Shown piece by piece: positions 1 through 64,000 of a stretch of DNA of 64,000 nucleotides. Position numbers and translations under genes: made by a program. Location: assembly GCA_021234155.1 (NCBI GenBank), contig JAJEKV010000002.1:11336725-11400724 (forward strand), in the 5' to 3' direction. Position 1 is the first letter of the stretch; each line of letters begins with the position of its first letter. The stretch comes from Isoetes taiwanensis. Taxonomy: Eukaryota; Streptophyta; Lycopodiopsida; Isoetales; Isoetaceae. The notes below the pieces were generated by a model. The model saw only the letters and a list, made by a program, of their open reading frames with translations, was not told where the DNA came from and searched no databases.

Positions 1-35
1 TGAAGACCAACTGGTGCAAACCTTGTTTCTTTGCC

Positions 36-120
36 CATGCACGCATAGACAAAAAACACTCTTCCCTATGCGCGCATAGGCAAGATTGATTTTTGACTAA
101 AGCGGCGCATGATCGATGGA
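36..120. repeat. A-type GCGC palindromes at the window edge
   Basis: Two or three copies of the short palindrome family that dominates the first 6.3 kb. Examples are CCATGCACGCATAGACAA near 42 and CCTATGCGCGCATAGGCA near 65. They show that the locus A palindrome field extends to or beyond the left edge. Confidence 0.6.
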
Positions 121-1540
121 AAACATTGATTGTGCGTGTAGGTAAACATGAGCGTAGGTACTTACTTCTCTCTGCGGGGAACCTTAGTCGAGATCTCTTC
201 TCCTTCAAAAGAGAACGGGTTCGCGCAGACGGAAAACTTGTCTCGCCGGAATCCTAACGAGGTTAAATTCACCTTCCACAACCAGAAGGAAGTAGGAGTA
301 AGAAATGAACCGTGTCCGGCACCGGAAGAGATCTTTGTACAAGGAATAGACCTCTTTCTTGCAAAAGCTATCCATTAGATGATAAACTGGACTGTTTGGC
401 AACCTTCGCAATTATTGTCAAAGAAATCCACAAAGCCAAGCCGGCTTCTAAAGCGATTACATGCCAATTTGTTTTTTTTTGGGTGGGTGTGATAGTCATC
501 AATACGTGGATTCAAATCCAAGCGTTTACGCACTCTAGCCATTCGCCCGGCTACCTAAGGCATGTATGCTTTTGAAAGCTAGTTGACAAGCGGTTTTCCT
601 CATCAAGTAGTAAGAAAAGTTGTCTCGATCTTACGACCGGCGTTAATAGCGGGTAAGCTTCTGGTCACCCACGGTCATTAATGAGAAAGCTATGCCTTGC
701 GTTCCTAATGGCGAGAAAATGTGAAGAATTTTGCAAACATTTTTTTACGGACGTGAGTTAGCCTCCTTAAAGGCCTCGGGTATTTCAAGCCCATGAGCTT
801 GTTAAAGTAACAACTGTCACGAAAAACTTTTTAAAGGATCCCTTTTAAATCTCTTGGCGCTCTTTGTAGGGATTCTTAAAGCTAGATCTTGCAAAGGAGG
901 GCTCTCTTGTGGTACTCGCTTGTTATGACAAATTTGGTGGTGGTGTCACGAACCTCGGCGTCACTTAATTCGGTTGAGCTGCGGTGGAGAATGGTTTGTG
1001 GAAATAGTGTCCTTGATTTTCTTCTCAGCGTGGAGATATCTTCCTCTTCAACCCTCTGCCGGAGAAGGTCCCGCCGCCGTTGTGGAATCGCGCCCTGGCG
1101 TAACGCGAAATATCCTCGGTGTTTGTTCGAGCTCCTTAAAAGGAGAAGGTGTATCAAAAAAGAAGGACCTCCCATTTCGATTACTGCGATGAAGGAGATG
1201 GAGAATATTTGCCTTGGTGGAAAGATTCTGGTGAAGGAGTTCTAAATTTACGGCGGCGTATTATGTGAGTGGGTGAAGGGTGACAAATGTGGAAGAGGGC
1301 GGATCAAATGTACGATGGGGGCCGGAGACTCCTCCATTTCTTCTTGAGGATTCTTGCCACGGTTTGTAATGTACTTTGGAGGTGAGGGGAGCGGAACTTA
1401 CCACCGAGTAAGCAAAACAAAAATGTCGAGGTGGACTTCCGCGAACATGGATCAACTTGTCGACATGTTTCTTTGCAAGACAAAAGCAGCTTTGTGTAAG
1501 ACTTACTTCTCTGAGAATAAAACCCGACACGGTTGCTAAC
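121..1540. other. No recognisable gene
   Basis: Several overlapping open frames of 60-118 codons exist on both strands (for example 148-378 plus and 882-1175 minus). None shows a motif I recognise, and codon usage does not single one out. By analogy with loci B and C, a divergent partner gene of locus A would be expected here on the minus strand, but no DUF7869 motif was found. Confidence 0.4.
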
Positions 1541-1544
1541 AAGC

Positions 1545-1785
1545 AAGTCCTATCGCGGCGCATAGGCAAATCAACAAAATCCCATACATTCCATTTAACA
1601 AATCCTAAGCACGCGTGGGATTAGCAAACAAATACTATGCACGATAGGTTGGTAAATAAACATAAGTCTACTTTCGGTTGCACGTGCGGCGCATAGATGG
1701 CCTAAACAAACACTTTGCATGCGAGGTTGTTGATAAATAAACATCACGTCTACTCGGTTGCCTATCGCGGCGCATAGGCGGCAAT
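1545..1785. repeat. A-type palindrome cluster upstream of locus A
   Basis: Clustered, partly degenerate copies of the A-type palindrome (CTATCGCGGCGCATAGG near 1552 and again near 1762, TGCGGCGCATAGA near 1687). Spacing is roughly 40-90 bp, with short AT-rich spacers such as AAACAAA. Confidence 0.65.
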
Positions 1786-1871
1786 AGTACTATAAGCAAC
1801 CCCATGGGAAAAAAATAAGCGGTCCATGTATCTTTCCATCACGAAAAGCGCAACTCACGAATCACGAGAAT

Positions 1872-1880
1872 TATAAAATA
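1872..1880 (+). promoter_or_regulatory. Candidate TATA box of locus A
   Basis: TATAAAATA lies about 140 bp before the proposed first ATG (2021) of locus A, in a region otherwise lacking reading frames. Position and sequence fit a plant TATA box. The transcription start is not visible. Confidence 0.4.
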
Positions 1881-2204
1881 GCCCGGCCAGGGCAGTCATT
1901 TCTCACATAGATACCTTGCTTCTAGAGGCGCCCGGCCGCCTTCGCTTTCGCCATGCCGAGTTCTCTTCTCCCAAGTTTGCGAACATCTCCATACAACTCT
2001 GTATAGCACTTTCATTTGAAATGGCGAGGTTCAAGATGCGGTTTTCCTGCCTCTAGTGTAGTTATGGTGATTTTTAGAATTAGTTTGTTGCATTTTTTAG
2101 ATGTTGTTAGCTTGTGTGGAAAATGAAAAATAGGTTAGTTGCACTACTTTTTAGATATTTGTTAGGTATATTTTTTGTATTTTTGGGCAAATATGTAGGT
2201 AGTT

Positions 2205-2515
2205 GCTAGTGTTGTGTCTATCTTGGCGCATAGACACAATAGCTTCTACTCCATGCGGCGCATAGACACAATTCTTTTTGTCCTTGCGCTTGGGTAGAAA
2301 GCCATTGTATCTATCTTGGCGCATAGACACAATTTTGTCCTTACCACGCAGAGACAAAAACTTAAAGGTGTCTATGCTCGCATAGATATCAAGGATTTTT
2401 ATGCGTGCATGCATAGAACAAAACCATTTATGTCTATGCACGCATAGACACAATAGGTATTTTGTCTACTTGTCATTAGACAACAACCTAGTGTGTCTAT
2501 GCGCGCATAGGTTTA
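2205..2515. repeat. A-type palindrome array in intron 1 of locus A
   Basis: About nine copies lie in 310 bp, many followed by ACAAT. Examples: GTGTCTATCTTGGCGCATAG at about 2214 and about 2308, TATGTCTATGCACGCATAGA at about 2430, and TGTCTATGCGCGCATAGG at about 2493. They are within the proposed first intron (2041-2604). Degenerate copies retain one half-site (GCGCATAGACA). Confidence 0.8.
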
Positions 2516-2604
2516 TTATGTTTTTGTTTTCACTCTTTACTTAGTCAGTTTGTTTTTGTAGCATTCTTTATTTTTCTGACCTGTTGTGCTTTATATTTCT
2601 GTAG

Positions 2605-3489
2605 GAAGAAACCCAAAGGCAGAAAACCTTCTCAGGATGTGCAAGCTCCTGAAGCTCCCCTACCTTTACCACTGCAAACATGGACCCAGAATGATGACGG
2701 TTCTCTCTTCTGTAGGAACTGTCAATGGTTAATCATTCGAGGTGGTGAATATCCCCAGACACGGCACTATGTGTATCTGTACATTGCCACGAAATCTTCC
2801 TTGCCAAAGTCGAAGTTGACCGGATCAGATTTTAAGAAGTGTGGCAGAATCACCGAAATACAACTTTTCGGCATGGCTACAATAACGATCACCACCACCG
2901 TAAAGGGAGAAGACACCACGTACTTAGTTGACCCGATGTTTTTTAGACTGAGTATGTCCGCGAATGAGAACGCCCAAGAATTCATACAGGCTTGTTTCAA
3001 GCAACAAAAGGTAAGTACTTTAGTTTGTCTATGCGCGCATAGGGTTTTTCTAACTTTTTTTTGCAGGATCTTGTGGAAACACTGAACCTGATGCTTAAGT
3101 GCAAGGATCCACTCTTGAACCCATTCGCGGTGGGTGAAGCAGAAATGAAAGAGCCAGAGGTAGAGCCAGAGGTAGATCCAGATGTAGAGCAAGGGGTAGA
3201 GCCAGAGAGAGATGAACAGTCGGATAAAGAGGTGGAACAGACGGAGAGTTCGGAGGAGGAAGAACTGGATTTGCCAAAAAAGAAGAAAAAAAAGACGGCA
3301 GCGGACTGGCGGAAGGCAAGCCTTGTGACCGGAACAGGGCCTGAATTCAAAGTCAAGGGGAAGGCGAAGAAGTCAGAAAAGGGGGAGTCTTCCAAGTGTA
3401 ACTTGCCCCAAGGACCCGGCACGAAGATAGCCTCAAAGGGCAAGGACGAGGCCTCAAAATCTTTGGAGGACATTGAGAAGAGGTCTTAG
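2605..3489 (+). CDS. Locus A N-terminal exons (open, AT-hook-like start)
   Basis: Exon 2 (2605-3010) opens with KKPKGRKPS, a basic AT-hook or nuclear-localisation-like segment. It continues as a folded-looking domain of about 125 residues (CRNCQWLIIRGGEYP, then VDPMFFRLSMSANENAQEF). It joins in phase 0 across a 56-nt intron (3011-3066, GTAAGT...TTGCAG) to exon 3. Exon 3 holds DLVETLNLMLKCKDPLLNPF followed by a tandem acidic linker (repeats of EPEVEPEVDPD), a KKKKKK patch and a Ser/Lys-rich tail. The reading frame stays open through 3489, so this is the best preserved part of locus A. I do not recognise the N-terminal domain family. The intron is very short for a plant, and an A-type palindrome fills its middle. 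Confidence 0.55.
3011..3066 (+). other. 56-nt intron carrying an A-type palindrome
   Basis: Donor GTAAGTACTT and acceptor TTTTTTTTGCAG join two open exons in phase 0. The centre is TTGTCTATGCGCGCATAGG (about 3025-3043). At 56 nt it is near or below the usual plant minimum. Confidence 0.6.
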
Positions 3490-3529
3490 GGTGCACGGCA
3501 TTATGCATTTTCTGATTGATAGAGTGAAG

Positions 3530-4098
3530 TTGTGCCCAAAGGATCCTCGGTGGTAACAGTTCGCTGGGTAAGAAAGATTTATCCGAACCACCTGGCGGCC
3601 TTAAAAAGAGAATCGGGGGCGGGCCGAATGCAAGCTGTGTCCCCCTGCGTAGTGATTGTCGACCCTAAATCTTTGTAAAACCTTGGAAGAATTTAAGAAA
3701 GAAGAGGTCGACAATTACATGTACATTGTGATTGGTGGAACACACACATTTAAGGCAAAGGCGGTGGAAAGAACTCAAGCAAGCAATCTTCTCATCTCTC
3801 TGCCGTCGTCGTTGGTGTGTGGCGGAAGCAAAGCGCTTGCTATGAGCCACAACGTGAACAAGCGACTCTGAGGTTGAGCATGAGCTTGTCAGATAAAATT
3901 AAATTTATGCACAGAGAATATGATAATTATAGGGCAGAGAACCCCGGAAAGAAAGACATAAAGGATGATCCAGACGCTTATCTCGCTTTAAAGGAGCAAT
4001 GTGCAATTGAGTGCTGTTTGACTTACGATCAAAAAGATGCCAGGACTTCATTGATTAAATACGACAATCTGTTTCAGCTAGCCTTCAGGCACGGCCGG
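3530..4098 (+). pseudogene. Locus A ParB-like domain
   Basis: In shifting frames the region reads RKIYPNHLAALKRE, then CVVIVDPKSL, then LEEFKKEEVDNYMYIVIGGT-H. This matches the order in locus C (EHVKTLLESF, VNVIPFNL, HYYIMNGNHSVLAAQ). The G-G-T-H tetrad replaces the G-N-H-S of the other copies. Downstream, ATLRLSMSLSDKIKFMHREY parallels DRLQLSCEMNDIV of locus C. A stop after PKSL (3674-3676) and a second frame change near 3870 break it. The exon ends at a GTAAGT donor (4099). ParB/Srx-like folds bind or cut DNA, or bind nucleotide. Which applies here is unknown. Confidence 0.5.
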
Positions 4099-4183
4099 GT
4101 AAGTTTCCCTAGTTGTTGTGTTTGAATCTCACCTTACTCCATGCGCGCATAGACACTCAATCTTTTTTGTGTGTGCACCACAG
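4099..4183 (+). other. Intron of locus A with A-type palindrome
   Basis: 85 nt, GTAAGTTTCC to CACCACAG. It contains CCATGCGCGCATAGACACT at about 4140-4158. The next exon reads IWDLQEKIFDMYADGTL. Confidence 0.55.
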
Positions 4184-4618
4184 ATTTGGGATCTGCAGGA
4201 GAAAATTTTTGATATGTATGCGGACGGTACCTTGAAGACAAAGGGGAAGAAGCACGAGACAAAAAAAAAAAGGGAGAGCCCTCAAACAAAAGGATATGAG
4301 TGTGATGCCTTGGAAATCACGGGGCCTCAAAAACATGGACAAAGTTTTGCGAGGTTACGCAAAAAGTTGTCGACAGGCGAGTTCACCTTAGAAGAAATGC
4401 ACGGTACGAGTTTAAGCGGTGAGTACTCTGTCACTTGGCGTAGGTTTTGTCTGTCGATCGATTTGTTTACTGCAGCCAAAAGATTGTGCTACGTGTCGGC
4501 CAACAACTAATGCTCCATTTAAATTCGCGACACTTGGGAAAAAGTTCGGGGGAGCTGTACCCTATTTCCTCGTCAGATGAGAAAATAAAACAATTTGCCT
4601 CAAATTTTACTAAGCTGG

Positions 4619-4881
4619 GTAAGTATTTGCTTGCTTTTTTATCTTGCATCTTACCATTTGTCTATCGCGGCGCATAGACAAAGGCTGAGAATCTTTGCTC
4701 TGCACGCGCATAACAAAGATTTAGTTTTGTCCATGCGCGCGCATAGACAAAACCTCGACTTTAATCTATGCGGCGCATGGACAAAACTAAATCTTTGTTG
4801 ATGCGTGCACAACAAAGTTGATCTTTGCTTGCCATGCACGCATGGAGTTTGCGGTGTACTCACTTTCTTTTTATCTTGCAG
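4619..4881 (+). other. Intron of locus A packed with A-type palindromes
   Basis: 263 nt from GTAAGTATTT to TATCTTGCAG. It holds five or six palindromes or half-sites: about 4660 (CTATCGCGGCGCATAGACAA), 4703, 4728 (GTCCATGCGCGCGCATAGAC), 4767, 4800 and 4833. The repeated spacer is ACAAAG or ACAAAAC. Confidence 0.65.
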
Positions 4882-6020
4882 AGAAAAAAAGACCGGTACC
4901 ACCAGGTTTCTTGACTTTGGTGAAGCAAGCAAAAGATGAAAGAGCCAAGTTGAAAAAGGGTACAAGAGGGCGTCGGCGATTGTCCGAAAAGTGCTGAGAA
5001 TTTTGATGAATTTGGCCACCACTTGTCTCTACCAAGTCTACGGGGATTGTGTGAAGATAGGCGAGTGTTGAAACACTGGTGACTACTCCTTGATCATTGT
5101 CTGACATACCCTCACGGGTTTAAGTTGCCGACGGTAGAGGTGACGACAGCGCCTTTTAAGCACGTGAGAGTTTGACTCTTTTCGTCAAGCGGTGGTAAAG
5201 CTAAACACAAACACCTTTGTGGAGGATCGTTGTCTTTCACTCCACCAACCAAGCGGCTTGGTTCAAGCATATTGAAGGAATTTCGCAATCTTTGGATTCG
5301 AACTGCGATATGGTAAGTCTGCATCTCTTTTAAACTTGGTGTCCCTAATTGTCTCGACTTCTTTCATTTTGTTTTCTGGTGAAGACCAACATCCGTGGCC
5401 ATGGTGGGGGGTGCTAGACTTATAAGCGTATTTGAGCAGATTCACATCGGTTACCCACGGCACACTAGGCACCGGGACCTTACAACACTACAACACCACG
5501 GGGAATGGACTACGAAATGTCTTCGGCTCCCCTGCGGTTACCTGAAGTTGACCGACCAGTTCACGGGTGGCGTTGTCAACCGTACCCGAAGCCCGGCTGA
5601 CTAATCAGCGGGCTTACGGAAATGTTTTTCACAACCGGGAGATCGGGTTGTGGATGCATTTTCGGGCTCGCGGCACGACCATTTCATGTGCTTTGAGGAA
5701 GGGTCGTGAAGCGTATTTTGCGATGGAGTATGATTACGATAGTGTTGCTTTCATTAAGTCAGGATATGTTCTTTAATGAACTTGCACGATGAGAAACAAG
5801 AAGTGGGTGTAAAGGGCGGTGGCGATCAAAGCAGGAATAAGCGGTTGAGCCACGGATGCACGCATCGGGCAACCCCGATCACCAAGCGGAGTATGTTGAG
5901 TTGTTGCGGTGGTAGATAAAGAACACGAGGTGGAAAAACCAGGAAGAGGAAGAGGAAGAGGAGGAAGAAGCGGATCCGAACAGCGGTGAAGAACACAATG
6001 TTTCGATGATGACCCCTTAA
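4882..6020 (+). pseudogene. Locus A methylase C-terminal region
   Basis: The exon from 4882 reads EKKRPVPPGFLTLVKQAKDE and then a basic GRRR segment, before decaying. From about 5635 two overlapping frames together give a methylase motif I (DRVVDAFSGS in one frame) and, after a +1 change near 5665, the following helix and acidic strand-end (GTTISCALRKGREAYF then AMEYD). This is the S-adenosylmethionine pocket of beta-class (IV-to-I order) N6/N4 methylases. The catalytic DPPY-type motif expected around 5100 is not readable. A poly-Glu tail at about 5941-5975 and the end SMMTP precede the TAA at 6018. Confidence 0.5.
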
Positions 6021-6136
6021 AGATAAGGAGGTCCCCATGACATTTAAAATTGTGTGTCCGATTATAAAGCTGAAAAAATAACATTTATTGTTAAATATTG
6101 ACTTTCAAAAAGAAATAAATGCTGTTAAAAAGGGGA

Positions 6137-6164
6137 GCATGTCTATGCGCGCGCATAGACATGC
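6137..6164. repeat. Perfect 28-bp A-type palindrome
   Basis: Arms GCATGTCTATGCGC and its exact reverse complement, with no spacer. It is the longest perfect member of the family and lies about 115 bp after the locus A stop. Confidence 0.9.
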
Positions 6165-6261
6165 CTTTCTTCTTTAAACTACACTTTGGATGAAAAACGC
6201 CCTTGTATCATTATTTGCACTTAAATGATGACTTTTTTTAAAATGTGGCTTGTTTAAGCGG

Positions 6262-6290
6262 GGTGCATGTCTATCGCGCATAGACATTCT
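6262..6290. repeat. A-type palindrome
   Basis: ATGTCTATCGCGCATAGACAT, a variant with one base lost in the left arm. It is the last A-type member on the right side of locus A and probably marks the end of that element. Confidence 0.7.
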
Positions 6291-6499
6291 TATCTATTTT
6301 ACATCATATTTTGGCCTTGTATCATTTTTTGCGGTTTCTTTGATGCTTCTAACTGTTCTTAGTATTGTGTTTGTGTGATCGATGCCCAGTCAAGTGAAAA
6401 GCGTTTAAAATACTACAAAAACAACCTCCTTTTAATTATAAATGTTGTACTTTGTTTGTTTGTTCTAAAAATGCACTTTTTAAGGTCAAAGGACCGTTT

Positions 6500-8141
6500 A
6501 TCTAAATGTTTTTTCTTAAGATATGCCAAAAGTACCAAATTTTGGGGTTTTTGAAAAAGGAATCTTTTGGGCCTTAATCGCACTCTGGTCATTAGTGCGA
6601 TTGATCCAAATCTTGTTTACCTTGTATTATTCGCCGCTTCTTGATTGGCCTTTTCCTGCTGGTGTTTGGCTTGCCGCACTCACGGTATTGCCCTACGCGG
6701 TGGTGTATCGATCTGCGTATGGTTCCTTAAACACCGTCCCGGCTCACGATGTTATTGACATCCACACTAAAATTTGAAGAAGGTCAAGTCTTTCGGTTCT
6801 CGAGAAAGAACTCTGCGGAACCTATAAGTGTAAATCTTTCGAGGTTCTACTCGGCATCTTACGTCCCCAACCGACACACGAGCTGGCGGTGAGGCGAGAA
6901 TGGTTGCCATTGATGATGTAGAACCTCATACTAGCGAGTCGATTCTTGTGACCATGGTACTAGGCGCTTTGTATCACGGATCAAAGGGCACCACATCTGC
7001 GGTGAAAGGCGGATGGGGATCTTGACAAATGACTTTACCACGGTTCCTAACATGTTGGGATTTACAACTTCGTCTTTGTCATGTTAGGAGGTGCCTCTTC
7101 CATATCCCGGATGGATATTTTTTACGATATATGTCACACCTAGAGGAAACATGTGGCCGTCTTTCTTTGTATTTTTTAGAGTTTCTTACGCCAACTCCTC
7201 CTCGGCATCACGGTCCATGCCCAGTTCGAAGGCACCTCCAAACTTTCCATTTTCTTACGCTTTCGACCCTCATTTCCTTCTTTGTTTCCCTCTTCCTTTT
7301 TAGGCGGAATGCTATCAGCCGTCGATCACGGTCTGCTTTACCTCTCCAGATGGGAGGATTTAGTATCACTAATGGTTCTCTCTGAATCTGTTTGGCGGGG
7401 ACATGATAGGAGAACCGATCGATAGGAGGAGACTTGGGGCTGACTTGGGAGGAGACTGGCATTTTCCTCGTCTTTCTTTTGATTCTCTTCCTCATGCTCT
7501 GTCCCTTCCATTTGGACTTCCTTTGGTTTGGCTTTTCTTCCCTTGGCTTGGCTTGCCTAAGGTTTGGCTTTTCCTTGAAATCTCACAGCCGAAGCCAAGT
7601 CGTCCATTAGAAGCGGGCATATTACAAGAGGTCTTGGCTCGACAATATGTGACACAAAGTTCTTTGATCCGTCCATAGCTGAGCGGAGAATGCCAAATCC
7701 TCTAAGTAGCTTCGGTAGTGCCATTAATACCGGTTGCCTCTCTGTTTTTCATTATGAAGGCAGCGGCCCAGCCTTTTCTTTTAGCGGTATCACGGTCCTT
7801 GATCTTTGGATTCCATCATCGTGGATCGTTAAAGCTGCCGATCCATGCGATGCAGGTCAATCGCCGACATTCACGGGATCCTCCACTGTGCAACCAAGGA
7901 AGTCTAATCTTCCCACTTTTTTCACCCCGCATGTTGACAATGATGCCAAGGCGCATCACAGCGTCTTGCTCACCACTTCTTGACTTTGTGAGGAGGCAAA
8001 GTTCTCTCCTCTTGTCCCCCTTTGTGGATTGACCCCTTCCTCAAAGGGAATTGCCACGACAATTTCCATGCACCATGGCCTTTCGGCCATGACCACGGTC
8101 TTCTCCGTCACTACGTTTTGGGCCTTGGACGCCGGCTGCAC
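6500..8141 (-). pseudogene. Locus B: second ParB-like gene remnant
   Basis: Read on the minus strand, an exon begins after TTTGTGCAG at about 8142. It contains TEKTVVMAERPWCMEIVVA and, after a frame change, GIIVNMR; that seven-residue string also occurs in locus C. A basic stretch follows (RKRIKRKTRK, about 7495-7470). The ParB-like part is next: DPHPPFTADVVPFDP (about 7000) and FYIINGNHSRLTA (about 6925-6890). These parallel DPHPVFTLVNVIPFNL and YYIMNGNHSVLAA of locus C. A stop and frameshifts interrupt it. No methylase was found, so the copy seems cut off near 6.5 kb, tail-to-tail with locus A. Confidence 0.55.
6523..6777 (+). CDS. Small hydrophobic open frame, doubtful
   Basis: An 84-codon frame starting with ATG at 6523. 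It has one or two hydrophobic segments (FWALIALWSLVRLIQILF and VWLAALTVLPYAVV). No family is recognised, and it lies opposite the expected 3' part of locus B. It may be fortuitous. Confidence 0.15.
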   Translation: MPKVPNFGVFEKGIFWALIALWSLVRLIQILFTLYYSPLLDWPFPAGVWLAALTVLPYAVVYRSAYGSLNTVPAHDVIDIHTKI

Positions 8142-8189
8142 AAAGAAAACAACAAATCAACAATCAAATCATGAAACCCAAACCCAACC

Positions 8190-8310
8190 CACTACGCCAT
8201 TTGCATGGAAATGGCGCACATTACTCATTTGCCGGTCGAGAAATGGAGCGGCAATGGCCATTTGCATGTGGAGAAAATGGCGCATTGACTCATTTGCATG
8301 GAAATGGCCT
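8190..8310. repeat. C-type (AAATGGCGC) palindromes in locus B intron
   Basis: Several copies and half-sites of the palindrome family also found at locus C: CATTTGCATGGAAATGGCG (about 8200), AAATGGAGCGGCAATGGCCAT (about 8243) and AAAATGGCGCATTGACTC (about 8275). They lie directly upstream (minus strand) of the locus B splice acceptor, so probably within its first intron. Confidence 0.6.
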
Positions 8311-8669
8311 TGATGGTTTCATTTACATTACACTACATCTGATCTAAACAAACTACAAAAGTAACACATCCCAAAAAAATGGCGGCGTCATGATATTTCT
8401 TTAGAACGGAACCACAAAAACTCTATCCTAGACACCTGGCTACATGAAGCAGAAGCGATCGCGCTATTTCTTTCAGATGGAACCACAGAAACTAACTATC
8501 CTAGACAACTGGCTACATGAAACAGCGCGGTCGCGCTATTTCAATACCCATGACGAAACGGCTAAAAAGCGGTCACGAACTAACTTCGAACCGAGGCCGC
8601 TTCGTATATCGGCCGATGCGGGGGGAGCGTCACGAGGGACCGTAGAAATTCTACTCCACCCTTTTTCCT

Positions 8670-8760
8670 CGAGCTCCCGGATCAACAGGAGCTACTCGAA
8701 GGCGCTAGAGAGAGAAACTTCTGGCTAGAGAGAGAAAGCTAAAGCTAGAGAGAGAAGGCT
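8670..8760. repeat. Short tandem repeat GCTAGAGAGAGAA
   Basis: Three close copies of GCTAGAGAGAGAA separated by about 6-20 bp. No gene is seen here. Confidence 0.6.
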
Positions 8761-8914
8761 AAATTTCATGCGGCTGGCGGAAAAGCGGTGATAGTTTGTG
8801 GATGAAATAAATAAAAGAAATGAAATGAGAGAAAATAAACCCGTCGAAATTAATGGCACGACAGGATTTGGCCCACCAGCTGAAATTGCCGTCGCCCACC
8901 CGCCGACCCTTCCG

Positions 8915-9035
8915 CCCGTCCGTCACTTGAATTTTAAATTTTGAATTTGAATTTCCCGCCCGTCCACCAATTGAATTCTAAAATTTGAATTCCCCGCCCG
9001 TCCGCCACGAATTTTAAAATTTGAATTCCCCACCA
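8915..9035. repeat. Tandem repeat, about 50 bp unit, three copies
   Basis: The unit is CCGCCCGTCC(A/G)CCA followed by GAATT(C/T)TAAAATTTGAATT. It alternates a GC-rich and an AT-rich half. Copies start near 8905, 8957 and 8993. Confidence 0.65.
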
Positions 9036-9284
9036 CTTTTACATATATTGTGCGGGTCCACTCGTCTCAAAGCCGTTTATAAAATCTGCGTGTACCGGAT
9101 ATGGTAAGCGTAAGCGCTTTCGTCCTCGTATTAGCGAGGTTGCGATTTTACGCTCAAATCCTCGCCTTCAACATCCAGCGGTACTTAGCCTTAGAGGACT
9201 TAGCCGCCAAGTCGGACGTCTATTCGCTTTAGGCATTGGTTCAGGGGGCTTCTTTGGGCGCTACCCGATTTATGGCGCTTTAGT

Positions 9285-9430
9285 TGGTTGGCTTCTTCAT
9301 TTCATAGCGGGCTCTTCTTCATTTTAGTAGCGGTAGCTTCTTCATTTCATAGCGGTAGCTTCTTCATTTGATAGCGGGCGCTTCACTTGGTTAGCGGGCG
9401 CTTCTTCATTTTCATAGTGCGCTTCCTTGG
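9285..9430. repeat. Minisatellite GCTTCTTCATTT-CATAGCGG
   Basis: Five or six imperfect units of 20-30 bp built on GCTTCTTCATTTCATAGCGG. No coding potential is seen. Confidence 0.6.
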
Positions 9431-9579
9431 TTAGTAGAAGCCTACTTGATTCAAGGCTCTTCCCTTCTTTCAATGGCGATTCTCGATCTACAATGATCCC
9501 AAGGTTAGTGGCCCCATTACGTTTTTAGTTTAGCACGTCGGCAATTTCTCCTATAAGTGCGAGAATAATGTTTCTACCC

Positions 9580-9765
9580 ACAGTAATGTCTGTAGTAACT
9601 TTGTAACAATCCGAGGAAATAATCATAGTGTGTTGTAATCTGCGATGTCTGTAACAATCTGTAATAATCGTGTAATCTGTAATATTCGGTAATCTATTGT
9701 ATCCTGTAGTTATATGTAGTAATCTGTAGTAATCTGTACTGTGTAATCTGCTGTCCTAAGTTTTC
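9580..9765. repeat. TGTAATC-rich simple repeat
   Basis: Degenerate array of TGTAATCTG or TGTAGTAATC units over about 180 bp. Confidence 0.6.
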
Positions 9766-9784
9766 CTATTTTGTTCCTAAGAAA

Positions 9785-9945
9785 GCCAAATGGCGTTGGT
9801 GCGCCATTAGATCAAATAGCGCAGCCGCGCCATTTGTCTCCAAATAGCGCAGCGCTTTTACTCAAATGGCCCGGCTGCGCTACTTTGTGGCAAATAAATG
9901 GCTAGTGCGCTATTTGAACAAATGCGCACCCGCCATTTGTATGCA
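9785..9945. repeat. C-type palindrome cluster 5' of DUF7869 gene copy 1
   Basis: At least five copies: AAATGGCGTTGGTGCGCCATT (about 9788), AAATAGCGCAGCCGCGCCATT (about 9814), AAATAGCGCAGCGCTTTT (about 9841), AAATGGCCCGGCTGCGCTA (about 9865), and AAATGCGCACCCGCCATTTG (about 9919). They lie between locus B and the DUF7869 gene. Confidence 0.75.
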
Positions 9946-9984
9946 TTTTAATGAATATTTTATGCTCATTTCAGCGGGGTTTCT

Positions 9985-10280
9985 AACAATGTGTGTGTCA
10001 TTGCATGCTTGCAGGAAAAGGACCTTGCAGAACTTCCTCTGTGGGGACGTGGTTGTTGCTAGGGGGCATGAACTGCATAGAGGGCACATACATGGAAAGA
10101 ACATTGACTACTTTAAGAACGTCGTCGTGGAGGTTACTGAAGCCATAATTCCATCCCATGTGCTTCCATTTCCATGTGCAGGTGCGGATAACGTTGCTGA
10201 AGCCGTAGGCACACTTATCGAATGGCCTAGACATGACGTGAGAATCTGTCCAGATGCTGCACCTGTATCATCATCTTAAT
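9985..10280 (+). pseudogene. DUF8039-like fragment at the front of DUF7869 copy 1
   Basis: The frame reads CGDVVVARGHELHRGHIHG, then VTEAIIPSHVLPFPC, then AEAVGTLIEWPRHDVRI. The spacing of VARG, LP-P, the A-G and I-WP elements matches the plant transposon-associated DUF8039 domain as I know it. It runs without a gap into the DUF7869-type gene (LNKKLIHKEVGAVV), whereas copy 2 has a different N-terminus there. The join at about 10,275 therefore looks like a recombination or exon fusion. Confidence 0.45.
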
Positions 10281-12145
10281 AAGAAGCTTATACATAAAGA
10301 AGTTGGAGCAGTCGTTGAAGAGCTTACAGGAACAACTGTAGCCTTGTATATGGAAAAGGGAATTTCCAGATGTTAGCATTGCAAAAAATACAGCCTTCTC
10401 TAAATGCAACATCTGCGTGGTAATTAAGCAAAAGCTGGAAAAAACAAAAGATACAAGAGAGAGACGAAATCTTGCAATTCAACGTCGGGCTCATATGCTA
10501 GAGCAGCGTTCTTGCAGAAGTCAATATTGGCATTGGAGAGCATTGTCTGGCCCGGTCTCGAGAAAAATCATCTATGTATAATACATGATAAGATGGATCA
10601 GGTTAAGACTTTAGTGCCTAGAAGTCATCATCTAGCAAAATCTGTATGGAGAGGTGATCGCTTGAAGAGCAGTTTGACAGGAGCTCTAACTCATGGGCAT
10701 GGTGGTCGTGCCTATGGTCATTTCTCACTTGATTTATGGAAAGATGATTCAAACTTCCATATTGGTTCACTTTCTAGGATATTGCATAACTTGGAATTGG
10801 TACAAGAGGACAAGATAGGTGACTTATGTGGAAGTAAGCCCTGCGGATTGCAAATGGATGCAAGCGGTCAAGGATACCAATCCTTTGAAGAACAAACTTG
10901 CTTCTATGGCGAAGTATTGCCAAATGCTTCAACTACAACGAATCTGAGGTGTTCAACCCTCTCCCCGAAATCTCTATTTGCAACTTGATAATGCATCAGG
11001 GCAAAACAAAAATAGGTATGTCTTTTCATACTTATCTTATTTGACTTGGCTTAAGGTCTTTGATGAGATCCAAGTGGGCTTTATGATGGTCGGCCACACC
11101 CATGATGATATTGATGCTTTATTTGGAAATTTTTCGACCTTGATGAGTTCATCGGATGCTTTGACACTACGAGCTACTTTACTTGTTCAGCAAGTGCAAT
11201 GCGAAATCTCAATTCCATACTTTATTGATGAAGTTCCAAATTGGAAGGCTTTTGTGAAGGGATTCATCACGATAAGAATAACGCACTGGTTGGGCATCTT
11301 GAACCATTGCTCTTCAAATTTAAGATGGCGGGGAGATTGGCCTGTTATGCAATACAAAATCGTCCTACACATAAAGAGTGGCTTCCGGCCAGATTCTCGG
11401 GAGTTAGAATGTGGAAAGAGGATGAACATGGTCAGCCAATGATACCAAGTGGTGTGCCACAAAATATTCCTCCTAGACCAACATTGAAAGATCTTCCGGG
11501 GGTTGAAGGATAGCATCAACAAATACATCTCCCTATGGAAGGACATATGTAAGAATCAAGAAAGTAGCTTGTTTGCAAGGCAATACACGGCAAGTGTTGA
11601 GTATTGGAGCCCGACTTCTTATCTCTTTGGAGGATGTTGCTCGGGGCGTCCTCAAAATGATGCATTTTGGCCACAAACAAGACAAGCTCCTCTAGGACAA
11701 AGCAGATTTGTTCCGAGGTCGGCGATATCTGCCTTGGTCACACGACCTTTACCATCTTATTGTGGCCGTCGGATGGCGAAAGTCGGTGTTGCCTCTTGAA
11801 GAGTTTGATCCTCACGTACATGTGACAAAGGGTATGTTTGTTCTAGTCAGATCTGGAGATGATAACACTGCCACTTGGTTAGGATATGCAGAGGAGAATG
11901 CTGTTCTTGATCCAGAATCTACATATTTTGGCCATATTTTTGTATCGTGGTGGAAGCCTACTGGAGGGGACTACAAAGGCTGCTTGACTAAGCGTTGGCG
12001 GCCTAATCCTTCCGATCCTTCAAGGTACGAAAATTTAGATGCTATTCATTATGCTTGGGATGCCAATGGCAAGAGGCCGAAAACAAATCCAAATTTGAAA
12101 TATATTGTAGACATGTGGAAAGACATATCACATTGTTCATCTTAA
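10281..12145 (+). pseudogene. DUF7869-type transposon gene, copy 1
   Basis: The frame breaks several times (stops near 10,373-10,460 and 10,986, frame changes near 11,300 and 11,760). The family pattern is nevertheless clear: LCIIHDKMDQ (10,571), THGHGGRAYGHFSLD (10,690), LDNASGQNKNRYVFSYL (10,981), VGHTHDDIDALFGNFS (11,090), and a C-terminal domain ending WKDISHCSS at 12,145. DUF7869 proteins are widespread in plants. Their acidic and His residues (LDN, HTHDDID) suggest an RNase-H-like nuclease or transposase, though this is not proven. It lies divergent from locus B with C-type palindromes between, repeating the layout at locus C. Confidence 0.7.
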
Positions 12146-12539
12146 TACATGAGATCTTGTACTTGTAATACATATCTTTCATCTTAATACATAAGATCTT
12201 GTACATTACTATATTTGTGATCATATATAACTGCTTACATCTTTAATATATAAATGCATACATGATTCATAGATAAGATGGTCAGAAGTGCTTATATGTT
12301 GAGCAATTGATTCAATCATCTTCGGGGATTCGTAGTAGTGATCCACGATATCTCATAGCTCATGCGCTCGAGGAAGCCATATCGGATGGATCATAACACG
12401 AATTGACCCAGGCAATGAATCTCGGCCCAAAGCTTTTCTTAGCGGTAGGGATCAAGAAGAAGATGCCTATCTAGGCAACCAACAAGATCCAGTGGCTCAT
12501 TGAGCACTTGATCGCCTCGATGTGGTGAGCAGAAGAAGG

Positions 12540-13210
12540 CAAATAATCCATGGGAGATTTAATGACCTCTAGCCCGAATGGAGCTGTTGTTTTATAGTGA
12601 AGTAAAAATTATTGATGTGAATTATTGGGGTGGGGTGGCGCCATCATTGGCGTATACAAGTATCATGTACTGTCATGTGTATGATTCTATCATGTACTCC
12701 GATTCTATACATCAACTAATATTCACTATGCTTATATTATATATATCCATATAGGATACACAAATCATAAGTGCTTATATTATTATTATATCCGCGGTAT
12801 ACATATCATCCATTAAAGGCGGCTTGCATCCTGTAGGTACTCATAGGTACTCATGTCATTATTATATCCTTAGCGGAATCTGATTCACTCATCATCAACA
12901 TCAAAGCACGCGTGATGCTATTCAGCTCATAGATCTCGATCGGGAAGCCAATAAAGGTGGACCTTAACACGCAGTGAGCTGAATTGCAAGCACTCGCGGG
13001 ACCATCTGCTTTGGATTTGCAGCCATGGATCAAGTTTGATACCATTTTACGTAGCATTCACACGGATCATTATAGCTAAGGTAGCACTGAAGGATCGGAT
13101 GTTCTCTCGACGATCGGGCAAGGAAGCCATGGGAGATGAATGAGCTCTACCACTTGGGATGGAGTCGCTTTTATAGTGAAGTAAAATTATTGATGTGAAT
13201 TATTGGTGTT
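12540..13210 (+). repeat. Imperfect direct repeat pair
   Basis: 12,548-12,625 and 13,126-13,206 share CATGGGAGAT, then TTTTATAGTGAAGTAAAA and ATTATTGATGTGAATTATTGG, about 580 bp apart. The pair suggests a local duplication. Confidence 0.55.
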
Positions 13211-13244
13211 CATTGCCATTATCACGAGTACCATACATGTATAT

Positions 13245-13345
13245 GATCCAATAATTTCTATGTATATACTATCAATAATTTTGGTGAGTATATACCATCA
13301 ATAATTTTGGTGGGTATATACCATCAATAATTTTGGTGGGTATAA
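13245..13345. repeat. Tandem repeat, about 31 bp unit
   Basis: Three to four copies of TATACCATCAATAATTTTGG plus TGGGTA. The last two units are almost identical. Confidence 0.75.
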
Positions 13346-13444
13346 ATATACATCAAATTGCGAAAAGGCAAACAACATTGGCCTCAAATCTAGCTATGGC
13401 GTATTACGGTCTTGAGCATTGATTCTATCACTTGCAAGATGAAT

Positions 13445-13618
13445 CATGAGGACTTCAAGCGGTGCCGCTGAGTGAGATATACCGCTTGAAGACGGCTCAC
13501 TGCTTTGTTGCTCTCAATCCTCGCCATTATCCTGATCCCGTCGATGTTATCATCCATCTCCCGTGGAATAGGGAGTATCAAATGTTCATGATCGAAAAGG
13601 ATCTACGGGCGCGTCGCT
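13445..13618 (+). CDS. Short hypothetical open frame
   Basis: An in-frame segment reads VPLSEIYRLKTAHCFVALNP and ends MIEKDLRARR with a TAG at about 13,618. Codon use looks protein-like, and an AHC triplet also occurs in a minus-strand frame at 12,851-13,057 (SAHCVLRSTF), which may be a diverged relative. No family is recognised and no start is evident, so it is probably the end of a broken gene. Confidence 0.2.
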
Positions 13619-13669
13619 AGTTCCGATCATTCAGAGTAATAGTAGAAGAATAATAATACTTGTTATCTT

Positions 13670-13945
13670 ATTGTAATCTGGTTGTGTTAGTATACAACAG
13701 GTACACATAACCTTTTGTAATACACATAACCGTACTATAAGTAATAGTAAAATAATAGTACTTGTTATCTTATCGTAATCTGGTTGTACTCTTATTGTAA
13801 TCTTATTGTTATCAGGTATACATAACCTTTTGTAATACACATAACCATACTATATGTATTGAGGTATACTAGTATGCAACAGGTATACATAACCTTTTGT
13901 AATACACATAACCATACTATAAGTATTGAGGTATACATAACCCTC
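13670..13945. repeat. AT-rich tandem array
   Basis: Repeated CATAACCTTTTGTAATACAC, CATAACC(A/G)TACTATA and AGGTATAC motifs, unit roughly 60-110 bp, three copies. Confidence 0.65.
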
Positions 13946-15449
13946 CAAGGTATACTATATAAAAATTATTCCAACTTGTCTTCAGAATTCCAACTTTAAT
14001 GAAACTCTGCTTTTTTTCGTAAGCCGTATTCTATCATAGACATACCGACATTAAAATCACAACTTCAAATTGGGGTTTATTAGAATGGTAAATTATTCAA
14101 CATGGGTCTTGGCAGTTAAAAGAAAGATAGATAGTATTTTTACGTCTCTCTCTCACACACGCACACACATTTTTAATTATGCCTATTGTCAAAGGTTTGT
14201 TCTCCATAGAGGAACTCTAAACTGACTTTGGCTTCAACTGTGTCGATTGTTATATGAACTTACCAAGTGCTCTAACGTTTAACATGATTTCAGTTTTCAA
14301 GGTGTTGTTATCTTTGATGTAGAGGAGGGTTGCGAAGTAATCCGTTAGCTTGATCTGGATAACAAAAAAGTAGTAGTGTGGACAATACAAAAGTGGGCTT
14401 TGTAAGATAAGTGTGTCCACAAAAAACAATACAATTCTTAAAAGCCACTACATAAGAATGTATAAGAATCTTAAGATTGGAAGGTTCAAATTATCTTTGT
14501 TGTTACACATCCTTCAAAATTCATGATTGCGTATCAATATTGAAGAAGCAATTTTGTTAGCCCGCAACCGTATCAATGTTTTATATTAATAGTTAAGAAA
14601 GGATTTCTGGCGTGCTTGGGGCAAGGGAGGGTAGGACTTTCAAGCATGGGCATTATGGAAATAAATGCTATTAAATGGAGGTCTTGCTTGTCATGCAAGT
14701 GCTCTCGTAGGTATACAATCTCCAGTTATCTGAAATCCGATATGAAATTAACATGCACATATATCAATTACAGGAACTAGACATGCATGCTATACCACAA
14801 TGGTTAAGAAGAGGTTTATATGATGTATAGTAAGTTGCAAAGGGTTAGCAATGCCTTGTATACAAGGGTAGGTGCAGTTGGTACAACACTTTTCGTTTTC
14901 TGGAATAGGACGAATACACTTATAGATCTTGACAGGATATATATGAGAAGGAAAAAGGGATTTTGTTAGAGGATAGGATGTCAAGAACTTGAAAGTAAAA
15001 GACAATTGGCGCAACCATGGGAACATTTACCAAGATGAATAGTTCTTCCGAAACGTATTGATCATCTTCCAATTTGCATGGTCACCCTTGTCCAAAGCTT
15101 TAGATGATACTTCTTATGGAAAGTGAGTAAGATCATAAGCATATCAAATAATAGCATTGTTTGGCATGCCACATCTTATGCAGTCTATGAGTTCTTTGTG
15201 GTAAAATCAAAGGCAAGATCGACATTTGATATTGTAGTGTCTATAAGATTGTGAGCCAATATTCAGTATTGACTCGTTGCTTCTCGATTGGATACATTGC
15301 TGTTAATATCATTGCGTAATTACGTGATAATCTGGCGGTGCTTTTGCCAGCATGGTTGTCTCCCTCTACATTTCTCATGTCCTTCTCAATTGAAAGTCAT
15401 TTGAGATACTTTATCAACTTGTTTATTTAGTGATGTACACATAAGGAAT

Positions 15450-17036
15450 GGAAGGCATATCATATTGTCTTTTGAAGATTTGCGGGTAGCTAGCACTATG
15501 GGAGTTAAGCAGGGCTGCCCGTTGTCTCCAACGCTTTTTGGGTTGTACATTGATAGCTTGGAGACGTGGATGCAGCACCATGGGGGAGCCGGGGTGCAAT
15601 TATCGACAATCGACCTCGTGGGCGGTTACTATATCACGGATGATGTAGCTTTGCTAGCCCACACGGCCGGCGGTATCTGCAAGCATTTGGATGCCCTCGA
15701 TGGGTTACATGGGGAACCAGCGGGAATGACAGTGAACTTGCACAAAACTAAGCTTCTCGCGATCTGTCCTGCAACACCCTATCCGGAGTTATATTACGAG
15801 GGGCGGGGAAGTGGAGATGGTGCGGAGCTTCAAGTATCTGGGAATTGATTTCACTACTAACATCTTTGTGGGATGAGTGTGTGGAGAGGAGAGCCCGGTC
15901 GAGGTGGAAGGCTTTATATGCGAGTGCAAAAGCAGCGTGTTGCCGGATAGATCTCTGGATTTGGGCGAGGAGAGCACACCATTTAGAGCTTTGGTCGAGC
16001 CGGTGCTGCTATATGGGGTGGAGGTTTGGGGCCCAGCAGTTAGCAAAAATACATGGGATAGGTTGGAAAGGGTGCAGAAAGCTTTCTTGACATATAGCTT
16101 GGGAGTGAAGGACACCGTACCGTATCAGATTTTGTTGTATGAGACGGGGTTACGGCCTTTGACGATACGCTATCTTGCGGAGCATCTTACTTGCTTCCAT
16201 AAGGTGGATGGGATGGATGAGCATCGCTTGCCCCCTTTGCCGTGTTGTTAGCGGAGGGCCCCCGGTGGGTGAAGAGGGTATGGCACGAGCAACTTTGTAA
16301 GGGATGGTTTAGGAGGTGGTCTATGGATTACCAATGGATGGTGGCATCGGCGGTCGATCTTGTGAGAATGGGCAATTGGATGCGGGCTATGCCACCACCG
16401 TGGGATGCCTCTACTCTTGCAAAGCCCAAAGGCGAGCACTATCACGCTTCCCCAGATTAATCCCGGCCTTGAGCATGGACTCCATCGGATTTGAAAGCAC
16501 ACATCTCGGTGAAGAAAGCGGAGAGCTATTGCGCCATAAGGACGGGTTCCCATTACCTCCCGAAATTGAAACAGTCATTTGGGGTTGAATGGCGGGCACG
16601 GGATCCCCGGGGAGGAAAGGATATGTCGGTGTTGTGAGATGCACGCGTGATAGAGGATGAGCACCATGCCCTCCTCCGATGCCAAAGATATGCCCATGTC
16701 CGAAAGCAAAATACACCGATCTTAGATGCTCGACACACCGCTACATCGATTACTTGCATCACCTATGGTAAAAGCGGTTGGGAGCTTACATCCCTGCAGA
16801 TTTCGGCCGTCGGGATTTTGCTCTTTCCGGGGCATGGTATTTGAGAGCCTACCGCTAGGGTTTTCCTCCCAAGTGGGGGGTTTTTCATCCGGTAGTAGGG
16901 TTCTCTTGTCTGATTACATTGTTTGTTTTTGGTGTTGGGGTTTTTGGCTTTTTTGCCTGTTCTCTGCATGTACCGTCTCATAGGCCTTTGGCCTCCGTGG
17001 ACGTTAAAATAAACTTCCTTCCTTCCTTCCTTCCTT
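15450..17036 (+). mobile_element. 5'-truncated LINE
   Basis: The element starts abruptly inside reverse transcriptase. Residues GVKQGCPLSPTLFGLYID (15,500) are RT block 4. The YADD site reads YITDD (15,631). Further on is LLYGVEVWGP (16,010). A C-terminal Cys/His knuckle region has EDEHHALLRCQRYA (16,655). The frame breaks around 15,848, 16,250 and 16,590. The 3' end has a short hairpin (AGGCCTTTGGCCT), CGTGGACGTTAAAATAAA and a (TTCC)n tail. The replication mode is target-primed reverse transcription in the nucleus. The second LINE in this window ends in the same three-part pattern. Confidence 0.8.
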
Positions 17037-17038
17037 TT
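16982..17038 (+). repeat. LINE 3' terminus: hairpin, AATAAA, (TTCC)n
   Basis: AGGCCTTTGGCCT can form a hairpin. It is followed by CCGTGGACGTTAAAATAAA and about four TTCC units. This microsatellite takes the place of a poly(A) tail. Confidence 0.65.
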
Positions 17039-17327
17039 GGTATTTTAACCAAGTCAAAAATATTTCAACATAACACCATAATAACACATTGTCGCTATAA
17101 TGGAACTTTTATAGGAAAGTAAACAAGATAAATACAAAAAACACAAAGAAACCCCAAACTTGGGTCCGATTCCATATTATGGTACGAGTTTACATAACTT
17201 TCTAGATGGCACCACACTTTGTTTCAACTGTTCAAAAAAAAAAAAAAAGTTGCCTAAGCACTATGGTTTTGCCCTTATTTTGTAAGAGTAGGGTAGGTTT
17301 GCCCACAAAGAAACTAGCATTGACAAT

Positions 17328-18170
17328 GCTGGGAAGGGACTCGCAAGAGACACAAAACCGGCCGATAGGCTTGTCATTCATCACAGCAGCAGTATACAAT
17401 GTTTTTAAGAATATAGAGGGGTAGCCGACCATAGGAACAACACCGGACTACCCCATAAAAAGAAATGTGCACAGGCAACATAGAAGGGTAATGGCGACAA
17501 TTTCTCATCGGGATAAAAAACCCCGCCCTTTCGGGTTTTCGAGGAAAACCCTAATGAGAAATGGTCGCCAACAACCTTGAATGTATTGCCTGGAAAACCG
17601 AAGGCGATGGGTTGATGGCGAACACAGATATAGCAGGACCCCAGAAAACGGCGGAATCCTTGAATGTATGGCGTGGAGAACCGAAGGCGGTGGATTGATG
17701 GCGAACACAAATATAGCAGAACCCCAGAAGACGGCGGAATCCTGCAAGCAACACAAAGAACCCCGAAAAAATACCCGTGAATGGTTATGAGGCCGATGAA
17801 AAGAAAACATGATAATAGCAACACCCCAAGGTGGAGAACAACAAAGAGTGTATGAACAAGAAACTGAAAAAGACGCATGCCCCCTCGCAGCAGGGCGGGA
17901 AGGGAGGGAAGCAACGAGAATAGAAGAAGAGCTGCTGTGAGAAGACGCCGATAACCGGTTCGAAAGAGGAAATGACCTTATATAGTAGCTCGTCCCTCCC
18001 TAGAATGGCGATCCGATGGCTCGGATCGATGCTATTCTGGGAAGGGACTCGCAAGAGACACAAAACCGGCCGACTACCAAAGAACTTCCTCAACTACAAG
18101 CCGATGGCGTAAAACCTGCAAGCAACACAAAGAACTCTAAAAAACACCCGTGAATGGTTAGAGAAAATTC
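17328..18170. repeat. Duplicated blocks
   Basis: GGGAAGGGACTCGCAAGAGA plus CACAAAACCGGCCGA occurs at about 17,332 and again at about 18,039. CCTGCAAGCAACACAAAGAA occurs at about 17,742 and about 18,114, each followed by CCCGTGAATGGTTA. Between them, an 83-bp unit beginning TTGAATGTAT is tandemly duplicated (about 17,577-17,659 and 17,660-17,742). Confidence 0.7.
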
Positions 18171-18184
18171 AACATGTCGCAAAA

Positions 18185-18585
18185 AAAAAGAGCATCACCC
18201 AACATGGTGGAGAACAGCATCACCCAACGGGTGGAAAACAATTACGTATAAAGAAATATGCGTCACCCTCGAGGTGGAAATAAACAGCATCACCCGCAGG
18301 TGGAGATAGCATCACCCAGAGGGTGGAGAAAAGCGTCACCCAACGGGTGGATAATAATCATGTAAAAAGAACCTCGAGGTAGAAATAAACAGCATCACCG
18401 CAGGTGGAGATAGCATCACCCAGGGTGGAGAAAAGCATCATCCAACGGGTGGATAATAATCATGTAAAAAGAAATATGCGTCACCCTCGAGGTGGAAATA
18501 AACAGCATCACCCGGAGGGTGGAGAAAAAAGCGTCACCCAGCGGGCGGAAGAAAATATGATAAAGAGAAATGAGCATCACCATTA
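18185..18585. repeat. Minisatellite with CACCC-n-GGGTG hairpin core
   Basis: About ten units of GC(A/G)TCACCC followed by 2-6 bp and GGGTGGA. They are arranged in a higher-order unit of about 130 bp that includes GAAATATGCGTCACCCTCGA and AATAATCATGTAAAAAGA. The same unit recurs at 23.3-23.47 kb. Confidence 0.75.
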
Positions 18586-18589
18586 ACTA

Positions 18590-20640
18590 GAATCATGCAG
18601 AACCAGCACCATGCAGAACCAGCACCATGCACAAAATTAGAATATGCCCAATACACTAGATGTACAACAACGTAAGATACTCCACAACTAGATAAAGAAA
18701 AGCATAAAAATGAAAGATGATCCAATAGAAAAGAAGTCCCCAAGACAACTAGAATGAGGCAGGACGAGCACCCTGCACAAAAATAGAATGTGCCTAAGAT
18801 AAGCCCCCATGCACAATAACTCAATATACCAGATCTAGAGAAAAATAAGCATCAAAAAGAAAAAATAATCCACTAGAAATCCGTGTCACAAAATTGCAAT
18901 GGAGGGACAAACGCAATACTTAGCACATCCGGACATAGCCAAAATGCAAATGTGTAGAATGATAGTGTTGAAAAAACGTAAAGTAGACAGAAGAACTCCA
19001 AGAACATGACGCCAAAATTGCAACTTGCCGGAAAATCAGGCTTAAGAGGTCCCAGTGAAGTATATTGTGAGTAAAGCTAGTGCCGTACAGATGGTCTGCA
19101 ATAAGAAAGCCAGGAGGAGCGCCAGCGACCGTGAGCGCGCGCAGCATCATGTGGAACCCCCCGAGTGGCAGCCGCCGAGGCCCCGTCGCGACGAGCAGAA
19201 TGAGCACCATACTGGGACGGATTAAAGCCGAAAACAAGAAGATACTCCCGCCACCACCTCCAAGCAATCGGATAGAATAAAGGACGTAGAGAGGAAGGAG
19301 AGGAGCAAAAAAGAGGGCCGCCGGAGGCGCTGAAGCATAGTGACAGGGCATGCGAACGATGGCAAGCGAGCTAAAGAAATCGTATGAGCACGGGAAAGTT
19401 GGTCTCGTTTGGAGTGGCAGGGGGAGAAAGGGAACCAGGGTCCGAAGAGTCTGGTTTAAGCGAGAGGGAAGCTGCGCGTTGACGACGAGAACCAGTAGCG
19501 CGAGCGAGCCATGGAGAAAAAAGCGAAGTTGAAGAAGAGGAGCCGAAAGCGCCTGCTATGGACGGTACCAGCTCAATGACCTGAAAAAGGGAAGGACATT
19601 AGAGAACAAAAACAATGAAAAGAAAAGGACGTCGCCACGATGATGAATCAAAGGAAGCGCTCCGGCATGCCAACGAGAACGGCAACAAGGCGATGAAAAA
19701 ATAAACCATGTTAATGCGTACAATGCACATACGATATGAATGCAGATCACGAACGTATGTCCGTGGATAGTTGACTGATTTGAATACAGATTACGGACCG
19801 AAGTCCGGGAATGTGGCTACGGACCGAAGTCCGTGAATGTGGCTATTATTCCTTCTGAACCTATGGCCAATATCTAGAGGGAGATAAGTCAACAAAGGAA
19901 CCCTTCATCATGGATCCCCAAAAAGAATAAACAATAACGATAAATAAGAAGGCAGAATAACAAGTAACTGAGATAATAAGGCAAAGAGGAAAAAACGTAC
20001 GCATAGGAATGTAAAAATGCATAGACATAAAGATCGAACGAAAAACATGGAGATGTTGAGTAAAGTCGCACACCACGTAGCGAGCGCGAGAGGACGAGGA
20101 CCGCCAGCAACCGTGAGTACGAACGTCAACATGTAGACCCTGCGTATTGAGCAAAAAACGGAGGAAACGGGGAAGAATGATAAAAAACTATGGGCTAAAA
20201 GAACATGAAAAATCACCACGTCTAATAAAGCAACGTCTCGAAACTTACACAATGATTATGTAATATCATATATAGTGAGCAAAGCTATGCACGAAAAAGT
20301 AAGCCTACTGCGAACATGACAAAGCGGAGCTAACGAAAACAATGAAGCTCCCAAATCCATAAAATTGGTACACCGAACAATATCACCCATCACCCATGTG
20401 CAACAAATAAGTGCGCTAATAAAGTGAACAAAGGAACCCACAAACACTAGAGCTCCCCGATGATCATGCCAAAAAAGAAGAAAAAATCTTAAACGCAACC
20501 CCCAAATATTCAAATCCCAGTATCAGACCAAACCAAATATAGAATATACATATAAGAAATTTAGCCACAAAGGACAAAGAGGTGGAAAACATGGCACAAA
20601 ATACTTAAATAGGACAGAAAAGGTCGCAAAAAATTTTTAA
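18590..20640. other. No gene recognised
   Basis: Purine-rich sequence on the plus strand with several minus-strand open frames (for example 18,920-19,351). None has a recognisable domain, and the frames arise from biased composition. It holds the small hairpin repeat at 19.75-19.85 kb and otherwise looks like decayed repeat DNA. Confidence 0.45.
19752..19848. repeat. Tandem hairpin CGGAC-CGAA-GTCCG
   Basis: TACGGACCGAAGTCCG followed by GAATGTGGCTA occurs twice in direct tandem. A related ACGAACGTATGTCCGT lies just upstream. Each CGGAC/GTCCG pair can fold into a five-base stem with a CGAA loop. Confidence 0.65.
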
Positions 20641-20646
20641 TGGAAC

Positions 20647-22880
<2,234 letters not shown>

Positions 22881-22899
22881 CTTGTTGCATAAGCTGCTC

Positions 22900-22904
<5 letters not shown>

Positions 22905-22985
<81 letters not shown>

Positions 22986-23000
22986 GAAAGAGAGAGAGAG
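22905..23000. repeat. (AG)n microsatellite
   Basis: AG repeat with interruptions (AGATAGAGAGAAAG) at the 5' end of the minus-strand LINE. Together with the run at 20,650 it brackets that LINE. Confidence 0.9.
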
Positions 23001-23289
23001 TTGAGTCACAAACCTTCAAGCGCTGAGTTAATGGCGCTGTGAGTTTAATGAAATAACAACAAAAAAAAAATGAGGCGAACCCATAAATATAAGCCCAGCC
23101 GCCAGCGAAAACTCGGTGGGTCGGACCACCTAATGACGAATGAGCGGAGGGTGAGACGGCGAGAGGAGCCAACGACCAAGCAGAAGAAGTGGAACATGTA
23201 GAAGGCAGGCGAAGCGGCAACTGCAAAACGACAAGTACTCAAAAGGAGGTGAGCGATTAGAAATGAGAAAAAATCAACGATTCATGAAA

Positions 23290-23480
23290 AAAGAGAGGAC
23301 AACATCACCCAGGGGATGGAGAAAAGCATCACCCAGCGGGTGGAAGAAAAAACATGATAAACAGAAATTTGTGTGTAAATAAAGCTAAATATGAGGTACA
23401 GGGGTAGCACAATGCATAAGGATACCCGGGGGGTGGAGAAAAGCATCACCCAGCGGGTGGAAGAAAAAATATGATAAACA
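23290..23480. repeat. Second block of CACCC/GGGTGG minisatellite
   Basis: AGCATCACCCAGCGGGTGGA and AACATGATAAACAGAAAT alternate in units of about 125 bp. They match the 18.2-18.6 kb array, 5 kb away. Confidence 0.7.
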
Positions 23481-23489
23481 GAAATGTAT

Positions 23490-26125
23490 GTCCAAATATA
23501 GCTAAATAGCAAATATGATGTATAATGGTATGATGTATAATGGTAGCACAATGCATAATGATAGCGAGCTAAAAATGAAGTCCCCGAAAAAGACAACAAA
23601 GTTATGTGTTAAGCCCAAGCAGAAATACGAGAAAAGAAGAATGTAAGCCAATGAACAAATCAATAAGAAAATAACCACAGACAAGAGCCCAACAGCCAGA
23701 GAAAATGTAAAACACGGTCGCCCAACAGAAAACAGAATACAAAAAATGATCGACATAGGCCAAAAGATGAAATCAAAACACAGGCCAGAACATAAATAGG
23801 AAAAATAATCCGAATAACACAACAACCGTTGAATAGCGCGGAGCATCAAGATCCAATAGAAAAAGACAATGGCAAAAGAGAACATAAATTTTATAAGATC
23901 ATGCTACATATAAAGAAACCACGTGGGCAACTAAGACGAAAAATGTAAAAGGAACATATGAAAAGATATACACAACCAAATCAAGAACCCCATTACAACC
24001 CAAACAGTAGAAATTGAGGGCCTCAGAGAATTGAAAACATCCGTATAACATGAATGCAAGTCATTAACCATATTCATCCCTGTATGTTTCAAAATAAAAT
24101 ACACATGTAAAAAAGCATCTCATGAAAAATATGCCAATTATCAATCCATAACCATACTCAAAAGAATTAATGCCAGGAAATATGGATAGAAAACAATAGC
24201 CTAAAGTAAGTCGATATAATTGTGGAAAGAAGCAAACCTAGAATGGACACCTCACCTGGGACTCAACTTGTATAAAATCACGACAAAGAATATGCGCCCA
24301 AGCCCAAAACAAACATCGTCAAAAACTCAGCCCCATGGCAAGAGCATGGACTAAGGAAAACATCCCCTATGGACCAAATAAAAGGGAGACTTTAAAGGCC
24401 ACAAAGGAACTTAAAGCTAGAAAAATGGCTCAACAAACTAATTGTCTACGGTGAGGATCAGAATTACGAAATGAGAAGCCCAACCACGGAAGACCACCAA
24501 CCTTCTACCAAATTATAATTAGCAAATATACCTCATATCCAAACCCAAAGAGCAAAACCCCAAATGATGATAAGATAAAGCGCAATTAAATGCCTACGGA
24601 AAAACCAAGCATAAGTCGGATGCAAAATTGATATCGATGACATGCATATAAGAAATTTGGTCCAAAGAAAGCTGGTATTGATTGATCAAAGGCGAAGAAC
24701 ATGTGTGTATGAGAAAAAGCGAAAATGCCAAATGCATACATGATCACAATTCAAGCCGGATGAGCGTCCAAAAATTAAACCCCAAATCCATTGATATGAG
24801 CTAGTAAATAATGGCAATAGGAAGTGGGCAAATGTATCATCTTATTGAAAACTTGAAATAAAACTCATCCATATAACACCTAGAGAAATAAATGCAGTTC
24901 TCAAGCGACCTCACTTAAAAAAAATGCAAAAATAAGTAAATGTCCTTTATACAATTAACAAGTCACAACAACATGATGCAATATCCAGAAAACCCACTTG
25001 TAAATGTAGGATGCGGTGTATATGTAGACAATATGAAGATATGTGGAAAAACAAAATGCATATAGGCAAACATGAGGCGTCACTTGGACTCCACGACTGC
25101 AAATGCAAAAGAGGCTAGATATTTTGCATGGAGTAGAAGAACCACATTGCAAATGAGCTAATAATGGACTTGGAATTGCAAACGATGGTGGAAAGAAGAA
25201 AAAAAAAAATTCTATACATGATCTAAGTAAACTAAAATTACATATCCAACCGTTCCCTCGATCTTCTTTGGCGGAGAGCGAGGGCAAATTAAGAAAAGGA
25301 AGAACAAGAAAAATTTGAGGCTAAATGTTGCATTTCAACCGTTCTGATGCCATGCCCTTGACTGGCGAAATCCAACCTAACGAGAGGAGAATGGAGAAAG
25401 GAAGCTTCGGATCACGGATTCCAGGATGAAAAAACAATGGCATAGAAATTTGAGGCTTAGGAAGCAGAGCTTAGGAGCAGGCTTAGAATTTGAGGCTTAG
25501 GCAGCAAAGCAGGCTTAGGCTTAGGTGTAGTCAATGGCAAAATAGCAGGAGACGAAATCGAGGAAAAAGGGAGTGTTTGAGCGAGGAAGGCACGGAAATA
25601 GGAGAGCGCAATCATGGACCCGGTGATGGTATACGACCCGGTATATACCGATGAAAGCCAAACTAGGAGAAGGTCTGCGACCTTGTTCCTCTAGCCAGGC
25701 CGCTATAAAATGGGTGAACCAACAACAATTCAGCAACCATACTCACATAGCGCTCCGGTGACCACGTCCACGCAAGATCGCGGCTACACCGCACGGCTTC
25801 AGGGTGTCCACTTTGAACCAATGGGTTCCAGCTACAGAATGTCCGTTTGAAGAGAGCGAAATAGAAGTGAGAATGAAAGCGTAAAAGAAACTTTTCTGAG
25901 GCACTGGATCCGCGAAATCAAAATGGCGGGGAAGCGCGCTTGGAACATCTTTGGGATCAAGACAAAGGCAGGGGAGATAAGATGGGGAAAAGAAGGAAAC
26001 TAAACCAGAGAGCATCGCTAATTAGTGAACACGGCCGAGATCGACTCTCTGCATCCACAAGTGCCCAGTAACATAGAGACCAATCATATAATCCGCCATC
26101 GTGCATGCAAAAGGCCGATTTACGC
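23490..26125. other. No gene recognised
   Basis: AT- and A-rich sequence without supported coding frames. A short GAGGCTTAGGAAGCAGAGC-like internal repetition occurs at 25,448-25,525. It may contain old, unrecognisable transposon DNA. Confidence 0.45.
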
Positions 26126-26144
26126 AACAACAAATAATATAGCA

Positions 26145-26582
26145 TGGAAATTGAAAAGAGCTGTCTATGGTCTTAAGCAGTCCCCCAGGGAGTGGTATAA
26201 GTGTATTGACACATATTTGAAGGTACAAGGTTTCAGAAAACTAAACAATGATGGAAATGTATACATTTTTGAAGATGGAGACAATCATTGCATCATAGCT
26301 CTCTATGTTGATGATTGTGTGATGGCAGGCAAAAATTTGACTATTCTAAACCATTGTAAGGAGATTTTGAAAAGAAGATTCATGATGACAGATTTAGGGG
26401 AACTTAGAAAATTTCTTGGAATTGAGGTGATACGTGATAGGACAAATAAGAAGATCAGTCTGTCACAGAACAAATATATTGAGGCAGTCTTGGCCAAGTT
26501 CAATATGGAAGAATGCAATGAAGTGAAAGCTCCCACATTGTCTGGATGTAAAGTTTCGAAAGGAATGGTGCCCAAAAACTGA
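26145..26582 (+). pseudogene. Copia reverse transcriptase fragment
   Basis: Open from the truncation to the TGA at 26,580. Motifs are AVYGLKQSPREWYK, IIALYVDDCVMAG (catalytic Asp pair) and DLGELRKFLGIEVIR. The stop between RT and RNase H breaks the polyprotein. Confidence 0.8.
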
Positions 26583-26598
26583 AAAAGAAGCAAGAGAA

Positions 26599-27288
26599 AT
26601 GGAAGACATTCCTTACAGATCATTAATTGGAAGCTTGTTATATATAGCAAACAATACCAGACCGGATATAGCTTTCATAGTTAATGTTCTGAGTAGATAC
26701 AATCATAATCCAGGCAGACGTCATTGGTTGGCAGCAAAGAAAATATTAAGATATTTGAAGGGGACAAAAATGGTTGGAATTGAATACAACACTGATAACT
26801 TAAACTTAGTTGCTTACTGTGATGCAGACTGGTGTGGTGACCCTGATGAAAGAAGATCGACATCAGGTTATTTATTGATGCTAGGTGGTGGCCCAATAAG
26901 TTGGAGGAGCAAAAAACAGTCCTCCATAGCACTCTCAACTGCAGAAGCTGAATATGCATCATCAACCTTAGCTGCTAAGGAGATAATATGGACTAGAAGA
27001 TTTTTGGAAGAATTAGGCCTCAAACAAACAGAAAGTACTATTCTATACAGTGATAGCCTTAGCTGCATAGCGATGACGAAGAATCACATTGTGAATGAAA
27101 GGACTAAACATATAGAAATGGCAGTGCACTTTATAAGAGACATGGTCAGTAAAAATGTGATTCAGTTGGAACACATAAGGACTGAGAATCAGCTGGCTGA
27201 TATTTTTACTAAGGTTCTTAACTGTAACAGGTTCAGAGAATTAGCAAGCAAGATAAGTTGCAGGATTGTTGAGAAAACTATAAGATGA
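26599..27288 (+). CDS. Copia RNase H region, open
   Basis: 229 codons open to a TGA. RNase H catalytic residues are visible in YCDADWCGD (Asp), STAEAEY (Glu) and YSDSLSCIAM (Asp). It ends shortly before the purine tract and LTR. In the intact element this is the C-terminus of Pol, degrading RNA in the RNA-DNA hybrid. Confidence 0.8.
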   Translation: MEDIPYRSLIGSLLYIANNTRPDIAFIVNVLSRYNHNPGRRHWLAAKKILRYLKGTKMVGIEYNTDNLNLVAYCDADWCGDPDERRSTSGYLLMLGGGPISWRSKKQSSIALSTAEAEYASSTLAAKEIIWTRRFLEELGLKQTESTILYSDSLSCIAMTKNHIVNERTKHIEMAVHFIRDMVSKNVIQLEHIRTENQLADIFTKVLNCNRFRELASKISCRIVEKTIR

Positions 27289-27296
27289 AGGGAGAA

Positions 27297-27811
27297 TGTG
27301 AGAAATATAGATTATCTAAGTTCATCTTATATTTTCTCATATAGAGAAAAATTCTCAGGGAGATATGCACCGTGATGAAGATTGTAACAATGTCTACATG
27401 ATGTTGTTATCAGAATTGTTGAATTGGAGTTTTCAACAAAATAAGCCTAGGAACCATGATCTTCATAAACAAGGTCTTAGGTTTTCATTGCTTGAATATT
27501 ATCTAAAGGATAATATCGAAGGATTATTATAAAGGTTTCAATACCTTATTAGCCGGGAGAATGAAGTTCAAATATGGAAGGAAAGCTCGGTCAAGTTATC
27601 TGATGCCAGATAGCTTAGGAAAAATGGTGCGGTGGTTGCATAACCGCCGGAACCCTGTAAAATAAAAGATGTACAGATTGATTGTATTATATCAAGGAGT
27701 GTAGCATTCATCCGGCATTGTTCTATAGAGGTAAAGGTTGTCTATTAAGTGCAAGATAATAATTGATTCAATAAGTGAATTAGAACTATTGATCTTATTA
27801 TACTAACACCA
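27297..27811 (+). repeat. Probable copia 3' LTR
   Basis: Starts TGTGAGAAATATAG right after the purine tract. The right boundary is uncertain, near TAACACCA at about 27,811. No partner LTR is in the window. Confidence 0.45.
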
Positions 27812-28500
27812 ACCCTGAGAGTTACTGGTTGCTACCTCCAAAACACCAAGAAATACAAAGAACAGACCAAAACCCTACTCCAAAGAACACCCAACAAGCC
27901 AATCTTCAGTAAGCCATACCCTTCCACCCACAACAAGCCGAATCGGACAGCAACAAAACCAAGGAATTCAACACCTATCGCTTGGAAGATAACCTAATGA
28001 GATGCTGGTTCTGGCAAAGCACAGGCAGCCAAATCTGTACACCCCATCCATCGGGCTCCATCGCCTCCTCCATCTATCGGGCTGGTCAGGCCACCTCCAT
28101 CGGGCTGCTCTTAGCAGCCCCCGTGACATAAGCCCTGCTATTTCCGACCATGCAAGCCCCTCATGCCATAACAAAAAAAAAACACCCCCTTTTCCCGGCC
28201 CACCTACGGCAACAATCATAGGAAACTGATATTTTGGGAACGTAATTAATAATCTAATGGGTATAATGGCTCTAGACATTTTGAGAAATATTTTAAGCAT
28301 ATTTAATAATCTAATAGCTATAATTATTGTTTTCTTTATAAGTGGTGAAAAATATTTTTGTATTTTTTATGGCAATATATAGGCTAAGGTTTTTGAGTTT
28401 TTGGACAGCAAAAATTTTCAATGTTCACCAGAAAACTCGCTTTACCCTAATTTCTAATCAAAGGTCTAGCTACAAGTTGTATTCTAAAACGGGAGGGGGG
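27812..28500. other. No gene recognised
   Basis: C- and A-rich sequence (about 27,830-27,960), partly resembling 53,270-53,400 (CCAAAACAC...AAATACA, then CAATC...CTG). AT-rich DNA follows. Nothing else is supported. Confidence 0.35.
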
Positions 28501-28519
28501 CAGACGGGGCGGGGGTTGG

Positions 28520-30845
28520 TTGTTGTTGGTGGTGTGGGGTGGGTTGGTGGGGGTCGAGTGCTTTCGTGGCGCTCTTCACTGCTTTCCAAGGCCAGATGTG
28601 TATAAGGTTGTTTTATATTTGTCTATCATATGCTGCGAGATCAAGGTATGGGAGCTGGCCAAAAGCTTTAAGACCCACCATAGAGGCCATAGAACTTGCC
28701 AAAACAAAGAGCTATCTGCTTGACGAGTTTATCCATTTTGCGCATTGCTTTCATTCACTGGCATTGGTCTCAACCTCAAACCCGTATTGTTATTATTGTG
28801 GATCATTCAAGTATGTCATAGTCGTGGTTTGACCAAACCCACCCATGAGCATATCCAGTGTAATCTTCTTTTCAAATGTTGCTTCTTGTGGTGGAATTTT
28901 TCTGGAAACCAAGAGAGATTACAAACATTTATATAAGGTACGATCTCTACTATCTTTGGATGTGCATTGCATTACACAAAGGTTAGCTGTTAATTTACTT
29001 TCTGCCAGATTAAAAATAAATTACTAGCCAGGTTAAAACTAAATTACTAGCTGACAACAATTTTTTGAAGGAGTCTAAAATATTTATCTTGTTGATTGAT
29101 TTCATTTAATTTTGTCTTCCTACAAACTTTGTGGGAAACAAGGTATGACATTGCCTGTTATTATAAAATTCCATATCCTCTTCTACATAATCTACCAATG
29201 AATGTTGTTGCAGAGAGGCCGACTAATTTTGTTGGTGTTGGTTATGAGGTAGAATTGAGGTTTTTTTTTTAGACATGTTTTTGGAAAGGGTTATGTATAT
29301 ATCAGACACTCACTTTCATTGCCATCATAGGTACCAATTATGGGACATTTTGAACCTACTGCTGAGGTTCATGCATCATGTACTACTTGAGTCTACCTTG
29401 ATAGGGAACATGTAAACTGCTTTTGATAGGTAAACCCTAGACCAATGTTGATAGGTAAAAAGTAAACAGTGTTTTCAAGGGAACACCCCCACTAGTTTTG
29501 GAAATAAATAATGTTTTTAGAAAGGTAGTTCAAGTTGTTCACACTTAGCCTTAAGCATTGAGGTTTGAAAAACCTCTGCTCTAGCAAGAGGGTCTTGTAA
29601 GGAAAAGGAAAAGCTTTAACTGGGATAGGATTCTTGTTTTACATCTAAGGTTCTTTTTTATGGATACTTCCTAAATTGGTGGTGGTGGTGGTGGGGTGGT
29701 GGGGGTCGAGTGCTGTCGTGGCGCTCTTCACTGCTTCCCAGGGCCGGATGTGTATAAGGCTGTTTTATATTTGTCTATCATACGCCACGAGATCAGGGTA
29801 TGGGAGCCGGCCAAAAGCTTTAAAACCCACCATAGAGGCCATAGAACTTGCCAAAAGAAAGAGCTATCTGCTTGATGAGTTTATCCATTTTGCGCATTGT
29901 TTTCACTCACTGGCATTGGTCTCAACCTAAAATCTGTATTGTTATTATTGTGGATCATTCAAGTATGTCATAGTCGTGGTTTGACCAATCCCACCCATGA
30001 GCATATCCAATGTAATCTTCTTTAGAAATGTTGCTTCTTGTGGTGGAATTTTTCTGGAAACCAGGAGAGATTACAAACATTTATATAAGGTACGATCTCT
30101 ACTATCTTTGGATGTGCATTGCATTACACAAAGGTTAGCTGTTAATTTACTTTCTGCCAGATTAAAAATAAATTACTAGCCAGGTTAAAACTAAATTACT
30201 AGCTGACAACAATTTTTTGAATGAGTCTAAAATATTTATTTTGTTGATTGATTTCATTTCGATTTTGTCTTCCTACAAACTTTGTGGGAAACAAGGTATG
30301 ACATTGCCTATTATTATAAAATTCCATATCCTCTTCTACATAATCTACCAATGGATGTTGTTGCAAAGAGGCCAACTAATTTTGTTGGTGTTGGTTATGA
30401 GGTAGAATTGAGGTTTTTTCTTTGAGACATGTTTTTGGAAAGGGTTATGTATATATCAGACACTCACTTTCATTGCCATCATAGGTATCAATTATGGGAT
30501 ATTTTGAACCTACTGCGAGGTACAAGGTTCATGCATCATGTGCTACTTGAGTCTACCTTGATAGGGAACATGTAACCTGATTTTGATAGGTAAACCCCAG
30601 ACCAATTTTGATAGGTAAAAAGTATACTGTTGTTTTCACAGGGAACACCCCCACTAGTTTTGGAAATAAATAATGTTTTTAGAAAGGTAGTTCAAGTTGT
30701 TCACATTTAGCCTTAAGGATTGAGGTTTTGAAAAACCTTTGCTCTAGCAGGAGGGTCTTGTAAGGAAAAGGAAAAGCTGTAACTGGGATAGGATTCTTGT
30801 TTTACATCTAAGGTTCCTTTTTATGGATACTTCCTAAATTGGCAG
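28520..30845 (+). repeat. 1.15-kb tandem duplication
   Basis: Unit 1 (about 28,520-29,675) and unit 2 (about 29,676-30,845) are colinear with an offset of about 1,152 bp and strong identity by eye. For example, GGGGGTCGAGTGCT is at 28,549 and 29,701, and CTTCCTAAATTGG closes both units. A GGTGGTGGTGG run sits at the junction and may have guided unequal exchange. Both units contain the same open frame (GWWGSSA, ALFTA, YLLDEFIHFAHCFHSLAL), which resembles nothing I know and may be fortuitous. Confidence 0.85.
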
Positions 30846-30849
30846 TGTC

Positions 30850-31440
30850 CTTGCTCCTTTCAGTATTATTATCCTTGTCTAGTGGCCTGTGCATGTATGC
30901 TAGTAATTATGGTCTTTTATCAGAAGTAAGATTGTACTTCTTTATTGAAAAAGATTGTTTGCTTTCTAATGAATGACTACTAGCTTTTCTTGAATGTTGA
31001 TCTAGCCTCATCTTGAATCCAAAAAAGCACCAATAGCATCACAAACTAATAACAAATCTTTTTTCTTTTAGTGCTTTTAAACTGAGGGATATATTTAGGG
31101 GTTGATGAACTCATCAGGTATCTTATTAAGCCGTTTGGAGTAGGTATGTCCTTGAGCAGAATATATAAAGATATAAAGGAGAGTTGGAATTTTATATTTG
31201 ATTAAAAGAAAAATAGCACACGTGCCATTTTTCATCAGAGATGGGCTCGGGTCTCTATCAAATACATCGGATAGTTTAATAGTTTAATAGCATATTTCCA
31301 TTGGTTTTTACATTTCCATGGTTAACTGAGATCCATATTGGTGTCAGGCATGGCCTTCTGCAATTGCTCTTTCATAAGAGGTAGCATTAACATCAATTTT
31401 TTGGCATCATCTTTTATTTGGAAGTTCTGATGCAAATTGG
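30850..31440. other. No gene recognised
   Basis: AT-rich single-copy-looking DNA between the tandem duplication and the gypsy fragment. Confidence 0.4.
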
Positions 31441-31559
31441 TTTAGTTTGAAATGACGCGTCTTTTTATTAAGAACGTGAAGGATATTGCAATAATAACCG
31501 TGAAAATGCACTAAAGCAAAAAGAAAAAGATTCACTAAAACAAGTGCACTAAAGCAAAT

Positions 31560-32785
31560 GTAGAAATTAATAAAGAACAGTGTCTGGCCCTGGAAGCATG
31601 GACAAAGTTATTGTAAGCAAATTCCGCCAGGGGTTGCCAATCAACCCAGTCATCCTGCTGATAATTGATAAAGCATCGCAAATACTACTCAAGTGTTTGA
31701 TTCGTGTGATGCACTTGTCCATTGGTCTCTAGGTGATGTCCATAAGAGAATGAACATTCCACACGCAAGAGTTGCAAAAGACGGTTCTAAAAGCTAGCAA
31801 CAAACTAGGAATCGCGGTCACTGGCAATGGTATCTAGTAAGCCATAGAGTCGGATCACCTTTCGAAGCAAGAGAACATCTGTTGATTCACTATAGATAGA
31901 AGTGCTGCAAGGAATGAAATGCACCATCTTGGAAAAACGATCAACGATAACAAGGATGGTGTCATAGCCGTGGGAAGATGGAAGCTCAACAATGAAATCT
32001 ACTGGAATGCTCTCCCAAGGACTGGCTGGAACTAGTAAAGACAGAAGTAGGCCATGTGGAAGGTGCTTGGAAGCTTTTTCACGACAGTAGTCACATGATC
32101 GTACAAAAGTCTCAATAGTGTGGCGGCGGGTGTGGCGGAGACCTAGCCACCAATAATCTCGAGCAAAGTTCCAGAGTCTTGGCAATCCCAAAGTGGTCGG
32201 CGAGGGGAGAATCATGACAAGACTATAGAACTTGAAGTCGAGGATCATCGAACTTCAAAATGATCATAGTCCAACTGCATTTGCCGAGAAGATGATGTTG
32301 AGCCAAGATGTGAAAATATATCTTGAGCCAAAGGATCAGAAGGAAGAAATGTCAGAACGTACTCCAACAAGGGTGGATGTATCATGAGGTCTCTCGAATA
32401 AAGTGATGGCCATAAGCTAGAAGCAATCAGGTCCTAGAATAACATGTGGTTATGAAACGAATGCTGGCTCCCCCATCTTAGGTTCGAAATAGGATCTGGG
32501 AGAAAGAGCATTTGGTTTCTCTTGAAGCATGTCAGACCAAAATTTGATGACAAAATCAAAGCGAGATAGCAACTGTATATGCCATCGAGCCTGGCGACAA
32601 TTAAGAACTCGAGCAGATTGAAAATACTCTAGGTTTTGACGATCCATATATACAATCACCTTATGAGGAGAACATTCAAGAAATCGTCGCCACTCCTGAA
32701 AAGAATTAATAATCGCCAAAAGTTCCTTATCGTATAGGATATGTGGACGAGGAAAACACTCAAAAATACTCACAAACAAGGACAA
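31560..32785 (-). mobile_element. Ty3/gypsy fragment: RNase H to integrase
   Basis: Minus strand. RNase H C-terminal part (32,785-32,450) has ILYDKELLAIINSFQEWRRF and VIVYMDRQNLEYF. The integrase HHCC zinc finger and core (32,248-31,805) include FVRSCDYCREKAS, VDFIVELPSSHGYDTILVIV and DRFSKMVHFIPC. It is colinear with 35,370-36,490 of the second minus-strand gypsy (shared AGCATGGACA...TTATTGTAAGCAAATTC). An LTR-like block lies directly 5' of the RNase H, so gag, protease and RT were lost by internal deletion. Confidence 0.8.
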
Positions 32786-32795
32786 AATGATAAGT

Positions 32796-33219
32796 GTGTT
32801 AGAAATACACTAAGATTGGCAAAGAATTTGATATATGATGAAGAAGTAAGAATACGATAGCCCAAAGGCAAGCAAGAACACGAGACAGATGTCTAGAAGG
32901 TTAAAGATTGGCGTTGAACCGGAATACCCATCATTGTGTCGAAGGCCCCTTTATATACTCGAAAAGGGGCCCCTTTTCTGCACGAATGCATGTGGAATAT
33001 TTGTGCATATGCATCTAAGTTCTGGAATGTTTTAGAACCTCCTAGATGACAGCGCTCATGTACGGAAGATGCAAGTTAATGTCATGGCTAAAGTGTGTGA
33101 CTCGCAAACTGTGTTGTAAAGTTCAAATCTTTATGTTGCAAAGTACTCCATTTGCATCGGTAATAATTATCTTTTGTACATATGAGTTTGATATGGATAC
33201 TCTTATTATGGTCGTCACA
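32796..33219 (-). repeat. Gypsy LTR (LTR A)
   Basis: In minus orientation it begins TGTGACGACC and ends about CTAACACA. It shares the AAGGCAAGCA(A/G)GAACACGAGA and CTTTATATAC segments with LTR B (34.2-34.7 kb), in the same orientation. TTTATATAC is a TATA-like promoter candidate. Confidence 0.6.
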
Positions 33220-33239
33220 TCTTAAGGCTATAAGGTTCC

Positions 33240-34215
33240 CTGCTAGTTCCAGTTAGTCGATTTTCCTCCTGACCTTCTTGTGCCATCGTTTCTAGATTCT
33301 GCTGCAAAGGTTTGGGGGTTCAACGCATTGTGCTATCCATCATTGGGGATGCCAAGACTTGTGGATCTCCTATGGATAAGGATCTTCCTGAGCAGGTGGT
33401 TATTCAGAGTGGCCAGTTCTTTTCATGCTTTAAGCTTCAACTCTTGAATGCTGCAGATTTGTTCCACTGGTTGCCATCCTCAAAGTAGCAATCGCGTAGA
33501 TTATCAAGATTCATGTCACCCTAAGGATTGGCATATTCAGAATAAGCAGAAAGAGGCAACTCGGCAGCTGAAGCCTTTCAAATAACCTGCTTCTTGTTAT
33601 GTTTCTTCTAGAGCCTCTTCATTCCTTGCCCCCACTAGCGTGCCTAGTAAGCTGGTCACAAATGCTTCTCTGCCCAATGCATGTGCGCCTCATCATCCCA
33701 CCGTCAACCTAATCTTGTTAATCATGTCCATGTTCCATCTTCCAATGCTCTGCCACCCCTAGACACTTTCCTGGCTTCTTCTTGTCCTTCTTCTCATCAC
33801 CCTTCTTCTCCTCCCTCCCTTTTTACATTTCCCCCACTCCACCAATCAATGATTGATTCCTCTGTTGTTATCTTTCACTGGCTCCAATTTTCTAAAGTCA
33901 GTGCCAATGGATTGAAGTGTACTCTAGAAGATGCAAATGGATAGATGGGTTGATGGGGTTCAAATGCAAGTGCATCCTCGCCTATGCTATTGATGATGGA
34001 AACTCAGGATCTATTTCAGACGCTTCTCTTGATGCTGACATGGTTATGCAACCTATTGATCAACCCGCAATATGGTGTAAATGGTGTGTTGCAATGAGTG
34101 CAAAAGGCTTCAAAAACTAAAAGAAAAAAGGTACTCTAGGTCCAACTCCCTGTCATGAATATTCATAGTTGGAATGTAAGAGAGCTTAAGTCCCCTTCTA
34201 TACAAAGTGTCATGA
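33240..34215 (+). mobile_element. LINE 5' fragment: ORF1-like and endonuclease start
   Basis: At 34,155 a frame reads MNIHSWNVRELKSPSIQ, the hallmark N-terminus of LINE AP-endonucleases (usual form S-W-N-V-R-G-L-N-S-P). Upstream, a broken frame (DFPPDLLVPSFLDSAAKVWG, then LLNAADLFHWLP) fits the ORF1 of plant L1-type LINEs, with a Ser/Pro-rich part at 33,681-33,880. The endonuclease is cut off after about 20 codons where LTR B begins, so the gypsy insertion or a later deletion interrupted it. Confidence 0.5.
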
Positions 34216-34218
34216 ACC

Positions 34219-34722
34219 TATACGAAAACAAGGAAAATACTTGGAAAATATGCAAGAAATATGGAGGCAATATGCCAAGATCGGTGAAGAATCTAGTATA
34301 TGAACAAGAATCAAGAGTACAATGGCCCGAAGGCAAGCAGGAACACGAGACGAGACAGATGCCTAGAAGGCTCAAGACTGGCATTGAACTGAAATGATTT
34401 GATAAGAAGGAGGTGCCTCTTTATATACGTGGGCCAAGGTCCAGGATTGCGCCACTCCAATGGATGAGATCACGCCAAGTGCATGGATAAGGTTCTAGAA
34501 TACTAGAACCTCCTGGAAACAGTCCCACATATGAGAAAGACATGAGGGAATTCTTCAATAAGTATTAGTAGCACACTTGGCAAAGGTATGCGACTTGTAA
34601 TTAGAAGGTTGCAAGTTCAAATCCTATTTTGTGCAACTATATTTTTGCATCCGTGTGATGACCATCTTTTGTATGTACGAGTATAATATTCGTATGATAT
34701 GAATATCCCTATAGTCATCACA
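34219..34722 (-). repeat. Gypsy 3' LTR (LTR B)
   Basis: In minus orientation it begins TGTGATGACTATAGG at 34,722. It is directly preceded by a polypurine tract (AGGAGGGGAATGG). The inner end near 34,219 is approximate. It shares blocks with LTR A. Confidence 0.6.
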
Positions 34723-34734
34723 CCATTCCCCTCC

Positions 34735-37560
34735 TACGATGGCGATGAGTCGCTGGAGTACTCAAACTTGGCTTATTCGGGTAATGTCAGTAAAAATTTT
34801 ATTAGGAGCATTAGTCAGATTCTTGATAGGCTTCCATGTTCTATCACTTGGTGAGTATCCTTCCCAATCAATCAAGTAATACAATCGCCAACGAAGAAAC
34901 TTGGAGTCTGGAATCTCTCAAATCTCAAATTCCTCATGATCATCAATTTCTATTGGTGATGGAGGTGGTGATACTCGATCTGGAAACAGATTCGCCATAT
35001 AGGGTTCCAACAAAGACACATGGAATATTGGGTGAAGTAGAACTAACGACGGAAGCTCCGACAAAAAGCCAAGATCACCAACTCGTTCAATGATCCAATA
35101 GGGACCCAAGCACTGGTAGTCGAGCTTGTTACAAGAACAAGCTATCGGCAAATCCCGACACAAAATCCAAACAAGATCACCAACTGCAAAAGAAGGAGAA
35201 CTTTGGCGGTGCTGATCTGCATGATAACGATAACGTGCTTGGGCCTAAAGGAGATCTAGATCTAGATAGTGTCAAGATCATCCCGGGCATGCTGAGCTTC
35301 TCGAGCTCTGCCCTGGTAATCGGAATTGACCGAAGTCGATCCGTGGAGCAATGAAAGACCATCAGGGATGCATGCCATAATTAATAAAGAATGGTGTCTG
35401 ATCCGTAGAAGCATGGACAGAATTATTGTAAGCAAATTCTGCCAGAGGTAGCAATCAACCTACCATCCCGGCCGATAATTGATGAAGCATCGCAAATACC
35501 GCCAAGTGTTTGATTAGTGTGCTCCACTTGCCCGTTGGTCTCTGGGGTGATGTCCAAAGAGAGTGAACGTTCCACACGCAAGAGTTACAAAAGATGCTTC
35601 AAAACCGCAACAAACCGGGTCCGCGGTCACTAACAATGGTATCTGGTAAGCCATGAGTCAACCCACCTCTCGAAGAAAGAGAACAACCGTGGCTTCACTG
35701 GAGATAGAAGTGCTGCAAAGAATGAAATGCGCCATCTTGGAAAAATGGTCAACGACAACAAGGATGGCGTCATGGCTAAAATGCTCTTCCAAACACTAGC
35801 TGGAACTGGTAAAGGCTAAAGCAAGCCATGTGGACGATGCTTCACGACAGGAAAGGTCATAGGAGCATACAAAAGTCACAACAGTCCGGCGGAGACCTGG
35901 CCACCAATAATCTCGAGCAACGAGTTTTAGAGTCTTAGCAATCCCAAAATAGCCGACGAGAGGAGAATCATGACATGACTGCAGGACTTGATGACGGGGA
36001 GCAACATCTAGAATATACAGAAGTCCATTACGAAACAGAAATCCATTTTGAACCTCAAAATGATCATAATCCAACCGCATTTGCTAGGAAGACGATGCTG
36101 AGCCAAGATGTGATAATACATCCTGTGCCAAAGGGTCAAAAAGAAGAGATGCTCGAACAGACTCAAACAAGGATGTATCATGAGGCCTCTCGAACAAGGT
36201 GATGGCCATAAGCTGGAAACGATCAAGTCCTAGAATAACCTGTGATTGTTGATCGAATGCTGGCTTCTCCTCCTTAGGTTCGAAATAGGATCTGCGAGAA
36301 AGAGTATTTGGTTTCTCTTGAAATGTGACAGGTCAAAATTTGAGATTAAGAACTCGAGCAGACTGAAAATATTCTAGGTTGCGATGGTCCAATGGTCCGT
36401 ATATACAGTCACCTTATGAGAAAAATCTTCAAGAAATCGTCGCCACTTCTGAAAAGAGTCAACGATCGCCAAAAGTTCCTTATCGTAATTAGGATAGTTG
36501 ATCTTTTCGAGAATGATAGGTGAACGGATGCAGCTCATGATATCCCTTTCTTGTGATAAGATGCTGCCAAGAGCAAAATCTGATGCATCGGCTTAGAATA
36601 TAGGGACGAGAAGGATTCGGGTGTGCAAGAATAAGTGCTGCTGTAAAGGCATGCTTCAAAGTGATGAATGCTGATTCTTCTTCAATTGTCCGCTCAAAAG
36701 GGACATCCTTCCTGGTGAGACGTATCAAAGACAAGACAATCTCCGAATAAGTTCTTGATGAAGCGGCAATAAAAATTGGCAAAACCCAAGAAGCACTGTA
36801 CATCTTTAATTGAGGAAGGTGTTTTCCAATCAATAACTGTGCTGACCTTCTCTAGATCCGTGGGAACACCCTAAGATGTAGCGCGATGGCCAAGAAACTC
36901 AACATTATCCTGCTCGAATTGAACACTATCTCTAGCTTGGCATAAAGTCCATGTTCCGGCAATTTCTGAAGGACCTTCGAATAAACCAGAAAATCATCCA
37001 GATAAATGATCACAAAGAGATTTAAAAACTCTCGAATAATATCATTAGCTATATGCTAAAAGACCGATGGAGCATTGATAAGGCTGAACGACATGACAGT
37101 ATACTCAAAATGACTATACCAAGTTCGAAAAGCTGTCTTCCACTCATGACTTCCCTGATCCGGATAAGATTATAGGCACCTCAAGATCGATTTTTTGTAA
37201 AGTATCGCACCTTGTAATTGCTCAAGTAACCCTCGAATCAGGGGGAGAGGATATCGATTACACACAGTGATCTTGTTGAGATCGTAAAGACATGTCCTTC
37301 TTGAAAACAAAGAAGATAGCAGCTCCTGCAAGTCACTAAGAATGTCGGATAAATCCAGTCGCAAGATTCTCCTCGATATAAGTTCACAAAATCTCCAATT
37401 CTGTTGGCGATAAGCCATAGATAGGGCCATATGGTGAGGTTGTCCCGAAAGATCAATGGGGCAGTCATATGGACGATACTCTGGAAGCTTACTGGCTTTG
37501 ACCATATAAAAAACGTGTCAAAATCCTTGTACTTATTAGGAAGGACAGGAGCAGACATTA
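34735..37560 (-). mobile_element. Chromodomain Ty3/gypsy element, minus strand, decayed
   Basis: Read on the minus strand. RT pieces are at 37,505-37,170 (LPEYRPYDCPIDLS, DLNKITVCNRYPLPLI), and RT/RNase H at 36,833-36,490 ([21 protein letters not shown]). The integrase zinc finger is at 36,080-35,800 (VGYFGIAKTLKLVARDYWWPGLR) and the integrase end at 35,163-34,918 (KLDYQCLGPYWIIER, HPIFHVSLLEPY). A chromodomain lies near 34,905-34,830 (LYYLIDWEGYSPSDRTWKP). The chromodomain targets integration to modified chromatin. Many stops and frameshifts are present. The 5' end is interrupted by the plus-strand gypsy whose LTR starts at 37,750. Confidence 0.8.
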
Positions 37561-37749
37561 CTGAAGCAGAGCTAGATGAAGGATGAACTCAAATAGCAAA
37601 TGCTGAACTAGGATCTTGCCTACTAGATCTGATAAATTTGTGAAGAGAGATCTTTGAGATACGGAGCTGAGGGCGTGAAGAAGCCTCTATGGAAGCAGGA
37701 GCAACTGCAAGATCAGGAGCAACTGCAACAGGAACTAGGGCAGGAATTG

Positions 37750-38515
37750 TGTTACGGCCCTGGCACGCCGCTTGCAGTGCACTTTGGGACCGGGAGTTGG
37801 TCTTGAAGTGCCACCTTGTGGCCTCGAGAACATTCCAGCGGCCGCACGCTTAGGGGCGTTGTTGGGTTACTTTGTAAATGGTATTTATTTTGCATATTAA
37901 CATGTTAAGTATAAATGTTAAAGGAGCCCTTTTAACATATCCTAACCTTGGAAATTGGGGTTCCGCCAACTCTAAAGGGAAAAATCCCCTTTGCACGACC
38001 GCGTGCAGTCCCGGATTGCCGGATCTGTATCAGAGAGTCGAATCCAGCAAAAGGGCTGGATATTTGAGTTGAGGAAAAGTACCTAGCCCTGAAATAGGCC
38101 AAAATTAGCTCTAGGCAGGTTATATAGGCAGATCAAGGTCTTTCAGAGAAGACATGAAAATCAGAAGGCAGCCTCCCTTTGATCGGAGTCAACTTTCTTG
38201 TCTTTTCCTGTGCTGTGACCTGATTTGGGTTGTCTCTCTGAGATAGCTAGAGGTTGTTTTGATATCTCAGGAGTAATTTTCCAAGGCTTCTTTGCCAGTT
38301 GGAGATTTCTCCAAGATTCTTGTGATTGCTCTCGGTTTGAGCAATACTGCTATAGCAGTAGTAGTTCTTGTGTTAGAATTATTAAAGCAGGGCTTCAAGC
38401 TAATCTTGGGGATTAGTTATCAGTTGTGCGTGGGGAGTTCTAGGAATTCAAGGCTGGGGGAAACTCGAGGAGTTCAAGGTAGTGCAACTGTTCCTACTTT
38501 TTGTAGGTTGTGACA
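37750..38515 (+). repeat. 5' LTR of plus-strand gypsy
   Basis: Begins TGTTACGGCCCTGG and ends GTTGTGACA. It is followed by ATTTGATATCAAAGCAC, a degenerate version of the initiator-Met primer site (consensus TTGGTATCAGAGC). The length is about 766 bp. Confidence 0.6.
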
Positions 38516-41500
38516 ATTTGATATCAAAGCACAGTTCAGAGCCATGGCTGATCCAACATAAGGAATGGCACAACCAATTGATGGTTTGCCAGCCGTGGCA
38601 TTGACCGATGGTATAATACCAGCACTCCAGGATATCCACCTAGAGGATCTGCTTGTACTCGACTTTGAGACATTACTACAGGCATGACCCAGTGCAGAGT
38701 TATCAGTACCTCCTATAACTCCAGTTAACCCAGTACCTACGGAAACGACAATTAATGTACAACCTCTACTAGAAACGAACGCCCTGGGGGTATTTCAGTT
38801 CCACAAGGAGGCTTAACAACTAGTTGGGAAGGTGCTGTTATTAGTGGAGTAGGCTCTGGGAGCAGTACTCCTACAACACAAATACTAATGACTAAACAGT
38901 AGTTACTACTACATCAAGGGGTTCCCATGATGAGAAACCTTTGGTTGCTAAAACTTTGGATAACATACAAAGGCAAATGAACCTGTGGATTATTGAGAAC
39001 GCTGCCCGAGAGCAACGCCTTAAGGAATCCCATAATCGGCTCATGCAGAATTCTAGAAGCGTGTGTTGGAAACAACTCTACAACCCAAGCGGTATGAGGT
39101 GCTGCGAGGGGACGAGCGGGTACGAGCGCACCACTTGGGGTTGGTCGCACTGTGCCAGATACAGCCAACGCAGCTATTGGTGAGCCTTCTGAAGAGACCT
39201 TGAATGGACTTTCTGAGGAGGAGATCAAGGCTTTTGAGAAGATGAAGATGTCAGAATTCGATAGAACTAGTATGCCAGAGGATGCGATGCTCTGGTTTGG
39301 TCGCATGAAGTTATATTATACGGCCACTAAGAAAAGTGATGCAGCAAAGGTGTTGCATGCTTCCTTTAAGCTAAAAGGTGCTGCTGATTCATGGTGGGCT
39401 ATTCACACTGACAGTGGAAAGACCTTTCGGTCTTGGACCGATTTTTGTAAACGATTTAAAGATGAGTATGCACCTCATTTTGATAGTCGTCATGCTCTGA
39501 TATCATTCAGGGAGTCGGTGCAAATCGGGACTTTACAAGAGTATGTTAGTAAGCTCCGCGAGTTGTTTGCGAGACTTCCCGACCTTAGCCCTCAGATGAG
39601 GGTAGACCACTTTGTGAACGGTCTAAAGGAGACTAGTATTAAGACACACCTCTTATAAGCGGAACCCAAAGGCTTCGAGGAAGCAGTTGAGCTTGCAAGA
39701 AAATTAGTGTCTTGAGGAACCTCAAAAGACCAAGAAAAGTTTTGATTGGAAATCAAAACGAACTAAAAATTCTGCAGATGGAGTGTCATCTGCTAAGAAA
39801 AGAAAATGGAATCAATCAAACAAAAGGTCGTGGTGACATCCAAATGAAAAAAGGTAGCTATAAAGTGTTATAACCGCCGTGCCATGGGTCATTACGCGAG
39901 GGAATGTCTTAAGCCACAAAAGCCAAAGAAAATGGTAGCTGCAACGGCCGAAACACCATCGGATATTGAGGATGTGAGCATGCTGTCGGCTATCGCGAGG
40001 GAAGAAAGCATGGTAAATGTTTCTTCTAAAGTTTTCTTTGGTAAAGTTATTCGTGTCTAGGTAGAATGAAAGAAAAGAATGTGGTTGTTCTTATTGATTC
40101 TACGAGCACTGGTAATTTTTTGTTGCAGACCTACCAGGGGAGCTAGGCCTTGAGCTGACGAAGGTGACTCCATGTGTGGTTAAAGGAGAGGCGGGCCCTC
40201 AAGTTCAGCGTTGGGATCAAGAAGCGTGAACTTGATACTTCAGGATAGAGGTTCATCTAGAGCAGTACAGTCTGAAATTGATGTTGATTTAATCAATCTA
40301 GAACGTTATGATGTCATTTTGGAGATAAAGTAGTTTCAAACTGCATGTCCACTCATTGACTGAGCATCCCATGTATTAACTTTTGAGTTAGAGGACTCTA
40401 AGTCTGTTAATATACAAGGATCAGCTTATGTGGGGTCGGGGAAATTGTTATCGGCCACTAAGGCCAAAGCTACTTTCAGAGTGAATAATAATCAAGTTTT
40501 TGGAATATATGTCTATAATGATGATATATGTGTAAAAACTTGTAATTCACTTGTAGACCAACCAGATCCAACTTCACCTTCAACTACTTGATCTTTTGGA
40601 AAGATACAAGAATGTGTTTTTCGGGAATTGCCTATAGGGCCACCTCCGTCAAGGGGAGTGGAGCACGAGATTGATCTTGAGTCTGGAACTAAACCAATGG
40701 CAAAAGCACCTTACCGCTTGAGTTCTCTTCGGTTAGAGGAAGTGAAAAAGCAAGTTAAGGAATTGCTTGAAAAGCGGTTTCTCCAGTCAAGTAAGTCTCC
40801 TTTATGCTCAAAGGCCGTTGGTTAAGAAGAAAGATGAAACTATGCGACGCAGCATAGATTATCGTGTTTTAACAAAGCAACAATTAAGGATAGATATCCT
40901 TTACCACGAATTGATGATATCTTAGATCGCTTGGATGGTGCAACTTAGTTCACCAAAATTGATCTAAAGAGTGGATATCATCAAATTAAAATCCGTGAGG
41001 GTGATGAACCGAAGAGTGCCTTTCAAACTCATCAAGACCACTATGAGTTCTTAGTCATGCCATTTAGTCTCACTAATGCTCCCGCCGGCTACGTTCATGA
41101 GATTAATGAACCAAGTATTCGCTGATTACTTGAATAAATCAGTTGAAGTATTCTTGGATGATATAAAATGTATACTCGAACTCATTAGAAGAACACTTTC
41201 AACATCTAGAGCACGTGCTTAAAGTGTTTGCGAGCCAATAAGTTGTATGCCAAAATTTCTAAGTGTGATTTTCAAGCAAATGGTTGCTTATTTGGGCCAC
41301 ATTTTGTCGGGCGAGGGAGTGTCTCCAGATCCTAGAAAAGTATGAGAAGTACAAGAATGGATTCAACCTGAGACTGTTCATGAGTTGATAAGTTTTCTCG
41401 GATTGGCTACCTACTACCGAAAATTTGTGCCTAAGTTTTCTAAGGTAGTAACCCCGCTCACCGATCTTTTGAGAAAAAAATCAAGAGTATGTGTGGGGTC

Positions 41501-41934
41501 AACCAAAGAAGAGGCCTTTGAAAGGATCGAAAAGTCTTTTGGTGAGTAGCCTAGCATCAAGGTACCACCCTAATGAGTCATTTGAAGTATACACAGATGC
41601 TTGTGGGCAAGCTCTGGGAGTTGTGCTTATGCAAAATCAAGCAGAACAGAATTATACAATATATGAGCAAAAACTATTGGCTATAGTTCATGCATTAAAG
41701 ACATGGCGAGATGTGGTACCAGTAAAGAGCCGCCCAAGTTTATGGTATATACTGACCACAAGCCCTTAAGATTCTTGCAAAGCCAAGCTAGGCAGCTTGA
41801 CTTTTTGCATGACCTAGAAAGAATAATACAGTTGTGGATGCCTTATCTAGGATCAAAGCGTTTAACTACTTCGATGGTAGGGGAGAATGATCTCTTCCAA
41901 AGGATTAAAGAAATCACAATTTCATTAAAATGAG
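38516..41934 (+). mobile_element. Ty3/gypsy internal region, plus strand, decayed
   Basis: Gag is at 39,152-39,658 and a zinc-knuckle remnant (GHYARECLKPQK) near 39,880. A protease-like VVLIDSTSTGNF is near 40,085. RT has KAPYRLSSLRLEEVKKQ (40,700), [20 protein letters not shown] (40,950), [12 protein letters not shown] and VFLDDIKC. RNase H has FEVYTDACGQALGVVLMQ (41,580). Numerous stops and frame shifts occur. It ends near 41,934, and no integrase or 3' LTR follows; C-type palindromes of locus C begin at 42,003. The element inserted into the 5' part of the minus-strand gypsy and was later truncated. Confidence 0.8.
39152..39658 (+). CDS. Gypsy Gag capsid region
   Basis: An open frame of 168 codons with the retrotransposon Gag pattern: MLWFGRMKLYYTATKKSDA, ALKLKGAA-type segment FKLKGAADSWWA, SWTDFCKRFKDEYAP, and YVSKLRELFARLPDLSPQMR. 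Gag forms the virus-like particle in the cytoplasm. A TAA at 39,656 separates it from the zinc knuckle, so the polyprotein is broken. Confidence 0.75.
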   Translation: MPDTANAAIGEPSEETLNGLSEEEIKAFEKMKMSEFDRTSMPEDAMLWFGRMKLYYTATKKSDAAKVLHASFKLKGAADSWWAIHTDSGKTFRSWTDFCKRFKDEYAPHFDSRHALISFRESVQIGTLQEYVSKLRELFARLPDLSPQMRVDHFVNGLKETSIKTHLL

Positions 41935-42000
41935 AAATTTCGTGATTCCAATCAGGGATGAAATTGTTTTTTAGTCTGTTTTATGACCAATTTTTGAGCT

Positions 42001-42060
42001 ATTATGGCGCCATTATGTGTATTCGTGCATGTGAAGTGCCATTATTTGGCGCTATTAAAA
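42001..42060. repeat. C-type palindromes 3' of locus C
   Basis: TTATGGCGCCATTATG and GTGCCATTATTTGGCGCTA, just beyond the proposed end of locus C (42,205). They mark the left part of that element, next to the gypsy truncation. Confidence 0.6.
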
Positions 42061-42204
42061 ACATGACAGTGCAAAAATTACAGCTAAGAACAAGATTAAT
42101 TTTATGACAAGTAAGATTTGCATATCCATCGACACTTACACTACGAGCTCGATAAATTTAATATATACAAAAAATGTTATGTTTACATTTGAGATGCACA
42201 TAAT

Positions 42205-45200
42205 TTACAAGACTTTCTCCACTATATCAGGCTTCTCAGTGCTAGCAATAGGATTAGATGGCAAATCAAAAGCATGGGTAGTAAGGTCAGCTTCATCGAC
42301 ATTATCGAGTTCGAACTTAGCGTCTTTAATGGCCTTGTAGTCAACATCAGGAATCTCAGGTGATTTTGCTGCTTGGCTGGTTTTTGCACGTTCCTCAACT
42401 CCACGTTCAACAGCACCTCGATGCTGGGACACAGTAACTGCAGCCATGATAGGATTGAGCACGCGGTTTAGCCTATCAGCAATCCCCTTCAGGAGCTGCT
42501 GTTTGACGGGATCATGTTCGAACACGATGCAGAACCATTTGTAAATCAATGCAGCTCTGGCAAAAGCAACACAAGAGAAGTAATCAAACACTCCTGTACC
42601 TGGTTGTACCAGCTCTTGCACGAGGTAGGAACATGTTGCAGGACCCAGCTGACTTCTCATTATGATTTCTCTGGCAAGCCTTGCCAACTGTACCTGAATC
42701 TGTTGTGAAAGAGTTTCTCCGTCATAGCCTCACTCTCCCCGTCTGCCTCTTCTTCAGTTTGAACAGGAAGTGGTGGAAGATGCTGGGGGTGATCATCATA
42801 GGAAAACCTGAGGTCAATCTCTTCGACAATAGTCAGGGCAAGGGACTGGATCTTGGTGGCGTAGATGAGAGCATGCGGTTCCAGCACCCCTGTTGGTGCT
42901 GGATTCTTGTACTCATCCTCGTACCTGCCAATATAAACTCTGGATCTAGAGTCTAGGTTATCCAACACTGAGAAGACGACAAAGTTGTGTCCTGTGCGTG
43001 CGAAGCAAACTATCCAAGAAGATTCAACAGTCGTGTTCTTGACGACAGTGTCAAAGAACTTGGATAGTGTCGATTGGTCCCACATTGGAGTTAGGGTCCG
43101 TGTATCCAGAACAATCAAAGAGGCTGGCACAGGAGTGCATTTGATCTGTCCTCTGCTATCAGTAAGCTCAACCTCAGAAGCGAACTCTTTTCTGTCATCC
43201 TCCGCATAACTTTATTTCTTATGACCCTTGCCAATGATGGAGGTATGTTCCCAAAAATTCCCTCCTTGGAAATGCCATCGTTGACCCATTTGTTATGTAG
43301 TGTCCCTATGGCCTTTAAGCTGTCATCGTCAAAGCCTAGCACAGTGGAACAGAAGTCTTCGAAGGAGGTGAACTTCCTTTGGAAGTTCTCCTTGACATAC
43401 TAAAAAATTTCCTTCTTCAAGAACGCCAATGTCTCGAGAGTTCTAACCTTCGTCTTGAAAAAGTAGTCACCTGTGTAATCAGTGGAGACTTTAATGTATA
43501 CCTTCTCGTCAAGCACCTCCTGGAACAAGACGCGGTAATCCTCATAGTACATGCCTCTTAGGCACCGCAGAGATAAGTCCGACCAAGTAGTCACTATCTT
43601 TGGCCCGTATATTGCCCTCTGTTGTCCTTGAGCTTGCAAGTTTTCCATTGGTTCCATTGTGGACTAGAACAGCTTGAAAGATATCCTCCGCATGAAGACC
43701 CACCCGCTTTAAGTCTTTGGGCTACTTACCACGCATGGCAATTTCGCTAGAGCCAAAAACCGTTGAATGCAAAGGACATTTATTAGCAACCAATGTAAAA
43801 GGCATCGCATCACCATTTCAATGGTAAAACATAAAACTCATTATGTAATCGAACCCAAGGAAACCTATAGTCAAGACAATCGCTATGAAATGGCATCAGG
43901 CGGTGCCATTTGATACGAATGGCGCCGCGGTGCCATATGATGAAATGGCGCCGCGCCATTTCACATCATATGGCACCGTGGCACCATTTCATATCAAATG
44001 GCGCCGCATCGCCATTTCATATCAAGACATAAATGAAAATAACCAACAGAATTTTAAAATGGTGCCGTGGCGCCATATGATGTAAATATTATACCTTATA
44101 AGGTTCCGATCGCTTCTGCCCACGGCCCGAAGGATTAGGCTTGCCGCAGCGCGCGACGGTGCCTCGCCGATAGGTGATATTGTTAATGCAAGTTTCTTTG
44201 AAGATGGTCTTCACCACAATGTCATTCATTTCACAACTAAGCTGCAGGCGATCCTGCTCGTTCACCTCTCCCAACAACACCTGGCATGTCCGGTGCTTGT
44301 GTATTTTGGCCATCTTCTCCTGGGACTTGGCAGTTCCTAGCTTTCTACAAACCAGCTGTGCTGCCAGTACCGAGTGGTTACCATTCATTATATAGTAGTG
44401 CAACCCCATAAGATCGTCTGTTTTCCAGAAAATTAATTTCTTTGTATTGAGATTGAAGGGGATCACATTGACGAGTGTGAATACCGGGTGAGGATCACGC
44501 TAGAAAGATTCTAGTAGTGTCTTGACATGTTCCATATTTCTTGGCCTGGAAGTCAAATTTGGAGAGCCCTGGTATAAACGGAACACGTTCATTTTCTTTG
44601 TAAATGTAATGCCGAGAGGAAAAAGATGACGATGGTCACAAATTTTATTCAATGTCGTTTCTGCCATTTTCCTACTCGGACCTTTCCACCTTCAGGCCTT
44701 GGGGCACCTCTAACAAGTGGCCCGGCTATCCGCAGTTTTATTGATTGGGATGGCACGGACCCCTGGACTTGTGGTGCCGAGGTACCCCCTCACCGCTTGC
44801 AAAGTGGGACCACCACCAACACCACCATCAGCATCGGGCTCCTCGCCGCTGTGGAGAGGCCACAAGAATTGCAGGAGGACTAGGCTGTGGACTAGGAGGT
44901 CGAGGGCTTCGTCTTCTTTGTTTCTTTGTAGTGCCCTCAACATCTGATGTGCCATGCCTATGTTTTCTTATTGTTTTCTTCTTTTTCCTCCTCTCTTTTC
45001 TTCCTGCTTCTTCCTTGAACTATCTTCCGTTCACTCCTCTTATTTTCTTCTCCTTCTTGCTAGATTTCTTGCTTCCCTTTCCATCCCTTTCCTTCTTGCT
45101 TCCCTTCCCCTCCTTGTCCTTCTTTTCCTTTTGATGTTCTTCTGTAGCTTTTGCTTCTGTTTTTTTAACCTCTTCATCAGTATCAGAAGAGTCCTTTTCA

Positions 45201-45767
45201 AGAGTCGGAACCCCTTGACAACACGAAGTCTTAGTTTTTCTCGAGCTCGGCCAAGCAAAGGTCCACTAAGCAAGGTGGGTTCTGCGAGTTCAAGGCCTTT
45301 TACAACCAAAGAAGGAGAGTTCTTCGACTCGTTCATTCGATTCCGAAGAATGTTGTATCCCCTTAAAATCTCGACATGGCCTTGGATGTCTGCCTCTTGG
45401 AAGCTCTTGTAAGAGGGAAGAGTCCATCCCTGTCGCTTAGCAGAGCCACTGACATTGGAAATACTTGCAAGCATCATTGTGGGATCATAAACCCGTCAGT
45501 CCACATAGTAAATATTTATCTTAACGTCCTCTGTGTTCTCAACAACTATGCGGAGCCATTCCTCACGCCCCTTCTTGAGAGCTGTCCTCATATTAACGAT
45601 AATGCCTGGCTGGTAAACTCCTTTTGTGTTGTCGGACATCTTCTTTGTAAGTAAACATAGCTCTCTTCTAGTGCACTCTTTGAACTCGAAGGAGCAGATG
45701 CACCAGGCCCATTCATTCAGTAGAACAGACCTCTCGGACTGGAATGTTGTTTCTGCACGCAACACAA
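42205..45767 (-). pseudogene. Locus C: ParB-like domain plus DNA methylase gene, decayed
   Basis: Minus strand, best preserved copy. Exon 45,767 to about 45,040 has GIIVNMRTALKKGREEWLR and, past one in-frame TGA at about 45,503, VYDPTMMLASISNVSG and GHVEILRGYNILRNRM, then a Lys/Arg-rich linker. The ParB-like region (about 44,600-44,100) has EHVKTLLESF, a stop, DPHPVFTLVNVIPFNL, HYYIMNGNHSVLAAQLV and DRLQLSCEMND. An intron with six palindromes follows. Methylase exons run from about 43,657: RCLRGMYYEDYRVLFQEVL, LIVLDTRTL (motif IV position), FFDTVVKNT, then the motif X-I region (LVQELVQPGTGVFDYFSCV and VFEHDPVKQQLLKGI) and an acidic tail to 42,205. Motif order IV then I marks a beta-class N6/N4 methylase. 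DPPY-type and G-rich residues are lost, so it is probably inactive. Confidence 0.65.
43885..44082. repeat. Array of six C-type palindromes in a locus C intron
   Basis: Six copies in 200 bp, at about 43,887, 43,917, 43,942, 43,968, 43,994 and 44,056. The copy at 43,942-43,962 has perfect 10-bp arms (GAAATGGCGC) around one base. Variants swap GGCGCC, GGTGCC and GGCACC, mostly in compensating pairs. They lie between the ParB exon and the methylase exons. Confidence 0.85.
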
Positions 45768-45845
45768 CTGAAAACAAAGGATGCACATTAGGCAAATAGA
45801 ACAAATAGTCTCACTGGTTTACAAAACTCAAATGCAAGTCTTCAG

Positions 45846-45875
45846 ATGCAAATAGCGCCGCGGCGCCATTTGCCA
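45846..45875. repeat. C-type palindrome between locus C and DUF7869 copy 2
   Basis: GCAAATAGCGCCGCGGCGCC followed by ATTTGC: arms GCAAAT(A/G)GCGCC with one mismatch. It lies just upstream of the splice acceptor (45,768) of locus C and about 120 bp before the divergent gene. Confidence 0.8.
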
Positions 45876-45959
45876 TACATAGTTAGGCATCACGTGTCAG
45901 AAAACAGATGGGCATCCGGTCTCGGAAACAACATATCTTGGGAGAGTTGTGATGTTTTG

Positions 45960-47084
45960 CTTAGTGATGGTAGGACAGTTTCACAACATTTACAAGCTCG
46001 AGCTGCACTTGAAGAGGATGACTAGTTAGAAGGTGAATGTCTGGAAGCTGATGTTGCGAAGCAATTCAAGAGGAAAAGCAAATATACATATGTGAAGAGG
46101 GTCAGGAGGGAACCAAAAGGGGATAGCAAGGAAGAGAGGATGTGTGCTTCCAAGTCAATCAAGAGCGCCCTAAAATCAACATGCTGCAAGGAAGAATATA
46201 TCAAAAAACTGAGCCGAGAACAAGTATGTGCCTTAGGAAAAGAATTTTATTCTCAATCAACAAGCAGTGCAAGGATTACACTTGTTTTTGATGTGTTGAG
46301 TGTAACTTATACAGGGCACTTAGAGGCGAAAGTAGTGGTCTCTGGAGTAGAATGCTGTCAATTCGCATGGCGCGTGGCTTTGGGAGTTGCTCAGTCTATG
46401 TTTTATAATTGGAGGAAGAGGTTCGAGTTAGGTGGAAAATGCGCAGAGCACGATAATACAGGTTTTAAGAAGCCTAGATCTGTGACACTAGCTACAGAAA
46501 GTGTGCTTGATACCCTCATTAGTGAGAATGCGGAGAGCATTCCATATAAAAGCAAAAAAAGAAAGGATGTTATAAGGGAATGTTCGCAAACCTCCTTCCA
46601 TCCTTAATAAGAAGAGCATACATAAGGAAGTGGGTGCCATGGTAAAAGAACTGACAGGAAAGAGTGTAACATTGCCCTCTTTTTACAATATTTGAAAGAA
46701 AGAGTTTTCAGACATCAACATGGCAAAAAATACAGCATTCTCCAAGTGTAATATATGTGTAGTCATCAAGCAGAAATTGGAAAGAACAAAATATACAAGG
46801 GAGAGGCGCAACCTCTCAATTCAACGGCGGTCTCCAAGTGTAATATATGTGTAGTCATCAAGCAGAAATTGGAAAGAACAAAATATACAAGGGAGAGGCG
46901 CAACCTCTCAATTCAACGACGGGCACATATGTTGGAACAACGCTCCTCAGAGGGAGTCAATATTGGCATTGGCATGCATTATCACATCGCTCACCGTAAA
47001 AGTCACCTTTGCATAATACATGACAAGATGGATCAGTCAAAACAAATCACACCAAGAAGTCATCATCTTGCAACCCACAGAAAT
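45960..47084 (+). pseudogene. DUF7869-type transposon gene, copy 2 (N-terminal half)
   Basis: The open frame 46,092-46,607 contains CQFAWRVALGVAQSMFYNW, EHDNTGFKKPRSVTLATES and LISENAESIPYKSK, the helix-turn-helix-like N-terminal part. It continues with frame changes as LNKKSIHKEVGAMVKELTG, FSKCNICVVIKQKLERTKYTRERR, AHMLEQR and LCIIHDKMDQSK. From LNKK on it matches copy 1 (10,281 onward). It stops matching after PRSHHLA at about 47,084, so the LDN and HTHDDID parts are lost. A 92-bp tandem duplication (46,741-46,924) shifts the frame. It is divergent from locus C, with a palindrome between. Confidence 0.7.
46741..46924 (+). repeat. 92-bp tandem duplication within DUF7869 copy 2
   Basis: 46,741-46,832 is repeated at 46,833-46,924 almost perfectly (both start TCCAAGTGTAATATATGTG). 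As 92 is not a multiple of three, it breaks the frame. High identity points to a recent event. Confidence 0.85.
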
Positions 47085-48160
47085 TTCCACCTAGCGGGTT
47101 ACGGATAGCAGCACGGCCACCGGCCAAAGTTTCTAAGCAAAAGTGGTAGCATGAGCCAAAATTTTGCAACAAAAATTTTGGCCAGTGGCCCAATGGCCGC
47201 CATCTCCCCTTCGACCATTTTCTCAACTTAATGGAGGTGGCCACGTGTTTAACCTGAGCTTGAAATTCTGGATTAGCATAAAGAAAAAGAGCCAACCATA
47301 TTAAATATGGGCACTTGGATTTTACGTACTTATATCAAAGTACAGAATAATTGGTTTTCGAGAAGCAATAGTGTCACGGAATTGTGCTGCTCAATTTTTA
47401 AGTACTAGTTTTTTCCCCAAAGCATAAACTTTCCAATTTGTTCATTGTACATGCATAAACCGAAAGTATGTTTTAATCACTCTATCCTTATGCTTCATGA
47501 AATAATCACAGGTAACGCTCAGGCTAGATTATACAGTAAAGATAATTTCCTTAAAATTGAGAAGCACCCTTTAGCAGGGTGCATGACATTTTTTGTTTAG
47601 TTGATAAGTGCAACCAGAAATCTGTAAACTTGCAATTAATAAGAGGTGGATTACGCCCAACAGCCAAATTGTGCGCATCTAAATTTTCTTACCAAAATTC
47701 ACCTTAGCTTAGAGCTCCATAAGCACAGGGATTTGGAATTTTATATTTGCTAGAACACTCCCTGGCGAGCATTAATCTATGGGGCTGCCCCCACTGATAA
47801 TTTTCTTCTTCCAAATCTCTAACCAAACCGCCAAGTAGGGTTTTGTGCAAATGTGCATCGCTCTGGCAGATCAATAGAATTGGAAATGAACAAAGGGTCA
47901 TTCTTCCATATTTCTCACAAACCAGAAACTGAAATGGGTGATAGTATGCACGTACACGTCTCAGCGATTCTGTAATCAAATTCATATCTCAAATATGAAA
48001 GATGTACCCATCATGTCTAGATAACACTGTATAATGGGTAAAAGATTTATAGAAATACAATTTTCCACCTCCACTGTACACCTGCTGGGCTGAAGCAATT
48101 AGAATATTTTACAACATTCCTTGATTACAAAACTGGCGACTGTAACTCAATTCCTGTGAA
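47085..48160. other. No gene recognised
   Basis: AT-rich DNA between the broken DUF7869 copy and the 3' end of the DDT gene. It probably includes the 3' untranslated and downstream region of that gene. A minus-strand frame at 47,985-47,704 has no recognisable domain. Confidence 0.4.
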
Positions 48161-51100
48161 TCAATTCCGATATTTGTTGACGTATGCTAAGAAACCTGAA
48201 GGCCGAGGAGTAGATCTACCAGATCTAACACGCAAAGATCGTCTTAGTGTGGCTTCTTCCATGGCAACTCTTTGAGCAATTTCCTTTGTTCTCTTTTGTA
48301 AGGCAGCACTGTCACAGAAAGCATTCAAGGATAAAGAAACTTTGCTTGAAATAACACACCAACAGATTCCACGGAAGACCTATATAGGCTAAACAAAAAC
48401 TACAAACCTGATCCAAAAAAAATATCAGCCACACAATGCTTCCATACGTACCTGATTTTAGCATAATGCTTATCTAGCTGTCTTTGCAAAGCCCTCTCTC
48501 TCATACCTTTGACGTTTAGTGATTTACAAAGGGCATCAAGCTGAACCAAAATTAAAACTTTTAGGTATGAAGTCTTAGAACAACTAAGGACACATCAAAT
48601 TTTAATCACCTCCATCTTTCCGCTGTAAAATGCCCATTTGCTACAATCTTCGCTTTCAACAAATATTCGGCCCTCTCGTTGGAAGAACCAATATCTATTA
48701 AGATCACGATCCCTTCCTAATGGTGTGGTCCGAACGCGATGTTTCTCTTGTTCTTGAACATCATTCAGTTTCTAGGGATATAAAACCAGAAAGTTACTAG
48801 GCATGGACAAACAGCGAATGCACTGAAAGCAAATTTTAAGCAGGCAGAGAAGAAACAACAAGAGGTATTCTACTCACTCTCTTTTTCACTTCTGATACAC
48901 TTTTAGCTCCCCCAGCCTTTTGTTATTCAGGTTCTTCCCTTTCTTCAAGGGTCCTGCTTTAGTCTTGACATCAACAGCTGGCTGCTCAGATTTTCCTAAC
49001 AACTTAAGGCTATCTTCGAGACCATCTTCTTTGTCATTTTGTCTGGAGAAAAAGATTGTTATTAACAGTAATATAAAATGACAGGTCGCTTAAGAGTGAT
49101 AAGCAATGCTACCTGTGAGGCATTCCGTTCCCTGGAGGAGAACTGATTGGTTTTCGTTTACCTTTTGCAGACCATGCAATGGGTTCATCTCCAATTACAT
49201 CTTCTGAGGTCTCACAAACATGCTTCTTTTCCAAAACTTTCAAGCTTTGATAATTTGTATGTTCATCCTTAATCTCATTTAACTCTAACATCATGACATC
49301 GTTAGGTGACTCTTGTGAGATCTTCACATAGCTACTATGTAATTTTTGTTTTTTTGCTTGTTTTGTGACTGTCTCGTATTTTCGGACTGCAACAGGTTGA
49401 ACCTCTTCAGTATTTCCTGTTAGCTGGCCTCTAATAGCCATTGTGTCAAGAGCCAGCTCAATCAATTCTTGCAGGATTTCCAATTTGGTTAATGGTTCTA
49501 TCTCTAAGTATTGGCCTCCTCGGATAAGTGCCGAGTATGTCTTGGATTTTTTCACCCCTTCCAAATCGAAGACATCACAGAGGTCTTGTTTCCACGTGTC
49601 TATTGTCATCTATAAGCATAAAGCACACTTTAGTGAGAGTTTGTAGACATGCTCTTTGAACGTTCATAATGTGAACTAACAAATTCTTCTAAATGATTTG
49701 ATCTTGTACATACTTTCTGACGTCGTCTATCAGATACTTTCTGCCTTTGCACAGCATCTGCCATAACTGCGCGAAGCAGAGCAAAGTGGGCCTCTCTTAA
49801 CAATGAAGGTTCTCCTTCTTTGTACATTAAAGAACTTTCAAAATCTTCTATAGAAAAAGGTGATAACTGTAAGAATTTTCCAAAGAGCATGCAAAAGTCC
49901 CAAACCATAAGGAGAATCCCGATGCATTCCATTGGCAAAAGAAATGCTGTAGATGGAATAGGACGTTGAGTAAATGAAGGGTCGTCTAAGGGAATCTCCA
50001 ACAAGGTGTCCTCTATTGGATAACAGATCCTTCGCGACTTTTTTCCTGAATGCGGTTCTGTAAATTGCATTTCATTCAATGACTACTTGCTGATAAATTG
50101 CAAAACTTCAAATTTCAAGAGTGAAAATGATGGTAAGAACCTTTGGATGAGTGACTTTCATTCTTGAGCCGAGCTATAGGGGAAGAGTTAATTCTTCTCT
50201 GTCTCTGAGTACGTTTTCCTTTTCTATATGCTCCAGTCTCACTGTCATGCTGAATATGATGTAGCAGCCTACTTAGAAGATTAGCTGGAAATAAAAACAA
50301 AACGAAACAAGACAGTCATATCATACCCTTGTCTCAGGCAATATCCGTTGACGTGGTTCTTGCCTAATACGGTGCTCAGAGGGTAGTTTTAATGGGATGT
50401 CAAATTTCTGAGCAAGTGTATCTCGCACCAGCCATGGCATATCCCCACTTGATTCTTCATATGTTGATTCTTGAATATATGTTTTCAAAAGAGCACGAGT
50501 AAATGGTAACTTCTTTCTCATTAATTTCTTGCCACTTTCAAATGTCTTCTCAGCTATTTTACCATCTCTATCTAGCCATCCAACTTCGTAGAGCAAGTTC
50601 TCAAAATTATGTGCCCCATTTCTGTGACATAACCTTAAAATTTTACAGCGATAGACAGCATCACCTTGAACACTTGAAACCTCTTCTCCAACAACAAACC
50701 TATTTCGAAATGCCTTAAGGATGTCTTCCACTAGTTCGTCAAGCTCAACTTCACCTAGAGATAAACATTCCAGGATAATGTTGTTAGTTGCCATAAGGGA
50801 ATACTGTGTGCAAAACTGAAACTTCAGCATGTAATATATATATCAAACAGAAAATAGGCACTTACTGAACTGCACCATTTGTAGGACTGGTCCCATGAAC
50901 TCCCTGGGAAATTCCGTTTTCTGAGGTGCCTTACATTCAGATACCAATGCTGTTTCATATGTAAGGTTAGCTTTTCCTGTTACTTTGCATGTCCAAATTC
51001 TCTGTCGATACAAATTCATACGTTTCAAGTATTCTCTGTATAAATGTCAAGGCTTAAAGAAATAGCAAATATATCGACACAAGAAACTTAATCATATAGT

Positions 51101-51231
51101 TATCTTTCTGAAGGATACTCGTAATCCCTGAAAATTTCCTTTGTAAAACGAACTTGATAAACAAGTTCATCAGGTAACAAGTCCTCTGGAGTCTTTGCCA
51201 AGGAAAATGCATTTCCCCTGAGCAGAGGCAT
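48161..51231 (-). CDS. WAC/DDT/WHIM-domain chromatin-remodelling subunit (DDR4-like)
   Basis: Host gene with ten exons: 51231-51119, 51035-50866, 50754-50327, 50249-50141, 50057-49714, 49609-49113, 49042-48878, 48771-48610, 48540-48452 and 48308-48161 (about 741 residues). Domain order: WAC (MPLLRGNAFSLAKTPEDLLP, then LYRQRIWTCKVTGKANLTYE), DDT (IGILLMVWDFCMLFGKFLQL), WHIM1 (PLTKLEILQELIELALDTM), and WHIM2/WSD (GRDRDLNRYWFFQREGRIFV), with a basic C-terminus (RRSLRVRSGRSTPRPSGF). Such proteins are nuclear partners of ISWI remodellers that space nucleosomes. Start: the ATG precedes the conserved PLLRGNAF. Intron 1 is U12-type. One base seems to be missing near 48,920. The symbol is left open because plant DDR/DDP paralogues are hard to separate by eye. 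Confidence 0.85.
51036..51118 (-). other. U12-type (minor spliceosome) intron
   Basis: Minus-strand donor GTATCCTTC matches the U12 consensus. CCTTGAC, a U12 branch-point-like site, lies with its adenosine about 11-12 nt before the acceptor ATACAG. Splicing here gives IFRDYEEYLKRMNLYRQR, which reads straight through the WAC domain. No ordinary GT donor keeps the frame. Confidence 0.75.
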
Positions 51232-52020
51232 GGGCCTTGAAAATGTTTGTCTTCTTATAATACTATGTTAACAAACGCCAGTAATGCAGATCTGCAGGTG
51301 ATAACAGAGTGAACAAGAGTGCTCCCCTTTCAATCTGAAATTTTTCAGAACCATGAATAATGGATACGCTCCATTGTCCAAAATTAGGTCACATTCATCG
51401 GGACTGCCAAGACGGTACAAGAACTAAGAAACTAGTTCGACCTGCTTGCAGAGCCAGTCCTCCCTAGATGAAACTGTTGAAAACAAAATCATCACAGACG
51501 ATCTCATAAAGACCTTCAGAGCCTGATATCTTTACAATTCTGAGCTCAATTCGTCGCAAACAACGCCAATCTCTTCAGCTGCACTCCCATAGAAAGAAGC
51601 CACAAAACGTTGAAGAAGTAAAAGAATTAAACCCTAAACAACTCACATTTTTTTCCTCCCTCATCTCCAAACACAGACGCACTGGAAAAAAATTAAATCA
51701 TCCAACTTTTGGGCACCTAGACAATGGAAACGGAAGATGAAAAGCCTCAAAAGGCGCGTGCATGCTCTCCCTCAAAGACCCAATTTCGGCTGCTCTGTTC
51801 TGGCAAAACTGTTTATGTAATCTACAGAGAAAAATCGACGTCCCAAGGATGAAGAATCAGAGCAAAACTAGCAGAAACAATAATTCGGGGAGGTGGAAGC
51901 CGAGCTGATCTGTTGCAAGGCACCCGATGGACGGAAGGAAATTGGGCTCCAAGATTTGGATTGGAAATGAGGGAAAAAGGGGACCAGAAAAGAGAGCGGG
52001 ATGCCATCGCCCGGTGCTAA
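51232..52020 (-). other. 5' untranslated and promoter region of the DDT gene
   Basis: About 800 bp upstream of the ATG without a better start. It probably holds one untranslated exon and intron. The transcription start cannot be fixed from sequence. Confidence 0.35.
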
Positions 52021-52148
52021 TATGACATGAAACATATACGCTTTGTATTTGTACCTGTATTAAATAGTTACTGTATTATAATCAACAAATGTTATGTGTT
52101 AAGTTTAAAGCTTTAGAACTCAAAACAATCCCGCATTATGATATAGGT

Positions 52149-52181
52149 AATGTGCCAGGCAATTTTGCCGCCTGGCACATT
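52149..52181. promoter_or_regulatory. Perfect 12-bp-arm hairpin
   Basis: AATGTGCCAGGC and its exact reverse complement around a 9-base loop. It lies about 130 bp upstream of the presumed transcription start of the DDT gene. Function unknown; it could also be a tiny transposon remnant. Confidence 0.7.
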
Positions 52182-52194
52182 CTTTCTAACGTAA

Positions 52195-52215
52195 CTCTGG
52201 ATCATTGATCCAGAG
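52195..52215. promoter_or_regulatory. Perfect 10-bp-arm palindrome
   Basis: CTCTGGATCA, one base, TGATCCAGAG. It follows the preceding hairpin by 13 bp. Confidence 0.7.
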
Positions 52216-54440
52216 ATCATTCTATGAATATCCTAAATCAAGGGACCTCGAATTTCCACGTCTCACCCATGTACAATTTGTTGCTCCCTATACACGTATT
52301 TATAAAGCTACATGTACGTATCAAAGACAACTGGAAACAGAGTAATATGACGTAGGTAATTCACATAATTTGGTAACTGGGTAAATCCATGGGAGTTACA
52401 GTTCATTCACATCATCGAGAATGCGGCACTCCACAATTGACAAACAATTGTGTCACCCAAAGACATTTCCAAGAAGGAAACAAAGACATGTACATCAAAT
52501 TACATATCGAAAACTCGAAGTTATACATAACAACCCAAAATTTTGCATTCATAAAAAACAGTGCTGCCTTTACAAAGAAGCCTGAACAACAGAAGACTTT
52601 GCAGGCAAGCAGCCCATACACAAAAGACAAAACTTTTGTACACAGAAAAACCATGAAGTGAAGAGCAAGAGTGAGATGAAGCAGATTTACACATAGCCAT
52701 CTCAAATAAGTGGTATCTGAGATCACACATGCACGTAATCGCAAGGAACAAATGAAATCACACCGTACCTCCATATTACATACACGCTAAAGATCACAAA
52801 GAAGCCCTCGCAGAACAAAAACCCAAAGACCCGTAAAGACATGAGATACAAGAAAATTCGCGATCACCTCCTAAGCCCCTCAGCCGTAGATCCACCTCCC
52901 CGCCACATTCTCAATCATTCCAACCGTACAACTCCACCTCACCTCGCCCCTCTAGTAGCCATGTCTCCATCCACACAGTAGCAATTGGAACAACAGCCCG
53001 ACAACCAATGTACTTTTCAAGAAAGTTCGTCGATGCAACAAATGATTGATGTGTCTACACCGTCTCTAGCACAGAGAACACAGACTCCGGAAGAAATCGC
53101 TCCACAATCAGGCAATCAAAGAGCACAGCCGATGAGCCCTCAATCAATCCACATGCCACATAACTGCTATCACTAACGTATTCCTTCTTGAATGTGCAGA
53201 AGAATTTCTTCACTCAGAAGCAAGCAACACACAAAATTTTGGCACTGGCAATCCCATCTCAAGCCCCAGCATGCAAACTCCTGCTCCCAAAACACTGACA
53301 AATACAGAGAACACTAGAAAATGCTGGTAGAAAAAGACCCAATAAGGCAATCCTCACTGCCTTTCAGCCCAATTGAGAAGACCCTCAATCAACTCCCTCC
53401 AAACCACAGCAGCCTCAGATCATAGTTCCAGTAAATTTCTGGCGAATTAGAAACAAGGAACCCAACCAATCCAATATCTCACTCCACGCACCTTCATGCC
53501 ATACTCATGCCTCAGCAAAATCGGTTCCAACTAACAGAGATGACCCACCTCCTTTGGCAACCCGGAGAGAGCAACATGGCCACACCCGGCATGTTCGCTA
53601 TGTCCTCCAGCACAGCGGCATGCTCATCTCCTGTCCCGCCTTCATAGAAGCATCCCTGCCACGAATTCCTCCCAGCCCCTCTCTTGCCCACGCCATGGTA
53701 ATGCGAACCCCCCCTCCCCTCCCAAAACCCTAACCCCTATATTTCGGCCCGCCTTCGCCAGAACCATATGCCCAACAACATTTGTCAACCTCATGCTTCG
53801 GGACAGAGGCTATTTAGCTTACTGGAGCGGAAGCAAGCAACGATTTCTTCAGAATCATTGCAATTTTATAGAGGCCAAGAGAGAAGGCCATTACTAGAGA
53901 TAACTGGTCTCAGATCAAAGCGATATAGCCTCGCCCAACATTACGGGATAAATCTTCGCCCTCCGGGTTAGCTAGGACCTACCTGCCTAGCAATTTCCAT
54001 AGCATCGAGAAGCATATAAGTCTCTTCCAAAAGAGACCCATTTGCAAGCAAGAATTATGAACGTAAGTAAAGTATCCCAAACACTAGCAAATATTCAAAA
54101 ACCAGTACAAGTTTTGCATTATATGAAGCCAAATCGCCACAACCTTCTTACCGGGTAAAGGAACCCGAGATCTTCATCTATATTTTGTATATTACATGCC
54201 ATAATCTAGATGTGATCCTTTTGGCATCCGCAGTCGCTTTTGTATCCATTGTGTCCTCTCCTTCATTACCTATTAAAGTTCATGCCTTTTCATTTTGGAA
54301 ATGTCACTTTGCATTCACTGTGCCACGTGGCATGATACGGGTCGTCGATCGGGGCAGAGGGACATTTGCAAGATATTGGCCGTCGATCGGGGCGGAGGGA
54401 CAGACAGACATCACGGTTTTATAATATAGGATGCATGGCC
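52216..54440. other. No gene recognised
   Basis: C- and A-rich plus strand with short open frames (for example 52,985-53,176, Gln-rich) that show no family. Small direct repetition: GTCGATCGGGGC(A/G)GAGGGAC at about 54,344 and 54,389. A stretch near 53,270-53,400 weakly resembles 27,830-27,960. Confidence 0.4.
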
Positions 54441-54625
54441 AAGAAGATGAGATTAAGCACCACTTGATGAGTTACTTCAAGCTAGATTGATCTGCCATAG
54501 TTCTTCACCTTTTGGTGCTCCTGTCTTGTTGATTAAAGAAAAAGGTAATTTCTAGCGCATGTATATAGATTATTGCGCTTTAAATAAGATAACCATAAAA
54601 AATAGGTTTACTATATCAAGGGCAG

Positions 54626-55099
54626 ATGATTTGTTTGATCAACTCCAAAGGTGCCGCAGTTTTTAGCTGTCTTGATCTTAAGTCAGGGTATTGGCAACTT
54701 AAGGTTGCACCTGAAGATGTTCATAAGACTGCATTTCGGACAACCTTTGGATATTATGAGTTTTTGGTCATGCCATTTGGAATTATAAATGCGCCAGCTT
54801 CTTTTCCGAGGCTAATGGGGGGAATATTTGAAGATGTGCATGGTGTTTATGTTGTCGTTTTCTTTGATGACATATTAGTTTTTAGTAAGTCCGAGGAAGA
54901 TCATTACTTGCATTTGCGAGAGGTTTTTTGTCGACTAAGGGAGGAGTCTATTTCTCTTAATCCTAAGAAAAGTGTCTTTTTCCAATCGAAAATTGAATGT
55001 TTGGGTCATATTGTTTGCGCTGAAGATCTTGAAGCAGATCCCAATAAGTACCTTACTTCGGTTGCTGCATTGCATTCCTTTTTGGGCTTATACAGGTAG
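54626..55099 (+). pseudogene. Gypsy reverse transcriptase core
   Basis: 157 codons open. All central RT blocks are present, including FDD (the Y of YxDD is F) and LGHIVCAEDLEADPNK. The frame is lost at both ends, so no full polyprotein is possible. Confidence 0.8.
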
Positions 55100-55833
55100 T
55101 ATAAGAAGTTTGCATAGAATTTTGCATGTTTAGCTTCAGATCTGTATTTATTGCTATGAAAAGATAATCCTTTCTAATGGAATGATTATCATCAGTTCCC
55201 TTTCCAAGTTTTAAAGGATGCCATGGTTAATCCTCCTGTCTGCGTTTGCCAAAGTTTGGGCTAACTTAATTGTTATGTGTTTTTGCAAGTGTATATGGCT
55301 TTGGGCACAATTTTGATGCAGGATGGTCATCCTATTTCTTATGAAAGTTGGAAATTTTCTGACACAGAAAGTAGATATAGTGTTTATGATAAAGAATTTC
55401 TGGCTATGATTCATCCTTTGAGCACACTATCTTTTAGGATCAACAGTTCATATTTTGACTGAGCACCAAAGAATTAAGCACATTCTCTCTTAGAAAACGT
55501 TATTGGAAAGGCAATTGAAATGGGTTGCTTTTATGCAGCAATATAATTTTTCAGTGCATTATCATCTCGGTAAAGAGAATTTTGTGGCAGATGCTTTAAG
55601 TCAATGTTATGCAGTTTGTTCTCTCTCTATAGCACAATCCAAACATTTGGAGGAAATGAAGCCATTGTATATGATTATAAGGATATTTGGTTATTGGCTC
55701 AAAGTGGCAATGTATATGGATATAAGATCGTTAATGGTTCTTATATAAAGGTCCGAAGCTATGCATTGTTCCGAACTTTGAATCAATTATTCTTAGAGAG
55801 GTCCATGATGCACTTACTGGGGGTCGTTGTGGG

Positions 55834-56526
55834 GTGGGGACGAGTTTAGCAAAGCTTGAACTATACTTTGTTTGGCTGGGATTGTGGAGAGATGTTTTGG
55901 TTCATATTCGTCATTGTGTCACTTGCCAACGAATAAAGAAAGTGAACAAGAAAGCTCCTGGTGTTCCTTTATCCTTATCTATTCCAAAAGCAAAGTGGGA
56001 GCAGATCACTATGGATTTTATTGTTGGTCTTCCCACAAGTTCTCTCAAGAATACTGTCATTTGGATGGTTGTTGATTGTTTAACTAAGCACGCACATTTC
56101 ATTCCTTGTTCGGATAAGTTGACAACTTATAGTATGCAGCTCTTTATCAAAGAGATATTTAGGTTACATGGATTGCCCAAGATTATTGTATCCGATCGTG
56201 ATACAAATTTTACCAGTAAATTCTGGAAGGCATTGTTTATGCATTTGGGAATGCAATTAAGGTTCCCCACTGCCCTTCACGCAGAAATTGATGGACAATC
56301 CGAGGTGGTAAATAAAGTTATTTGCTCCATCTTAAGGGGGTTTGTCAATGAACATCAAGGTCATTGGGAAGAGTATTTGCCTATTGCTGAATTTGTGTAC
56401 AACACCTATCAGTCTACCATAAAGATGACCTTTTTTCAGGCAGTCTATTGTCAGCATGTACGGGGACCACTTTTTCGAGTGTGTGAGGATGTTCCAGCTG
56501 CTTATGATTTAGTTATTAAGCAATAG
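55834..56526 (+). CDS. Gypsy integrase, open
   Basis: 230 codons open. The HHCC finger is visible (HIRHCVTCQRIKK) and so is the catalytic core: first Asp in MDFIVGLP, second in SDRDTNFTS. The Glu position (AEIDGQSEVVNK) is plausible, with the usual D,D-35-E spacing by eye. It joins cDNA to the host chromosome. A TAG at 56,524 separates it from the chromodomain segment. Confidence 0.8.
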   Translation: MGTSLAKLELYFVWLGLWRDVLVHIRHCVTCQRIKKVNKKAPGVPLSLSIPKAKWEQITMDFIVGLPTSSLKNTVIWMVVDCLTKHAHFIPCSDKLTTYSMQLFIKEIFRLHGLPKIIVSDRDTNFTSKFWKALFMHLGMQLRFPTALHAEIDGQSEVVNKVICSILRGFVNEHQGHWEEYLPIAEFVYNTYQSTIKMTFFQAVYCQHVRGPLFRVCEDVPAAYDLVIKQ

Positions 56527-56779
56527 AATCTCATACACTTGCTTCATGCTCGTATTCAAGATGCTCAAGCTTCGTTTACAAAAAAATCATCTAAGTTGCG
56601 CCAACCGATGTTTTTTAAGGAAAGAAATTGGGTATGGGGGAGGATCCATAAAGGTCACTTTAAGAAAGATGCATGCAAGAAAGATCTTAAGTTGGCACTC
56701 TATTTCCATGGTCCATTTCAAGTTATTTAAAGTGGTCATTGAGAATGCATATCAATTGAGATTGCCTCAAGATTGAAAA

Positions 56780-57088
56780 ATGCATGATGTAGTGAATGTT
56801 TCATTCCTAAAGGCTTCTCATGGTAAGGAGTTAGCTCAACTTGGGAGGTTAAATGAGCCAGAATTGATTGATAATTCCGAAGTTCTAGAACTAGAAACAA
56901 TTTTGGCGGGTAAATCCACTAGTGATTCAAGACAATATTTGGTAAGATTTGATCACAAACCTTTGGAGGACACTTCATGGGTACATGGCAATATTTTAGA
57001 AGCTTATCCGGATATTCTTCAGGAATATAAGGACCGGAAGGCAAGGGAAGCCGGGGACAAGAAGAATCCGAGGATAGACTTCTACTAG
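56780..57088 (+). CDS. Gypsy integrase C-terminus with chromodomain
   Basis: 102 codons starting at HDVVNVSFLKAS (the conserved H-x-V-F-H-V-S-x-L-K region). It ends with a chromodomain (YLVRFDHKPLEDTSWVH). It lies directly before the purine-rich end of the element. Confidence 0.75.
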   Translation: MHDVVNVSFLKASHGKELAQLGRLNEPELIDNSEVLELETILAGKSTSDSRQYLVRFDHKPLEDTSWVHGNILEAYPDILQEYKDRKAREAGDKKNPRIDFY

Positions 57089-57151
57089 CCGACCTAAGAG
57101 AGGGCCAAGGAAGGATTATTCTCGGATGGCTAAAGGTATTTAAAAGTCCTT

Positions 57152-57173
57152 TTGCAGCAGAGGACTGCTGCAA
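57152..57173. repeat. Hairpin near the gypsy 3' end
   Basis: TTGCAGCAG, loop AGGA, CTGCTGCAA: perfect 9-bp arms, between the integrase stop and the proposed LTR start. Confidence 0.65.
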
Positions 57174-57460
57174 TGTCAAGAGGGCAGGAATGATATATGC
57201 TAATGACGTGGGAAAAAGGCCTTGGGCCATGTGGGCCTTTAAGCCTTTGGGCCTTTGGTCGAAAGGAGGGTTTGGTCCAAAGGAGGACCAAAGGGACGTG
57301 CATGTTATATAGTTACTTGGGGAAGAGCTCTGGGGGAGTTGTGTTCTAGATGAGAGCTCCTGATTGGGTGGTGAGATAGCGTGCAACGTCAAGATTCTAT
57401 TTTATATAGAGTGGAAATAAACATGTCAGGCACGCAGGGTCCTAGCTCACATTTCAACAT

Positions 57461-58683
57461 GTTGCATGGAACTTTTCTACTGTGGAAACCTGCCGACGCG
57501 CGGCAGCGGGGAGGCCGGTTGACACAGCAGCTAGACTTCCCTATAACGTGAGGCAGGTTAGGGATTCAGTCTGCCCCACATGGCGCCAATTGGACGGTCC
57601 AGATAAAAATGTCATATACAAATTAAAAATCAAGAACGTAAGTAGGTGCACTTCTTGGGAAAGAGAGTGTGCTAAGGCTGAATGGCATCTAACATTACAA
57701 CTCTGACAGGAATAATGTTCGTGGGAAGGACATTATGTGGGGTAAGAGCTGATTTCCATGAGCCCAAAAACGACCTGGACTTGGAAGCCAGGGCACACCA
57801 AAACCTATTCCCATGCTTTGTCTGGCCCGACATTGGTGTCTATGTGGCCCAGGAATTGCCCTGGGCTTCTAGAAGGGGGTAGGGGAGGGGGAGGAGGAGG
57901 CTACCCTTCTGGGCGACCCTGGCCAAGCTGTTGCCGGTGAGATGAGCATGCACTAGACTCTAGCATGTTCTTCCACCAGCCTGTTCTTGAAGGAACGGGA
58001 AGCTACTTCGTTGTTGTAGGTTATGCCAACAGAGTCACTAGCCTTACCTCATGGAAACAGGAGCTTCAAAACGCCATGACTTGGGCGCATGTGGTCAGGC
58101 CAGGTCAGGTCCAAAACAGTCTCATGGAAATGCAACCTAAGAGCCTGGCGAGCTATGGGTCTGCACCCCACGTAGAAATGTCCTCCCCATGAACATTCCA
58201 CCACGTAATGTTCGAGGGTAGGAAATTTCGCTAGGTTTTGTCCCCCCCCCCTTTTTTTTTTCTTCCTTCCTTCTCTGTGGTCGTTCTTCTCCATATCCGG
58301 ATCCAATGTTGCTCGTATTGCAGGGATATTGCATCGAGGCTGCTTTTCATCCAAGCTGCTCTGCTAAAGGTTCAGGTTTTGTAGTTTTTTATTGATTTCC
58401 TTGTTTTTATTGATTTCTTAATTTTTGTTTGCTTTTTTGCGTGGTTTTGATCATTCTCTCAAGGCCCAAGTTGTTCTATATTGAGGTGTTGCTCGGATGG
58501 AGGTTTAGATTTGTAGTTTTAGATGATTTGCTTGTTTTTTATAGATTTCTTAACTTTTGTTTATTCTTTTCTTGATTGATTCTCCTGCGATCTAGGCGAT
58601 TCTATATGTCATCAACAACTTCCTGAAGGCTAATTTTCTTTCTAGTAATTGGCATTGCTCACTCTTTTGTGTTTAATGATTTC
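57461..58683. other. No gene recognised
   Basis: Mixed-composition DNA. A poly-C/poly-T run (about 58,243-58,262) and short open frames (for example 58,049-58,354 minus) are without known motifs. Confidence 0.4.
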
Positions 58684-58821
58684 TGTAACGTTCCTAACTA
58701 ACTGGACAAAACCGTCTAGACGTTTATGAGTAGTCGCTTCTACTCATTTATGCCGGGTGTCTCGAACCCGTGACAAATTCAAGGTTCGAATACTCGAGCG
58801 GTCTACCATGGGCCCGTTACA
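58684..58821 (-). repeat. TRIM 3' LTR
   Basis: 138 bp, ends TGTAACG and CGTTACA. It differs from the other LTR mainly by a 16-bp difference in the GGACAAAACC region. Confidence 0.9.
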
Positions 58822-58976
58822 GTCTCTCCCACTAGAACTATGCTCGTCCTCGAGCATCCAAGGCTATACCATGTCTATGTCATACCATGTCACAATGATT
58901 ACTAAATCTTTGCAAATTACCCATGCATATAGGCACCCATGGAGACTCGAACTCGAGACTTGGCTCTGATACCAAC

Positions 58977-59130
58977 TGTAACGTTCCTAACCGACATGCC
59001 CTTAACCAATTGGGCAAAACCGTCTAGACGTTTATGAGTAGTCGCTTCTACTCTATGCCGGTGTCTCGGGAACGCCCCATAGACACATTCAAGGTTCGAA
59101 TACTCGAGCAGTCTACCATGGCCCGTTACA
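58977..59130 (-). repeat. TRIM 5' LTR
   Basis: 154 bp, same ends as its partner. The primer-binding site lies directly inside it. Confidence 0.9.
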
Positions 59131-59187
59131 ATTTCTTGTTTTCATTTCTAATCTTTTCCTTCCTTTTGCAGGTAATTCCTTCATCCA

Positions 59188-59370
59188 GCATCTTTCTCTA
59201 CTAATCTTGCTATAGATTACATGCATCTAACTTAATCCTTTTTCAACGTGTCATGATCCCACTATAAGGCTTTCCTGCATCTTTCTCTGCCGACCTTGCT
59301 ATAGATTACATGCATGTAATTTAATCTTGCTTGTGTGTGTGTCTTGATTCCGCTTATTAAGGCTTTCCTG
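59188..59370 (+). repeat. Imperfect tandem duplication, about 90 bp unit
   Basis: GCATCTTTCTCT, then CTTGCTATAGATTACATGCA, then AAGGCTTTCCTG are repeated at about 59,188 and about 59,277. The copies are diverged. Confidence 0.7.
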
Positions 59371-60740
59371 ATGCTGCTGTAGTTTCTATCAAGCAAAATT
59401 TTCAAGGATGTCCTAGATATGCCTTATAGGCGTCTGTAATATCTCATAATGGCTCCTTCCTTGTTTAATCTTTACCCTTGCCTTAGTTTTCTTTATGGTA
59501 GAATCTTATCCGTGTATGTTGTGAAGATGGCTGCTATAGATGATTCTGCCACTCTCGAACATTACACAAATGAGACATGACACTCCTTTGCTCTTGTGCC
59601 TCCCGAGCTTCTTGAAGATGATTCTGTCAATGAAAAAGAAAGTATTGATGAACTGATGAGACTGTTTGGGGTGAAGAGTTTGATGCATTCACAAGGGAAG
59701 TTGAGCAGCTTGATTGGTATAGTATGGAAGATTAGGGGATATTACCCTAAGTGGTAATCTCACAATTAGCAGTTTGCCCTTGGCCATTCGAATTTGGCGA
59801 AGTGGCATCCTCTTAAATGTCTAATTAGCATACCTAACTTCCTCTTGTTAAAATGTTAATATAAATAATTAACATAGCTATTAATTTTTCAAGGTGACAT
59901 ATCACGTATTTGTAAGAATAGCATACCTCCTTGATAGTTGTAGCATTGAACCATGGTACATATGCATATAGTGTTTGATTGGAATGATTATCTGGACTAT
60001 GTTGTCCTATAGTTTTCTTTTATATGACACTTCGTAGTAAGTTGGTTGTTTTTAATTTTTTCCATCTCGAGACATTTTCATGCTTTTCCATTATATGGTA
60101 CTATCTAGCTTTACATGAGGGTGTAGAATAAATCTGATTTTATATTTCTTTGTTTATTAATACCCAACTTATCCTGCATTTCAGGTGGTTACTCAATTGG
60201 GTTTTGACCTTGAATTATTCTTTAAGAACAAAACAATGTTAAACTGAATAGAGGAGAGACCCATAGCACAATGTTGATGTTGTATGAACCTCTAGTTTAA
60301 AATATATATCAGAATGCATTTTAGTTTTTCATAATCATATTAATAATACTGACAATAATTCTCTTCCTGCTCCTCCACCTAGTAGGTTGCACCAAATTTC
60401 ATAGCTTCGGCTAAAAAAAGTGTGTACAGTCATGAACAATAGTTGAAAATATCATGAACAATAGTTGAAAATATGACATTGATTATTTACATATTTTTGC
60501 CCAAGGTTGGAGGTATATTCGTGAGTCTAAGGCCTTTTTGGACACACGCATCCATTAAGATAGTAAGTAAAAGGTTATATAGACGCTTGCATTTGATAAG
60601 TGGTCCATCACAAAGTAAAAAGTTGTAATACATCAAATTTTATACTTATTAGTGATCATGGCTTGTATTCATTATAGTGTGGTGTCAAGTAAGTGCACCC
60701 AATTCGTTTCGTATTTGGAAACCGTATTTTGGGTAGGGTG
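59371..60740. other. No gene recognised
   Basis: AT-rich. A fragment near 59,580-59,740 reads protein-like in changing frames (PPELLEDDSVNEKESIDE, then FDAFTREVEQLDWYSMED), ending at a TAG. It may be the last exon of a decayed gene of unknown family. Confidence 0.35.
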
Positions 60741-61123
60741 CGGACTATGATTGTTGTATAGTATTGTATTTGAAATGGTATATTTTGGGCAAGTTGAGGA
60801 GCTTAATTGGCTTAAGGAGATAGTTTCTATAGATGGGTGTTTTTTTGTGGTTAGTTTGTTTTCGGCTCCAATGGTTCGGTTATGGCAGGGCATGTGCGTC
60901 GGTCGAACTGGAGGCAGACGATTTGCCCTCTGCAAAGTGGATCGGGAGGATTGGGGAGACGCGAGCAGGCCATCTGCGCCTTCATGTGAGGCCGGATGGC
61001 TCGCAGGAGGCGCCAGGGTTTTTTGGTGCAGACGTTTTGCAGGGCTTGGAGCGCGAACAGGATGGAAGGCGCTGGTAAGACTCTTCTTCCCTGCTGATTT
61101 TGTGTGTTTTAGGGTGTCAGGGC

Positions 61124-62728
61124 ATGATGCAGTTGAGAAAGGAAGCCAGATTGAAGGTGAAAGTGTATGAAATGGTGCTGCCGAGACTCACGCTAGATAG
61201 CAGGCCGTGTGATTGTTGCAGAGACATACAAGGCAATGGAATTTTCCATTGTCTGGATGCGCAGGGTCGGCCACCAGAGGGCAGCAGCGCTGGAGAGTCA
61301 CGAAGAGCCAGTGCATGGGTTCCAGAGGTTGGTTGGAAAGAGGCCTCAGAGGCCACGAAGGAAGTGGTGATTGATAGGCCGGGTAAGAAGGACGCTGGAA
61401 TTCATATGGCTGATCATGGGAATAGGCAGGCTGGGTGCGTGGAGGCTGCAGCAGTGTTTGAGGATAGAGCAGGAGCAATTTTCCCAGAGAAGAATGTGGC
61501 TCCAGTTGGAAGGGGAGGAGCAAGAAGAGGCAGAGGTACAGGCAGAGGCAAAGGCAGAGGTGGAGGTAGAGGGCGTGGGGGTGGCCGTGGTGGTGCTGCA
61601 AGGGCAGATGTCAACTTGCCTTCGTCTGTGAGTCAGAGCATGGGAGATATGGATGGAGATGAGGAGGGCCCTTGTCTTCCCATAAAGACAAGTAGAGGCA
61701 GTGCAAAGAAGACAGGTAGAGGGAGAGGGAGAGGCAGGCGAACCGTGTCTTTTATGGAAGAGCATGTGGGCAGTGATATAGGACGTGGGCCAGGTGAAGA
61801 GGCAATAGATTTACCATCTCTTCTAGATACATCTGTGACGATAATATTCGGTGGATGTGATGTTCCCTTGGCCTTGTACGATAGAATGGTCACCTTCTTG
61901 AAAGAAAACTGTAAAGCTGGTGTTGTTGCTTTGGAGAGGGGATCGGCCCTCGATCATTTGCACATCCAGGCTGTCATGCGGTCTGATAGCAAAACTCCTG
62001 CTAGCCAGAATGTTAGAATTAAAAACTTTCTAGGATGGAACAGCTGCAAGCCTGCTGGGGCAATGATTCTGTGTAAGGCACTGCGAGGGAGCAAGTTACA
62101 CTGCTTTGAGGGAATTGCAGCTTACTGCCTAAAAGATATAGGAAAATTACACTTTAGAGCACACATCCATAACGTGAGCAGCGAGCAGATTAGTATGGGT
62201 AAAGAGCTATATGCTCTTTACGGTGCTGGGGAAGTGAAGCACCTCATGATTCTACATAGTGGCAACATCATGGACAAGGCTCTTCACTTCGTTTCATATC
62301 ATGCAGGCAAATTCCGGGGTGTTTCATTGTTGCATACAATAAAGTGTATGCTTCAGACGGGGAACTTTAGATTAGCTTCCTCTTGGGTCTTGCCAAGTAA
62401 TTCGGCCTATGCATCATTAGAGAGAGTGCAGGCTGCCTGGAGGATCATGCTGTCTCCGCAGACCTGCGCATATAAAGATGTGCGAATGGCATTATTCGGT
62501 TCGCAGCCAGGGGTGGTTCCGATAGAGCGTGTGGGCAAGAGGAGAAAGAGGCCATGGGATCAGCCGGGTGTTTTTGAGGACGGTGAAGAGAGCATGGAAG
62601 AGGGGAGCAGCGGTGATGAATTCGTTTATGCGAAGAGCGGTGTGGAACCACCGCCACAGGAACCTGCACATCCGTTTGCAGAATTCATCCCGCTCGATAT
62701 ACATGATGACGAATTTGACATTGCATAA
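61124..62728 (+). CDS. Rep-like HUH endonuclease, Replitron-like transposon gene
   Basis: An intact frame of about 534 codons from ATG 61,124 (the frame is open upstream to 61,100 and may begin earlier). An N-terminal Gly/Arg-rich region (GRGGARRGRGTGRGKGRG) suggests nucleic-acid binding. The core then shows VTIIFGGC (motif 1 position), an HUH site in DHLHIQAVM (His278, His280) and a Y1-type site IAAYCLKDIG (Tyr334, Lys337, Asp338). This matches the Rep HUH class that nicks one DNA strand and forms a 5'-phosphotyrosine. No SF3 helicase or Walker motif follows; instead a basic (GKRRKRPW) and acidic (EDGEESMEEGSSGDEF) tail does. A free-standing Y1 HUH enzyme without helicase fits the eukaryotic transposons named Replitrons. 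Intactness suggests a recent or active copy. Confidence 0.65.
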   Translation: MMQLRKEARLKVKVYEMVLPRLTLDSRPCDCCRDIQGNGIFHCLDAQGRPPEGSSAGESRRASAWVPEVGWKEASEATKEVVIDRPGKKDAGIHMADHGNRQAGCVEAAAVFEDRAGAIFPEKNVAPVGRGGARRGRGTGRGKGRGGGRGRGGGRGGAARADVNLPSSVSQSMGDMDGDEEGPCLPIKTSRGSAKKTGRGRGRGRRTVSFMEEHVGSDIGRGPGEEAIDLPSLLDTSVTIIFGGCDVPLALYDRMVTFLKENCKAGVVALERGSALDHLHIQAVMRSDSKTPASQNVRIKNFLGWNSCKPAGAMILCKALRGSKLHCFEGIAAYCLKDIGKLHFRAHIHNVSSEQISMGKELYALYGAGEVKHLMILHSGNIMDKALHFVSYHAGKFRGVSLLHTIKCMLQTGNFRLASSWVLPSNSAYASLERVQAAWRIMLSPQTCAYKDVRMALFGSQPGVVPIERVGKRRKRPWDQPGVFEDGEESMEEGSSGDEFVYAKSGVEPPPQEPAHPFAEFIPLDIHDDEFDIA

Positions 62729-62809
62729 TGTGCTTTTTTATTTGCTTATTAGAAATAGTGAGATGCATTTCACTAATGCATAATTTGTGTTGTTGCAGGT
62801 GAGAATCGC

Positions 62810-63208
62810 GTGATGCTGCTTGGAGAGAATGGCCAGGAAGTAGTTGTCATTAGTGACAGCTCTCAAGAAGCTGATTCCGTTGAGCAGTCTGTTGTAGAAT
62901 CATGTGACAAGCAGCCTAGTGTAGACTTTGTGCACTTGTTGAAAGAAGCTGAGAATTCTGTCAGGAATGTTTGTTCTGCTGTACAGAACCTGAGGATAGC
63001 GCTTGCTAGTGTCTTGGAAGAAATAGAGAGTGCCATGGAAGTGGTGGATCGGTGTGAAGCACAAGATGTGGTTTTTGAACGAGGCATACTGCGATCACAC
63101 CTCAACTTGTCAAGAGCACTCCTGATTAAAGAACTTCGAGAGCTGGAGCTGGTTCGCCGACGACATGATCTTGGTGGGCCGAATCTTGCTAAGAGAGGAG
63201 CACCATGA
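62810..63208 (+). CDS. Downstream segment with SUMO-interacting motif
   Basis: About 132 codons following GTTGTTGCAG (62,799), a good splice acceptor. It therefore may be a 3' exon of the HUH gene or a second transposon protein. It contains VVVISDSS, a textbook SUMO-interacting motif, and a long helical stretch (NSVRNVCSAVQNLRIALASV, then LSRALLIKELRELELVRRRH), probably coiled coil. No donor was found that skips the TAA of the HUH frame, so its relation to that gene is unsettled. Confidence 0.5.
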   Translation: MMLLGENGQEVVVISDSSQEADSVEQSVVESCDKQPSVDFVHLLKEAENSVRNVCSAVQNLRIALASVLEEIESAMEVVDRCEAQDVVFERGILRSHLNLSRALLIKELRELELVRRRHDLGGPNLAKRGAP

Positions 63209-63385
63209 GCAGCCTTCCATGTTTTTTGGTTCTGGTGTGAGGTCATGTAAATGTGTTTGGTTCTGATAGTGATGTAAATAGAGTCTGTAAAGCAATGTAA
63301 TGTCATGTAACTGCAGTTTCTGGAAATACCTGTGGCTGGATAGTGAATCACTGTTACGTTGGCCTTTTGGTCGACATGCATATGT

Positions 63386-63400
63386 GAATAAATAAAAGGT
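63386..63400 (+). terminator. Candidate polyadenylation signal
   Basis: GAATAAATAAAAGG lies about 180 bp after the TGA of the SUMO-motif segment. It contains overlapping AATAAA. Confidence 0.45.
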
Positions 63401-63465
63401 TATGAACTTATGTTTTTTTGCACCATTGGACAAATCTATTTGTTTTTAAGGATATAATTTGGTGG

Positions 63466-63509
63466 CCGTGGATCGTTGGGAATGTCTGGAATATTCCCTC
63501 GATCGACGG
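63466..63509. repeat. Imperfect hairpin 3' of the HUH gene
   Basis: Arms CCGTGGATCGTTGGGAAT and ATTCCCTCGATCGACGG pair with a few mismatches around a loop of about 9 bases. A subterminal hairpin is a usual feature of HUH transposons, so this is a candidate right end. Confidence 0.4.
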
Positions 63510-63541
63510 CTGCGTTTGAAACTCCAAGTGAACGCCATATA

Positions 63542-63625
63542 CATATGAAAAAGACATTATGATAATAGCCACATGTATATATGCATATGAAAAAGACATT
63601 ATGATAATAGCCACATGTATATATG
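63542..63625 (+). repeat. 42-bp tandem duplication
   Basis: CATATGAAAAAGACATTATG plus ATAATAGCCACATGTATATATG occurs twice without differences, at 63,542 and 63,584. Confidence 0.9.
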
Positions 63626-63857
63626 AAGTGTGGTGTCAAATATATGATGTTTTAGAACGAAACCATGTGAGGTGTAAAGAATTCTTCAAGGAGACGCAGT
63701 CTATGGTTTGTTTAAGTTCTCCTGTTAGAAGAGGAGTAAAATGTAAGAACATGGCAGATGCTTTTAATTCACTGTTGTGATTATTCCATTTTTGTTGATA
63801 TTTAAAGCGTTGATGCATGCATGAAACGATGAAATAGGTTGATCGGATTAGGCGAAT

Positions 63858-64000
63858 ATGAGGAGATCAAACTGGGTTGCATGTATTTTCCTCTTTGCTG
63901 GAGCATTAAATATGGCCTCAGCCAAGAAAACGAAAGTGCCCGCCCTCTTCATCTTTGGAGACTCGTTGGTTGATGCGGGAACCAACATTTATTTGTCAAA
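63858..64000 (+). CDS. GDSL esterase/lipase, first exon, cut by window edge
   Basis: ATG at 63,858. The N-terminus MRRSNWVACIFLFAGALNMA is a typical signal peptide with cleavage probable after ASA. It is followed by KVPALFIFGDSLVDAGTN, block I of plant GDSL lipases with the catalytic Ser in GDS. These are secreted hydrolases of lipids, cutin or acetylated sugars with Ser-Asp-His chemistry. Only 47 codons are inside the window. The rest, including the other catalytic residues, lies beyond 64,000. Confidence 0.9.
   Translation, partial: MRRSNWVACIFLFAGALNMASAKKTKVPALFIFGDSLVDAGTNIYLS

What the first reader, a model, noticed from the sequence alone, without database searches (positions are those of the whole stretch)
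2021..45767. Three copies of a ParB-like gene (two with a DNA methylase C-terminus) in a plant genome
Seen directly: loci A, B and C share a ParB-type core (NYMYIVIGGTH; FYIINGNHSRLTA; YYIMNGNHSVLAAQ). B and C also share DPHP-x-FT...V-PF and GIIVNMR. A and C add a methylase motif I region (VVDAFSGS; GVFDYFSCV) and an acidic strand end (EYD; EHD). Known: ParB-nuclease plus N6/N4-methylase fusions are a bacterial and phage theme. Inference: this is a spliced, nuclear, multi-copy family, probably a mobile element gene acquired long ago, not described as a plant transposon system as far as I know.
Basis: partly seen in the sequence, partly recalled or inferred. Interest (0 to 1): 0.92.

Follow-up and report, generated by a model that had tools for sequence, protein, structure and literature searches.

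The report
Transposon carrying a ParB–methylase-like gene
Two kinds of jumping gene in this genome carry a gene that looks like a bacterial ParB DNA-binding protein joined to a DNA methylase, and each kind is filled with its own short palindromes that may be what that protein recognises.

Summary
But these are not three copies of one gene. B and C are decayed copies of a multi-copy DNA transposon family with a DUF7869 gene (probable transposase) and, facing away from it, a spliced gene with a ParB-like domain and a methylase-derived tail. For the B type, facing TIR pairs lie 11–20.6 kb apart, and 10 of 10 pairs fetched have 4-bp target duplications. The tail has lost the catalytic motif (DPPY absent in 30 of 30 loci read) yet is under purifying selection. 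A is a second, hairpin-ended mobile family, inserted into B; its relative L071 keeps an active-looking methylase (PF01555, 1.4e-17) after a ParB-like domain. C-type and A-type elements each hold many copies of their own palindrome and none of the other's. Best reading: ParB-type, sequence-specific self-recognition proteins that work like VANC anti-silencing proteins or ParB–parS. The ParB fold rests on weak profile evidence; the AlphaFold model failed.

The parts
1..6617 (+). A-type mobile element (its left end lies outside the window; right end approximate, decayed), inserted in the B element
   Evidence: 22 other matches run from window base 1 to beyond 2,270; end just after the hairpin, with B sequence following
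2654..3073 (+). A gene, N-terminal exon region (93% identical to relative L071)
3076..4122 (+). A gene, region with the ParB-like domain (frame-broken; IGGTH motif at 3713-3745)
   Evidence: hhalign of relatives against phage ParB
4103..4402 (+). A gene, linker exon region
4709..5906 (+). A gene, N6/N4-methyltransferase region (decayed here; open in L071: PF01555 1.4e-17)
66..6283 (.). 18 CTATGCGC sites (both strands counted), from the palindrome TGTCTATGCGCGCATAGACA; none in the rest of the window
6576..6602 (+). A element near-terminal hairpin AATCGCACT...AGTGCGATT
6603..7224 (-). B gene, ParB-like exon (frame-broken)
7602..8108 (-). B gene, N-terminal region (GIIVNMR)
9848..12142 (+). B element, DUF7869 gene, probable transposase, in several frames (Pfam core in 10948-11439, 4.6e-27; extent by eye from open frames)
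13990..14012 (+). B element terminal inverted repeat; the partner end lies about 4.8 kb left of the window (C1018:11331905)
14013..14016 (.). B element 4-bp target-site duplication (TTTT)
45292..45777 (-). C gene, N-terminal region (GIIVNMR)
44092..44670 (-). C gene, ParB-like exon (one stop)
42265..43771 (-). C gene, methylase-derived tail (catalytic motifs lost; frame changes)
41912..41927 (-). C element right terminus, similar to the B-type TIR
42004..45869 (.). C element, 7 surviving ATGGCGCC sites (both strands counted)
46026..47108 (+). C element, remnant of the divergent DUF7869-side gene (46603-47073 similar to 10275-10638)

Best explanation
B and C are remains of a TIR DNA transposon family. 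Shown for the B type: exact TIRs, 4-bp target duplications and a DUF7869 gene; shown across the family: a divergently placed gene, split by an intron, with a ParB-like domain and a tail descended from an amino-methyltransferase that lost its catalytic motif. A is a different, hairpin-ended mobile element carrying a version of the same fusion with catalytic motifs kept. Inferred: DUF7869 is the transposase. The ParB-type protein binds the palindromes that fill noncoding parts of its own element type and marks self DNA, most likely to keep the element's promoters from being silenced (as VANC proteins do) or to assemble the transposition complex. In B/C the tail would be a non-enzymatic contact domain; in A it may still methylate DNA at the bound sites.
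For: Mobility: 498 matches to the B-type end pattern with up to 2 mismatches (reversed control 0); among the 100 exact ends listed, 20 of 21 neighbour pairs under 25 kb face each other as TIRs, 11.0-20.6 kb apart. Perfect 4-bp TSD in 10 of 10 pairs fetched (of those 20), the window's own B element included. C-type right end within 8 bases of one position in 29 of 30 loci. Two-gene unit: 33 of 150 listed ParB places have one of 150 listed DUF7869 places within 10 kb upstream, 31 of 33 divergent, about 0.3 expected. Domains: PF01555 in A, CcrM as best solved structure 6.8e-11; profile comparisons with shuffled-column controls: B/C ParB vs phage ParB 1 of 150, A ParB 0 of 150, B/C tail vs phage methylases 0 of 100, B/C tail vs A methylase 0 of 60 (E 0.04, 202 columns), B/C ParB vs A ParB 0 of 60 (E 5.8e-4). 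Function kept: median dN/dS 0.17 (ParB exon, 20 copies, 189 pairs), 0.39 and 0.23 (tail, 8 and 5 copies). Self-recognition: ATGGCGCC 16-49 times per C-type locus (both strands; 9-25 full TGGCGCCA palindromes) against about 0.2 expected, 1 in about 7.0 kb of five flanks; 2 of 221 sites in the two exon spans, 17 in the intron; 59-bp tandem units. CTATGCGC 18 times in A, 0 in the other 57 kb of the window, 0 in the six C-type loci.
Against: Pfam ParB (PF02195) is not hit by any piece nor anywhere in the genome, although it rings in 10 of 14 control genomes. hhalign probabilities are low (1-7%; 29% for B/C vs A ParB), from shallow alignments. The AlphaFold model was useless (pLDDT 39). No binding, expression or methylation data. 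Left end and TSDs of the C type were not found. In the decayed window B element no 9-mer stands out (6 against a simulated maximum of 4; two of three control stretches also exceed theirs, 8 against 5 and 5 against 4). The 11-kb B-type copies were not shown to hold the ParB gene; of the 20 TIR pairs one (C33) was seen to hold a listed ParB place.
Confidence: 0.55

Rival explanations
1. The ParB–methylase gene is a passenger (captured host or horizontally acquired gene) with no role in the element.
For: Gene capture by plant DNA transposons is common (recalled; a review was seen only in the listing). Many 11.0-11.5 kb B-type TIR pairs may lack the gene (not tested).
Against: Same position and orientation beside DUF7869 in diverged subfamilies; purifying selection between copies; the same fusion in two different element types, each with its own palindromes.
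Confidence: 0.15
2. Enzymatic self-methylation: the fusion writes 6mA or 4mC on its own element, as retrotransposon DNMTs are suggested to self-methylate.
For: A-type relative L071 keeps DIPYG and FSGSGTT and resembles CcrM.
Against: In the B/C type the catalytic motif is gone in 30 of 30 loci read and the SAM motif altered in 23 of 23, so it cannot be the general function.
Confidence: 0.15
3. The likeness to ParB is convergence around a short Gly-Asn-His turn; the first exon has another DNA-binding fold.
For: No Pfam or PDB sequence hit, low hhalign probabilities, no usable model.
Against: Domain-long, in-register profile matches with shuffle controls for two proteins, both followed by a methylase-type domain as in a phage fusion.
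Confidence: 0.18
4. The palindrome arrays are only hairpin-forming micro-repeats that expand in noncoding DNA and have nothing to do with the protein.
For: They sit in tandem 59-bp units whose number differs between copies, as any minisatellite would.
Against: Element-type-specific, nearly absent from flanks and absent from the other type, and present at several separate places including the intron in 5 of 6 C-type copies.
Confidence: 0.25

Closest known systems
VANDAL transposons with VANC anti-silencing proteins (Arabidopsis; PMC5735166, passages read)
   Same: Element-coded non-transposase protein; short element-specific motifs arrayed as tandem repeats in noncoding parts and introns; motif differs between families
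   Different: Vandal belongs to MuDR (passage in PMC12730594); here DUF7869 and a 4-bp TSD; the passages seen do not describe VANC as ParB or methylase
Retrotransposons with C5 cytosine methyltransferases (PMC5890265, abstract and outline seen)
   Same: Methyltransferase gene carried by eukaryotic mobile elements
   Different: C5 DNMT in retrotransposons, shown active; here an amino-methyltransferase type in DNA elements, with catalytic motif lost in B/C
DNA transposons carrying TET/JBP genes in fungi (PMC12730594, passages read)
   Same: DNA-modification gene carried beside the transposase in DNA transposons of several superfamilies
   Different: Dioxygenase, not ParB–methyltransferase
Phage ParB–methylase fusion (Javan65 QBX22271.1, present in both reference alignments; Javan476 QBX28978.1, methylase by annotation only)
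   Same: ParB-type N-terminus followed by a beta-class methyltransferase in one protein
   Different: Phage gene without introns; A's ParB exon has no tblastn match in phages even at E 10
Sola, Ginger and other superfamilies with 4-bp TSDs (Ginger1 4 bp from PMC10045372 passages; Sola recalled)
   Same: 4-bp target duplication, TIRs
   Different: Transposase comparison could not be made; DUF7869 appears in no paper of the library

Membership tests
TIR DNA transposon (class II) | terminal inverted repeats | tested here: met
   B type: exact 23-base ends facing each other, 20 pairs; C type: only one end found
TIR DNA transposon (class II) | constant-length target-site duplication | tested here: met
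   4 bp, 10 of 10 pairs fetched out of 20; C type not tested
TIR DNA transposon (class II) | DDE/D transposase | tested here: inconclusive
   DUF7869; acidic residues kept in an alignment of three; no fold or activity evidence
ParB/Srx (PF02195) | profile match above the curated cut-off | tested here: not met
   no hit
ParB/Srx (PF02195) | distant profile homology in register | tested here: met
   (1 of 150 and 0 of 150 shuffles; hhalign probability 4% and 7%)
ParB/Srx (PF02195) | ParB fold, parS binding, CTP binding | not testable with these tools
   model failed
N6_N4_Mtase (PF01555), A type | profile match and motifs IV and I | tested here: met
   L071 1.4e-17, DIPYG, FSGSGTT; the window copy is decayed
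N6_N4_Mtase (PF01555), B/C type | profile match and catalytic motif IV | tested here: not met
   no Pfam hit; DPPY absent in 30 of 30 loci read; homology by profile only
VANDAL/MuDR with VANC | MuDR transposase | tested here: not met
   only DUF7869 found by Pfam in the pieces scanned
VANDAL/MuDR with VANC | protein-bound motif arrays in noncoding DNA | tested here: inconclusive
   arrays present; binding not testable
Helitron/Helentron (for A) | 3' hairpin near the end, no TIR, Rep/Hel protein | tested here: inconclusive
   hairpin then GATCCGTCACCTTGTT in 9 of 10 loci, one base different in the tenth; no facing pairs among 55 matches (by eye); Rep/Hel and left end not seen

The most novel reading that the evidence does not exclude
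A bacterial-type ParB–parS recognition system has been recruited by eukaryotic transposons: each element type codes a ParB-type protein, with a living or dead methylase tail, that loads on arrays of its own palindrome and spreads over the element to shield it from silencing or to steer its transposition.
Probability: 0.33. Interest if true: 0.92.

Novelty: new variant of a known kind. Interest (0 to 1): 0.78.

Why it matters
It would add a second, independently built class of transposon-coded self-recognition proteins to the VANC type, made from prokaryote-style parts. The matched pair of protein and palindrome makes the question of how an element singles out its own DNA directly testable. It also gives a host element and a likely role to DUF7869, a domain without a paper in the library searched.

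Tried and rejected
Family and PDB sequence searches for the ParB parts: nothing relevant. AlphaFold on the window's ParB exon without an alignment: pLDDT 39, discarded. The second job was not used: the window's other pieces are frame-broken, and loci from the whole-genome tool are not among the inputs the tool names. Relatives elsewhere: none for the B/C ParB in viral contigs or bacterial genomes, none for DUF7869 in viral contigs, no phage match for A's ParB exon, only distant methylases for A. A TIR for A: no facing pairs. C-type left end by the right-end 18-mer: no facing pairs, by eye, in the 100 listed of 582. CpG ratios: uninformative. Rfam and tRNA on the window: none. The idea that B and C are copies of A was rejected: different ends, palindromes and copy numbers.
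Full report
What was checked. Six-frame reading shows three broken genes: A (+) about 2.65-5.9 kb, B (-) about 8.1-6.6 kb, C (-) about 45.8-42.3 kb. Single broken pieces hit nothing relevant in Pfam, so the case was carried by the rest of the genome, held as G000 (1.658 Gb, 1110 contigs, unnamed; the window is C1018:11336725-11400724). I did not establish the species or that it is a plant.

Copies. The ParB exon of C gives 150 listed places, with 150 of 3,584 first-look candidates scored; many are open for 400-600 codons without a stop. The tail of C gives 152 matches, 150 of 2,228 candidates scored. The DUF7869 piece of the B element gives 150, 150 of 7,935 scored. First-look numbers are unscored and are not copy numbers. 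Locus A is rarer: 225 candidates, and 9 matches besides the window at 91% or more over at least 98 of 116 residues.

Anatomy of the B/C element. In the six C-type copies fetched (L061-L066) the gene has one long exon with an N-terminal region and the ParB-like domain, a GT-AG intron (by sequence, 6 of 6), and a second exon that ends in the methylase-derived tail. A DUF7869 gene (Pfam 4.6e-27 in the window, 2.4e-31 in L061) lies on the other strand about 6 kb upstream: of 150 listed ParB places 33 have one of the 150 listed DUF7869 places within 10 kb upstream, 31 of the 33 divergent, 1 has its nearest one downstream, with about 0.3 expected for both sides together. In the window the same layout is seen twice: B with 9.85-12.1 kb, and C with 46.0-47.1 kb.

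Ends. The right end of the C type is sharp: in 29 of 30 loci homology stops within 8 bases of one position...GGAATCACGAAATTTCTCATTTTAATGAAATTGTGCTT in the commonest form, followed by unrelated DNA, except that L045 (the window copy) and L046 share their flank and look like a duplicated segment. L037 stops earlier. The genome holds 486 matches to this end with up to 3 mismatches, control 0. The left end of the B element was read from where DNA homology stops: 36 of 39 other matches end at query base 1910-1923, and base 1913 is window base 14012 (40 of 2,405 candidates scored). The 23-base end CCAACTTTAATGAAACTCTGCTT occurs 498 times with up to 2 mismatches, control 0; among the 100 exact ones listed, 20 neighbour pairs under 25 kb face each other and one does not. 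Eight hand-picked DUF7869 places lie inside such pairs, and one pair (C33) holds a listed ParB place. One pair is the window's own B element, C1018:11331905-11350736, 18.8 kb, of which the window holds the right 14 kb. I fetched 20-base flanks of 10 of the 20 pairs: all 10 have identical 4-base duplications (TAGG, CTAT, CACA, CATA, TAAT, CCTA, TTTA, TTTG, TTTA, TTTT). So B is a TIR DNA transposon with a 4-bp TSD.

Locus A. 22 other copies run from window base 1 to beyond 2,270, so A is longer than the window shows. Its right end has a strong hairpin, AATCGCACTACAGGTCATTAGTGCGATT, then GATCCGTCACCTTGTT and unrelated flanks (9 of 10 loci identical, one with a single change). There are 55 genome matches to the hairpin and, by eye, no facing pairs: not a TIR element by this test. 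That recalls Helentron-type rolling-circle elements (recalled), but no Rep/Hel gene was looked for beyond the window. A sits directly beside B's ParB exon, inside the span of the B element.

Domains. The A relative L071 carries N6_N4_Mtase (1.4e-17), PHROG methyltransferases (2.1e-22) and CcrM as the nearest solved structure by sequence (6.8e-11), with DIPYG and FSGSGTT. Its upstream exon reads like a ParB core (YIVIGGTHTFKAK ... VGVTDAEAKLLAMSHNV). Against an alignment of eight phage ParB sequences (one, Javan65, is a ParB–methylase fusion in both reference alignments), A gives E 0.005 and B/C E 0.009, in register over 88 and 94 columns; the B/C tail against seven phage methylases gives E 0.006 over 49 columns of motifs X-I; crossed pairs give 0.15 and 0.32 over 10 and 8 columns. 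HHalign's own probabilities for these are low (4-7%). With columns of the target shuffled, the observed score is reached in 1 of 150 (B/C ParB), 0 of 150 (A ParB) and 0 of 100 (tail) cases, and in 5 of 50 and 15 of 50 for the crossed pairs. The B/C tail aligns with the A methylase over 202 columns (E 0.04, probability 1.3%, 0 of 60 shuffles), and the two ParB parts align at E 5.8e-4 (probability 29%, 0 of 60). I therefore take the two genes as the same fusion, distantly related. Against this: no Pfam ParB hit, no PDB sequence hit of note, and the single-sequence AlphaFold model failed.

Dead tail, live gene. At motif IV, 30 of 30 loci L031-L060 have DTRG or a variant and none DPPY/DIPY; at motif I, 23 of 23 sequences read have FSCGSFG-like letters in place of FxGxG. 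These were read by letter patterns, so loci that differ at the anchors are missed at motif I; the set includes the window copy and its duplicate. Yet the exons are constrained: median dN/dS 0.174 for the ParB exon (20 of the 21 stop-free copies of full length among L002-L030, 189 pairs with dS>0.02; 0.148 for the 118 pairs with dS>0.15), 0.386 and 0.226 for two sets of stop-free tails (8 and 5 copies; 4 stop-free ones of other lengths left out). Choosing stop-free copies favours low values.

Palindrome arrays. In the six C-type loci ATGGCGCC occurs 36, 39, 42, 39, 49 and 16 times, both strands counted, against about 0.2 expected; as full TGGCGCCA palindromes 18, 19, 21, 20, 25 and 9. Of 221 sites, 2 (both in L066) fall in the exon spans, 17 in the intron, the rest mostly in clusters upstream of each gene. 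Five right flanks, 7.0 kb in all, hold 1. The core is CAAATGGCGCCATGGCGCCATTTG, in 59-bp tandem units, 3.8 in L061 and 8.7 in L065. The A element has instead TGTCTATGCGCGCATAGACA: CTATGCGC 18 times in window 1-6607, 0 in the other 57,393 bases, 8, 6 and 5 in L067, L071 and the A part of L070, 0 in L061-L066; ATGGCGCC is absent from these A sequences. For A I did not test sites against exons formally; in L071 two sites follow closely on GTAAGT-type donors. Most frequent 9-mer against the maximum of 20 simulations: A 15 against 4, B 6 against 4, C 5 against 4; controls 4 against 5, 8 against 5 (AGCATCACC, in a repeat at 18.2-18.6 kb) and 5 against 4. So the window's own B and C copies, taken alone, would not show the arrays; they are seen in open copies.

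Mechanism. The pattern, an element-coded non-transposase protein plus element-specific short motifs in tandem noncoding arrays including introns, is what PMC5735166 reports for VANC21 and VANDAL21 (passages read), where the protein binds the motif and lifts silencing. ParB proteins bind palindromic parS sites (recalled). I infer that the ParB-type protein recognises the palindrome of its own element type. What follows binding (anti-silencing, transpososome assembly, or in A local methylation) is open; anti-silencing is my first choice because the arrays sit upstream of both genes and in the intron, and the abundant form has given up catalysis.

Literature. Ten searches of the held library, of which I saw listings, showed no ParB–methylase transposon and no paper with DUF7869. 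Nearest are DNMT retrotransposons (PMC5890265, abstract and outline), TET/JBP transposons (PMC12730594, passages), IS481EU/Ginger for TSDs (PMC10045372, passages) and VANC (PMC5735166, passages). Most subscription papers and Repbase were not searched.

Noticed in passing
window 61079-62728 (+): Long open frame with a Replitron HUH endonuclease domain (PF21859, 1.4e-18) after an RG-rich N-terminus.
   Followed up: no
window 49109-50842 (-): Exons of a DDT-domain gene (PF02791 9.1e-17; WAC and WHIM1 only below their cut-offs): a likely host gene.
   Followed up: partly
L045 and L046 (C1018:11379378 and C1018:11175122): The C tail and its flank are repeated about 204 kb away on the same contig (both score 99% over the first 174 query residues, same flanking letters), apparently a segmental duplication.
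   Followed up: no
window 15405-15848 (+), 21966-22346 (-): Reverse transcriptase fragments (RVT_1; 29.2 bits, just under the 29.6 cut-off, and 47.4 bits).
   Followed up: no
window 26022-27288, 31805-32809, 36489-37588, 39098-39658, 54599-57088: LTR-retrotransposon remains. Pfam: gag at 39098, integrase zinc domain at 55735, a sub-cut-off rve at 31805, nothing at 26527; the rest judged by eye.
   Followed up: no
window 28523-30842: Adjacent direct repeats of about 1.16 kb, 94.6% identical.
   Followed up: no
window 46-99: Palindrome kept in at least 12 other A-element copies.
   Followed up: no
C145, C158, C676, C911 and other 10.99-11.5 kb TIR pairs: A uniform short class of the B-type transposon; many DUF7869 matches share one score (182 bits), which looks like recent spread. 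Whether these copies lack the ParB gene was not tested.
   Followed up: partly
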